A DNA stretch of 43,791 bases from a virus. The stretch lies in the IMG/VR virus record IMGVR_UViG_3300020185_000093, positions 1-43,791 of that record. One strand, given 5' to 3'. Below the pieces are notes generated by a model, which worked only from the letters and a program-made list of their open reading frames with translations, searched no databases and was not told where the DNA came from. Each line of letters opens with the position of its first letter. Positions within the stretch are counted from its first letter, which is position 1. A program made the position numbers and the translations under genes. Below, piece after piece: positions 1 through 43,791 of the stretch.

Positions 1-953
1 TTATCTTTATCAGTATCTTGGATAAAACCATGGTTAGTCATAACAATTTTACCTCTTGACTGCATACCATTAACATGGTTTTTGTCAATTTGTAAGTTTG
101 TTCTTTTACCCCATTCTACTTGCATTCCACCTTTAATAGCTTTAATTTTAGATGTACCAGCATTTGAGATATTACCAAATGTAACTACAAATGTAGCATC
201 ATACCACATAGCCATTCCACCTTTATTCATCATTTTAGGTTGACCCATAGGTGATTCTGCTTTTGCCGTCCAAACTTTGTTAACTGCAATTAACGTGTTA
301 GTATAAGGGGATGATTCTTTACGAGACATTACAATACTTTGGTTTACTGTATTACCAAATTGTGTTGACATTGCTCCTGCATTCCATTCATTGTTATTTT
401 TTAACTTTTCAACTGACATTGCACAAGGAATTGATCCAATTGAATCCCAAAAGAACGCTAAATCATAAGGTAAATTACCTTTTTTCTGTTCATTTTGTAG
501 ATCCATAATAAATGCTGCTACGTCTTCAATAGTATGTAAAGTTTCTCTATCTACATAAATAAAATTACCTTCATAATCTACAACATTATCCTCATCATCT
601 TTGATTAGTTTAACTTCTAATCCCATTTGAGCGGCATGTTCCCAATTCCATTTCATCTCTGTAATAATAAATACAGGAAGTATTCCCATATTTTGGGCAG
701 ATACTGCTGCTTCAAGTAAAGCTGTTGTTTTACCAGTATCAGAGTGTCCTCTGAGGAGTGAAATATGTCCCATCGGTATACCCGGAACTCCAGCTACTTT
801 TTGAAAGGCAGGGGATAGTGGTATCCATTGTTGTTCCTTAAATTTGACGTTTTTATTTAAACCTTTAGATGATTTAAATTTATTAAGATCAAATTTGTTC
901 TTAATCTCGGCAGACACTGCTGCCGAGAGAGACTTTGATACTTTTTTCGCCAT
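1..953 (-). CDS. uvsX: UvsX-like RecA-family recombinase, 3' end cut by window edge
   Basis: I translated this frame from the ATG at 953-951. It stays open to the window edge, giving 317 residues without a stop, so the C-terminus is missing. The product is a RecA/UvsX strand-exchange ATPase that would coat single-stranded DNA and drive recombination-dependent replication. The Walker A motif GHSDTGKT is at residues 69-76. A hydrophobic strand ending in Asp (LAFFWDSIG, D160) fits Walker B. MSTQFGNTVNQ around 195-205 fits the RecA-like core after it. The start lies 2 bases after the stop of the gp32-like gene, so the two are probably translated from one message and act together on the same DNA. 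T4 UvsX is about 390 residues, so perhaps 70 are missing. The family call is firm. Confidence 0.9.
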   Translation of the reverse strand, partial: MAKKVSKSLSAAVSAEIKNKFDLNKFKSSKGLNKNVKFKEQQWIPLSPAFQKVAGVPGIPMGHISLLRGHSDTGKTTALLEAAVSAQNMGILPVFIITEMKWNWEHAAQMGLEVKLIKDDEDNVVDYEGNFIYVDRETLHTIEDVAAFIMDLQNEQKKGNLPYDLAFFWDSIGSIPCAMSVEKLKNNNEWNAGAMSTQFGNTVNQSIVMSRKESSPYTNTLIAVNKVWTAKAESPMGQPKMMNKGGMAMWYDATFVVTFGNISNAGTSKIKAIKGGMQVEWGKRTNLQIDKNHVNGMQSRGKIVMTNHGFIQDTDKD

Positions 954-955
954 AT

Positions 956-1792
956 TTAGAAAGGTAGATCATCAACTTCATTAGTACTATCTTTATCTTC
1001 ATTACTATCAAATAAAGAATCAAATTGATCTACTTTACTTTGTTTAGCTTTTGTAGTATCTAAACTAAAGTTAGTTGAAGGTTGTGACTCTGATGGAGAT
1101 GGAGATACTTCCTCTGAATCTTCTTCAGGTGATAACCACTTTTCTAAAGCAGACTTCATTTCATCAAATGTATACCTTTTAAATAATTCTTCTGGATTTG
1201 GTTGTTCACTTGTCCATTTTTCTACTAATGAAGCATCCCCACTAAGTGGAGTTGTTTTAAGTCTAACTCTTACTGATGATTTATTGTAAGGAGTACCAGT
1301 TGACTCTGGTCCTACTGTTTCTACTGTAAGATCTCTACCATTTACAATATCAGTATAATCCCCAATTTCATCATCAACAGCAAGTGCTAATAATTCTTCA
1401 TATACTAATTTACCAAATTGCCATAATCTAACACCTTTATCTTCTTCTCCACGTACTACAACGGGAACAAAAGTACGGTTTTTTGCATCTAACTTTTTAG
1501 CAAGTACATAATTTTCCTTATTATACTCTCCTTCTCTAAGTTTTTGAGCAAATAAAGCAATAGGGTCTTTTTCACCGAAATTAGTAGGTGAAATCATTAC
1601 TTTATTAGTAATACCATAATAGAACTTAAGTTCTGTAAATGGGTTTGATGAATCATACGCTGATGGTACAATTCTAATTTGTTGTTTACCTACTGTAGGT
1701 CTCCAAAAAATTGTTGAATAATCGGTCTTTTGACCACCCTTTGGTTTTGATTGGAGGGTATCCAATTTCTGTTTAAGCATTGTTAAATCCAT
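956..1792 (-). CDS. 32: gp32-like single-stranded DNA-binding protein
   Basis: This 278-residue protein resembles T4-type gp32, which protects single-stranded DNA and organises the replisome and UvsX loading. A basic N-terminus (LKQKLDTLQSKPKGG) is followed by an OB-fold core rich in aromatics (FWRPTVGKQQIRIVPS, ELKFYYGI, VRLWQFGKLVYEELL). The C-terminal 60 residues are a Ser/Asp/Glu-rich tail ending in VDDLPF. The protein contains no cysteine, so it lacks the zinc-binding site of T4 gp32. The acidic tip resembles the DDDIPF tip of bacterial SSB more than the T4 tail. Adjacency to uvsX supports the call. The 90-base upstream gap holds a TTCGTATATT element and a small GGAA/TTCC inverted repeat. 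ATG at 1792 is chosen because it precedes the conserved basic region; Met5 is an alternative. Confidence 0.85.
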   Translation of the reverse strand: MDLTMLKQKLDTLQSKPKGGQKTDYSTIFWRPTVGKQQIRIVPSAYDSSNPFTELKFYYGITNKVMISPTNFGEKDPIALFAQKLREGEYNKENYVLAKKLDAKNRTFVPVVVRGEEDKGVRLWQFGKLVYEELLALAVDDEIGDYTDIVNGRDLTVETVGPESTGTPYNKSSVRVRLKTTPLSGDASLVEKWTSEQPNPEELFKRYTFDEMKSALEKWLSPEEDSEEVSPSPSESQPSTNFSLDTTKAKQSKVDQFDSLFDSNEDKDSTNEVDDLPF

Positions 1793-1835
1793 AAATGTAA
1801 CTTATTTTTTAATTATAACTGTTTATATGTAATCT

Positions 1836-1845
1836 AATATACGAA
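1836..1845 (-). promoter_or_regulatory. Candidate early/middle promoter element upstream of the gp32-like gene
   Basis: On the sense strand this reads TTCGTATATT, followed by AGAT. It starts 44 bases upstream of the gp32-like ATG. The same 10-mer occurs just upstream of the polymerase gene (4702-4711) and once inside that gene (3569-3578). The late-type motif is absent here, which suggests a different promoter class for replication genes. The function is inferred from position and recurrence only. Confidence 0.3.
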
Positions 1846-1847
1846 TA

Positions 1848-1863
1848 AAGGAACGCGATTCCA
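1848..1863 (-). terminator. Weak inverted repeat after the lipoprotein gene
   Basis: The sense strand has a GGAA/TTCC stem around a TCGCG loop, followed by TTTATT. It lies between the lipoprotein stop and the gp32-like start. The stem is only four pairs, so it could be a poor terminator, an operator or chance. Confidence 0.2.
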
Positions 1864-1882
1864 AATATTCTTATAATTTTTT

Positions 1883-2947
1883 TTAATTATTTGTAGGAAT
1901 TGGTGTACCTACAGGGTATGGTGATCCTTCTGGAGCAGCTGTTACTGATGTTTGTCCATCTTTTGTGGGGTGTGGAGTACGAAGTGGTACTGCCATATGA
2001 TTAAGGGGACCATAACATTTAGATAATAAAATACCATTTTCTTCTTTCCAAATTTCACAGGGCATTTGAAACATATCACTTTCACTTGTAGATGGTGAAC
2101 TCATATCAATAACAAATGAACGGTTTACAGGAGGAATTACTTCCCATTCTTTAGTATTAGAATTGTATTGTGGAATTGAATCCGTATCACTGAAATACCA
2201 AAATAAAGACCATACTGTTTTATCTGTTCCATCAGGAGTTGCTTTAAAATCTGAAGAATCAAATTCTCCTAAAGTTCCTTTACCATTCATTGCTAAACTA
2301 TATATTGAAGGGCCTTCTAAAACGGGACATACAGCACACCCTTCATCAAATTCAACACCTTGTACAGTCATTTTTTTACCTGTTGGTACAGCAGATGAAG
2401 CACCACAAAAAGCAAATAATCCCGTAGCTATTCTTAGTACTCTTAAATTTTCACCTAAAAGAGTTTCAGTAGGTGATACTTCTTTAGTTATAGTATTTAC
2501 ACTTACATATCCTTTACTTGTAGTAAAAATGTATAAAGCAGCTGTTTTTTCGGGTCCTAATGGTTTTCTTAAAACTACTATTGACCAGTCAGCAACTCCT
2601 TCAACTCCTGTTCCGTAACCTGCATCTAAGAGTAATTGTTCTGCTTCTTCTAAGGTCATTTTAACAGGTAAATAAATTACAACATCTTCTAAAAATGGAG
2701 AATCAACAACTTCAGATTTAACTTTACCACTAGCTGTTACTTCTACTAAAATTGTGGAATTTTCAACCCCTCGGAATATTGATTTAATTGCGTTTTGTTT
2801 TTTTGTAGCAGACGCTTCATAAAATTTAGCTAAAGGTGTAATACTTAAGGCTTCTTTTTGAGATAAATCTACCATTTCATTAAATGTTAGACTTGATGGG
2901 TTACAACTAAATAATAATATAGTTGTAAGTAATAATAACTTTTTCAT
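1883..2947 (-). CDS. Putative phage-encoded lipoprotein, function unknown
   Basis: This 354-residue protein starts with two lysines, a hydrophobic stretch (LLLLTTILL) and a lipobox-like LFSC with Cys15, the layout of a signal peptidase II lipoprotein signal. The mature protein would be anchored in a membrane and face the periplasm or the outside. I recognise no domain in the body. It has several further cysteines (for example FAFCGA and GCAVCP near 180-210, and two near 300-310) and a Pro/Thr-rich C-terminus. It sits among replication genes rather than virion genes, so early expression is plausible. Phage lipoproteins in such positions sometimes block superinfection, but nothing in the sequence proves that here. 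The lipoprotein call is fairly good; the role is unknown. Confidence 0.6.
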   Translation of the reverse strand: MKKLLLLTTILLFSCNPSSLTFNEMVDLSQKEALSITPLAKFYEASATKKQNAIKSIFRGVENSTILVEVTASGKVKSEVVDSPFLEDVVIYLPVKMTLEEAEQLLLDAGYGTGVEGVADWSIVVLRKPLGPEKTAALYIFTTSKGYVSVNTITKEVSPTETLLGENLRVLRIATGLFAFCGASSAVPTGKKMTVQGVEFDEGCAVCPVLEGPSIYSLAMNGKGTLGEFDSSDFKATPDGTDKTVWSLFWYFSDTDSIPQYNSNTKEWEVIPPVNRSFVIDMSSPSTSESDMFQMPCEIWKEENGILLSKCYGPLNHMAVPLRTPHPTKDGQTSVTAAPEGSPYPVGTPIPTNN

Positions 2948-2960
2948 TTTTTAAGATTTT

Positions 2961-3428
2961 TTAAATTTCGATTATTTTATAAATTTTTGTATTTAATTGG
3001 TTTAAATCACTATGTTGTGTAAGTAAAATACAATTTCTATAATGTTGCCAATCTATCTGATAACTAGTATCTACAACCCCACCATTTAATTTCTTAATAA
3101 GTTTATTTAAGGCATTAATAGTGTATAAAGTATTAGATTCTTTTTTTCTATGTACTAAAATTGTATTATTAGGAATAGAGTTAAGATTAGTTTGATCTAC
3201 ATTATATGTAACTACATATTCGTCTTTTCCCTTAATTTCTAATACGAAAAGTTTGTTATATATAATATCATATTTAGATTTTATGTTTTCAATTAGTTCA
3301 TCCAGACCATCTAAATCAGTGAATGTACAAAAAAGTTTATTATTCAAATCTCCTAAATTTTGGAATGATGTTAATACATCATAGTTCGTATTATACGTAT
3401 TAGGATTATTCTGTAAAGTTGTAGTCAT
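2961..3428 (-). CDS. Hypothetical protein next to the DNA polymerase
   Basis: This 155-residue protein has no motif I recognise. It has an Asn-rich N-terminus, a mixed alpha/beta composition and no signal peptide or membrane segment. Its start overlaps the 3' end of the polymerase gene by 23 bases in another frame, which implies translational coupling. A small replication accessory factor is one possibility, but that rests on position alone. Confidence 0.55.
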   Translation of the reverse strand: MTTTLQNNPNTYNTNYDVLTSFQNLGDLNNKLFCTFTDLDGLDELIENIKSKYDIIYNKLFVLEIKGKDEYVVTYNVDQTNLNSIPNNTILVHRKKESNTLYTINALNKLIKKLNGGVVDTSYQIDWQHYRNCILLTQHSDLNQLNTKIYKIIEI

Positions 3429-4683
3429 AACCTGTTATTTCTTTAATATTTAATTTATATTTTTTAAATACATTTCTAATTTCTTCTAATATATTTTCCT
3501 CACTATCGTCTAAATCAAATAAAAACGAATCATATGTATATAACACTAGCTTCGTTTTATATCCTCTCAATATACGAAAAATATCCCATAAAACCAACAC
3601 ATTCATAGATGTTTCTAAATTTTGTAAAATATAATTAAATAGCTTTTGTGGATTCATTTTATCCAAGTTTTCCTTTTCATATCTATATCCAGAAACCTTA
3701 CATTCTACAAACCCGTTGCTCTCAAACTTACTCCAAAGTTCTCCTACGTATTTTTCGATTCCTTGAAAGAATTCCAGGTGTTTGTAATTTTCAAAAACAC
3801 CTCCATAGAGTTGCTTGAAGGTAAGTTCTTTCGATTTTTTATAATCCACTCCATATAGGGAAGCAAAATGCGCGTGAATATCAACGTTGGCAAAATCATA
3901 ACCAATAAGACGAGCAGACAGGCTAGGATGGTAAGCACTAATGTCAATTTCCACAAACCTATTATTACGAGGTATAAAACTTTTTCTACATCCATTTTCT
4001 TTATTAAGTGCGGCATAATTTACATTATTAAATTTATTTGATGGTCTTGTTGTTGTTGTTTTTAAGTTGAACTGAGTGTTGACATATTCACCTTCAACGG
4101 GATGGAAATATTTTTCGAAGGTTTCATTGTGTATTCGTATACCACTTCTCTCGATAGCGTTGAATACCACGGATACTTTATTGTTAAAGAATTCATTATA
4201 TTTTGTTTTTTCTATATTAATATTCGCTTTTAGATCTTTAAAAATCGTTTCACACAATTCATAGTGTTTAACAATAGGTATAATTAAGTTTAATTCTGGG
4301 TTATCCTTGTGTTGTCTATAAAATAAATCATGGGTTTGTGTTGTAGGTCGTATATACGTAGTAGGGGGTGGGTTGATGTCATAAAGAGTTTTAGATAATT
4401 TTGGGAAATAATGTAATATTTCTTTTTTGTCTCTACAATATAATATTTTAAATTTTTCTAATAATTTGTCTACATCCGTATTTAACGCATTTAAAGATTC
4501 GCTATGTGTAATACATACCATAAAGCCTTTAGTTGCTTCAAGTGGTCTAATATACACCAAACTTACATGAGTTTGTGCCGGATGAATAACATTACTAAAA
4601 GGGATTATTTCAATGAAAGCCTTTTTATAACTACTATTTATTAAAACATTTAATTGACTTTCGTCTTCTACTAACCAATACAT
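3406..4683 (-). CDS. Compact family A (Pol I-like) DNA polymerase
   Basis: The 425-residue protein carries the three family A polymerase motifs in order. Motif A is VEIDISAYHPSL with catalytic Asp247, preceded by a template-contact-like stretch NNVNYAALN near 219-227. Motif B/O-helix is KKSKELTFKQLYGG at 272-285. Motif C is LYTYDSFLFDL with catalytic Asp385, where the usual HDE is YDS. The first 150 residues occupy the place of the 3'-5' exonuclease domain but show none of its acidic metal ligands, so proofreading is probably absent or supplied elsewhere. At about half the length of Pol I it is very compact. T4 itself uses a family B polymerase (gp43), so this is a departure from the T4 plan. 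No second polymerase is visible in this window. The family call is good; whether it is the replicative enzyme is unknown. Confidence 0.75.
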   Translation of the reverse strand: MYWLVEDESQLNVLINSSYKKAFIEIIPFSNVIHPAQTHVSLVYIRPLEATKGFMVCITHSESLNALNTDVDKLLEKFKILYCRDKKEILHYFPKLSKTLYDINPPPTTYIRPTTQTHDLFYRQHKDNPELNLIIPIVKHYELCETIFKDLKANINIEKTKYNEFFNNKVSVVFNAIERSGIRIHNETFEKYFHPVEGEYVNTQFNLKTTTTRPSNKFNNVNYAALNKENGCRKSFIPRNNRFVEIDISAYHPSLSARLIGYDFANVDIHAHFASLYGVDYKKSKELTFKQLYGGVFENYKHLEFFQGIEKYVGELWSKFESNGFVECKVSGYRYEKENLDKMNPQKLFNYILQNLETSMNVLVLWDIFRILRGYKTKLVLYTYDSFLFDLDDSEENILEEIRNVFKKYKLNIKEITGYDYNFTE

Positions 4684-4701
4684 TTATAACCATTTTACCT
4701 C

Positions 4702-4711
4702 AATATACGAA
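4702..4711 (-). promoter_or_regulatory. Candidate early/middle promoter element upstream of the polymerase
   Basis: The sense strand reads ATATTTCGTATATTGAGG. It contains the same TTCGTATATT 10-mer seen upstream of the gp32-like gene, and starts 19 bases before the polymerase ATG. Promoter function is inferred. Confidence 0.3.
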
Positions 4712-4719
4712 ATATTTAT

Positions 4720-5586
4720 CTAATAACCACTAGATTTATTAATTACTTGTGTTTCTGTTTTATTTACTTTATAATTGATATTAGACCCACTTACAGGAAT
4801 TAGTAAAGAATGTTGTTCTTTAATATGTTGCCTTCCTTCCATTGCTCCTTTTTCAGGGTGAATATGATAATATCCCCTATATAATTTACCACTATTAAAA
4901 GACCTAAATTCTTTACCTTCAGTATAAAGATTTTCATTTTTTGAATATCTAAATAATTGGTCAAATCTACCTTTAAAGTAAGATTTAAAACCTTGGATAT
5001 TAAACCTAAGTTCTATTCTATTTACTGTTGATTGGTTAACTTCATATGCCGATTTATGGTTACCAGATATTATCCAAGGAAGTGAAAATGGTAAATATAA
5101 TTCAAAATTGACAACGTTTAATTTTTTAATATATTTTTTATACTGGTCATTATCAATTTCTATGTAAGATATTTCATTTATTTTTTTTAAAAAATATCTT
5201 TGAATTTCTTCTCTTTCATATTCTTTTTCTGTTGGTGTAGGGAAAATTGATGATGGGAGTTCTGGGGGTTTACCTATATTAAATATATTTATTCCTTTAG
5301 AATAATAATAACTATCATTTAAAATGTAATAACTATTAGGAATATTTTCTGATAGTGTTGGGTCAATAGATTCGGGGCTGTTGTTTTTTGGAGATAATTT
5401 AAAATTAGGTTTGTCATTAGGATTTTTCCCAGTAAAAAATTTACCATCAGAAGTAATAAAGTAATTACCAACATATCCTTCTCCAGTAGCAGAATAAATA
5501 AATTCTTCACCGTTAGTAATTAAATTAGGGATTATTTGTGATGATGGATAATACATTATACGTAATTTGTGTTTTGGGTATTCCAA
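4720..5586 (-). CDS. Hypothetical baseplate-region protein
   Basis: This 288-residue protein follows the hub/peptidase gene. From Met1 it overlaps that gene by 31 bases. A second in-frame ATG (Met11, 5556) forms a TAATG overlap with the upstream stop, which I consider the more likely start. I recognise no domain. It is rich in Tyr, Asn and Pro, with a strand-rich middle (NVVNFELYLPFSLPWIIS, RIELRFNIQGFKSYFKGRF) and a HIHPEKG stretch near the C-terminus. Its position as last gene of the baseplate group suggests a baseplate or tail-tip component, which is an inference. Confidence 0.5.
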   Translation of the reverse strand: MEYPKHKLRIMYYPSSQIIPNLITNGEEFIYSATGEGYVGNYFITSDGKFFTGKNPNDKPNFKLSPKNNSPESIDPTLSENIPNSYYILNDSYYYSKGINIFNIGKPPELPSSIFPTPTEKEYEREEIQRYFLKKINEISYIEIDNDQYKKYIKKLNVVNFELYLPFSLPWIISGNHKSAYEVNQSTVNRIELRFNIQGFKSYFKGRFDQLFRYSKNENLYTEGKEFRSFNSGKLYRGYYHIHPEKGAMEGRQHIKEQHSLLIPVSGSNINYKVNKTETQVINKSSGY

Positions 5587-8500
5587 TCTTTTTGTGGAAG
5601 ACCCTCATTATCTGCTCTTGCGTTTCTTATAGAAGCATCTGTAACTGGAGTGATATCGAAATGAACACAATCCAAATAATTACTAAATTCTCCTCCCCAT
5701 CTCATTTTAAACTCATTTACTGCTATATCCGGAACACCAGATTCTTTCCATTTTGTGTAATCCTTTTTTAAATAAACATTTCCATCGGGGTCTTTAAGAT
5801 TCATATCCACAGCATAAGCATAATTATGAGGAGAATATCCAGGGGTTCCATTGCTTGAATTTATTGTTTTTAATTCTATAGATCTCTGGTATGTTCTATA
5901 AGTAGCATTAATTATTAATTCATAACCTGGGTATCTTTCATTTAAAGTATTTAAAAATCCTTTCCATGTGTTTTGGGTATACTTATTCATTTCACCAACT
6001 AACCAATCTATACTTTGATATGTTCTATATGTTCTTGAATCATAAGGAGCTCCTGCTACTGTTCTATTGTCATATATTTTTAATTTTTCATTAGGATTTT
6101 TTGGAGGGATTGGTCCTATATTACTAGCTGGGGTTACGGGTTTGTTAGGGTTGTCTTTATTTTGATTTGTAGCAGTTGGGATTGTAGAAGGAGGTTGATC
6201 ACTTATTGTTGTTGAAATAGTTGCTAGTTCTGTTGTCCATTTATTTTGCTCTATTTTATGATTAACTCCACGTATAAGAAATCTTAAAGATTTGCTATAA
6301 GCAACGGGTAGAAATCTTTGTGCTACTTCTAATTTTTGATAAATTTTTATTCCACTTATACCATCTACATTTAAACCTAATTCAACAGGAATAAAACCAT
6401 TAGTACTAGCTGATTTATTTTCTTTAGATTCTAAATTATTTAATTGGGTTTGATAAGAATTAAAGGATGTTTTACCTCTATTAATAAATTCACTATTATC
6501 TTTTCCATACCACCATAAACTATCATCCCTATCAATACTAATTTTTTTATAACCAGGCCAAAATGATCTTTTTTCTGCTACTCCTGTATTACCACCAAAA
6601 GCTTCCACAAAATATTGGATATATTCTTGGCCTGGGGGTATGTCTCCTTCTTCTCCTACTGATGTAATATCTGGGTTTGCGTTTTTATATACATTATCTT
6701 CTTCTTCAGCTTCATGAACTTTCTTTATAACTTCTAAAGCTAAAGGAGAATATATTGGGTTATCAGCCCCACCAGTTACTAAGTTTTTTGCTGCTGTACT
6801 ATTAGAAGTAAAAAATCCTGAATTAAATAATCCTGGAGGGTTAATATCTGGTATATCATGACCTTCCCATTGCCAGTCATAACCAGGAAAAACAACATGG
6901 TCATAATCTATATTACCTGCTTCTAAATCACTTTTAAATTTTTCTATAATTATTTTTGGGTCAGTTAAATATTGATGCTCATAAGCAGGTTTAGTATCAT
7001 CTTTATCTTTAACTACATAATTTTCTTCATACCTATTTATAATTCCTTTATACCACTTTTTCCAAGGTGATACATTTATTTGTCTACTATCAATACCTTC
7101 AGCTGTAGCTCCAATTGAAATCATTGACATCATGTCTGGGGTAATTTTAGTATTAAATGAAAAATCCTGTACAAAGTTTGATTTTCCTTCTTCTGAATAT
7201 CCTTGTAATTCTATTGGAGCAGTGTCAGTATCACCTTCAAAATTTAAACCTTTAATTGAATTTTGTTCTAAAATATATACTATATTATCTTCCTTAATTG
7301 AAGGTTCTAAATTAGTAGTTCCTCCAGTACATTCATTAATTCCTGAACATATTTTTTCTAATAAATTATATAATGTTAAATTACCCTCTTCATCGGTATT
7401 ATCTATAATTGCTTTTTGAAGAAAATTAATATTCATATTAATATTCATTATTTTCCCATATACTACTCCATCTTCACCTTCAGTTGCAAATTCTTCCATA
7501 TTAGAATTATAATTATTAACATCTAATAATGTTACTTTATCAAATTCTTCACTTAACTTAATTGAAAAAATACATATAGAAGGATCTAATGGAATTAAAT
7601 TAGTAACATAATTACAAATATTATTACTTACCGAAGTAGATATTTCTAATGATGGTTGTTCTTTTGAATCTCCATTTTTTACATAGGGAATAGATAATCC
7701 TCTTAATTTACTTAAAAATACACCTAATCGTATATAATAACGGTCTTCTTCTGGAATATTACCTGTATAAGAAGTTAAATATTTAGCAAGTGCTAAACCA
7801 GCACCAATTATTTGCCCCACTATTGGGGTGGTAGAAATTACTCCTATTGTACCATATGATATGGGAATAAATTCTGTTGCTAGTGCTGGAGAATAAACGT
7901 GATTTTTATCTCCTGGGGGGAAATTAAGTATTGTTGTAGACAAAAATCTAGATAAGGTATCTGACCCCATATTACTAATTAATGGGCTATCATAATTACC
8001 ATCATCTGGTTCATCTACATCTAATAATTCAGCTAATTTTTTTTGATTATTTTTAATTACAGTTTCATCAATTGGAACTGGTGGGGTTAAGTTAATTTTT
8101 AATGATTCTATAACACTACCTAAAGTAATTAAATCTATACTTATATCATAACTTCCATCATTATTTGCTTTCCATGTAAAATTCGATACTTTACCAAAAA
8201 ACCCATCATAATTTCCTTTATGTGTAATTCTTCCTTTTTCAATTAAATTTAACATATTCCTTTGGGTAGATGGGGATCCAAACCATTCTTTTTCAATAAT
8301 AGTATAAGGCATATCTTGAAAAGTTACTTCTTTTGTTGACTGGTTTATTCCATCAATATATTTGTCCCAACCCCATTCTAACATCATTATATAACCCAAT
8401 TTTAAATAAGTTAATTCTATTAAATTAAACTGGAGACGATTATATGCTTTAATATTTACAGTAGCTTTAGCAATTGATCCTCTATTAATATTTTCAACTG

Positions 8501-8954
8501 TTATTCCAGTAATACCTCCTACGGGTTGTAAGCCTTGAGAATTACTACCTATGCCCCCATACATTTTTTTAAGGCTATTTTGGAAAAGATTATCATTTCT
8601 AACTCCACTTCTACTACTATATTGTTTATTACCTTCATTATCAAAAGATTGAATAGTATTAAATAATACCATTTTTTTAGCTAAACCTATACCTTGTAAA
8701 TCTTGTATTTCGGGACCAGTAATATAACCCCCTTCTTGTTTAGAAATTTCTTCTAGTTGAAATAGTGCTTCTTCTCCAATAGAAATACCAGATGCCATTT
8801 TTATCCAAGCATTTCTATTATTTAAAAAATTTAATACTTGAGGAGTACGTGGAAGAGATGAATCGCTATAACCAGCACCACTAACAGACTGTCTATTATT
8901 AATCTGCCTAAGAATTTCTGGATGTAAAGGTTCTCCTATTATATTTCCGGCCAT
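5556..8954 (-). CDS. Baseplate hub protein with C-terminal M15 peptidase (tail lysin)
   Basis: This 1132-residue virion protein looks like a central baseplate hub fused to a cell-wall enzyme. Around residues 180-220 (NRLQFNLIELTYLKLGYIMMLEWGWD) and 880-920 (SLRFLIRGVNHKIEQNKWTTEL) it has hub/late-control-like strands. The last 170 residues form a VanY/L-Ala-D-Glu-type M15 metallopeptidase: SPHNYAYAVDMN near 1036-1047 supplies the His and Asp zinc ligands, and DCVHFDI near 1096-1101 supplies the final His pair. The domain would cut peptidoglycan peptide crosslinks as the tail penetrates, the job done in T4 by the gp5 lysozyme, which hydrolyses glycan instead. A Pro/Asn/Thr-rich linker near 930-970 separates the two parts. 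The start is 2 bases after the gp53-like stop. The peptidase call is strong; the exact hub homologue is less certain. Confidence 0.75.
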   Translation of the reverse strand: MAGNIIGEPLHPEILRQINNRQSVSGAGYSDSSLPRTPQVLNFLNNRNAWIKMASGISIGEEALFQLEEISKQEGGYITGPEIQDLQGIGLAKKMVLFNTIQSFDNEGNKQYSSRSGVRNDNLFQNSLKKMYGGIGSNSQGLQPVGGITGITVENINRGSIAKATVNIKAYNRLQFNLIELTYLKLGYIMMLEWGWDKYIDGINQSTKEVTFQDMPYTIIEKEWFGSPSTQRNMLNLIEKGRITHKGNYDGFFGKVSNFTWKANNDGSYDISIDLITLGSVIESLKINLTPPVPIDETVIKNNQKKLAELLDVDEPDDGNYDSPLISNMGSDTLSRFLSTTILNFPPGDKNHVYSPALATEFIPISYGTIGVISTTPIVGQIIGAGLALAKYLTSYTGNIPEEDRYYIRLGVFLSKLRGLSIPYVKNGDSKEQPSLEISTSVSNNICNYVTNLIPLDPSICIFSIKLSEEFDKVTLLDVNNYNSNMEEFATEGEDGVVYGKIMNINMNINFLQKAIIDNTDEEGNLTLYNLLEKICSGINECTGGTTNLEPSIKEDNIVYILEQNSIKGLNFEGDTDTAPIELQGYSEEGKSNFVQDFSFNTKITPDMMSMISIGATAEGIDSRQINVSPWKKWYKGIINRYEENYVVKDKDDTKPAYEHQYLTDPKIIIEKFKSDLEAGNIDYDHVVFPGYDWQWEGHDIPDINPPGLFNSGFFTSNSTAAKNLVTGGADNPIYSPLALEVIKKVHEAEEEDNVYKNANPDITSVGEEGDIPPGQEYIQYFVEAFGGNTGVAEKRSFWPGYKKISIDRDDSLWWYGKDNSEFINRGKTSFNSYQTQLNNLESKENKSASTNGFIPVELGLNVDGISGIKIYQKLEVAQRFLPVAYSKSLRFLIRGVNHKIEQNKWTTELATISTTISDQPPSTIPTATNQNKDNPNKPVTPASNIGPIPPKNPNEKLKIYDNRTVAGAPYDSRTYRTYQSIDWLVGEMNKYTQNTWKGFLNTLNERYPGYELIINATYRTYQRSIELKTINSSNGTPGYSPHNYAYAVDMNLKDPDGNVYLKKDYTKWKESGVPDIAVNEFKMRWGGEFSNYLDCVHFDITPVTDASIRNARADNEGLPQKDWNTQNTNYV

Positions 8955-8956
8955 AA

Positions 8957-9259
8957 TTAAATTGCATTTAATTTCTCATAAGATAATAATACACTACCAA
9001 TATCCCCAGGAATTCTAATCTGTATTCCATCTGGAGGGAAAATTGATTCTTGTTCTAATTGGGGATTTGCAATAGAAATAACCCACCATAATTGAGGGTC
9101 ACCATAATAAGATTGAGCTAAAATATCAAATCTATCTCCTATACTTGTGTAAACATATATATCACTAAAGCTTAAAGGAATATCTGGATACTTTACTTGT
9201 TTTTTATATCTTTTACCTTTAATTGTAGATTTAACTGGTATTCCTGAGTATCTTCCCAT
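8957..9259 (-). CDS. 53: gp53-like baseplate wedge protein with LysM fold
   Basis: This 100-residue protein has a LysM-like core: FSDIYVYTSIGDRFDILAQ, then YYGDPQLWWVISIANP, then a PPDGIQIRIPG strand. That is the pattern of T4 gp53 and of phage tail X/LysM baseplate proteins, which clip the baseplate wedge to the hub. T4 gp53 is about twice as long, so only the LysM core is kept here. It lies between a large baseplate protein and the hub gene, as expected. Confidence 0.7.
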   Translation of the reverse strand: MGRYSGIPVKSTIKGKRYKKQVKYPDIPLSFSDIYVYTSIGDRFDILAQSYYGDPQLWWVISIANPQLEQESIFPPDGIQIRIPGDIGSVLLSYEKLNAI

Positions 9260-9270
9260 ATTTAATATTT

Positions 9271-11367
9271 TTAAATTGTTTCTACTCTGTCATAATTATT
9301 ATCTCCTCTATTTGACCCATTAGATAAACTAATAAATCTTTGGGGACCAAACCCAGATATTGTACCATTTACATCAGGTCCTTCTTCTCCTGTATCAATA
9401 AAAGTATTTATTTGTTTATTAGGTACAAAGTTTTGAATTGGTTTAAAAGAAAAACCTGAAACTTTAACTATCATAGGAAGTTCTTTTACAGAAGGATCTG
9501 TTCTATTTGCATCAAATCCATCTGTATTTATTTGAGAATCATTAATTCCTATTTCCCAAGGTGATTCTTGTGGTACTCCTAAAGTTATACCTTGCATAAT
9601 TCCCATTTGTTGGTAACACCAACCACCCACTGTTAATTCTATCAAATTACCTCTCATATACCCAGTATTAGAATAATCAGGAGCACACACAGAAGCTAAA
9701 TAATTTAATTTTTTATACATAGGTATTAGTTCTTGTTTTGATTGAGCAGCAACAGTCCAAGATAAATTAATAGTTCTATCAAATCCTTGATAGTTATATA
9801 AAGGTTCTCCCCTGCCCATATATTTTTTACTTTCCCATTCTGCATCATATGAATCCTCAAAAGAATCTATAAGTGCTCTAAAATGAATATATGTTTTTAA
9901 AGCAGGATTATTATTATTAACTACTCCTATTCTAAATTTTACTAAATCATTTATATCCCTTTCTGTTTCAACATTTTCAGATTGATAAAGAGGTAATGCA
10001 TTTATTTTATCTAACCCCTTTTCTGAAAAAGTATTACCAATTACATAACTTGTACTTGTATTTTTACTTCCTGGATTTCCTAAATTTACTCTACCTTCTA
10101 TTCTTTGATTTTGTTGGGTGTAATCTATTGATGTTGCAGAAGATCCTGGTGTTAGAGTTCTAAAATCAGGATTAATTCCAGTACTCCCTCTTGACCCAGA
10201 ATCACCTGCAGTCATTAATTGATCATAGTCTAAAGTGTTTTTTAAACCATCAACTGTAGAACTTGCTTGGAATGAACCTGATTGGAATACATTTGTTGAA
10301 AAATTTTGGAGAATATTAAGATTATTTACTTGGGTATATTCCCCTTGAAATAAATCAGTCCCCCCAAATAAAGAATATTCATTACTTAATGTAGAGTTAA
10401 AAATTTTAGCCCCTTGATATGAAATTGAGGGTCTTTTAAATACAGAATAATTTTCTCTTCCATAATTTAAAACCCCAGCTCCAAACGTTGGAGTTGGTGA
10501 TGGGTTTGTACTAAATAAAGAGGAATTAGATTCAGGTTTTGGGGTAGTATTATTACTATTTGAAAAAAAGAGATCGGTTGTTGATTTATCACCAGCTAAA
10601 AAAGGATTATTTCTTCCTGTTCTATTTTTAGATATAGAAATATTTGTTTTACCTACACCTAATGTAGATCCTGGTCCTCCTGAGTAAGAAAATAATTCTG
10701 TTGCTTCTTGTACTACATATCTACCAGGATTATCTGGTTTTAATATGCCATCTTTAATAAAAGAATTTGTAAATTGAATTAATCTACTAGTAGGGGCTAG
10801 ATTTGGATTTTGTCTTTCATTTTGGGCAGTAGTATCTAAATAGATAGGTTGAGATAATGGGAGTACTCCCCCTAGACTAAAACCTGTTGATAAAGAATTA
10901 CCATTAGCTACATTATTAGTACTTTCAAAAGGATTAATTCCCTGTTTTAGTAAATGTCCCCCTAAAGGGTTTGCAGCTGCTTGTAGTATAGTTGATGTTG
11001 GTAAATAAATACCATTATTTAAAGGTAATCTATTAGGGTTTCCTAGTATACTACTGGATTTACCTTGAGCTTTAATATTAACTCCACTTCTAGAAAGTAG
11101 GTTTTGTTTTACTGAAAATAAAAGCCCATTTGGGGATTTAAAATCAAACATCATTTGTGTTAACCTAGAAACATCTCTACCCACCGCTCTAGGTAATAAA
11201 GATCCTCCTCTTAATAGAAAATCAGTGTCACCTAAACCAGGGCCTGATCCACTTGGTATAGAAGATTTAATATAGGGCTGGTTACTACCATCAGTTTGTC
11301 CAGCTCCTAATCTATCATATCCATACCTTAAAGATTTAAGGTTGGTTTGTAGATTAACTAATGGCAT
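9271..11367 (-). CDS. Baseplate/tail-tube-associated structural protein (gp48/gp54-like candidate)
   Basis: This 698-residue protein has a long Asn/Ser/Gly-rich, low-complexity N-terminal two thirds and a well-structured C-terminal third. The latter contains YIHFRALIDSFEDSYDAEW, YMGRGEPLYNYQGFDRT and LNYLASVCAPDY (roughly 480-580), then a strand-rich end (LPMIVKVSGFSFKPIQNFVP). This combination recurs in large T4-like phages in proteins of the baseplate/tube junction. The place between the tape measure and the LysM protein fits a tube initiator or cap such as gp48 or gp54, but I cannot assign the exact homologue. It shows no enzymatic motif. Confidence 0.5.
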   Translation of the reverse strand: MPLVNLQTNLKSLRYGYDRLGAGQTDGSNQPYIKSSIPSGSGPGLGDTDFLLRGGSLLPRAVGRDVSRLTQMMFDFKSPNGLLFSVKQNLLSRSGVNIKAQGKSSSILGNPNRLPLNNGIYLPTSTILQAAANPLGGHLLKQGINPFESTNNVANGNSLSTGFSLGGVLPLSQPIYLDTTAQNERQNPNLAPTSRLIQFTNSFIKDGILKPDNPGRYVVQEATELFSYSGGPGSTLGVGKTNISISKNRTGRNNPFLAGDKSTTDLFFSNSNNTTPKPESNSSLFSTNPSPTPTFGAGVLNYGRENYSVFKRPSISYQGAKIFNSTLSNEYSLFGGTDLFQGEYTQVNNLNILQNFSTNVFQSGSFQASSTVDGLKNTLDYDQLMTAGDSGSRGSTGINPDFRTLTPGSSATSIDYTQQNQRIEGRVNLGNPGSKNTSTSYVIGNTFSEKGLDKINALPLYQSENVETERDINDLVKFRIGVVNNNNPALKTYIHFRALIDSFEDSYDAEWESKKYMGRGEPLYNYQGFDRTINLSWTVAAQSKQELIPMYKKLNYLASVCAPDYSNTGYMRGNLIELTVGGWCYQQMGIMQGITLGVPQESPWEIGINDSQINTDGFDANRTDPSVKELPMIVKVSGFSFKPIQNFVPNKQINTFIDTGEEGPDVNGTISGFGPQRFISLSNGSNRGDNNYDRVETI

Positions 11368-11373
11368 ACATTA

Positions 11374-11556
11374 TTATATGTTACCTGTTGTATCTACTGC
11401 TCTTGGGGTATCTGAAACATAGTCTACATATGTCCCTTTAGAGAATGTATCATTAACTGGGATTGTTCCTGCTCCTTTTAAAGGTGCTGTAGGTTTATTA
11501 CCATTTAATGGGGTCAATACAGTTCCTTCAGTTTCAAGTTTGTTAAGTAAAGGCAT
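11374..11556 (-). CDS. Small tail-region protein
   Basis: This 60-residue ORF is rich in Thr, Gly and Pro and begins MPLLNKLETEG. The next gene starts MPLVNLQTNLKS, a similar opening. It has no recognised domain. It fills the gap between the tape-measure gene and the baseplate protein and has its own late-type promoter motif 27 bases upstream, which supports its being real. It may be a small virion component. Confidence 0.5.
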   Translation of the reverse strand: MPLLNKLETEGTVLTPLNGNKPTAPLKGAGTIPVNDTFSKGTYVDYVSDTPRAVDTTGNI

Positions 11557-11583
11557 AATTTTTAATTTTAATTGTTAAACATT

Positions 11584-11595
11584 TGTTATAAATAT
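11584..11595 (-). promoter_or_regulatory. Late-promoter-like motif before the small tail protein
   Basis: The sense strand reads ATATTTATAACA, a C variant of the recurrent ATATTTATAATA motif, 27 bases before the ATG at 11556. It is one of about a dozen copies placed before virion genes. Promoter activity is inferred. Confidence 0.45.
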
Positions 11596-11609
11596 TATAA
11601 AAATATAGT

Positions 11610-14225
11610 TTATTGAGTAGAATAAGCATATTTCCCAACCGCTGTACCTAATCTATCACCATTCATTTGGATTACAGGATCAGGTCTACTAATTGCTCTT
11701 TCTAATAATTTTTCTAGTTTAGAATTATCTTGTTGTACTACTGTAGGTTGTTGTACAATTGTTTGTTGGGGTTTACTTACTTCTGAATTTGGGTTTATTG
11801 ATTCATTTTCTTTAGGAAATAAATTTGTACCCGCTATAACTGTATCTCTATTATTTAATGCTATTGCTCCTTCAGGACCCATTAATGTTCTGCTACCATA
11901 TCCTGATGTATTAGAACCAGGTGACATTACATCATTACCTGTTATTGCTTTTAAAGCAGCATAACCAGCTAAAGCTGCTCCTACTGCTATAGCGGCCCCA
12001 ATTCCAAAAGTTACTGCTGCATTTGTTGTTAAAGAAGCTGCTGCTGTTGCTAACTGTTGGGCTAAAAATATAGCCCCTTTTTTAATGAGTGATACCATAG
12101 CTGCTCCCTGTGTTATAAGAGAAGATAGTTTAAGACCTTCAAGCATTACTCCTGCAGCTGATAAGGTATTTGCAATACCTTTTTTAATATTAAGTGCAGT
12201 TGATATAGCAAGTTCTCCTGTTTTCATTATTAGACCTTCTTTTCCAAAGACTAATTTTGCTTTTTCCATTACTAAGTCTTTTGCTTGTATTGCTAGACCT
12301 TCTTTTCCAAAGACTAAATTTGATTTTTCTATAGCATTGTTTTTTATTTGAGTAAGTAAACCTTGGTTTTTATGGAAATTACTTAGTTTTTCAACAGTCA
12401 CACCTTCTACTGCTAGAGCTGTTTCTCTACCCTTATTTAATACTTTTTGTTGTTCAGTTACTAAACCTAATTTAGATGCAGTATTACGTAATAATTCATT
12501 TCTATAAACATCGTCACCTAAAAACTTAATAACTTTAAAAGCTGCTATTATACTCCCTAATACTTTTAAGAAGCCCATAGATTTAGAAATTAAACTAGCC
12601 ATTAAACCTACGGCATCAGCTATAGGTTCAATAATAGGCATTAAACCATTTGCTAATTGTACAAATAATTCTTGTGCCTTTTTAATAGAAGCATTAAATC
12701 TATCTTGTATAGATTCTGCGTGTAATGCATCTGCTAATTTTTTATCTCCTAGCTTAGCTGCTATTTGTTCCTGTGAGTATCCTTCTTGAACTAATCTATT
12801 ATATGCAGCTTTTGTATCTACATCTTTTCCTCCTAATTTAGATAGTATTTCTTGGTCTTGTAAAGATTTTGCTAAATCTTCTCTATTCATTCCTACAGCT
12901 TTAGCTAATGCTTCTTGCTGGAGGCGATTCATTTTAGCAAAATTAGCTGCTGATCCTGCCTGTTTAGCAACTTCTTGAGCAACGGTTGCTAAATCATTAT
13001 TTAAGGCTGCTTGTCTAGCCTTTTCTAAATTGATATTTTTACCTAATAATAATTCTGCTTCTAATTCATTGCTAATTGAATCTTCAAAATTAAGTAAACT
13101 ACCTGCTATACCATCAACAGCACTTAATTCCATACCAAATTGTTTAGCAGTTTGGACTGCTTTAGCTAATTCAATAGGATTATTAGCCATACTTAATTGT
13201 ATAGCACTGGATAGTTTTGCTACTTCTTGTAATACTTCTTTTTCTGTAATTGCAGTACCATTAATAGCATTCATAGCTACTGATTGGCCTAATACATTAG
13301 ATGCTATTTCTTTTGATGTCTGACCCGTTAATAAACCAAGTTTAGCAATTTCTCCACTCGTTTCGGCACTTAACCCTAATTGTTGCGTTAACTGCGTTTG
13401 AGTTTGTAACATCTCAGCAGTAAACATTGCATTAGTTCCAAGAATTTTAGATAATTCTATTTGAGATTTTGCAACTCCTTGAGTAGTAACAAAAATACTA
13501 TTAGAATCTTGTGCAATTTGGGAGAATTCTTTATTCATCCCTTGTGCTTCATGATAACTTACCCCTAATTGTTGGGCAACATCCTTTGTAGTTTTATCTA
13601 ATCCTTTAAAAGCATTAAATATCCCTAAAACAGCTATTTCAAATATTCTAAGAGGGGTTAATGTTTTTAAAATGTTACCTTGGAGTATTTTTGATAGAGT
13701 ACCACTTTTATCTAATTTATCAGCTAAACCACCAGCATTTTCCTTAATTAATTGGAATATACCTTTTTGTTTTTGTAAAGCATCATTTTTAGAATTTATA
13801 GTATTAAGTGTAGATTGTTGTTTATCTAATTCAGCTTCCTGTAAGACAAAAAATTCTTGTTGTTGTTTTGTAATATTATTTCCTAAAGCTTTTCTTTTAA
13901 TTTGTAACCTGAGTCGGTTAGAATCTATTTTTTCTTGTTCTTTAGCTATATCTTTTTGAGTAATAGCATCTCTACTTAATTTAGCATTTAAATCAATTAA
14001 TGCATCTGTATTTTTTACACTTTGTTTTAAATCTGCAGCTAAACCTCTTTGAAATGTTTTACTAGCAATCTCAAAAGCACTATTCATATTACCTGCTTCA
14101 TCAACTGCTTGCTCAAAAGAATCAATTAATTTATCACCTAAAGAAGTAATAGCATCATACATGAATGCTAATTCCTGTTTTAAATCTTGTGCTTCTTTTT
14201 TAGCTTTTCCGTCTCCGATTGGCAT
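11610..14225 (-). CDS. 29: Tail tape measure protein
   Basis: This 871-residue protein has the long, helical, Ala/Gln/Lys-rich make-up of a tape measure, which sets tail length and is ejected ahead of the DNA. Coiled-coil-like segments fill residues 1-170 and much of 330-520. A hydrophobic Ala/Gly/Val-rich segment near 780-805 (AAIAVGAALAGYAALKA) could cross a membrane. The end is GPEGAIALNNRDTVIAGTNL plus a Gln-rich tail, typical of tape measures. A short internal duplication (LVFGKEGL twice, near 640-665) is visible in protein and DNA. It follows the gp26-like chaperone gene, the usual order. T4 gp29 is shorter (590 residues), so the tail may be longer, although length also depends on the extra domains. 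Confidence 0.75.
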   Translation of the reverse strand: MPIGDGKAKKEAQDLKQELAFMYDAITSLGDKLIDSFEQAVDEAGNMNSAFEIASKTFQRGLAADLKQSVKNTDALIDLNAKLSRDAITQKDIAKEQEKIDSNRLRLQIKRKALGNNITKQQQEFFVLQEAELDKQQSTLNTINSKNDALQKQKGIFQLIKENAGGLADKLDKSGTLSKILQGNILKTLTPLRIFEIAVLGIFNAFKGLDKTTKDVAQQLGVSYHEAQGMNKEFSQIAQDSNSIFVTTQGVAKSQIELSKILGTNAMFTAEMLQTQTQLTQQLGLSAETSGEIAKLGLLTGQTSKEIASNVLGQSVAMNAINGTAITEKEVLQEVAKLSSAIQLSMANNPIELAKAVQTAKQFGMELSAVDGIAGSLLNFEDSISNELEAELLLGKNINLEKARQAALNNDLATVAQEVAKQAGSAANFAKMNRLQQEALAKAVGMNREDLAKSLQDQEILSKLGGKDVDTKAAYNRLVQEGYSQEQIAAKLGDKKLADALHAESIQDRFNASIKKAQELFVQLANGLMPIIEPIADAVGLMASLISKSMGFLKVLGSIIAAFKVIKFLGDDVYRNELLRNTASKLGLVTEQQKVLNKGRETALAVEGVTVEKLSNFHKNQGLLTQIKNNAIEKSNLVFGKEGLAIQAKDLVMEKAKLVFGKEGLIMKTGELAISTALNIKKGIANTLSAAGVMLEGLKLSSLITQGAAMVSLIKKGAIFLAQQLATAAASLTTNAAVTFGIGAAIAVGAALAGYAALKAITGNDVMSPGSNTSGYGSRTLMGPEGAIALNNRDTVIAGTNLFPKENESINPNSEVSKPQQTIVQQPTVVQQDNSKLEKLLERAISRPDPVIQMNGDRLGTAVGKYAYSTQ

Positions 14226-14237
14226 ATAAAATTATTT

Positions 14238-14249
14238 TATTATAAATAT
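14238..14249 (-). promoter_or_regulatory. Late-promoter-like motif before the tape measure
   Basis: The sense strand reads ATATTTATAATA then AAAT, 12 bases before the tape-measure ATG. It begins 2 bases after the T-tract of the terminator at 14251-14275, forming a terminator/promoter pair. Confidence 0.55.
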
Positions 14250-14250
14250 G

Positions 14251-14275
14251 AAAAAAAGCAACTATTTATAGCTGC
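14251..14275 (-). terminator. Intrinsic terminator containing a stop codon
   Basis: On the sense strand GCAGCTA-TAAA-TAGTTGC forms a 7-pair stem with one G-U pair, followed by seven T. The TAG stop of the preceding ORF lies in the 3' arm of the stem. A late-promoter-like motif follows at once. Confidence 0.6.
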
Positions 14276-14582
14276 TTTTACCTTCATATGCTTTAGAAGC
14301 TTGTTTAAATTGAGGGGCATTTACTTTACCTTCTGAATTTACTAATGAAGTTTTACCAGCAGATATTTCATTTTTTTCTGCTGCGGCTTTTTTCTCGTAA
14401 AAATCATTTATTTCTTTAAAAGTAAATTTACGCAACCATATAGGCATATTGTAAATGGTAATATAGTCATACCCACCTTTACCATGAAATATTATTTCAT
14501 GTATTTGTTTAAATATGTTTAATCTAATTTGAGGAGCTGTCTCCAAAGTCAGGCCAAAAAAAGTTAAGCCCAATAGGCACAA
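14262..14582 (-). CDS. C-terminal partner of the gp26-like chaperone, probably made by frameshift
   Basis: This frame overlaps the 3' end of the gp26-like gene by 59 bases. It has no ATG before its conserved-looking part: the first Met (YNMPIWLRKF) falls after IRLNIFKQIHEIIFHGKGGY. The open frame itself begins at a TTG. The section with the GKGGYDY...YNMPIWLRKFTF pattern resembles the short second tape-measure chaperone of T4-like phages (gp51 region), though I recall that rather than verify it. A run of seven U (14556-14562) lies in the overlap and would let ribosomes move from the gp26 frame into this one by +1 (or -2). The product is then either a fused chaperone or a separate protein started at a non-ATG codon. 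The boundaries are therefore approximate at the 5' end. Confidence 0.6.
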   Translation of the reverse strand: MCLLGLTFFGLTLETAPQIRLNIFKQIHEIIFHGKGGYDYITIYNMPIWLRKFTFKEINDFYEKKAAAEKNEISAGKTSLVNSEGKVNAPQFKQASKAYEGKSSYK

Positions 14583-15267
14583 CTACCTCCTCTCCTTCAT
14601 CTAGAATAACATTAAGATTTACATCAGGTGATGTTTCAATTATATGTTTTCTAAATGCTCTAGCATCACGTGCTAAAAAATAATTATCAACAAATTCTCT
14701 AATACTTTTTGTTTCAGTTTCCCCATTAACCGAAGTTAATACATATTTTAGTCTTGTAGATGCTTCAGGAGATGAATTTTTATTTATTTTTTTAAGTCCC
14801 TTTAATTCTCTTTCAATTTTAGCTTCATCATGACCCGTTAACAATTTATATGTAATATTTGTATCACTGTGGGGTAAGGTAAAAGCAAATTCATTTTTGC
14901 CTTCAATCATAGCAGAACTATCAAATTCTTTATTTTCTAATTCTGAAAGATCAATTGTTTCTGTTTTACCATTAACTGTTGTTTTATAATCAGACCCATA
15001 TCCTAAAATACGAGTAGCAATTAAAATTGCGTTTTTATCCCCTATAATTAAATCTTTTAAATCTATTTTAGATATAATTACAGATTCTAATAATTTATCT
15101 AATACTATACCTTTCTCAATATAAGCTTGATTTGAAAGAATATCTTCTTCCTTAGCGGTCATATATTTAATTTCTACCTTACCACTAGATAGGGGATTGT
15201 CTTTAGGATATATTAATCCTTTAGATGGTAATTCTATTTCTTCTGTTGGGAATTTAAATTCAGCCAT
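14524..15267 (-). CDS. 26: gp26-like baseplate/tape-measure chaperone protein
   Basis: This 247-residue protein matches the T4 baseplate protein family that includes gp26. It opens with FKFPTEEIELPSKGLIYPKD, then VEIKYMTAKEEDILSNQAYI, a Leu-rich helix (LDKLLESVI) and GDKNAILIATRILGYGSDY. These are typical of tail-assembly chaperones that sit just upstream of the tape measure, as here. The C-terminus (NFFWPDFGDSSSN) is read across a U7 run, after which an overlapping frame carries a second chaperone-like domain. In most tailed phages the equivalent pair (lambda G/GT) is joined by a programmed frameshift. Upstream lies a terminator plus a variant late promoter. Confidence 0.7.
   Translation of the reverse strand: MAEFKFPTEEIELPSKGLIYPKDNPLSSGKVEIKYMTAKEEDILSNQAYIEKGIVLDKLLESVIISKIDLKDLIIGDKNAILIATRILGYGSDYKTTVNGKTETIDLSELENKEFDSSAMIEGKNEFAFTLPHSDTNITYKLLTGHDEAKIERELKGLKKINKNSSPEASTRLKYVLTSVNGETETKSIREFVDNYFLARDARAFRKHIIETSPDVNLNVILDEGEEVVVPIGLNFFWPDFGDSSSN
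14554..14565 (-). promoter_or_regulatory. Candidate programmed frameshift site (U7 run)
   Basis: In the gp26-like frame the mRNA reads AAC UUU UUU UGG from codon 235. Two successive Phe tRNAs can each re-pair perfectly after a +1 slip, giving GGC CUG and entry into the downstream chaperone frame. A -2 slip or polymerase slippage on the run would give the same frame. The site is seen directly; its use is inferred. Confidence 0.45.
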
Positions 15268-15295
15268 AATCTTTATTTGGTTAAAACGTTTTGTC

Positions 15296-15307
15296 AGTTA
15301 TACATAT
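15296..15307 (-). promoter_or_regulatory. Variant late-promoter-like motif before the gp26-like gene
   Basis: The sense strand reads ATATGTATAACT, a weaker match to the recurrent motif. It lies 28 bases before the ATG at 15267 and just after the terminator at 15316-15341, the same terminator/promoter arrangement seen elsewhere. Confidence 0.35.
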
Positions 15308-15315
15308 GTACAATA

Positions 15316-15341
15316 CAAAAAAGCTTGACCGAAGCCAAGCT
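15316..15341 (-). terminator. Intrinsic terminator with UUCG tetraloop after the tail tube gene
   Basis: On the sense strand AGCTTGGC-TTCG-GTCAAGCT forms an 8-pair stem (one G-U) closed by a C(UUCG)G tetraloop, followed by six T. It is 30 bases past the tail-tube stop, so it should end tube transcripts and give this abundant protein a discrete message. Confidence 0.75.
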
Positions 15342-15370
15342 ATTTTGCAAATTAGGGGTGAGTAAAATTT

Positions 15371-15859
15371 TTAGAAATTTAATACACAGTAATCTGGTTG
15401 GACTGTCATTGTAATTTCTTGAGCAGCATTTTCAGTATCCCAGTTAAAATCTCCAAATGAAGCATTTGTAATCATTGCTCCTTTGATAATCCATTCTGAG
15501 ACGATATCACCTACAGGTCCTAGTACATTGATTGTAAGATCTTTCTTATAGAAATCACTATAACCATCTCTACCAGTTACTGATTCGTGGTGTAATCTAA
15601 CCCATTCCATTACTGATTGTGCACCAGATGGGGTAATTGGGTCAAATAATGTAAATTCAATTGTACCCCAAGTTGTTTTCCCTTTTACAAAACGTTGAAC
15701 GTTAATATGATTTAAAGGTACTGATCCTTGTTCTACAGTTACAGCTCCTACACCTTTCATAATGTAAGCGGGGAATCCATCTACAAAACAGATAAATCTA
15801 TTCTTTTGTTTTGGTTCGAAAGCTGTGAAAAATATTTCGTTTGGGTTTAATACTGCCAT
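15371..15859 (-). CDS. 19: Tail tube protein (gp19-like)
   Basis: This 162-residue protein matches T4 gp19-type tube subunits, which stack as hexamers to form the inner tail tube through which DNA passes. Length agrees with T4 (163). It opens with PKQKNRFICFVDGFPAYIMKGV, continues with a WGTIEFTLFDPITPSGAQSVMEW segment and ends with NWDTENAAQEITMTVQPDYCVLNF, the strand pattern of tube proteins. It lies next to the sheath gene as expected. It has its own late-type promoter motif and is followed by a strong terminator, consistent with high expression. Confidence 0.85.
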   Translation of the reverse strand: MAVLNPNEIFFTAFEPKQKNRFICFVDGFPAYIMKGVGAVTVEQGSVPLNHINVQRFVKGKTTWGTIEFTLFDPITPSGAQSVMEWVRLHHESVTGRDGYSDFYKKDLTINVLGPVGDIVSEWIIKGAMITNASFGDFNWDTENAAQEITMTVQPDYCVLNF

Positions 15860-15874
15860 TTTATTTTTTTATTT

Positions 15875-15886
15875 TATTATAAATAT
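15875..15886 (-). promoter_or_regulatory. Late-promoter-like motif before the tail tube gene
   Basis: The sense strand reads ATATTTATAATA then AAAT, 15 bases before the ATG at 15859 and inside the short gap after the sheath gene. It is an exact copy of the recurrent motif. Confidence 0.55.
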
Positions 15887-15901
15887 TTATCTTTTTAGTT
15901 T

Positions 15902-18229
15902 TTATGCTGGAAATGTTGCTCCAGTTGGTAATACATTGAAATCTAGTATAATAAATTCAGCTGTTTTAGTTGGTTGTAAGAAAATCTGACCTATTAATTC
16001 ATTTCTATCAATAACATCTGGTGTATTATTTGTTTCATCCATTACTACTTTAAAGGCATATAATCCTTGTCTTTGTTGTACTGATTCTAAATATGGATTT
16101 ACTTGTGTTAAGAAGTTTTGTCTTGTTGCTATTGTATTTTGTTCAAATACTAAATTATCAGCAATTTGAGAAATATAATCTTTAAGTGTAATCAATAATC
16201 TTCGTACATTTACTCTATCTAAAGCAGTAGCTGCTTTTTGTAGTGTTTTCTGACCGAATACTACAACTCCTTGTTGTGGGAATGATGCAATCGGATTAAC
16301 ATTTGCTTCATACAAAGTATCTCTATTTGCAGATGTTAATTTTCTTTCTGCTCTTACTACAGAACCTAATCCACCTCTAGTAATACCTGCTGGAGCAAAC
16401 CATGGGTCTGAAGAAGCATCTGTAAATGCATATACTCCTGGTATCATTGTAGAAGCTGGTACATAAACTAATAATCCACTACTTGGGTCAATAGTTTGTA
16501 ACCAAGGCCAATAAGCTGCGGCATAACTTGAATCAATAGCGGCTGCATTTTGGTTTACAGTTCCGATAGCCGTATTATATTTTACTAAATCCATTATATA
16601 AATTGCATCTCCTCTTGCAATAACCATATTTTTAACTGCATTACATTGTACAGCATAGTTTGCATAATATAAACCTGGAGTTGAAATTACATTGTATTGA
16701 TATTCGTCCTGATTTGCTAATAAGTTAATTGCATTTGTATAATCTTCTCCAACTAAACCTTGAGTATTTACTGAACTAATTTTTTCATAGAATAAATTTG
16801 CACTTACACTATTTAAATTAGATCCTACTGCTTGGTCAAATGAACCTGATCCTAATTGTGGTAAAGAACTTGTAAATTCACTTTTTGCAATACCATTATT
16901 ATCAAAATAATTTGGTGTGTTTGAATTTACTTGTTTTACTCTTATATAATTTGAAATATTTGGATAAGATCCTGATTCTTGTAAATATGTTCCTGAGCCA
17001 TCTGGGGCTACTACTACATTTGAAGTAACATCACCAATTGCTCTAGAAATATAATTTGGTGAAAATGGATCTAAAGAAATATTATTAAATTGTTCTAAGA
17101 TTACTTTTTGATTATTATTATCATTACCTCGTCTAACAAATAATGAAAAAGCACCTGATGATGTATTTACAGCACCAATCTCCCATCTAATATTATCCGC
17201 AGAACCACTTGATAAAGCTCCATTTGTTAATTCTATTCCTGATGTATCAGCTCCTGCTGGTGATGTGTTATTCATTATAACACCTTCTGATAATGTTTCT
17301 AAAACAAATGCTGCTTCATTTTCTATCATTGCATCCGTTAGAATAAATGTAGGCGCTACGGCTGGTGAACCAATATCTCCTGCTGCTATACTTACTTCAT
17401 CTCCTGAGGCATAGCCTGTTCCATCTTGTGTAATTACTACTGATGATACTTCTGTTAATATATTGGGTTGTAAAATTTCAAAGGTTAAATCTCCTGTTAC
17501 TGTTCCTAAAGTTCCTAAACCAGTTAATGTTGCAGCTGTTATTGTAATTTGTTCACCTGCAGCATATAAAGTTCCTTCAGCAACTATAGTAACTGTAGTA
17601 ATTGTACTTCCTGCTGATGTTATTGTAACTGTTGCTCCTGTTCCAGAAGTTGTAGTAATAGCTTGTGCTGCTGTAGTGTCATCTAACGTAGTAGTTGGGG
17701 CAGAACCTACAATATTTAAGGTTGTTGCTCCAATAAGTATCCCATTTGAATTACTTGTAACAACAGTTGCTTGAGCACCTGCTCCTGTTCCAGTATTTGT
17801 AATAAGATCTTCAGAAGAATATGTTGAAGGTGCAGTTGATCCACTACCTTCATTTGGTTGTAATCCACTAATTAAATCACCAATTAAACCAGCATTTGCT
17901 GCTTCAATATTATTTTGGATTGTTGTTGATATAGCAGGTGTAAAACTACCACTTGTTACTCTAGTTACAAGCAAAGAAGTTCCACCTTGTTGGAAATAAT
18001 TATTTGCTGAAATTGAGGTTAGATAAGTATAGTCGTTAGAACCACTTTCTAAAGTAGAGCCAAAAATTGTTTGGAATGAACTAAATGAACTACAAAGAGT
18101 TGGTTTTTCAACCGGTCCTTTTACTGTTGGTCCTATAATTGCCGCTCCTCTAGTTAAGGGTTGAGCCGTAACAAGGGATTGATCGTTTTCTCTTGCTAAT
18201 ACTCCTGGAGATATTAATGTTTCTGCCAT
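15902..18229 (-). CDS. 18: Contractile tail sheath protein (gp18-like)
   Basis: This 775-residue protein is the contractile sheath subunit. The N-terminus (ISPGVLARENDQS) and RGAAIIGPTVKGPVEKPTL are typical, as is the C-terminal third (TAADRVN-like ALDRVNVRRLLITLKDYISQ, FEQNTIATRQNFLTQVNPYLE, GQIFLQPTKTAEFIILDF), which makes the inner, tube-facing domain. Residues near 120-310 hold a Thr/Gly/Ala-rich insertion with two repeats of a G-x-x-Y-x-x-G-(D/E) type (GTLYAAGEQITI, GTGYASGDEVSI), probably a surface-exposed beta domain on the outside of the sheath. T4 gp18 is 659 residues, so the insertion accounts for the extra length. It is followed by the tube gene. Confidence 0.9.
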   Translation of the reverse strand: MAETLISPGVLARENDQSLVTAQPLTRGAAIIGPTVKGPVEKPTLCSSFSSFQTIFGSTLESGSNDYTYLTSISANNYFQQGGTSLLVTRVTSGSFTPAISTTIQNNIEAANAGLIGDLISGLQPNEGSGSTAPSTYSSEDLITNTGTGAGAQATVVTSNSNGILIGATTLNIVGSAPTTTLDDTTAAQAITTTSGTGATVTITSAGSTITTVTIVAEGTLYAAGEQITITAATLTGLGTLGTVTGDLTFEILQPNILTEVSSVVITQDGTGYASGDEVSIAAGDIGSPAVAPTFILTDAMIENEAAFVLETLSEGVIMNNTSPAGADTSGIELTNGALSSGSADNIRWEIGAVNTSSGAFSLFVRRGNDNNNQKVILEQFNNISLDPFSPNYISRAIGDVTSNVVVAPDGSGTYLQESGSYPNISNYIRVKQVNSNTPNYFDNNGIAKSEFTSSLPQLGSGSFDQAVGSNLNSVSANLFYEKISSVNTQGLVGEDYTNAINLLANQDEYQYNVISTPGLYYANYAVQCNAVKNMVIARGDAIYIMDLVKYNTAIGTVNQNAAAIDSSYAAAYWPWLQTIDPSSGLLVYVPASTMIPGVYAFTDASSDPWFAPAGITRGGLGSVVRAERKLTSANRDTLYEANVNPIASFPQQGVVVFGQKTLQKAATALDRVNVRRLLITLKDYISQIADNLVFEQNTIATRQNFLTQVNPYLESVQQRQGLYAFKVVMDETNNTPDVIDRNELIGQIFLQPTKTAEFIILDFNVLPTGATFPA

Positions 18230-18256
18230 TTTGTTTATATTATTTTAATATTGTTT

Positions 18257-18268
18257 TATTATAAATAT
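18257..18268 (-). promoter_or_regulatory. Late-promoter-like motif before the sheath gene
   Basis: The sense strand reads ATATTTATAATA then AAAC, 27 bases before the sheath ATG. It is an exact copy of the recurrent motif. Confidence 0.55.
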
Positions 18269-18287
18269 TAGAAAAAGATTCAAAAAT

Positions 18288-18542
18288 TTATTCTGTTGTA
18301 GTAAATTCCCCAGAATCTAAATTGATATTTCCTTCTCCATATTTTTCTTGAAGTTCTTTAGCAGTTTTATTAGTTTTTTCTGTTAAATCTCCTAATTTAT
18401 CTATAACTATTGACCTTTGTCCTTCTAAAATTGCTTTTTGAATATCAATTTGCCCTAATTCAAAAGTAACAGCATTTTGTTGTTTTTGGTAATCCTTAAG
18501 GATTTCTAATTCTTCTTTTGATAACTTAATTATTTTACTCAT
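18288..18542 (-). CDS. Small coiled-coil protein upstream of the sheath gene
   Basis: This 84-residue, highly charged protein is predicted by eye to be almost entirely helical (LSKEELEILKDYQKQQN, ILEGQRSIVIDKLGDLTEKT, KTAKELQEKYG), with heptad-like spacing of Leu/Ile. I know no function. Small helical proteins of this kind are common near tail genes in marine T4-like phages. A variant late motif lies 14 bases before its start, so it is probably expressed with virion genes. Confidence 0.6.
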   Translation of the reverse strand: MSKIIKLSKEELEILKDYQKQQNAVTFELGQIDIQKAILEGQRSIVIDKLGDLTEKTNKTAKELQEKYGEGNINLDSGEFTTTE

Positions 18543-18556
18543 TTTTTATTTATTAT

Positions 18557-18568
18557 AATTATACATAT
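18557..18568 (-). promoter_or_regulatory. Variant late-promoter-like motif before the coiled-coil gene
   Basis: The sense strand reads ATATGTATAATT, then ATAATAAATAA. It shares the ATATGTATAA core with the copies at 15296 and 40910, and lies 14 bases before the ATG at 18542. Confidence 0.4.
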
Positions 18569-18576
18569 TTAATTTT

Positions 18577-19575
18577 TTATACAAAATTGATAGTAGAAAA
18601 TATAGCTTTATGATACTCATCAGTTAAATCTGTGTATTCACCATCAATTATATACCCTATTTTATCTACTACATCTGGTAGGTCTAAACATAAATTAGGA
18701 TTACCAGAAATTTGGGTTTCTAAACTATTTACTACTAAAGTTAATTTAGGTAATTTATTATCATATATTATTATCCTAGGTGTCCAATTATCTGTAATAA
18801 TTTTTTTAAAAGTATTAGAATTTTGAAAAAATATTTTAAAATGAGTATGAAAAAGTGAACCAGGGATAAAATTAAAAGGACCTTTTGGATTACCATCAAT
18901 ATCATATGATTCATAGCTTATCTTATCTTCTATGGCTTCAGGGAATATTTTATATTTAAAATTACGTATAAGGTGCCCCCAATAATCTTCAGCATCTTTA
19001 AATTTACCATCTTCTTTAAAAGAATGTTCATCACACATATAAAATTCCTTATCAATTAAAGGTAATATTTTTTTTAAATTAGATTTAGATAAAATATTAA
19101 GCATAAACCCAGGGAATCTATTTTTTTTATCTTGCAACCCATTTACTTTAGAGGTTAAGAAGGGTACAGGATTTAATAATGATTCTAAAATTAAATCGTT
19201 CATTTTAATATCATAATTAATAAAACTAAAATACTCATAATCAAGTGATATCCCTAAATTCCCCGCTAATAAGATTTGATTAAAAGCTGTCCAACCATAA
19301 TCCCCAACAATGTTTTGTAGTTTAATTGGGTTGTTTTTAAAATTTAAAGTTTTCCAAAATACCATTCCCCTATAAGGATAATGAATTATAGGGTTACTTT
19401 TATCATATATATAATACTCTATTTTGTTTTGGAGGGTTTGAGAGATTGGGATGTGTGATAATACCATCACATCAAAACCTTTAGCTTTTAAACATTTAAT
19501 ATTTTCTAATAGTATTTTTTTTTTAATTTTAGTATCACAATGACATAAAATTATAATTAAATTATTATTTGTCAT
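18577..19575 (-). CDS. Probable glycosyltransferase (GT-A type), last gene of the glycan cassette
   Basis: The 332-residue protein begins with a Rossmann-like strand (LIIILCHCDT) and an alternating strand/helix N-terminus (ECLK-type helix, GFDVMVLSHIP). An acidic site YFSFINYDIKMND near 115-127 sits where GT-A enzymes have their metal-binding DXD-like residues. NGLQDKKNRFPGFML and KDAEDYWGHLIRNF could form the acceptor side. This suggests a nucleotide-sugar-dependent transferase, but the family is uncertain because no canonical DXD is present. It overlaps the 3' end of the four-domain enzyme by 11 bases, implying translational coupling and a shared pathway. Confidence 0.5.
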   Translation of the reverse strand: MTNNNLIIILCHCDTKIKKKILLENIKCLKAKGFDVMVLSHIPISQTLQNKIEYYIYDKSNPIIHYPYRGMVFWKTLNFKNNPIKLQNIVGDYGWTAFNQILLAGNLGISLDYEYFSFINYDIKMNDLILESLLNPVPFLTSKVNGLQDKKNRFPGFMLNILSKSNLKKILPLIDKEFYMCDEHSFKEDGKFKDAEDYWGHLIRNFKYKIFPEAIEDKISYESYDIDGNPKGPFNFIPGSLFHTHFKIFFQNSNTFKKIITDNWTPRIIIYDNKLPKLTLVVNSLETQISGNPNLCLDLPDVVDKIGYIIDGEYTDLTDEYHKAIFSTINFV

Positions 19576-22500
19576 AACATGCTATATAGTTGTTTTTATT
19601 TTTATTTTCTTCATACTTTTCTACAGACTCATATTCTATATAATTAATATTATTATTACTACTTTTAAACCAATCTCCTTTATTATTTAATATCTGGTTA
19701 ATAATAGATTGTTCAGACTTATATAATGTAAGTAAATTTTTCTTAGTATCCACAATATTTTTATCTAGTTTAGTACTGGATTTTCCGAATACATATAATA
19801 TGTCTTCTAAAATAATTTTATCAATATAATCTTTAATAAAATTAAACACAGCTTTATGTTGTGGGTGTCCATATTCACCTATAGGGTTATGTGTTACTAT
19901 TTTTTCCCATTGTCTATTTAATAATATAGATTCAATATCGTATCTTTCAGGTGGATTATGTAAATCATCTTTATGATCAAATATTTCCCAAGACCCCACA
20001 TTTAATTTTGTCATTACTTGTTCAAATTCTTTACTTCTAATTTTATTTGATTTATTAGTAAGACAAATAACTTTATATTCCGGACCATGTTTTATTAATT
20101 CCGCGCCACCAAATATTAATTCATCATCAGGATGAGATACTACCATTAATTTTTTTATTTGGTGATCTTGATACATTAGATCTAAAGTTTTACTATTTTT
20201 AGGGACAACTGATGGGTCGGGACCATGTATAAAATAGGGTTGTTTGTTTGTTACATCAAACATAACATCAAATCCTTTATCTAATATATTTTGATCTACA
20301 ACAACTTTTTCTTTAGGAGAATAATAATTATTCCATGTAATGGGTAAATAATTAGTTTTATTTTCTTTCCAAAGTAATGCATTAGTTACTCTTTCTTCTG
20401 AGAATGCGTTATCGTCGGCAAATATTTGGAGATTTTGGGTATTTAGTTGTTTATTTAAGTCTAAACATCTTTGGAAAAATGATTCCGAATCTTTATTATA
20501 AAAGTAAAAACCAGTTGCTATAATAACATTATTTGGATTTCTTTTAATATCTAAAATATTAGATACTTCAGCTCCATAATGTCCCTCTAATTTAATATTT
20601 TTATATTTTCTCCAATGAACCATATCTTCATCAAAATATCTCATAAATAAGGGATAATCCTTTAAGTTTAAAAGGTATTTTAAAGAATCATCAATATTTT
20701 CAGTAGCAAAAGCATCACCATCTATCCAAGCAAAATTTTTATAGTCAGTTTTTAAAGAGTCTATACTAGTTAAATACTTAGCAAAATATATAGAATAGTC
20801 TTTGTCTATTAAATCAAATTCCTTGTTAGTATATCTTATAGGTTTAGGATCAAAGTTAATTCTTTTATTTATTACATTAGGTAAATTAATTTTTGAGTCA
20901 CAATTAAACCCATATACTATTAGTTTATATTTTGAATGTTTTAATAAACTTTTTGCTAAAACTTCTATCATAGATAGATATTTTTCATCTCCTCCTGTTA
21001 CCCAAACAAATTCATAATTTTCTTTAGGTTCTAATAAGTTTAAACATTCTAAATAAACCTGATCTACTGTAATTGATTTTTGACATATATGTTGTTTTGA
21101 TGTTCCTTCATTTTTAGGACACCAATCCCAATTACCTGGGTCAAATGTAAAATCTTTATTAACCCAACAATTATTACATACTGTATTATTTTCTACTTTA
21201 GTTAAATTATTTGTAAATTCATAACCAAATGGAATAAAATTATTAACCATTAAAGTTGGTTTATTTAAAGCCCAATTTGCCCAAGATAAACCAGAACCTA
21301 AACCTATAAATAAATCAGCGTGATACAGATAATTAAATGTTTTTTCCCAATTAAGTTTCTTTTTATCTATTATATTAGTTCCTGAAAACCCCTCATAGGA
21401 TAAATTAACTATTTTATATCCTTTTTTATGTAGTTTTTTTGCTAAATTTCTCCATTTATCATGAGGCCATTCTTTTAATCCAGAGGTTGCTCTAGGACCT
21501 ATACAAATGTATTTTTCTTTAATTGGTCTTTTTCCAATTTTAAAATCAACTCCATAATTAATTTCTTTATATGGTAAACCTAAAGCATCAGTTGCAGTTT
21601 GAATTAAAGGAATGGTATTTACTTGGTTTTTATTTTTTACACCTTTATCCCATTTTCCATTAGTTTTAAACCAACCTATTTTATAATGAGCATATCCTTG
21701 AGAAGTAATATCATTAGGTTTTACAAATAATAAATCTTTATATTCTGTTAAGTTTTCAAACCATTCATTATGAAATGTACTAACTACAACTTTACAATTA
21801 TGTTTTTTTTGAAATTCTAATACTTGAGGAGTCCATGCTAAAGTATCCCCTATAGATTTAGAATCTAAAGATATTCTTATTACTTTGTTCGTTACATCAA
21901 AAGTATGAATTATTTCCCCATTAACTTTAATAATCCAAGGAACATAATATTCATGATTACATTTAGTCCACATATTATTTTTAATGGTACTAGAATGGAT
22001 TACTTTATTAGTATCAGAATTTATAAATTCTACAAAATATTCTTTTTTATTTGAACCAAGTACCTCTAATTTAACTCCTTGATAAAAGCTAATTTCTATA
22101 GTGTTTTTTGGGGGATTTTTTACAAAAGATTGTATTTCTTTATCTGCAATTTTAGCTACGTTTTCCCAAGTAAATTTCTTTCTTAATTCTTTAGATTCTT
22201 TTAAAGCTATTTTTTTATGGTAATCATAATTATCATAAGCATCCCTCATTACCTCCTTAAGATGTTCAAAATCTGGTATATAAAACTCTCCTGATAGTTC
22301 TGATTGTGAATATGTACTATATTCTCCTCTAATAGCGGGTTGTGTGCCTAGTATATCTACAGGTAACCCTTTACCTTCAGCAAATTCTAGTTGTGCACTA
22401 CAATTTGAATAAATAGAAGGAGTACCACAAGCCATAGCTTCTATTAAGGGTAAATTCCATCCTTCTGATCTGGCACAAGATAAAAATACATGGCCTTTTT

Positions 22501-23311
22501 GAAGATATTTTATATATTCTTCCCTAGTAGGAAAATGTTTTATTTTAATTCGAGGATCATCTAGTTTATAATGTTTTAATCTTTCTTCTGTTGTTTCAAA
22601 CCCATCTTTTGCAAACATATTATCTATAGATATTACTAAATCTACAGGTTCATCTTTATCAAATTCTTCTAAAAAACTTTCAATTACCTCTTTTGTTGAT
22701 TTTCTATAATCCCACCTACCAAAATGAATAAACTTAAATCTTCCATCATCATATTCCGAAAGGGTTGCCTTACTATTAGGTTTAAATATTTTTCCATCTA
22801 CTGCTTCTGGGATTACTTTAATTTTTGATTCAGGGATTCCCTGGTTTATATTACATTCTTTTTGCCATTGGGAAGGTACCCATATTTGGTCATATTCTTT
22901 TATTTTATTATAGAAAGTAGTTGGGTATTCTGTTGTTTCCCATACAATATAAGCAATTTTAGGTCCCTCATAATTTTGATAAAAATAGTGGTGATTTACT
23001 TCTGCTAATACTATATTTAAATTATGATCAAGTTCATTAGGATAATCTTTATAAACATCATAATCATATAATTTTTTATCGGGTCCAAATAAAGTTTGTT
23101 GGGTTATAAGTTTTTTATCTAAATCAGTTATATATGGTTCTTTATTAAAAGGTTCATCTATTATACCATCAAAATATTTAGGAACTGTAAAATTTCTAAT
23201 TTTTAAAGGATAATAATTAGATAGAGTTCTAAAAAAGTCTCGGGAATGGTTATTAAAACCTGTTGTTCCTATATAACAACTAGAAATTAAAATTTTAGTA
23301 TTTTTTAACAT
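19565..23311 (-). CDS. Four-domain glycan enzyme: GT4 + BAHT-like heptosyltransferase + DXD glycosyltransferase + PIG-L deacetylase
   Basis: This 1248-residue protein joins four apparent enzymes. Residues 1-395 form a GT-B/GT4 glycosyltransferase with the EX7E pair Glu283/Glu291 in SEGWNLPLIEAMACGTP. Residues 404-760 resemble bacterial autotransporter heptosyltransferases (Aah/TibC): an N-terminal strand section with NNMWTKCNHEYYVPW, then SIGDTLAWTPQVLEF at 486-500, and four cysteines at 712, 715, 731 and 743 (C-x2-C-x15-C-x11-C) where TibC binds iron. Residues 764-1035 form a GT-A domain with DGD at 864-866 (AWIDGDAFAT). Residues 1053-1175 are a PIG-L/LmbE-type de-N-acetylase with SHPDDE (1059-1064) and GHPQH (1148-1152), the zinc and catalytic residues. 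All key residues are present, so all four could be active. The gene starts directly after the GT9-like gene. The substrate is unknown; fibre proteins or a surface glycan are candidates. Confidence 0.8.
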   Translation of the reverse strand: MLKNTKILISSCYIGTTGFNNHSRDFFRTLSNYYPLKIRNFTVPKYFDGIIDEPFNKEPYITDLDKKLITQQTLFGPDKKLYDYDVYKDYPNELDHNLNIVLAEVNHHYFYQNYEGPKIAYIVWETTEYPTTFYNKIKEYDQIWVPSQWQKECNINQGIPESKIKVIPEAVDGKIFKPNSKATLSEYDDGRFKFIHFGRWDYRKSTKEVIESFLEEFDKDEPVDLVISIDNMFAKDGFETTEERLKHYKLDDPRIKIKHFPTREEYIKYLQKGHVFLSCARSEGWNLPLIEAMACGTPSIYSNCSAQLEFAEGKGLPVDILGTQPAIRGEYSTYSQSELSGEFYIPDFEHLKEVMRDAYDNYDYHKKIALKESKELRKKFTWENVAKIADKEIQSFVKNPPKNTIEISFYQGVKLEVLGSNKKEYFVEFINSDTNKVIHSSTIKNNMWTKCNHEYYVPWIIKVNGEIIHTFDVTNKVIRISLDSKSIGDTLAWTPQVLEFQKKHNCKVVVSTFHNEWFENLTEYKDLLFVKPNDITSQGYAHYKIGWFKTNGKWDKGVKNKNQVNTIPLIQTATDALGLPYKEINYGVDFKIGKRPIKEKYICIGPRATSGLKEWPHDKWRNLAKKLHKKGYKIVNLSYEGFSGTNIIDKKKLNWEKTFNYLYHADLFIGLGSGLSWANWALNKPTLMVNNFIPFGYEFTNNLTKVENNTVCNNCWVNKDFTFDPGNWDWCPKNEGTSKQHICQKSITVDQVYLECLNLLEPKENYEFVWVTGGDEKYLSMIEVLAKSLLKHSKYKLIVYGFNCDSKINLPNVINKRINFDPKPIRYTNKEFDLIDKDYSIYFAKYLTSIDSLKTDYKNFAWIDGDAFATENIDDSLKYLLNLKDYPLFMRYFDEDMVHWRKYKNIKLEGHYGAEVSNILDIKRNPNNVIIATGFYFYNKDSESFFQRCLDLNKQLNTQNLQIFADDNAFSEERVTNALLWKENKTNYLPITWNNYYSPKEKVVVDQNILDKGFDVMFDVTNKQPYFIHGPDPSVVPKNSKTLDLMYQDHQIKKLMVVSHPDDELIFGGAELIKHGPEYKVICLTNKSNKIRSKEFEQVMTKLNVGSWEIFDHKDDLHNPPERYDIESILLNRQWEKIVTHNPIGEYGHPQHKAVFNFIKDYIDKIILEDILYVFGKSSTKLDKNIVDTKKNLLTLYKSEQSIINQILNNKGDWFKSSNNNINYIEYESVEKYEENKNKNNYIACYDK

Positions 23312-24190
23312 TTACTCTTTATTTAATGATGTAATAATTTTATTTATATCAAACACTTCATCTAAATTATTGTAGGGTATACTAGATATGTTTTCAATTA
23401 AAGAAAAAGGGGTGTATGCTATATTATGCAAAGGAATATCTTTAGTGTAAGGATTAGATATAATATTATCATGGAATTTATATCCAAATATTTCTGGTTT
23501 TGTGTTTATCCAACATACTGTAGATTTTTTATTTAATGCTCTAGCCATATGTTGACCAAAGCTGTCTATTAGTAGTCTTTTTTTAGATTTTTGAAGAAGA
23601 ATTGCTATACTTCTATAACCATCTATAGCTTGTAAAGTATCTGGGTATATTAGTTGGTCTTCTCTTTTAATATGGATTATAGTATAATCTTTCTTGTAAT
23701 GGTCAATAAGTTTTTTGACAATAGGGGTTGGAATATCACGAGTCCAAGAATATTGGCTACTAATATTAGGAGGACCCCCATGAGGTTGAATAACCATAAT
23801 AGGTTTATCAGTTGTATAATAGGGAGAAAAATAATCAATTTCAGGTTGGGTAAGATAAATTTGAGGTTGTTCATTATTATACTTAATTCCAAATAACTCA
23901 CACCAAGTTTTTAATAAAGATGTAGGTTTATCAATAATAAAATCAGATGTTTTATAGGGTTCAGATGCAAATATTTTACATTTTTGATCCTTTATATATT
24001 TTAAATATAAACCATTTATTTGATTAATATCATAAACTTCATGTATTTGAGGGTTGTTTAAAAAAACATCAGTAAATGGGGTAACAACTATTAGTTTCGC
24101 GTTTTTATAACGGTTTTTAATGGCTTTTACTATGGCAGTTGCCATTATTGACTTACCAAGTCCTCCTTCAATTTGAAAGATAATATTCAT
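23312..24190 (-). CDS. GT9-like (heptosyltransferase-type) glycosyltransferase
   Basis: This 292-residue protein has the two-lobed layout of GT9 enzymes. The N-terminus FQIEGGLGKSIMATAIVKAI is followed by a Rossmann lobe (AKLIVVTPFTDVFLNNP). The C-terminal lobe starts with IMVIQPHGGPPN and SWTRDIP and continues with IIHIKRED and LLIDSFGQHMARAL, the usual nucleotide-sugar side. ADP-heptose is the common donor in this family, but the donor cannot be read from sequence. It ends exactly before the four-domain enzyme, whose second domain is of a related fold. The start at 24190 is followed at once by the family N-terminal strand. Confidence 0.7.
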   Translation of the reverse strand: MNIIFQIEGGLGKSIMATAIVKAIKNRYKNAKLIVVTPFTDVFLNNPQIHEVYDINQINGLYLKYIKDQKCKIFASEPYKTSDFIIDKPTSLLKTWCELFGIKYNNEQPQIYLTQPEIDYFSPYYTTDKPIMVIQPHGGPPNISSQYSWTRDIPTPIVKKLIDHYKKDYTIIHIKREDQLIYPDTLQAIDGYRSIAILLQKSKKRLLIDSFGQHMARALNKKSTVCWINTKPEIFGYKFHDNIISNPYTKDIPLHNIAYTPFSLIENISSIPYNNLDEVFDINKIITSLNKE

Positions 24191-24265
24191 CTATAACTTA
24201 TTTTTATTTGTAACTATAATATATAAAACTAATTTAATTTTTCCTATTTATTCCATAGAAGAATT

Positions 24266-24583
24266 TTACTCCCAAGGATACCCATTAATAATTGTTGGGG
24301 GGTTTTGAAAACTCTCACCAATCTTATCACTTATTATGTTAGCAGCATTTTCTTCAATATTAGATACATCTACTTGTGATTTTACCCATTCTATTACTGT
24401 TTCTTCAGTTAAATCTTCATAAGGAATAAAATCAGGGTTATCTATAGAACCTGTGAGTGATACTTCACCTACATATCTAGCAGTAAATCCTTCACGTTCT
24501 GATTCTACTCTAAAATCTATATGGTATACTAAATTATCACTAATTTGTCTATGCATATCATTAACTATCCACTTATGTACCAT
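24266..24583 (-). CDS. Hypothetical protein inside the glycan cassette
   Basis: This 105-residue protein interrupts the enzyme cassette. It begins MVHKWIVNDMHRQ, has a strand-rich middle (LVYHIDFRVESE, GFTARYVGEVSL) and ends with a helical part and PPTIINGYPWE. Similar small proteins occur near tail genes of T4-like marine phages, but I know no function. It has an exact late-promoter-like motif 13 bases upstream, unlike the enzymes around it, so it may be a virion-phase gene rather than a pathway enzyme. Confidence 0.55.
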   Translation of the reverse strand: MVHKWIVNDMHRQISDNLVYHIDFRVESEREGFTARYVGEVSLTGSIDNPDFIPYEDLTEETVIEWVKSQVDVSNIEENAANIISDKIGESFQNPPTIINGYPWE

Positions 24584-24596
24584 TTTATTTTTATTT

Positions 24597-24608
24597 TATT
24601 ATAAATAT
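24597..24608 (-). promoter_or_regulatory. Late-promoter-like motif inside the glycan cassette
   Basis: The sense strand reads ATATTTATAATA then AAAT, 13 bases before the ATG at 24583 and 2 bases after the methyltransferase gene. It could drive the small gene plus the downstream GT9-like and four-domain enzyme genes late in infection. Confidence 0.5.
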
Positions 24609-24610
24609 TA

Positions 24611-25231
24611 TTAAATATTTTTATTTAATCCTTTAATCCATGTTTCATCACTATATACCATATTAGGATATAAAGAATCAGTATTTTTTTCTAAAAACTC
24701 ATTTACCGCTTTTACTACTCCAGGCCAAGTTTTACTATAATCATGACCCGATATAATTCCATTTGGTTTTATTTTAGGGAAACATAAATTTAAATCCTGT
24801 TTAACTGCTTTATACTCATGATTTGCATCTATATAAACCACATCAAAATAATTATCAGGAAAATTATTTACTATATTATAACTATAGTCTTTATGTAGAA
24901 TAATATTATCCCAATGTCTAGTATTTATTTTAAATTCATTAAATACATCCTCCCAATTTTCATTTAAATATTTATTAGCTTTTTCTTCACCCTTAAAAGG
25001 ATCAACACAATGGATTTCTTTAAATAAACCAGTTGCCGCAAATAAAGAAGTTGATTCACCCATATAAGATCCAATTTCTAATAAATTTAAAGTAGGAGTT
25101 AATGTTTGTTTTAATGTTGTTGATTGATAATAAGCATCAATTTCATTTAAAAAATCAAAAAAACCGAAAAAGTATCTATTTTTATGGTTTAAATTCCATT
25201 CTAGAGGAGGGTTAAATCTTAATGACTTCAT
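24611..25231 (-). CDS. SAM-dependent methyltransferase
   Basis: This 206-residue class I methyltransferase has the SAM-binding motif I LLEIGSYMGEST (50-61), an acidic end of strand 2 (IHCVDPFKGEE near 73-83), and VVYIDANHEYKAV (131-143) with GIISGHDYSKTWPGV (158-172). These His/Asp pairs are typical of metal-assisted O-methyltransferases of the Methyltransf_24 type, often found with glycosyltransferases, where they methylate sugar hydroxyls. The acceptor is unknown. Its sequence is related to the C-terminal half of the GT25 protein two genes upstream, so the two probably arose by duplication. It follows the dioxygenase gene with a one-base gap. Confidence 0.75.
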   Translation of the reverse strand: MKSLRFNPPLEWNLNHKNRYFFGFFDFLNEIDAYYQSTTLKQTLTPTLNLLEIGSYMGESTSLFAATGLFKEIHCVDPFKGEEKANKYLNENWEDVFNEFKINTRHWDNIILHKDYSYNIVNNFPDNYFDVVYIDANHEYKAVKQDLNLCFPKIKPNGIISGHDYSKTWPGVVKAVNEFLEKNTDSLYPNMVYSDETWIKGLNKNI

Positions 25232-25232
25232 A

Positions 25233-25952
25233 TTATCCTACTAAATTTCTATCACACCAATTTTCGGAAGAAGATGCAACATTATTATTACTTGATTCTA
25301 TATATTCCCATGCTAGACTAAATCTTGTTTTATCTGAGATGTTATTATAACACCCATGGATTAGATTTATGTTAAAAAATACAGCATAGGGTGCATTTAG
25401 TTCTAAATCTAATACCCAATTGGGGTTTATTCTATTTTCATCAATCCAACTTATTCCTTCTATATGAGAAATAGCATTATGGGGTATTATCCCTATTTCA
25501 TGGGAACCAGGAATTACTCTTAAACAACCATTATTTTTATCTGTATCTTGTAAATAAATAGCACAACTGATTATAGTATTAGGATCACCATTAAAATAAA
25601 AATTATCTTGATGAAGATATGTAGACATACCAACTTTAGGTTTCATAGGAAAAAATTTAGATATATAAACATCTAAAGTTTCTTGGGTATTGATTAATTG
25701 TTTAGCAGTTTTAATTAATGTTTTATTTTTAGCTAAATTTAAAAACTCAGGTTCGAATTCACAAGCACCTTCAATTTTATTTAAATTTGTAGGACTATTT
25801 AATCTATAATTACCCTTATGTTCCTTTAAAGTTAAAGAATAATCATAATGTTTTTGGGATATTTTTAATATTTTATTTAATTTTTTTTGAGATATAAAAT
25901 CTTTTACAATTACATACCCTAATTCATTAAATTTATTTATATTAAAATTCAT
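25233..25952 (-). CDS. PhyH-type Fe(II)/2-oxoglutarate dioxygenase
   Basis: This 239-residue enzyme belongs to the phytanoyl-CoA dioxygenase-like group. The iron facial triad is visible as His114-x-Asp116 (TYLHQDNFYF) and His199 (LIHGCYNN), with Arg210 (DKTRFSLAWEY) to bind 2-oxoglutarate. SCAIYLQDTDKNNGCLRVIPGSHE (129-151) is the characteristic core strand pair. Such enzymes hydroxylate small molecules, lipids or sugar and nucleotide derivatives. The place between a GT25 protein and a methyltransferase suggests hydroxylation of a glycan or its acceptor, but the substrate cannot be read. It overlaps the upstream gene by 11 bases. Confidence 0.75.
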   Translation of the reverse strand: MNFNINKFNELGYVIVKDFISQKKLNKILKISQKHYDYSLTLKEHKGNYRLNSPTNLNKIEGACEFEPEFLNLAKNKTLIKTAKQLINTQETLDVYISKFFPMKPKVGMSTYLHQDNFYFNGDPNTIISCAIYLQDTDKNNGCLRVIPGSHEIGIIPHNAISHIEGISWIDENRINPNWVLDLELNAPYAVFFNINLIHGCYNNISDKTRFSLAWEYIESSNNNVASSSENWCDRNLVG

Positions 25953-27291
25953 AGTCTTCTTTTTTAATTAACCAACTACCATCTTCGAAGTTAATTGAAT
26001 TTTTAGGAGCATCTTTTAATCTATCTCCCCCAATATACCCTCCTAAAGCTAGTTTAGGTAAATATAATTTTACAAGTGAGTTAATATCCTTATTTTTTCT
26101 ATTATTAATATATACAAATAAAAGTTTAGAAGGAATATTACTTATATTTTCTGGGGGGGATTTGATTAATTTTATATTTTCATGGAAATAATTATTATTA
26201 TTAAATCCTATTTCTATATCATCCCAAGTCATATTATGGGTTATATTAAACTTATCTTCTCCTTTTAATGGGTCTATAGCATATATATTAGAAAATAAAC
26301 CACAAGCTCCAAAATAAAAAGTATTTTCTCCTAAATGGCTATTTATTTCTACCATTTTACCCCTTGTTTTTAAATTTAAAGAAAGGAATGAAATTAATTT
26401 TGTTATACCTAAAAAATTATAATTAATACTATCTTTACTTGTTAGTTTTTGAAGACCAAATTTAGGTTTTGAAAGTACAATTTCATGGAAATCATTTACA
26501 TTAGTAGGATGTTTTATGTATTTTGCTAAATTTTTGTTTAAAATATTACCATTTTCATCGAATGAAATTCCAACTTTTCCACCTCCTTTTCTATATTCAT
26601 TAAAATAAGTATCAGAATCACCTAAATAAAAAGATTCAACATCAGATCGTTGGAGAAAAATACTTTCTTTAAATGTAAAAGAATTATGAGTATTATAAAA
26701 ATGTTCTAAATAAGTATCAGCAGCATTTTTAATAGGTAAAACTTTATTAGTTAAAACTTTTAACATATCCCTAGTTACAAGATATGAATGTGCTCCATTA
26801 TAATTTGTATAAGGAGTGGGATAAGTTAAATATTTACCTACATTTATTCCCATAGTATTTCTTGATTTTTTTCCTAAGTGAATTAAATCATAATCAATAT
26901 TTTTAATTTCATCTAACATATCCTGGTATAGATCAGTAAAACTTCCATCTTCTTTTAAAATATTAAAAGGTTTTTGTAAAATAACATCATCTTCCAAAAT
27001 AAGAGCATTTTCAACTTTATCAGATAAAGCTTGATCCCAAGCCTTTTTATGAGATAAGGCACAAGCAAATACCCCCATACTTACCATCCCATGAGGATCA
27101 AAAAAAGAAGAATTTAATATTTTATCTTTTAATAATTGTTTTTGGTTAAGATCATTACTATCTATAGCTTCTATAAATGTAAAATCAATTGTTGGAAAAG
27201 ATTCAATTAATATTTTTTTTCTATCTTTTCTTCGTTTTAAATTTATAACATAAACTTTATCAAAACCAAATGTAGAATATTTATTAGACAT
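25942..27291 (-). CDS. GT25 glycosyltransferase fused to a decayed methyltransferase-like domain
   Basis: Residues 1-240 of this 449-residue protein are a GT25 (LPS/collagen-type) glycosyltransferase: KVYVINLKRRKDRKK (12-26), FACALSHKKAWDQAL (75-89) and the acidic motif ALILEDDV (96-103). Residues 290-449 align by eye with the separate methyltransferase at 24611-25231: MVEINSHLGENT for its LEIGSYMGEST, YAIDPLKGEDK for HCVDPFKGEEK. The later catalytic residues are lost, with YIDANHE becoming YINNRKN and SGHD becoming GGDR. The second half is therefore probably a non-catalytic or regulatory copy. GT25 includes collagen galactosyltransferases of animals and viruses, notable beside collagen-like fibres, although bacterial members mostly act on lipooligosaccharide. 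Confidence 0.75.
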   Translation of the reverse strand: MSNKYSTFGFDKVYVINLKRRKDRKKILIESFPTIDFTFIEAIDSNDLNQKQLLKDKILNSSFFDPHGMVSMGVFACALSHKKAWDQALSDKVENALILEDDVILQKPFNILKEDGSFTDLYQDMLDEIKNIDYDLIHLGKKSRNTMGINVGKYLTYPTPYTNYNGAHSYLVTRDMLKVLTNKVLPIKNAADTYLEHFYNTHNSFTFKESIFLQRSDVESFYLGDSDTYFNEYRKGGGKVGISFDENGNILNKNLAKYIKHPTNVNDFHEIVLSKPKFGLQKLTSKDSINYNFLGITKLISFLSLNLKTRGKMVEINSHLGENTFYFGACGLFSNIYAIDPLKGEDKFNITHNMTWDDIEIGFNNNNYFHENIKLIKSPPENISNIPSKLLFVYINNRKNKDINSLVKLYLPKLALGGYIGGDRLKDAPKNSINFEDGSWLIKKEDYEF

Positions 27292-27292
27292 A

Positions 27293-28327
27293 TTAAAAAT
27301 TGTTAAGATATTGTTGATAACCTAATTTTGAATCTTTATCATTAAATTTTTTAAACTCTTTAATACTTTTTCTTAAAATATTTTTTAATTCAGTATTAGA
27401 AGTATTTTGAATTTTTTTTACACAATTAGTAAATTCTTCAACAGTTGGATTAATTATAAAAGGATATAATTCAAAATGTTCTGATAGGGGAGTAGAATTT
27501 GATATTACAGGAATTACCCCATTTATTAGATTATCTAAAGCAAATACATCAAAAGAATTATAAACTGATATACTAGAATATATATGATTGTTTTTGTAAA
27601 ATTTATCAGGGTTTTTTAATTGTCCTTTAAAATTAATATTAGAATCAAGGTTTAATATATTATTTACTAATTCAGTGGTATGAGCAATACTTCTTCCATG
27701 TTTACCATATATTTCTAAACTATATTCAGGTAAATTTAAAAGAGAATTAGCAACTATATGTATTCCATTTTCATAAGAAGGGACCCCATTAAAACCTATA
27801 TTTTTATTTGGATTAAAATTTGATAAATTAAGTTTAATATCTGTTTTTTTTCCTAAAGAAGGAGGAATTATGATAATAGGTTTTGGTTTTTTTAAATCAT
27901 AATAATACTCAAAATGAGATAAATCTAATTTACTATAAAAAACAAAACCATCAGAATATGTTTCATATATTCCATTCTGTAATGGTTTAGGTAGTGAGAT
28001 AAAACTGCTAGGTGATAATGAATTTTTTAATTCTAATACTTGTTTATCTAAAACTTTATAGACTTCAGGGATAGAATCTATAACAAATATTTTTGGAATT
28101 TTAATATTATCTAAAAAAGGTGTAATTGATAAAGTTGTTGATATACTAAAATCTAATAATAATAAAGTATGAGTATATTTTTTATTTACCTCATATGACT
28201 TATTTGTATCTGAAATAGAATATATATCTTGGGGTTTAAGATCTAATGTTTTTATTAGTCTATCTAAGATAAGCAATTCATTTACATACCCTTTTCCAAT
28301 ATAATTTGTAACTATACATAACTTCAT
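27293..28327 (-). CDS. GT-B (GT4-like) glycosyltransferase
   Basis: This 344-residue protein has a GT-B layout: an N-terminal lobe (MKLCIVTNYIGKGYVNELLIL), a connecting region, and a C-terminal lobe starting near 180 with NIGFNGVPSYENGIHIVANSL and YSLEIYGKHG, then INFKGQLKNPDKFYKNNHIYSS. The usual EX7E site is degenerate (FDVFALDNLINGVIPVISN, with Asp in place of Glu), so the donor site is unusual but recognisable. The gene lies between the S74 fibre and the GT25 gene with short gaps, so it is the first gene of the cassette. Donor and acceptor are unknown. Confidence 0.6.
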   Translation of the reverse strand: MKLCIVTNYIGKGYVNELLILDRLIKTLDLKPQDIYSISDTNKSYEVNKKYTHTLLLLDFSISTTLSITPFLDNIKIPKIFVIDSIPEVYKVLDKQVLELKNSLSPSSFISLPKPLQNGIYETYSDGFVFYSKLDLSHFEYYYDLKKPKPIIIIPPSLGKKTDIKLNLSNFNPNKNIGFNGVPSYENGIHIVANSLLNLPEYSLEIYGKHGRSIAHTTELVNNILNLDSNINFKGQLKNPDKFYKNNHIYSSISVYNSFDVFALDNLINGVIPVISNSTPLSEHFELYPFIINPTVEEFTNCVKKIQNTSNTELKNILRKSIKEFKKFNDKDSKLGYQQYLNNF

Positions 28328-28359
28328 ATGGTCAATATAAGAAAATATTTTATAATTTC

Positions 28360-31300
28360 CTACCTATTTTTAGACTCTAGTTTTTCTACTTTACTTGTTA
28401 GATCTTTAACTGCTTCAATTAATAAAGGGATTATTTTTTCATAATTAACTGCTTTATAACCATTATCTCTTGTAGTAACAGCTTCAGGAAGGATAGATTC
28501 TATTTCTTGAGCAATTACCCCTACATCTTTTCCTTTATTCCCATGAATATTTTGTACTTCTTCTGGGGTTAATTCTTTCCAACTAAATGTATTACCACTT
28601 ACACCAATTACTTTACATAAAGCATTTTTAATAGGTTTAATACAACATTTTAACCTTTTATCAGAAGTTGCAAATGCTACAACATCATTTGTTGCATCAA
28701 TTCTACCTGCAGTTGTATTAAGTGTTGATGTACCACCAACTTGTAAATGACATCCTATAACGGTATTATTCATATAAGTTGTACAACCACAAGCAGTAGA
28801 TAAACTACATCCTAAAGCAAAAGACATTGGTTTACTTACATTATTATTACATCCTCCTAAAATAGCACTCCAAGTACCAGCAGATGAAATACAATTATTT
28901 GCTCCAGCACCAATAAAAGCTTTACCACCACACACTCTATTTGTATTTCCTGCAACAATAGCTGATTCAAATGCATTTGTTGAATATATACCATTTGAAA
29001 GTCCAGCCCCTATAAATACCTGACAAGAGTTGCAAATTTCATTTACACAACCAGCTACAATTGCAGAACGATTAGTGCTATTACATATATCATTAAGCTC
29101 ACCAGCCCCTATAATATTCCCTCTTCCACCACCTATTGTAATTGCATTACAACAACCACTAACAATTGCACCAAAAGACATATTGCCTCCAACTTCATTT
29201 GATTGTCCACCACCAATAAAATTATTATTGCAAGCACCACCTAGTACGTTAATGCAATTAAAAACACCTCCTCCTATTGTATGATAATTACCATTTGAAG
29301 CAATATAATTCCGACACCCCCCAGCTATTGTAGAGAATGCTGCTGATGCTGTATTTTGAGCTCCTCCCAAAATAGAGTTATAACAATTAGATGGTATTGC
29401 AAAATGGGGACCTACTGATAGATTAGTACCATCAAAATTTAAATTAGCCTCTGCATTTAAACCACTAACAGTTCCATCAGATGTAACTACTCTGTTATCA
29501 CCTTGGTTTGATATTGTTGGAGATGTTCCAGAAGTTCCTGAAGAGCCTGATGTGCCACTTGAGCCTGAAGTTCCACTGTTTCCACTTGTTCCTGAAGAGC
29601 CTGAAGTACCACTGTTTCCACTTGTTCCTGATGAACCTGATGTACCACTGTTTCCACTTGTTCCTGATGAACCTGATGAACCGCTATTACCTGATGTTCC
29701 TGATGAACCTGATGAACCGCTATTACCTGATGTTCCTGATGAACCCGAAGTACCACTGTTTCCACTTGTTCCTGAAGAACCTGAAGTACCACTGTTTCCT
29801 GAAGTACCTGAAGAACCACTTGAACCTGAAGTTCCTGATGAGCCCGATGAACCTGATGAACCACTTGATCCCGATGTACCTGAAGAACCTGAAGTACCAC
29901 TATTACCTGATGTTCCTGAAGAGCCTGAAGTTCCTGATGTTCCTGATGAACCACTTGAACCTGAAGTTCCTGATGAGCCTGATGAGCCTGAAGAACCGCT
30001 TGAACCTGAAGTACCTGAAGAACCTGAAGTTCCACTATTTCCACTTGTTCCCGATGAACCTGATGTACCACTATTTCCACTTGTTCCTGAAGAACCACTT
30101 GAGCCTGATGTTCCTGAAGAGCCACTTGAGCCTGAAGAGCCTGAAGAGCCTGAAGTTCCTGATGAACCTGAAGTTCCTGATGAACCTGATGAACCTGATG
30201 TGCCTGAAGAGCCTGAAGAACCACTTGTACCTGATGAACCTGAAGTTCCTGATGAGCCTGATGAGCCTGAAGTTCCACTTGAACCAGATGTACCTGATGT
30301 ACCATCAGTTCCTCTATCACCTACTAAGGCAAAAGAACAAAGAACCTTTTCTCCATTACTAAATGGAGATGCCGCGGATGATGCTTGTTCATTTATATTT
30401 ATTGTCCACCATGCTCCTTGATCTGTTAAATCAGATATTGAAAATAATATAAAATTTTCTGGAGAAAACTTGTCTGATATTCTTATGTGACCTTTTACAG
30501 CTGATGTAGAAGCATCTATAGATTGTAAAAATTCTTCTATATCATCACCATCTTCAGTTGTTTGGCTAATAGAGCAGGTTAGAGCTGAATTTTGAGTTGT
30601 ACTGTTTAACTTTACATCACCAGTACCAGGGTCTGATACACCTACATTAGTATCAAATGTATAATTAAAGGTAGCACCACCAAAATTACCATCTTGTCCT
30701 GAAGTTCCTGATGAACCTGATGTGCCTGAAGAGCCTGAAGAACCACTTGTACCTGATGAACCTGAAGTTCCTGATGAGCCTGATGAGCCTGAAGAACCTG
30801 ATGAGCCTGAAGAACCTGAAGAACCTGAAGTTCCACTTGAACCAGATGTACCTGATGTTCCAGAAGAACCTGATGAACCATTTGTTCCTGAAGTACCAGA
30901 ACTACCTGAACTACCTGAACTACCAGATGTACCTGAAGAACCTGAAGTACCACTATTACCTGATGTTCCTGAAGAGCCTGAAGTTCCTGATGTTCCTGAT
31001 GAACCACTTGAACCTGAAGTTCCTGATGAGCCTGATGAACCTGATGATCCTGATGACCCTGAAGTACCTGATGATCCTGAAGTACCACTATTTCCACTTG
31101 TTCCTGAAGAACCACTTGAACCTGAAGTTCCTGAAGTTCCTGAAGAACCTGATGAGCCTGAAGAGCCATTTGTACCTGAAGTTCCTGAAGAGCCACTTGA
31201 ACCTGATGTTCCTGATGTTCCTGATGAACCACTTGAACCTGAAGTTCCTGAAGAGCCTGAAGAGCCTGAAGAACCGCTTGAACCTGAAGTACCTGAAGAA

Positions 31301-31698
31301 CCTGAAGTTCCAGGATTACCATCTATACCAGAAGTTCCTGAAGAGCCACTTGAACCTGATGTTCCTGAAGAGCCTGAAGAACCGCTTGAACCTGAAGTAC
31401 CCGAAGAACCTGAAGTGCCCGAAGAGCCTGAAGAGCCGCTTGAACCTGAAGTGCCCGAAGAACCTGATGTACCATTTGTACCTGAGGTGCCTGAAGAACC
31501 TGATGAGCCTGAAGAACCTGAAGTACCACTTGATCCTGAAGTACCACTAGAAGCTGCATTTTCTCTAGTACCTATAAGACCTGAACTGTCAATAACTAAA
31601 GTAGTTTCTTCAGATGGTTGGGATGAAAGATCTGTTAGCTTAAGTTGAGTTAACTCTGCATTACTACCACTATATACTATTTTCTTCCAATTGGCCAT
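28360..31698 (-). CDS. Collagen-like tail fibre with YadA-like head and S74 self-cleaving chaperone
   Basis: This 1112-residue fibre has five parts. Residues 1-50 are an N-terminal anchor (MANWKKIVYSGSNAELTQLK) shared with two other fibre genes here. Two collagen-like Gly-X-Y blocks follow, about 50-335 and 463-724, almost wholly Gly-Thr-Ser and Gly-Ser-Ser triplets. They flank a globular insert (about 340-460). A linker (near 730-765) leads to a YadA/Hia-like head of GGxxN repeats at about 770-1000 that is strikingly Cys-rich (GCCNA, GCVNEICNSCQ). The last 101 residues (from SDKRLK, 1012) are the S74 intramolecular chaperone of endosialidase-type fibres, which trimerises the protein and cleaves itself off before that Ser. 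It probably forms a trimeric receptor-binding fibre. The repeats imply frequent length variation by recombination. Confidence 0.85.
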   Translation of the reverse strand: MANWKKIVYSGSNAELTQLKLTDLSSQPSEETTLVIDSSGLIGTRENAASSGTSGSSGTSGSSGSSGSSGTSGTNGTSGSSGTSGSSGSSGSSGTSGSSGTSGSSGSSGSSGTSGSSGSSGTSGIDGNPGTSGSSGTSGSSGSSGSSGSSGTSGSSGSSGTSGTSGSSGSSGTSGTNGSSGSSGSSGTSGTSGSSGSSGTSGNSGTSGSSGTSGSSGSSGSSGSSGTSGSSGSSGTSGTSGSSGTSGNSGTSGSSGTSGSSGSSGSSGTSGTNGSSGSSGTSGTSGSSGTSGSSGSSGSSGSSGSSGSSGTSGSSGTSGSSGSSGTSGSSGTSGQDGNFGGATFNYTFDTNVGVSDPGTGDVKLNSTTQNSALTCSISQTTEDGDDIEEFLQSIDASTSAVKGHIRISDKFSPENFILFSISDLTDQGAWWTININEQASSAASPFSNGEKVLCSFALVGDRGTDGTSGTSGSSGTSGSSGSSGTSGSSGTSGSSGSSGTSGSSGSSGTSGSSGTSGSSGSSGSSGSSGTSGSSGSSGTSGNSGTSGSSGTSGNSGTSGSSGTSGSSGSSGSSGSSGTSGSSGSSGTSGTSGSSGTSGNSGTSGSSGTSGSSGSSGSSGSSGTSGSSGSSGTSGNSGTSGSSGTSGNSGTSGSSGTSGNSGSSGSSGTSGNSGSSGSSGTSGNSGTSGSSGTSGNSGTSGSSGTSGNSGTSGSSGTSGSSGTSGTSPTISNQGDNRVVTSDGTVSGLNAEANLNFDGTNLSVGPHFAIPSNCYNSILGGAQNTASAAFSTIAGGCRNYIASNGNYHTIGGGVFNCINVLGGACNNNFIGGGQSNEVGGNMSFGAIVSGCCNAITIGGGRGNIIGAGELNDICNSTNRSAIVAGCVNEICNSCQVFIGAGLSNGIYSTNAFESAIVAGNTNRVCGGKAFIGAGANNCISSAGTWSAILGGCNNNVSKPMSFALGCSLSTACGCTTYMNNTVIGCHLQVGGTSTLNTTAGRIDATNDVVAFATSDKRLKCCIKPIKNALCKVIGVSGNTFSWKELTPEEVQNIHGNKGKDVGVIAQEIESILPEAVTTRDNGYKAVNYEKIIPLLIEAVKDLTSKVEKLESKNR
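29527..30312 (-). repeat. DNA of second collagen-like block, fibre 1
   Basis: This is a low-complexity tract of near-repeated 9- and 18-base units encoding Gly-Thr-Ser and Gly-Ser-Ser triplets. Synonymous differences between units limit exact repeats. It is a likely site for slippage or recombination with the other collagen blocks. Confidence 0.8.
30694..31555 (-). repeat. DNA of first collagen-like block, fibre 1
   Basis: Same kind of Gly-X-Y coding repeat as the second block, with occasional non-Ser/Thr triplets (Gly-Ile-Asp-Gly-Asn-Pro, Gly-Thr-Asn). Sub-blocks are duplicated within it and between the two blocks. Confidence 0.8.
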
Positions 31699-31699
31699 A

Positions 31700-34099
31700 T
31701 TATTCTTTTATTACTATTGAAAAATTTTCAAGGGTAAAGTTATCATTAGATGGACTTTTATATTGTACCCATATTTCATCATTTTGAACTAATGAAACAA
31801 GGCCAGATAAAGCTACGGGTCCTACCTCCCCACTATCTAATTCTATACTTCCTTCAACTCCAGTAACTTGTGTACCATTTTTTGTAACAGTAAAATCAAA
31901 TGATTCATTATTACCTCCTACACCTCCGACTGTTAAATTAACATTAAACAATATTTCTAAAGGCTTAGAACCAATATAACGTAGACTACTACCCCCAATT
32001 ATACTAAACCTTTGATCTGTTCCTGAGTTAATAGTAGCAATACTTAAATCAGTATATGTTGTTGTAGCACCTTGAGCATCAGTACCAGTTTGATAAGCAA
32101 ATATAAAAGCTCTACTATCTTGTAGACCTTGATTAGATGCTACATCGTATTTTAACATTGAGGTATCATTATATGTACTTCCTGCTAAAATAACTCCTGT
32201 TGTTAAACCTACAGTTACAAATGCATTTGCTACTACTGTACCAAAACCGGTAGTAGATGATGTACTAATATTTAATGCATCTTGTGTTTGTTGGGGATGA
32301 ATTATACATCCATTTATATTTATAGCACCAAACCCTGCATTTAAATTACCATTTGCCTGAAGTTCAATCATAGGGCATGTAGCAAAACCACTAGGGGTTG
32401 GTAAAGAAGATTCTGAGAACCATCTAATAAATTCACATGAACTAATTTCTAATTTAGAAACATCTTGAAACCTGCAACCAAAAGTAGGTGATGATATATA
32501 GAAAAATGTAGTGTTATTAAAATCAACAAGGTCAAAACCTTTAACATCCATAACATTTCCTGCAATATTTCTATATTGAACGTTTATTAAATTTAAAAAT
32601 TTACTTCTACCAAAATTATAAGAACCAGCAGAAGTTGCTATATCAGTAGCTTCAATTAAGGTACTTGATGAATTTGTACTAGATAACCAAACACTTTGCA
32701 TTGTAAAATTTTGACTAGTTACCGTTATAAATGTTCCTGTACCTGTATATATTATTTTATCTCTTTCTTTATCAATTCCTATAATAGAAACCCCAGCTCC
32801 TCCAACGGTAAGTTCAGAACCATTAGTCATAGTAACTTCTCCATTAACTCTATACGTTGTATTAGCAGCTAAAGTTGAAGGAAAATCACTTTCTTGAGTT
32901 ATATCTACAATATTTATAGAATTAGCTGTTTGTGTTGTTTGTCCTGTTAATGTTAATAAACTCCCATCAAAAGTAAGGTTAGCTTCTGCATTAGCACTTG
33001 TGCCATCAATATCAGTTAAAATTCTATTATTACCTGTGTTAGTTATGTTAATAACACCTGATGTACCTGAACTACCACTTGTTCCATTAGTTCCTGAAGT
33101 TCCACTTGTACCACTACTTCCACTTGTGCCTGAAGTTCCTGATGAACCTGAAGTTCCTGGGTTACCATCTTGTCCTGATGTTCCCGAAGAACCTGAAGTT
33201 CCTGATGAACCTGAAGAACCTGAAGTTCCACTTGAACCCGATGTGCCATCTATACCTGAAGTTCCTGATGAACCACTTGTACCATTTCCTGAAGTACCTG
33301 ATGAACCTGAAGTTCCTGATGAGCCTGATGTACCTGGATTACCATCTATACCTGAAGTTCCTGATGAACCACTTGTACCATTTCCTGAAGTACCTGATGA
33401 ACCTGAAGTTCCTGGGTTACCATCTATACCTGAAGTTCCTGAAGAACCCGATGTACCTGATGAACCTGAGGTACCATTTATACCTGATGTTCCCGAAGAA
33501 CCTGAAGTTCCTGGGTTACCATCTACACCAGAAGTTCCTGATGAGCCCGATGTACCATTTATACCTGATGTTCCCGAAGAACCTGAAGTTCCTGGATTAC
33601 CATCTATACCTGAAGTTCCTGATGAACCACTTGTACCATTTCCTGAAGTACCTGAAGAGCCTGATGAACCTGAAGTTCCTGATGAGCCTGAGGTTCCTGA
33701 TGAACCTGAAGTACCTGATGAGCCTGATGTGCCGTTTATACCTGAAGTTCCTGAAGAACCTGAAGTTCCTGGGTTACCATCTATACCTGAAGTTCCTGAT
33801 GAACCACTTGTACCATTTCCTGAAGTACCTGATGAACCTGAACTACCATCTGTACCACTTGTACCATCTGTACCTGAAGTGCCTGAAGTGCCTGAAGTGC
33901 CTGATGAGCCTGATGTACCTGAAGAGCCTGATGTGCCTGAAGTTCCACTAGAAGCTGCATTATTTCTAGTACCAATAACTCCTGTAGGGCTAATAACTAA
34001 GGTATTAGTTTGGGAGCCTTGGGTTGCAAGATCTGTTAATGTTAATTTACTTAATTCAGCATTACTGCCACTAAGTACTACTTTTTTCCAATTTGGCAT
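31700..34099 (-). CDS. Collagen-like tail fibre with C-terminal beta-helix-like domain
   Basis: This 799-residue paralogue shares the N-terminal anchor (MPNWKKVVLSGSNAELSKL). It then has one collagen-like block (about 52-347) built from GTSGSSG units with recurring IDGNPGTSG segments, which place a Pro in the Y position. A linker (NNRILTDIDGTSANAEANL) follows. The C-terminal 430 residues look like a right-handed parallel beta-helix (TYRVNGEVTMTNGSELTVGG, SIIGIDKERDKIIYTG, then many short strand/turn repeats) and end in a small beta domain (LEILFNVNLTVGG, EIWVQYKSPSND). Such domains often bind or cleave surface polysaccharide, but no catalytic residues can be assigned. It begins 61 bases after a late-promoter-like motif and ends directly before fibre 1. 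Confidence 0.8.
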   Translation of the reverse strand: MPNWKKVVLSGSNAELSKLTLTDLATQGSQTNTLVISPTGVIGTRNNAASSGTSGTSGSSGTSGSSGTSGTSGTSGTDGTSGTDGSSGSSGTSGNGTSGSSGTSGIDGNPGTSGSSGTSGINGTSGSSGTSGSSGTSGSSGTSGSSGSSGTSGNGTSGSSGTSGIDGNPGTSGSSGTSGINGTSGSSGTSGVDGNPGTSGSSGTSGINGTSGSSGTSGSSGTSGIDGNPGTSGSSGTSGNGTSGSSGTSGIDGNPGTSGSSGTSGSSGTSGNGTSGSSGTSGIDGTSGSSGTSGSSGSSGTSGSSGTSGQDGNPGTSGSSGTSGTSGSSGTSGTSGTNGTSGSSGTSGVINITNTGNNRILTDIDGTSANAEANLTFDGSLLTLTGQTTQTANSINIVDITQESDFPSTLAANTTYRVNGEVTMTNGSELTVGGAGVSIIGIDKERDKIIYTGTGTFITVTSQNFTMQSVWLSSTNSSSTLIEATDIATSAGSYNFGRSKFLNLINVQYRNIAGNVMDVKGFDLVDFNNTTFFYISSPTFGCRFQDVSKLEISSCEFIRWFSESSLPTPSGFATCPMIELQANGNLNAGFGAININGCIIHPQQTQDALNISTSSTTGFGTVVANAFVTVGLTTGVILAGSTYNDTSMLKYDVASNQGLQDSRAFIFAYQTGTDAQGATTTYTDLSIATINSGTDQRFSIIGGSSLRYIGSKPLEILFNVNLTVGGVGGNNESFDFTVTKNGTQVTGVEGSIELDSGEVGPVALSGLVSLVQNDEIWVQYKSPSNDNFTLENFSIVIKE
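33058..33955 (-). repeat. DNA of collagen-like block, fibre 2
   Basis: Gly-X-Y coding repeat organised in longer near-identical sub-blocks that include the Ile-Asp-Gly-Asn-Pro-Gly-Thr-Ser segment several times, showing recent internal duplication. Confidence 0.8.
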
Positions 34100-34160
34100 A
34101 TCTATTTTATTAGGTTGGCTACTGTTTTACCAGTCCACTTCCCTTACGGGCCTTAATATT

Positions 34161-34172
34161 TATTATAAATAT
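34161..34172 (-). promoter_or_regulatory. Late-promoter-like motif before fibre 2
   Basis: The sense strand reads ATATTTATAATA then AATATT, 61 bases before the ATG at 34099. The leader is longer than for other copies. It could drive fibre 2, fibre 1 and the first cassette genes as one message. Confidence 0.5.
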
Positions 34173-34186
34173 TATTTATATTTTTC

Positions 34187-34384
34187 CTATTTAATAGGTG
34201 GTAAAGAATTTTGATCTGTTTTTTCTTCTTCTTCTAACTTTTCTATAGATTCTATTTTTTGGTTTAATTTTACTTGTATAGTACCTATAAAAATTGCATC
34301 AATACCTGTAATTGGGATGTAATTAGTAGATTTTCTAAGAGCACGTAATTCTCTTAAAGATAGATTTGTTAAATTGTAAGACAT
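34187..34384 (-). CDS. Small hypothetical protein between fibre genes
   Basis: This 65-residue protein (MSYNLTNLSLRELRALRKS) has a helical N-terminus, a short hydrophobic middle (GIDAIFIGTIQ) and a charged Glu/Lys-rich end. I do not recognise it. It is packed between another small gene and fibre 2. A role in fibre assembly is possible from position only. Confidence 0.45.
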   Translation of the reverse strand: MSYNLTNLSLRELRALRKSTNYIPITGIDAIFIGTIQVKLNQKIESIEKLEEEEKTDQNSLPPIK

Positions 34385-34395
34385 AACTCATTTTT

Positions 34396-34605
34396 TTATT
34401 TTTTAATTTGTTTGTATTTTTCTTGTAATTTTAAAGTTAAATTAAATAGGGTTTCTACATATTCTCCTTTAAATAAACTATTTTTAATTGTAACTAATAC
34501 AAGTTCAACTTCTTTATCTGTTAACTCTATATTATGAGTAATAGGTGTACTCAAATTATTTTTGGGTACACCTTTTACTTTAGTATTATTTGAACTAAAT
34601 GCCAT
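34396..34605 (-). CDS. Small hypothetical protein between fibre genes
   Basis: This 69-residue protein (MAFSSNNTKVKGVPKNN) ends in a helical, charged segment (ELVLVTIKNSLFKGEYVETLFNLTLKLQEKY), perhaps a small coiled coil. It has no recognised domain. It lies 11 bases before the next small gene and after fibre 3. Confidence 0.45.
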   Translation of the reverse strand: MAFSSNNTKVKGVPKNNLSTPITHNIELTDKEVELVLVTIKNSLFKGEYVETLFNLTLKLQEKYKQIKK

Positions 34606-34641
34606 AAACTTTTTTTTTATATAATAACTATTTTTTATTTT

Positions 34642-35859
34642 TTATGAATAAATATAAATATCACCTGAAGCAGATGTAAATATATTTCCTTCAGCCTGGT
34701 ATCTACTTGGTACTGAAGCAGGTAAAGCACCTCCTGTACCAATTACTGCAGTTGCCATAAAGGCATCTGGGATAAATGTTGAACCACTAGCGTGGAAAGA
34801 ACTTGTTAATCCCCATCTTTCGGTTGATAAACCGTCAAATGCAAAAACATCTCCAAAATCTTGTGTAGTTTGTTGTACTACAATACCACCATCTCCAACA
34901 GCATTTGAACCAGAAGCTAATAAAATAAATCTATCAGCAACTAATAAATTTTCTGAGTTTTGGAAAGATGCTGTTCCTTGTACTGTTAAATCATGACTTA
35001 TTACTACATCTCCTGTTACAGATAATAAACCTCCTAATGTAGTACCCCCAGTACTATCAAAAGTAAGATTTTGTTCTGCATTAGCACTTTCACCATCAAT
35101 ATCAGTTAAAACTCTATCATTACCTGTGTTAGTTATGTTAATAACACCTGATGTACCTGATGAGCCTGAAGTACCTGAAGAGCCTGAAGTTCCTGAAGAG
35201 CCTGAAGAGCCTGAAGTTCCTGAAGAGCCTGAAGAGCCTGAAGTTCCTGATGAACCTGATGTTCCAGGATTACCATCATTACCACTAGTACCACTTGAAC
35301 CTGAACTACCATCTGTACCACTTGTACCATCTGTACCTGAAGTACCTGATGTGCCTGAAGATCCTGAAGAACCACTTGTACCACTTGTTCCAGAAGAACC
35401 TGATGTACCTGGGTTACCATCTACACCACTTGTTCCACTTGAACCAGAAGAACCGTCTGTACCGCTTGTTCCAGAAGAACCTGATGTACCTGGGTTACCA
35501 TCTATACCACTTGTTCCAGATGAACCACTTGTTCCATCTGTACCACTTGTTCCACTAGTACCACTTGTTCCTGAAGAACCTGAAGTTCCAGGATTACCAT
35601 CGTTACCACTAGTTCCTGAAGAACCTGATGTACCATCATTACCACTAGTTCCTGAAGAGCCTGATGTACCATTTGTACCTGATGTACCAGATGTACCAGA
35701 GGATCCTGAAGATCCTGCACTTTCTCTAGTACCTACAACTCCAGCAGGGCTAATTACTAATACTGTTTCTTCTGATGCTTGTGTTGCTAAGTTTGTTAAT
35801 GATACTTTTGCTAATTCAGCATCCGAACCACTAACTATTACTTTTTTCCAATTTGCCAT
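34642..35859 (-). CDS. Short collagen-like tail fibre (third paralogue)
   Basis: This 405-residue fibre has the shared N-terminal anchor (MANWKKVIVSGSDAELAKVS), one collagen-like block (about 48-237) and the shared linker (NDRVLTDIDGESANAEQNL). Its C-terminal domain of about 140 residues has LLSVTGDVVISHDLTVQGTASF and ADRFILLASGSNAVGDGGIVVQ, which resembles tip domains of other phage fibres, and ends with ASGDIYIYS. It is the first and shortest of three tandem paralogues, probably an accessory fibre or an attachment adaptor. No enzyme motif is visible. Confidence 0.8.
   Translation of the reverse strand: MANWKKVIVSGSDAELAKVSLTNLATQASEETVLVISPAGVVGTRESAGSSGSSGTSGTSGTNGTSGSSGTSGNDGTSGSSGTSGNDGNPGTSGSSGTSGTSGTSGTDGTSGSSGTSGIDGNPGTSGSSGTSGTDGSSGSSGTSGVDGNPGTSGSSGTSGTSGSSGSSGTSGTSGTDGTSGTDGSSGSSGTSGNDGNPGTSGSSGTSGSSGSSGTSGSSGSSGTSGSSGTSGSSGTSGVINITNTGNDRVLTDIDGESANAEQNLTFDSTGGTTLGGLLSVTGDVVISHDLTVQGTASFQNSENLLVADRFILLASGSNAVGDGGIVVQQTTQDFGDVFAFDGLSTERWGLTSSFHASGSTFIPDAFMATAVIGTGGALPASVPSRYQAEGNIFTSASGDIYIYS
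35149..35715 (-). repeat. DNA of collagen-like block, fibre 3
   Basis: Gly-X-Y coding repeat like those of fibres 1 and 2, with Asp-Gly-Asn-Pro-Gly-Thr-Ser segments repeated. It shares long stretches of similar sequence with the fibre 2 block. Confidence 0.8.
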
Positions 35860-35893
35860 TGCTTATTTTTATTATTTATGTGATGTTATATTT

Positions 35894-35905
35894 TATTATA
35901 CGTAT
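35894..35905 (-). promoter_or_regulatory. Variant late-promoter-like motif before fibre 3
   Basis: The sense strand reads ATACGTATAATA then AAAT, 34 bases before the ATG at 35859. It keeps the TATAATA half of the consensus. Confidence 0.4.
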
Positions 35906-35923
35906 TAAATTATTCTTTAGAGG

Positions 35924-36301
35924 TTAAAAACCTAAGTAAAATTCATTTGAAACAAATGCTATTCCTCCTTCTACTGCAGGGGGTAAAGAAATAAATTCAA
36001 ATAATTGTAAAGTTCCACTATTATTTATTTTTAAACCTTTATCTGATGCATTTTTTATTATCATTAAATCACTAGAGGTGTTATCATTGATTTCAAACCT
36101 AGCACCTACTGATGGTCCTCCTATTCCTAGGTTAGTACCATCAAATTGGAGTTGGGCATTTCCTTCTATTTCTTCGTTACCCGTAGCTGTTAATACATAA
36201 TTATCAATATTATTTATGATACTTATACTACCACCTCCTGTATTCTGAGTATTATATGCTCCTACTTTTAAGGAGTCGACAAATCTTATATTACTAGACA
36301 T
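35924..36301 (-). CDS. Small fibre-linker-like protein
   Basis: This 125-residue protein contains DNYVLTATGNEEIEGNAQL followed by QFDGTNLGIGG, which matches the linker after the collagen block in all three fibres (for example GLNAEANLNFDGTNLSVG in fibre 1). It lacks the shared N-terminal anchor and any collagen repeat. The rest is strand-rich (ARFEINDNTSSDLMIIKNAS). It may be a small fibre subunit or adaptor. It follows the gp15-like gene with an 18-base gap. Confidence 0.55.
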   Translation of the reverse strand: MSSNIRFVDSLKVGAYNTQNTGGGSISIINNIDNYVLTATGNEEIEGNAQLQFDGTNLGIGGPSVGARFEINDNTSSDLMIIKNASDKGLKINNSGTLQLFEFISLPPAVEGGIAFVSNEFYLGF

Positions 36302-36319
36302 TAATTTTTATTTTTTATT

Positions 36320-37297
36320 TTATTCGTTAGAATCTCGTTTCTTCTCATAAATATCACTAAGTCCTCCTTCAGATTCAAGAGCTACTCTAGTCCTACCATC
36401 TTTTGTTTGAGTTACCCCAGCATCAAAAAGAAGACTGTTTGAAGTTGTTTCTGTTTGGATTATGAATTTAGATTTTGTATTATATTTAGAAATTGAATTC
36501 ATATCTTTTTGAACAGTATCTGGGATAATATAACCTCTTAATCTTATATTAAATGTACCTTTTACTAATCTATCTTTATTAGGAGTAAGTGAAGTTTCAG
36601 TAGAAAAACTATCAATAAAAGCTCTAAATTTAAATCTTTCAGGATTACCCCAATAAGCATCAGAAGCATATTCACATGATTCAATTATTTTATTTAATTG
36701 TTCCATATAATATGTTTGAATTAAACAACTATATTCTATATTGACAAAATCAGGGACAGCCACAGCATAAAATTGTTTTGAGGGTACTGCATTATTGATA
36801 TTATCAAAATTATTATAAAAATTTTTTGGATTATAAGCTCGTTGAAAACTACCATATAAATTAGGACTGTTAGCATCTAACTTATTATATATGGTTCTAT
36901 CTTTTGTTATAGAATTTCTTTTTAATACTATAATAGGTAACATTATAGCACCATTTTTATCTCTATAATAATTATCTTTTTGAAAGGATTTCCATCTTTC
37001 TGGGGAACCATATATTATAGGTACTTCTCTTCTTTCACCATTTTGAAAAACAAAAGGCTTAATTACTTCATTAAAATAATAAAATACTGCTTCATCTAAA
37101 TCTTTTATACCAATAGAAAAAGGTTTTGTAGTATCACCACTCCAAGATAATTTTTCAGATCTATTAAAGTTTATACCACTTTCATTTAAGTTTGCAGGTA
37201 ATGGAATGTTTGGATTACCATATCTAGCTGAAGTTGGTCTTTGTTGATCTATACTTAGCTCTTTTTGAGTTTTTGGAATGGGTTTTCTTATAGCCAT
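36320..37297 (-). CDS. 15: gp15-like tail terminator / sheath stabiliser
   Basis: This 325-residue protein contains REVPIIYGSPERWKSFQKD (near 88-106), close to the N-terminal pattern of T4 gp15 (VPITYASKEHF-like), and an extended basic N-terminus. gp15 caps the tail tube and sheath and joins them to the neck. Other features are IEYSCLIQTYYMEQLNKIIE and FRAFIDSFSTETSL. T4 gp15 is 272 residues. The start forms a TAATG overlap with the gp14-like gene, so the two are translationally coupled and probably act together. The call rests on motif and order, not alignment. Confidence 0.6.
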   Translation of the reverse strand: MAIRKPIPKTQKELSIDQQRPTSARYGNPNIPLPANLNESGINFNRSEKLSWSGDTTKPFSIGIKDLDEAVFYYFNEVIKPFVFQNGERREVPIIYGSPERWKSFQKDNYYRDKNGAIMLPIIVLKRNSITKDRTIYNKLDANSPNLYGSFQRAYNPKNFYNNFDNINNAVPSKQFYAVAVPDFVNIEYSCLIQTYYMEQLNKIIESCEYASDAYWGNPERFKFRAFIDSFSTETSLTPNKDRLVKGTFNIRLRGYIIPDTVQKDMNSISKYNTKSKFIIQTETTSNSLLFDAGVTQTKDGRTRVALESEGGLSDIYEKKRDSNE

Positions 37298-37827
37298 TAG
37301 AAACGTTCTTTATAAGGTGAAATTGCAACTTTATCAGCTGGAATATAATATGTTGATACTAATACTGATACACTTTCTCCAAATTTATCTAAGTCTGGAT
37401 TTAAAGGGTTTGGAGTACCATCAGAATTGTTATTAGGATATGATGGGTTTTTTCCTCCCCAGTATTGATTTCCTACTGTACTTTGTACACCATAGTATCC
37501 TTCCTGGTACAATATAATATCACCTACTTCTGGTATTACCTTAGCTACTTTTAAATCATCTCTTAAAAAGTAAAAGTCAATAGCTTGATTAAATTGTATT
37601 CCTTCTTCATCTTCACCATATTGTTGGTCTTGTCTATTTATTAATACATTAAATAAAAAGGGACCATTGTAAAATTTTTCACCAGCAGCTTCACCATAAA
37701 TATTAACTTTAGTTTCTTCTAGTTTAAATTGATATATAGCACATTGTTGGGTAATAATATTGCCCATCAATTCTCTGTTTAATTTTCTTAGGAGAGATAC
37801 ATCCCTAAGTCCTGTGTACATTGCCAT
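37297..37827 (-). CDS. 14: gp14-like neck protein
   Basis: This 176-residue protein has a helical start (DVSLLRKLNRELMGNII), a strand region and IPEVGDIILYQEGYYGVQ, typical of neck and head-completion proteins of the gp14 type. T4 gp14 is 256 residues, so this is shorter. It lies between the gp13-like and gp15-like genes, the T4 order, with a one-base gap upstream and a TAATG overlap downstream. It would join the DNA-filled head to the tail. Confidence comes mostly from order. Confidence 0.55.
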   Translation of the reverse strand: MAMYTGLRDVSLLRKLNRELMGNIITQQCAIYQFKLEETKVNIYGEAAGEKFYNGPFLFNVLINRQDQQYGEDEEGIQFNQAIDFYFLRDDLKVAKVIPEVGDIILYQEGYYGVQSTVGNQYWGGKNPSYPNNNSDGTPNPLNPDLDKFGESVSVLVSTYYIPADKVAISPYKERF

Positions 37828-37828
37828 A

Positions 37829-39019
37829 TTATCCTATATAAATAAATGTTGGAACTCCTTCTAATTCTTTATCTCTACTTTCTTTTTCACTAGCTCTCCT
37901 AGCTAATAAAGAAGAACGAGAAGTTTCATCAAAATATGTCCTTAATCTTTCTAATAAAGCAGTTTTTTCAGCAGTAGCTGCTGCCAATAAATCTGCTTGA
38001 TTTAATGTCATATCTGAATTAGGGATAGGAATTGTACTATATTTACCTCTTACATACCCTAAAATTTCTTTTACTAAAGCTAAAGTATACTCAAAAATCC
38101 ATTGTCTACCAATTGAATTAATTAGATTATAATCAGGATTTGCATAAGGCATATTAGAAGCATTTGTTACTTGACCACATGCTGGGTCTACACTTCCACT
38201 TGCCCTATCATTTACTTTAATATATTCAAACCACATATTACCTACAGATGAACCACTAATCATTTCATCATCATTAGTATGAGTAAAAGGTCCTGGGATT
38301 GGAAATACTCTTAAAACATTATTATGCATTTCAAAACTATAATTAGACATTCTAACCATTTCATTCATTTCAATAGCTTGAATAACTTGCATATCATAAT
38401 TAAGAGGCATCATTAAATAACCCATTCCACCTCCAAAACCTCCAAGTCCGGTTAACCCAGCAGCTGCTGCTCCACCAAACCCAAAACCATCAAAGGGTGC
38501 TAAATATCTAGCTGATGCGGGAGTTGGTTCTTGATAAAATACTCTTTTTATTTCAATACTACCTGTTATATTTTTTTCTTCTGCCCATGCTTTTAAATCA
38601 TAGTCTTGAATACTTGAAGTTAAAGGAATAAAGCCTTTATACCAAGGAATATTTCCTCCTGTACCTGCTTCGGCACCATATTGTTCAGACATTCTAATTA
38701 CAGCTCCTAAATTAGGAGTTACAATACTATCATTTAAGAATACAAAATCCTCTATTTCAAATCCTTCTAAAGTTAATAAATTATCTCTAACAAGATAAGA
38801 ATATAATTCATTTCCATATACAGTAATTGCTTCTTCAAAAGCAGTAAAGAAAGAACCTGATTGTAATTCTATATCTACTAGAGGATAACCTAATCTAATA
38901 GCACAGAATTCAGCTACTTTTACACAATCTTTTTGAAAATCAATACTATTGTTATAAAACTTAAAAGGCACTGAATCGGGATTCCAAAGTGGATTACCAT
39001 CATATATAGGTACATTCAT
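37829..39019 (-). CDS. 13: gp13-like neck protein
   Basis: This 396-residue protein has a helical domain followed by FFTAFEEAITVYGNELYSY, a pattern seen in head-tail connector/neck proteins. It has a Gly-rich loop (FGFGGAAAAGLTGLGGFGGG near 175-198), strands around VLRVFPIPGP, and a long C-terminal helical part with RQWIFEYTLALVKEILGYVRGKY, ending in a charged helix. T4 gp13 is about 309 residues. It starts the 13-14-15 group directly after a terminator/late-promoter pair. The exact homologue is inferred from order; a neck role is likely. Confidence 0.55.
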   Translation of the reverse strand: MNVPIYDGNPLWNPDSVPFKFYNNSIDFQKDCVKVAEFCAIRLGYPLVDIELQSGSFFTAFEEAITVYGNELYSYLVRDNLLTLEGFEIEDFVFLNDSIVTPNLGAVIRMSEQYGAEAGTGGNIPWYKGFIPLTSSIQDYDLKAWAEEKNITGSIEIKRVFYQEPTPASARYLAPFDGFGFGGAAAAGLTGLGGFGGGMGYLMMPLNYDMQVIQAIEMNEMVRMSNYSFEMHNNVLRVFPIPGPFTHTNDDEMISGSSVGNMWFEYIKVNDRASGSVDPACGQVTNASNMPYANPDYNLINSIGRQWIFEYTLALVKEILGYVRGKYSTIPIPNSDMTLNQADLLAAATAEKTALLERLRTYFDETSRSSLLARRASEKESRDKELEGVPTFIYIG

Positions 39020-39033
39020 AATATAGTTAGTTT

Positions 39034-39045
39034 TATTATAAATAT
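39034..39045 (-). promoter_or_regulatory. Late-promoter-like motif before the neck gene group
   Basis: The sense strand reads ATATTTATAATA then AAAC, 14 bases before the gp13-like ATG and 1 base after the T-tract of the terminator at 39047-39071. Confidence 0.55.
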
Positions 39046-39046
39046 G

Positions 39047-39071
39047 AAAAAAAAGACCTCAAATTGAGGCC
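39047..39071 (-). terminator. Intrinsic terminator upstream of the neck genes
   Basis: On the sense strand GGCCTCA-ATT-TGAGGTC forms a 7-pair stem (one G-U), followed by eight T. It lies 31 bases after the stop of the 116-residue gene and abuts a late-promoter-like motif. Confidence 0.7.
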
Positions 39072-39102
39072 TTAAATTTTATTTTATTTTTATTTTTTAT
39101 AT

Positions 39103-39453
39103 TTACCCATTAAATACCATCAAATATGCTGACCCTGAAGCATCTCCTGCCCCACTACCAGATAACCATACTGAACCAGTTACTAAAGGTTCTGTTGTTG
39201 GTAAATTAGAAATTAACATTGAAGTTTGGAATGAATCTGAACTAGTTATTATTAAAGCGTATCCTCCTATATTGTCATAATCAATTGTTATTGATGAAGC
39301 AGATATTGAGTTACCTACATTTAAAGATTCTGATACTGTTAATGAACCAGTTATTGCATGTGACCCTGTAAAGTGTCTAAAATTGTTATCTACTTCAGTA
39401 ATTGTTAAAGCTGATCCTTTACCATCTGAGCCTGTTCTGTATGTTAATGCCAT
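39103..39453 (-). CDS. Small virion-type protein
   Basis: This 116-residue protein begins MALTYRTGSDGKGSALTITEVDNNF, an opening often seen in phage fibre or whisker proteins, and is rich in Ser, Thr and Gly with short strands (TGSLTVSESLNVGNSIS). The end, TEPLVTGSVWLSGSG then SAYLMVFNG, resembles C-terminal tips of small virion beta proteins. The exact role is unknown; a head or neck decoration or fibre is possible. It has its own variant late motif and terminator, so it is a single-gene unit. Confidence 0.5.
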   Translation of the reverse strand: MALTYRTGSDGKGSALTITEVDNNFRHFTGSHAITGSLTVSESLNVGNSISASSITIDYDNIGGYALIITSSDSFQTSMLISNLPTTEPLVTGSVWLSGSGAGDASGSAYLMVFNG

Positions 39454-39473
39454 TTTTTTATTAAATTTAATTT

Positions 39474-39485
39474 TGTTATAAATAT
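39474..39485 (-). promoter_or_regulatory. Late-promoter-like motif before the small virion protein
   Basis: The sense strand reads ATATTTATAACA then AAAT, 20 bases before the ATG at 39453 and overlapping the end of the previous gene. It has the same C variant as the copy at 11584. Confidence 0.45.
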
Positions 39486-40024
39486 TAAGAAGAAGCTATA
39501 AAATATTCTATTTGAACATCTGCTGTATCTGCTTTTGCTTTTATAGAAGATAAAGTTGAAAAAGATGAAAAATATTGAATATCAACATACCCTTCTACAG
39601 CATAATCATAATAATCAGTTCCTTGAAATTGACCATTTGAAAATACCATAGATTTTCCAGCATCTAATTTAAATAAAGTTTCATCCCCTGAACCTACATT
39701 ATCTGTATTTGGGTTTTGGGCTTCTGGACTGTCTTGAATTAAATATAGTGATACAAAATTGGTTGAACATAGATTTGTAAATCTCATATATTTAACTGTA
39801 TCTCTTACAAAAGAACCTGCAGTTTGTTGCTCTTCAGAATCTGAGAATTTTAAGATTTCTATACCACTACCACTAAATGCGGGGGCAATAGTGTCTGTTC
39901 TTCTCATTATTTGGTTAATATCTTTAATAACCGAAATGTTTAGTGCCTCTTCCATATTACCATTAGGTAATCTAATTGCTTCTGATATAGTTACTGTAAG
40001 GGAACCAGTAGGGTTACATGCCAT
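39485..40024 (-). CDS. Hypothetical virion-region protein
   Basis: This 179-residue protein (MACNPTGSLTVTISEAIRLP) is beta-rich with no enzyme motif: KYMRFTNLCSTNFVSLYLIQDS, LFKLDAGKSMVFSN, YVDIQYFSSFSTLSSI, ending DVQIEYFIASS. The make-up suggests a head decoration or neck-associated subunit. It lies between phoH and the small virion protein with an exact late-type motif 10 bases upstream. I do not recognise the family. Confidence 0.5.
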   Translation of the reverse strand: MACNPTGSLTVTISEAIRLPNGNMEEALNISVIKDINQIMRRTDTIAPAFSGSGIEILKFSDSEEQQTAGSFVRDTVKYMRFTNLCSTNFVSLYLIQDSPEAQNPNTDNVGSGDETLFKLDAGKSMVFSNGQFQGTDYYDYAVEGYVDIQYFSSFSTLSSIKAKADTADVQIEYFIASS

Positions 40025-40034
40025 AATAATATTT

Positions 40035-40046
40035 TATTATAAATAT
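40035..40046 (-). promoter_or_regulatory. Late-promoter-like motif after phoH
   Basis: The sense strand reads ATATTTATAATA then AAAT, only 10 bases before the ATG at 40024. A transcript starting downstream of a -10-like box here would have a very short leader. Confidence 0.5.
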
Positions 40047-40050
40047 GGTG

Positions 40051-40788
40051 CTAATTTTTATTAGTATAAATATATGAACCAGATGTAGTAATACTTACAC
40101 CCCTTTCAACTGCCCCTTGATAATATTCTAATAAATCTTCTACAATTTCATGTCTATGGTTAGAAGTTAAAGTAATAGCTTCAAGATTTTTAATTCGTCT
40201 TGCAGCTGTATATAAAAATTTAAACCCGGAGTCACCTTTTTTCTTTAAATCAGTTTGATGGGCATCACCACATACCATCATTTTACTTCTTAAACCTAAA
40301 CGTGATGTAATCATTTCCATTTGTTCATGAGTAACATTTTGTGCTTCATCAACTATAATTATTGAATCTAAAAATGTTCTACCTCTCATAAATGATACTG
40401 GTACTATTTCTATTTTACCATCTTCAATAAGTTTTTCAACTTTAACTTTATCATACAACTGGAAGAAGTTTTGGTAAATAGGTTGAACCCAAGGATCCAT
40501 TTTTTCTCTTAAATCACCAGGTAAAAATCCTATTTCTTCTTTTGATACCGTAGGTCTAGTTATTATTATTTTATTGTATTGTCTTCGTAACAATCCATCT
40601 AAAGCAACATTACATGCTAATAATGTTTTTCCACTACCTGCACTGCCACCTAAAAGAGTGATTGTGTTTTCAAGTATGATTGCTTTTGCTTCTTTTTGTT
40701 CTTCATTAAGTTGGAGTTTGAACTTAATTGGATTTTTAGGAATTCTTTTAGGACGATATACATCGTCCGTATAGGGTTTACTTGCCAT
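40051..40788 (-). CDS. phoH: PhoH-like P-loop ATPase
   Basis: This 245-residue protein has the PhoH signature: Walker A GGSAGSGKT at 47-55, IIITRPTVSKEEIGFLPGD, SFMRGRTFLDSIIIVDEAQN with Walker B, then KMMVCGDAHQTD and GFKFLYTAARRI. It is an RNA/DNA-associated ATPase of uncertain role, very common in marine phages and sometimes linked to phosphate stress in hosts. The nuclease domain found in some PhoH2 proteins is absent. The gene is isolated between the capsid terminator and the virion genes, with a 120-base leader that begins with a variant late motif. Confidence 0.85.
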   Translation of the reverse strand: MASKPYTDDVYRPKRIPKNPIKFKLQLNEEQKEAKAIILENTITLLGGSAGSGKTLLACNVALDGLLRRQYNKIIITRPTVSKEEIGFLPGDLREKMDPWVQPIYQNFFQLYDKVKVEKLIEDGKIEIVPVSFMRGRTFLDSIIIVDEAQNVTHEQMEMITSRLGLRSKMMVCGDAHQTDLKKKGDSGFKFLYTAARRIKNLEAITLTSNHRHEIVEDLLEYYQGAVERGVSITTSGSYIYTNKN

Positions 40789-40909
40789 GAATCTTTGAGG
40801 TTTGTGGTTATGTACTTAAAAAATATAACCGTTGTAAATACGTTAAAAAACCATAAATAATTAATATAGCTATATAATGAGATAAATATATTTTGTATAT
40901 AACGCATTT

Positions 40910-40921
40910 TGTTATACATAT
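40910..40921 (-). promoter_or_regulatory. Variant late-promoter-like motif before phoH
   Basis: The sense strand reads ATATGTATAACA then AAAT. It lies 4 bases after the T-rich tail of the capsid terminator and about 120 bases before the phoH ATG, in the same terminator/promoter layout as at 39.05, 15.3 and 14.25 kb. Confidence 0.45.
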
Positions 40922-40925
40922 TAAA

Positions 40926-40956
40926 AACAAAAAAAAACCCGGTCAAAGACCGGGTT
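40926..40956 (-). terminator. Strong intrinsic terminator after the major capsid gene
   Basis: On the sense strand AACCCGGTC-TTT-GACCGGGTT is a perfect stem of 7 GC-rich plus 2 pairs, followed by a long T-run with one G. It lies about 27 bases past the capsid stop and ends the gp22-gp23 unit. It is the strongest hairpin I saw in this AT-rich window. Confidence 0.85.
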
Positions 40957-40982
40957 AATTCTAATTAAGATTTAATCTATTA

Positions 40983-42650
40983 TTATAGAGTATTTAAACC
41001 TGAAATATTGATTTTACCATAAAATTCTGGTCTAACCATTTTCTTAGCATATCTAGTTAATAGACCTTTTCTTGGTACGAACGTATCTGGATCGTATACA
41101 AGTGGAGTCATGATTAACGGAATGTAAGGAGCAAATACAGCACCACTTTCTAAGAACTGAGTACCTCTATATCCTAATAGGATTGTGTTAGCAGTCATGT
41201 AAGGGTTTTTGTATACTTTTTGGCGACTATTTAAAGCACCAACTTTTTGTACACCAAATGCGTAACTTGCTTTAGTAGCATCACCATCTGAATCAGCAGC
41301 AAATCCTGGAATAGATTCCAAAACAGTTGCTACAGTTGGAGAAACAACCATAAAGTTAGCTCCACCACGTAAAGTTTTCTGGTGAATGATATTACTTAAT
41401 TTTTGGATTTTAGTTCCTAATGTTTGGAACCATTGTCCTTGTGAATTATAGAATCCAAGATTTGTAATAGTACCATTTCCGCCACCTGAGATAGCTTCAT
41501 TGTTTACAGCTGACCAATTTTCAGTTCCTGCAGCAGCAGAATCGATTAGCATACTTAAGATTTCTAAGTCAATTTCCAAAGAAATGTACTCACTTAAGAT
41601 TGAAGTTAATTCAGCTTCAGCATCTAATGCATGGTATGCATTTAAATCCTGTGCAAATTCTGGTGTCCATACAGCTTTAAGTTTTCTAGTTTTAGCAACA
41701 ATTGCAGATGATTGCATCTGGATGTTGATTTCTGGAATTACTTGACCAGTTTCGTTGTATGAGTTTGGATTAGGGTTACCTGCTTCAAAATCACCTCTGT
41801 TATTATCAGTTGGTTGAAGTTGGTAATTTACATTTACATCATTAGTTGTAATAGCAGTATCTAAACAGATAAATGTTACTTTTTCAGTTACTGCATCGTA
41901 TGTAGTAAATTCTGATACTTGTACACCAGCTACAGAACCATCAGATCCTGTTGGTACAACAGCAGTTGTAGATCCTGTAAATAATTGGAATCCTTTAACA
42001 CCTTCAAAATCACCAAATGCTAAGTCTGCTGCATCTACAACAACTTTTTGATAATCTCCAGCAACAGCAGATGCAGAATAATCAGAGTTAAAGTTAAAGT
42101 CAACCCAATCTGCATTACTTCTTACAGAAGTAATAGCTAAAGATTCACTATTTTGAATAGAATATCCAAAACGACCTGATCCATAAAGACCACCTGTGTT
42201 AGTGTTACCGAAAGGTTCATTACCACCTTTGTCACCATATAATGATCCACCAGCAGTAAATGGAGATTTACTAGATCCATATTGGAAATCTAGGAAAAAT
42301 ACAAGTCCAGAAGGTAAATTCATTGGTTGTACTGATACAAATTCTTGTGCAGCAATTTGTCCGAATACTTTACGTACTAATGGTAAAGCAACTCCAGCCC
42401 ACTGTCCACCAACGTTTACGCCAGTTTGTGAAGTGAATGTTCCACCATTTCCTACACCACCACTAGTTTGTGATGATTCAACAACAAGTTGTTTAGCTTG
42501 GTTTTCAAGAATAAGACCCATATTATTTTTGTGGGCACCATTCAAACCTTCTAATAAACCTGTCTTTTCCCATTTACTAGCTAATCTAGCCGCGTCAGAC
42601 TGTAAAGACTGGTATGGGTTCGCGCTTTCTAATAGAGTATTTAAGCTCAT
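40983..42650 (-). CDS. 23: Major capsid protein (gp23-like)
   Basis: This 555-residue protein is the T4-type HK97-fold capsid subunit. The N-terminus (LLESANPYQSLQSDAARLASKWEKTGLLEG) followed by NNMGLILENQAKQLV is typical, as is GVALPLVRKVFGQIAAQEFVSVQPMNLPSGLVFFLDFQYG. The C-terminal end is FVPRKGLLTRYAKKMVRPEFYGKI. T4 gp23 is 521 residues and is cut by the prohead protease after a (L/I)-x-E site. Candidate sites here are LLE/G at 32-34 and ILE/N at 47-49. It follows the scaffold gene, the T4 order, and ends before a strong terminator. Confidence 0.9.
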   Translation of the reverse strand: MSLNTLLESANPYQSLQSDAARLASKWEKTGLLEGLNGAHKNNMGLILENQAKQLVVESSQTSGGVGNGGTFTSQTGVNVGGQWAGVALPLVRKVFGQIAAQEFVSVQPMNLPSGLVFFLDFQYGSSKSPFTAGGSLYGDKGGNEPFGNTNTGGLYGSGRFGYSIQNSESLAITSVRSNADWVDFNFNSDYSASAVAGDYQKVVVDAADLAFGDFEGVKGFQLFTGSTTAVVPTGSDGSVAGVQVSEFTTYDAVTEKVTFICLDTAITTNDVNVNYQLQPTDNNRGDFEAGNPNPNSYNETGQVIPEINIQMQSSAIVAKTRKLKAVWTPEFAQDLNAYHALDAEAELTSILSEYISLEIDLEILSMLIDSAAAGTENWSAVNNEAISGGGNGTITNLGFYNSQGQWFQTLGTKIQKLSNIIHQKTLRGGANFMVVSPTVATVLESIPGFAADSDGDATKASYAFGVQKVGALNSRQKVYKNPYMTANTILLGYRGTQFLESGAVFAPYIPLIMTPLVYDPDTFVPRKGLLTRYAKKMVRPEFYGKINISGLNTL

Positions 42651-42685
42651 TTTTAAAGTTTTTTAAGGGTTATTTTAATTGTTTT

Positions 42686-43791
42686 TTAAATTAATCCAGC
42701 AAGTTTACGCATACGATTGTATACATCATTGCTTTCAATAATTGGTTGTTTTTTAGCTTCAGTTATTGTTCCAGTTGCTTTAGAAGCACTACCTTGTGGT
42801 CTTACTTTAGTTTCTGTTTTTGATACTAAACCTTCGTTTAATGTTTCAAAAATAACTTTAGCTTCTTTTACTGTTGACGCTTTATCAAATGCTTTAAGCA
42901 CTTTAACTTTTTTGTCTTCAGATAAGTTTTTAGATTTAAAAACTTTGTTTGTGTAAAGAAGTTTAGCATTTAAAAGGTTAACTTCATTCAATTCTTTTTT
43001 AAGCTCCTGAATTTCTTCCATTGCTTCTTTGAATCTCATTTTTTCGGTCTCTTTTTCAACTTTAGAGTCATCTTTGTCTCCATCCTCGTTTCCAACACCT
43101 TTTTCACCTTTGTCCATGTCTTTTGCTTCGTCGATTTCTACATCAACATCTACATCTTCAACATCTTCTACGTCTACAACGTCTTCAATATCTTCCTCTT
43201 CAAAATCCTCACCAGCTTCAATTGTTCCGTCTGCTACTAAATCTTTAATAACATCCTCAATGAATCCTTTTAAGTCATCTTCTGACATATCTTCAAGGTC
43301 AATTTCCTCGTCGTCCATGTCATCTTCCATGTCTTCTTTTTCGTCCTTCATACCATCTTCGTAGCCTTCTTCTTCGGCATCAGTTCTAGCATCTTCAGTA
43401 ATTTCTTCGGATACTTCTTCTGATACTTTCATAGATTTAAGTTCTTTTTCGATGTCGTCTTTAGCGTCTTCGAATCCGTCCTTATAGCCTTCTTGTTCAG
43501 CATCTGTACGTTTGTCTTCATCCAATTCAAGTTCAGCAAGTAACTCGTCTAGGTTAATTTCATCAAGCTCTTCTTTAGCTTCATCCATATCTTCTTTCTC
43601 TTCTTTCATGTCATCTTTAGTGTCTATTTCTTCTTTAACGTCGTCTTCTTCATACTTATCGTATCCTTCGTCAACGTCTTCTTTGTCCATTTCTTCTAAT
43701 TTTGCTGAAAGCATAGATTTTAGATGTGGTGTGAATGCTTCTTCAAGAGCAAGTTTTGCGTTTGCAATAGCAGTTTCTTTAACAGCTTTAG
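42686..43791 (-). CDS. 22: Prohead core scaffold protein (gp22-like), 5' end cut by window edge
   Basis: The frame stays open upstream of the Met at 43714 to the window edge, with in-frame residues AKLALEEAFTPHLKSMLSAK, so the true start is outside. At least 368 residues are visible. The middle is extremely acidic (many Asp/Glu runs in the visible half), with charged repeats of the RTDAEQEGYKDGFEDAKDD / RTDAEEEGYEDGMKDEKED type. The C-terminal part is helical (FKEAMEEIQELKKELNEVN) and ends NDVYNRMRKLAGLI, as in gp22 of T4-like phages. It forms the internal core on which gp23 assembles and is degraded during maturation. Position just before gp23 supports the call. Confidence 0.8.
   Translation of the reverse strand, partial: KAVKETAIANAKLALEEAFTPHLKSMLSAKLEEMDKEDVDEGYDKYEEDDVKEEIDTKDDMKEEKEDMDEAKEELDEINLDELLAELELDEDKRTDAEQEGYKDGFEDAKDDIEKELKSMKVSEEVSEEITEDARTDAEEEGYEDGMKDEKEDMEDDMDDEEIDLEDMSEDDLKGFIEDVIKDLVADGTIEAGEDFEEEDIEDVVDVEDVEDVDVDVEIDEAKDMDKGEKGVGNEDGDKDDSKVEKETEKMRFKEAMEEIQELKKELNEVNLLNAKLLYTNKVFKSKNLSEDKKVKVLKAFDKASTVKEAKVIFETLNEGLVSKTETKVRPQGSASKATGTITEAKKQPIIESNDVYNRMRKLAGLI

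What the first reader, a model, noticed from the sequence alone, without database searches (positions are those of the whole stretch)
18577..35859. Possible self-glycosylation system for collagen-like phage fibres
Three fibres with hundreds of Ser/Thr residues in Gly-X-Y repeats lie directly upstream, on the same strand, of at least six glycosyltransferase domains plus a dioxygenase, a methyltransferase and a deacetylase. One domain resembles Aah/TibC heptosyltransferases, which glycosylate repetitive beta-helical autotransporters on Ser. Another is GT25, a family that includes collagen galactosyltransferases. Sugar on Thr is known to stabilise some collagens poor in Pro, as these are. I infer that the cassette decorates the fibres. 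The alternative is modification of the host surface to block superinfection.
Basis: partly seen in the sequence, partly recalled or inferred. Interest (0 to 1): 0.9.

Follow-up and report, generated by a model that had tools for sequence, protein, structure and literature searches.

The report
Phage sugar-coating enzymes beside collagen-like fibres
A marine virus of bacteria carries a block of sugar-attaching enzymes, one related to the bacterial enzyme family that puts sugars on surface adhesins, right behind its serine-rich collagen-like fibre genes, and this pairing recurs in unrelated viruses, so these viruses may sugar-coat their own fibres.

Summary
On the minus strand three fibre genes carry 346 Gly-X-Y triplets (604 Ser/Thr, no Lys, 11 Pro). 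They are followed by seven likely glycosyltransferase (GT) domains, two methyltransferase domains, a PhyH dioxygenase and a PIG-L deacetylase. The four-domain enzyme contains a TibC/Aah-like protein O-heptosyltransferase (BAHT) domain (E 1e-56, but 192 bits against a 200-bit cut-off) with TibC's catalytic Asp and four iron-finger Cys.

The fibre-decoration idea survived several tests. Of 50 records sampled only by GTSGSSG repeats, 16 carry a BAHT. In nine such records of 60 kb or more, 9 of 11 BAHT genes lie within 10 kb of a Gly-X-Y gene, against 4 of 21 generic GT2 genes. The cultured Microcystis phage Mel-JY01 has the pair. A late-promoter-like motif heads both parts of the cassette.

It is not a fixed cassette. 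The four-domain enzyme and the GT25 module each occur without Gly-X-Y fibres nearby. The GT25/collagen and Thr-stabilisation arguments are weak (no Lys; position Y is Ser, never Thr). Best reading: late, cytoplasmic Ser-O-glycosylation of repeat fibres, BAHT starting and other GTs extending. Chemistry is untested. Main rival: host-surface modification.

The parts
34642..35859 (-). Fibre F1, 405 aa, 64 Gly-X-Y triplets
   Evidence: PF01391 3e-29; composition
31700..34099 (-). Fibre F2, 799 aa, 97 Gly-X-Y triplets
   Evidence: PF01391 8e-39
28360..31698 (-). Fibre F3, 1112 aa, 185 Gly-X-Y triplets, C-terminal Peptidase_S74 chaperone
   Evidence: PF01391 7e-77, PF13884 3e-11
27293..28327 (-). GT-B-fold glycosyltransferase, 344 aa
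   Evidence: AlphaFold pLDDT 91 from 14 sequences; best PDB matches BshA, HepE, SdgB, TarM
25942..27291 (-). GT25 domain fused to a methyltransferase-like domain, 449 aa
   Evidence: PF01755 2e-24; COLGALT1 E 9e-12 in PDB; the MT24 protein matches its C-terminal part
25233..25952 (-). PhyH-type dioxygenase, 239 aa
   Evidence: PF05721 2e-22
24611..25231 (-). Methyltransferase, 206 aa
   Evidence: PF13578 2e-19
24594..24606 (-). Late-promoter-like motif ATTTATAATAAAA heading the second half of the cassette
   Evidence: 12 matches vs 3.1 expected in the window
34158..34170 (-). Late-promoter-like motif, one mismatch, upstream of F2
24266..24583 (-). DUF7936 protein, 105 aa, role unknown
   Evidence: PF25590 7e-20
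23312..24190 (-). Probable GT9-like glycosyltransferase, 292 aa
   Evidence: weak TIGR02201 hit E 0.003; conserved in 19 relatives
19565..23311 (-). Four-domain enzyme, 1248 aa: GT4 (about 1-395), TibC-like BAHT (403-754), GT-A type with DGD motif (about 775-1050), PIG-L deacetylase (1055-1161)
   Evidence: PF00534 2e-10, TIGR04414 1e-56, PF02585 7e-10, PDB TibC 2e-28; catalytic Asp and four Cys; GT-A assignment by sequence inspection
18577..19575 (-). GT-A-fold protein, 332 aa
   Evidence: AlphaFold pLDDT 91; Foldseek best E 1.7e-5 to GT-A enzymes

Best explanation
The cassette is a late-expressed, phage-borne protein O-glycosylation unit for Ser-rich repeat fibres. In the host cytoplasm the TibC-like domain of the four-domain enzyme puts a sugar (heptose by analogy) on Ser of newly made Gly-X-Ser fibre chains, before or during trimer assembly. 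The fused GT4 and GT-A domains, together with the GT25, GT-B and GT9-like enzymes, would extend it. PIG-L, PhyH and the methyltransferases would trim or cap the glycan. The result would be virions with sugar-coated fibres. Shown here: gene content, homology, conserved catalytic and metal residues, co-location, late-type promoter motifs, absence of membrane segments, recurrence across phages. Inferred: the reaction, the sugar, the acceptor residue and the benefit (stiffening a Pro-poor repeat, protease resistance, hiding the fibre).
For: 1. The BAHT domain spans TibC (TIGR04414 1.2e-56; PDB 4RB4/4RAP E about 1e-28). The Asp whose D110A mutant is inactive in TibC and the four Cys are invariant in 13 phage BAHTs (PMC4358343). 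2. Of 50 records sampled by GTSGSSG repeats alone, 16 hold a BAHT over the curated cut-off, against 0 of 37 random records and 4 of 50,697 named phages. 3. In the nine BAHT-bearing records of 60 kb or more, 9 of 11 BAHT genes lie within 10 kb of a Gly-X-Y gene against 4 of 21 GT2 genes, p 0.0016. 4. Reverse test: 17 of 29 BAHT loci with 5 kb or more on both sides have a Gly-X-Y gene; random loci 0 of 37. 5. On the BAHT tree the Gly-X-Y-neighbour label changes at least 9 times on well supported branches. 6. Long records with the enzyme but no fibre beside it have hyper-Ser/Thr repeats elsewhere (G010, G018), and G005 has a non-collagen STTTTF repeat; 11 BAHT-lacking records of the same group have no fibre at 60% Ser/Thr. 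7. Late-promoter-like motifs head F2 and the second half of the cassette, as at sheath and tube. 8. No cassette protein has a likely membrane segment. 9. L213 has HldE-like kinase and adenylyltransferase genes beside its BAHT.
Against: No direct evidence of a glycan exists. 34 of 50 GTSGSSG records lack a BAHT (many are fragments), so such fibres do not require it. BAHT-linked fibres are not richer in Ser/Thr (0.81 vs 0.90). In L048, L156, L160 and L199 the enzyme stands between neck and sheath without a fibre. The window's BAHT domain scores just below the curated cut-off. Random viral records are also poor in GT2, so the 16/50 versus 0/37 contrast partly reflects GT-rich large phages; the proximity test is the stronger one. 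GTs next to tail fibres in marine myophages have been read as host O-chain modification (PMC7029224). HldE-like genes are only weakly enriched with BAHT (9/47 vs 1/33, p 0.04).
Confidence: 0.58

Rival explanations
1. Host-surface modification: the enzymes change the host's LPS or capsule late in infection, to block superinfection or rebinding of progeny. They sit beside fibre genes because both belong to a variable host-recognition region.
For: GTs beside fibres are common in marine T4-like phages and were read this way (PMC7029224). The GT25 module and the four-domain enzyme occur without repeat fibres nearby. Sugar-nucleotide dehydratase-like and polysaccharide-type genes accompany them in relatives.
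Against: BAHT family members with known activity glycosylate proteins (PMC4358343). BAHT genes hug Gly-X-Y genes far more than GT2 genes in the same records. No membrane or flippase component of a Gtr type in the cassette. Late-type promoter motifs.
Confidence: 0.25
2. Mixed system: the BAHT-bearing enzyme glycosylates the fibres, while the GT25 module serves another purpose (another virion protein or the host surface).
For: The two modules come and go independently at the same site.
Against: Both stand in one packed stretch with the fibres here, and the GT25 module also neighbours a Ser/Thr repeat protein in L020 and GTSGSSG fibres in G022.
Confidence: 0.12
3. DNA modification or mere hitch-hiking: the enzymes modify phage DNA or have no role in fibres; closeness reflects recombination hot spots.
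For: Phage GTs can glycosylate DNA (general knowledge); the methyltransferase matches a PHROG named DNA methyltransferase.
Against: The BAHT, GT25 and PIG-L domains do not resemble DNA GTs; conserved catalytic residues indicate selection for activity; closeness is specific to BAHT.
Confidence: 0.05

Closest known systems
Bacterial autotransporter heptosyltransferases (BAHT: TibC, Aah; TIGR04414; PDB 4RAP/4RB4)
   Same: Whole-domain homology; catalytic Asp and four iron-finger Cys kept; soluble; repetitive Ser-rich substrate proposed next door (PMC4358343)
   Different: Phage-borne, fused to GT4, GT-A and PIG-L domains, beside Gly-X-Y fibres instead of a beta-helical autotransporter; window scores 192 bits against a 200 cut-off; no activity shown
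Mimivirus collagen modification (virus-encoded hydroxylase/glycosyltransferase)
   Same: A virus carrying enzymes that could glycosylate its own collagen-like fibres (noted in the review PMC8968730, citing Luther 2011)
   Different: Mimivirus modifies hydroxylysine (own knowledge); the fibres here have no Lys in the triplets, and the enzymes differ apart from the GT25 resemblance
BclA and other glycosylated bacterial collagen-like proteins
   Same: Gly-X-Y repeats with O-glycans in a bacterium (PMC8968730)
   Different: Bacterial collagens favour Pro at X and Thr at Y (PMC8968730); here position Y is Ser and Pro is nearly absent; enzymes differ
Pelagimyophage host recognition cluster with glycosyltransferases
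   Same: T4-like marine myophages with tail fibres and GTs in one variable region, and collagen repeats among their structural proteins (PMC7029224)
   Different: Read there as host O-chain modification; the passages read do not mention a BAHT or a link to Gly-X-Y genes
EPclA/EPclB prophage collagen-like tail fibres of E. coli
   Same: Phage fibres with Gly-X-Y domains (PMC3368898)
   Different: Rich in Pro and charged residues, stable (42 C) and not glycosylated as recombinant protein

Membership tests
BAHT (Aah/TibC) heptosyltransferase | NCBIfam TIGR04414 score over the curated cut-off of 200 | tested here: not met
   Window 192.3 bits, E 1.2e-56. A close relative, L111/G011, reaches 200.3; all 16 positive GTSGSSG-sampled records exceed it. 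Hence called BAHT-like, not filed as an equivalog.
BAHT (Aah/TibC) heptosyltransferase | Catalytic Asp (TibC D110) | tested here: met
   D90 of the aligned domain (GDTLAW) invariant in 13 sequences and aligned with TibC
BAHT (Aah/TibC) heptosyltransferase | Four iron-binding Cys (339, 342, 358, 370 in TibC) | tested here: met
   C313, C316, C332, C344 invariant in 13 sequences (PMC4358343)
BAHT (Aah/TibC) heptosyltransferase | Transfers heptose from ADP-heptose to protein Ser; dodecamer | not testable with these tools
   Needs biochemistry; relative L213 carries HldE-like genes beside its BAHT
BAHT (Aah/TibC) heptosyltransferase | Neighbouring repetitive autotransporter substrate | tested here: not met
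   No autotransporter found in the window; Gly-X-Y fibres take that place
Collagen-like protein | Long uninterrupted Gly-X-Y repeats matching PF01391 | tested here: met
   Three ORFs, 346 triplets
Collagen-like protein | Stable triple helix | not testable with these tools
   Only 11 Pro in 346 triplets, which is unfavourable without modification (inference)
GT25 collagen galactosyltransferase (COLGALT) | GT25 domain | tested here: met
   PF01755 87 bits against cut-off 24; PDB COLGALT1 E 9e-12
GT25 collagen galactosyltransferase (COLGALT) | Acts on hydroxylysine of the Gly-X-Y repeat | tested here: not met
   No Lys in any triplet
Gtr-type O-antigen modification system | Membrane flippase, lipid-carrier transferase and integral membrane GT | tested here: not met
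   No likely membrane segment in eight cassette proteins; highest 19-residue hydropathy 1.43

The most novel reading that the evidence does not exclude
Large aquatic tailed phages have repeatedly taken up TibC-type protein heptosyltransferases to coat their own Ser-rich repeat fibres, collagen-like or not, with sugar: a phage-encoded virion glycosylation system with its own initiating enzyme, elongating GTs and, in some, donor-sugar synthesis genes.
Probability: 0.5. Interest if true: 0.82.

Novelty: new variant of a known kind. Interest (0 to 1): 0.72.

Why it matters
If true, it gives a function to a GT family found beside fibre genes in uncultured aquatic phages. It moves such GTs from 'host surface modification' to 'virion modification'. 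It also offers an answer to how a Gly-Ser-Thr collagen almost without proline could be stable. A cultured phage, Mel-JY01, makes it testable at once.

Tried and rejected
Collagen-only cassette: rejected, because modules separate from Gly-X-Y fibres in relatives. GT25 as a collagen-galactosyltransferase equivalent: rejected on substrate (no Lys). PhyH as a collagen prolyl or lysyl hydroxylase: unlikely (11 Pro, 0 Lys). Ser/Thr richness as a signature of BAHT-linked fibres: not found; slightly lower with BAHT. Random viral records as the only control: weak, because they are poor in GT2 as well; replaced by the within-record proximity test. ADP-heptose supply genes as a general companion: only weak enrichment. 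GT25-methyltransferase fusion in named phages: no match in 50,697 records. Fibre N-terminus in named phages: no match. T4 late box TATAAATA: not clearly enriched; the variant ATTTATAAYAAAA is. Solved structures for the 292-aa protein by profile: none. Literature on phage BAHTs or on Mel-JY01: none found in the open library.
Full report
What is there. The window is a whole uncultured viral record with T4-like capsid, PhoH, sheath and tube genes. Nearly all genes run on the minus strand. Between the neck genes and the tail sheath lie three collagen-like fibre genes and then eight genes of a sugar-enzyme cassette. The fibres hold 346 Gly-X-Y triplets: X is Ser (144) or Thr (158) in most, Y is Ser in 302 and never Thr, with 11 Pro and no Lys. 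The cassette genes are packed with gaps of -11 to 75 bp. GT families are GT25 (PF01755), GT4 (PF00534) and TibC-like BAHT (TIGR04414). A GT-A-type domain with a DGD motif, a GT-B-fold protein, a GT-A-fold protein and a weak GT9-like protein make seven likely GT domains. PhyH, two methyltransferase domains and PIG-L complete it.

The insertion site. In most relatives of this phage group neck and sheath are about 400-750 bp apart with nothing between. The cultured relative, Flavobacterium phage immuto (sheath 54%), has fibres and structural genes there and no annotated glycosyltransferase. In other relatives the site holds the four-domain enzyme alone or with sugar-nucleotide genes (L048, L156, L160, L199), BAHT with one GT4 (L285, L288), the GT25 module with non-collagen fibres (L018, L022), or everything (window, L015). 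So the 'cassette' is at least two modules. Relatives add UDP-GlcNAc 4,6-dehydratase-like, APS kinase, sulfotransferase and HldE-like genes.

The TibC-like domain. Residues 403-754 of the 1248-aa enzyme match TIGR04414 with E 1.2e-56, 192 bits against a cut-off of 200, and TibC structures with E near 1e-28. In 13 phage domains the Asp equivalent to TibC D110 and four Cys equivalent to the iron finger are invariant. In TibC the D110A mutant is inactive and each Cys is needed; Ser but not Thr was modified (PMC4358343). That paper does not mention phages.

Does it go with the fibres? I sampled IMG/VR by a DNA pattern for GTSGSSGTSGTSG only. Of 50 records, 16 have a TIGR04414 match over the cut-off, in records from 18 to 436 kb. 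Random-15-mer records gave 0 of 37, p 4.6e-5, and only 4 of 50,697 named phages have a match. This control is imperfect, since random records also lack GT2. The within-record test is better: in the nine BAHT-bearing records of 60 kb or more, 9 of 11 BAHT genes but only 4 of 21 GT2 genes lie within 10 kb of a Gly-X-Y gene, p 0.0016. The reverse test also holds: 17 of 29 BAHT loci with good flanks have a Gly-X-Y gene in the stretch held, random loci 0 of 37. On a tree of 98 BAHT domains the label needs 14 changes, at least 9 on supported branches, so the pairing is not one inherited event. Some loci on that tree were chosen for Gly-X-Y, so it shows spread, not frequency. Among 128 dereplicated neighbours of Gly-X-Y genes the commonest Pfam families are glycosyltransferases.

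Exceptions. Twelve of 31 BAHT-bearing records in the first set of 50 had no PF01391 match. Most are fragments. Among the long ones, G010 and G018 were fibre-free at the neck-sheath site yet carry GTSGSSG fibres tens of kilobases away, and G005 carries a non-collagen Ser/Thr repeat (STTTTFNTS, 75% Ser/Thr) beside a GT25 module. G020 (54 kb) has no such fibre. Eleven BAHT-lacking records of the group had no stretch of 60% Ser/Thr, but two short GT25-bearing, BAHT-lacking fragments (G022, G026) did. In records of 45 kb or more, collagen matches were 6 of 8 with BAHT and 3 of 13 without (p 0.03, not corrected for kinship). This suggests the partner is a hyper-Ser/Thr repeat fibre rather than the collagen fold.

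Timing and place. ATTTATAAYAAAA occurs 12 times with up to one mismatch against 3.1 expected, and in no shuffle as often. It stands just upstream of tape measure, tube, sheath and head-side genes, upstream of F2, and before DUF7936, which heads the second half of the cassette. By position it looks like the late promoter of this phage; that is inference. No cassette protein has a likely membrane segment. Late cytoplasmic action suits modification of newly made virion proteins.

A cultured example. Microcystis phage Mel-JY01 has a Gly-X-Y fibre of 176 triplets (84% Ser/Thr; not annotated as such, and cut by the record start), a structural gene, a GT4-FkbM-BAHT gene and a second short Gly-X-Y stretch in a row.

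What it is not. The GT25 argument fails on substrate, since there is no Lys for hydroxylysine. The Thr-stabilisation argument is weak, since Thr is never at Y. Ser/Thr content is not higher in BAHT-linked fibres, so Ser richness alone is no proof of glycosylation.

Relation to known work. GTs beside tail fibres in marine T4-like phages that also have collagen repeats were reported and read as host O-chain modification (PMC7029224). Viral glycosylation of own collagen is known from mimivirus, and bacterial collagen-like BclA is glycosylated (PMC8968730). From my own knowledge, glycosylated capsids and tail tubes have been reported for mycobacteriophages; I could not read that paper here. New, as far as I could search, is the TibC-type enzyme in phages and its pairing with Ser-rich repeat fibres.

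Verdict. Observation confirmed. Interpretation partly supported: fibre glycosylation by the BAHT-like enzyme is the best explanation (0.58), with the GT25 module's role open and host-surface modification the main rival.

Noticed in passing
window 14235-14247, 15872-15884, 18254-18266, 24594-24606, 39031-39043, 39471-39483, 40032-40044 (minus strand): Recurrent motif ATTTATAAYAAAA a short way upstream of late gene starts; probably this phage group's late promoter, differing from T4 TATAAATA.
   Followed up: partly
L018 5439-6263, 9448-9942; L156 7126-8568; L207 9011-10002: Relatives carry APS kinase, a nucleotidyltransferase-like and a small membrane-protein-like ORF, and in L018 a sulfotransferase, at the same site: possible sulfation of a glycan.
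   Followed up: partly
L213 375-4411: GT4, BAHT, HldE-like adenylyltransferase and kinase, HAD and cupin genes between neck and sheath: possible phage-borne ADP-heptose supply.
   Followed up: partly
L020 3-1226 (G005), L697 3-854 (G026): Non-collagen Ser/Thr repeat protein (STTTTFNTS..., 75% Ser/Thr) just before a GT25 module.
   Followed up: partly
L424 2-3049 and 9154-9983 (Microcystis phage Mel-JY01, PP395634): Gly-X-Y fibre frame not annotated as such in the public record; the record start cuts it, and the second Gly-X-Y stretch seems split between frames.
   Followed up: partly
neighbours of Gly-X-Y ORFs in L305-L409: Three RCC1-repeat proteins and three concanavalin-type lectins occur within four genes of Gly-X-Y fibres.
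   Followed up: no
window 24266-24583 and L018 5059-5352, L130 8380-8736: DUF7936 or a similar small protein recurs beside fibre genes with or without the GT cassette; possibly a fibre chaperone or adaptor.
   Followed up: no
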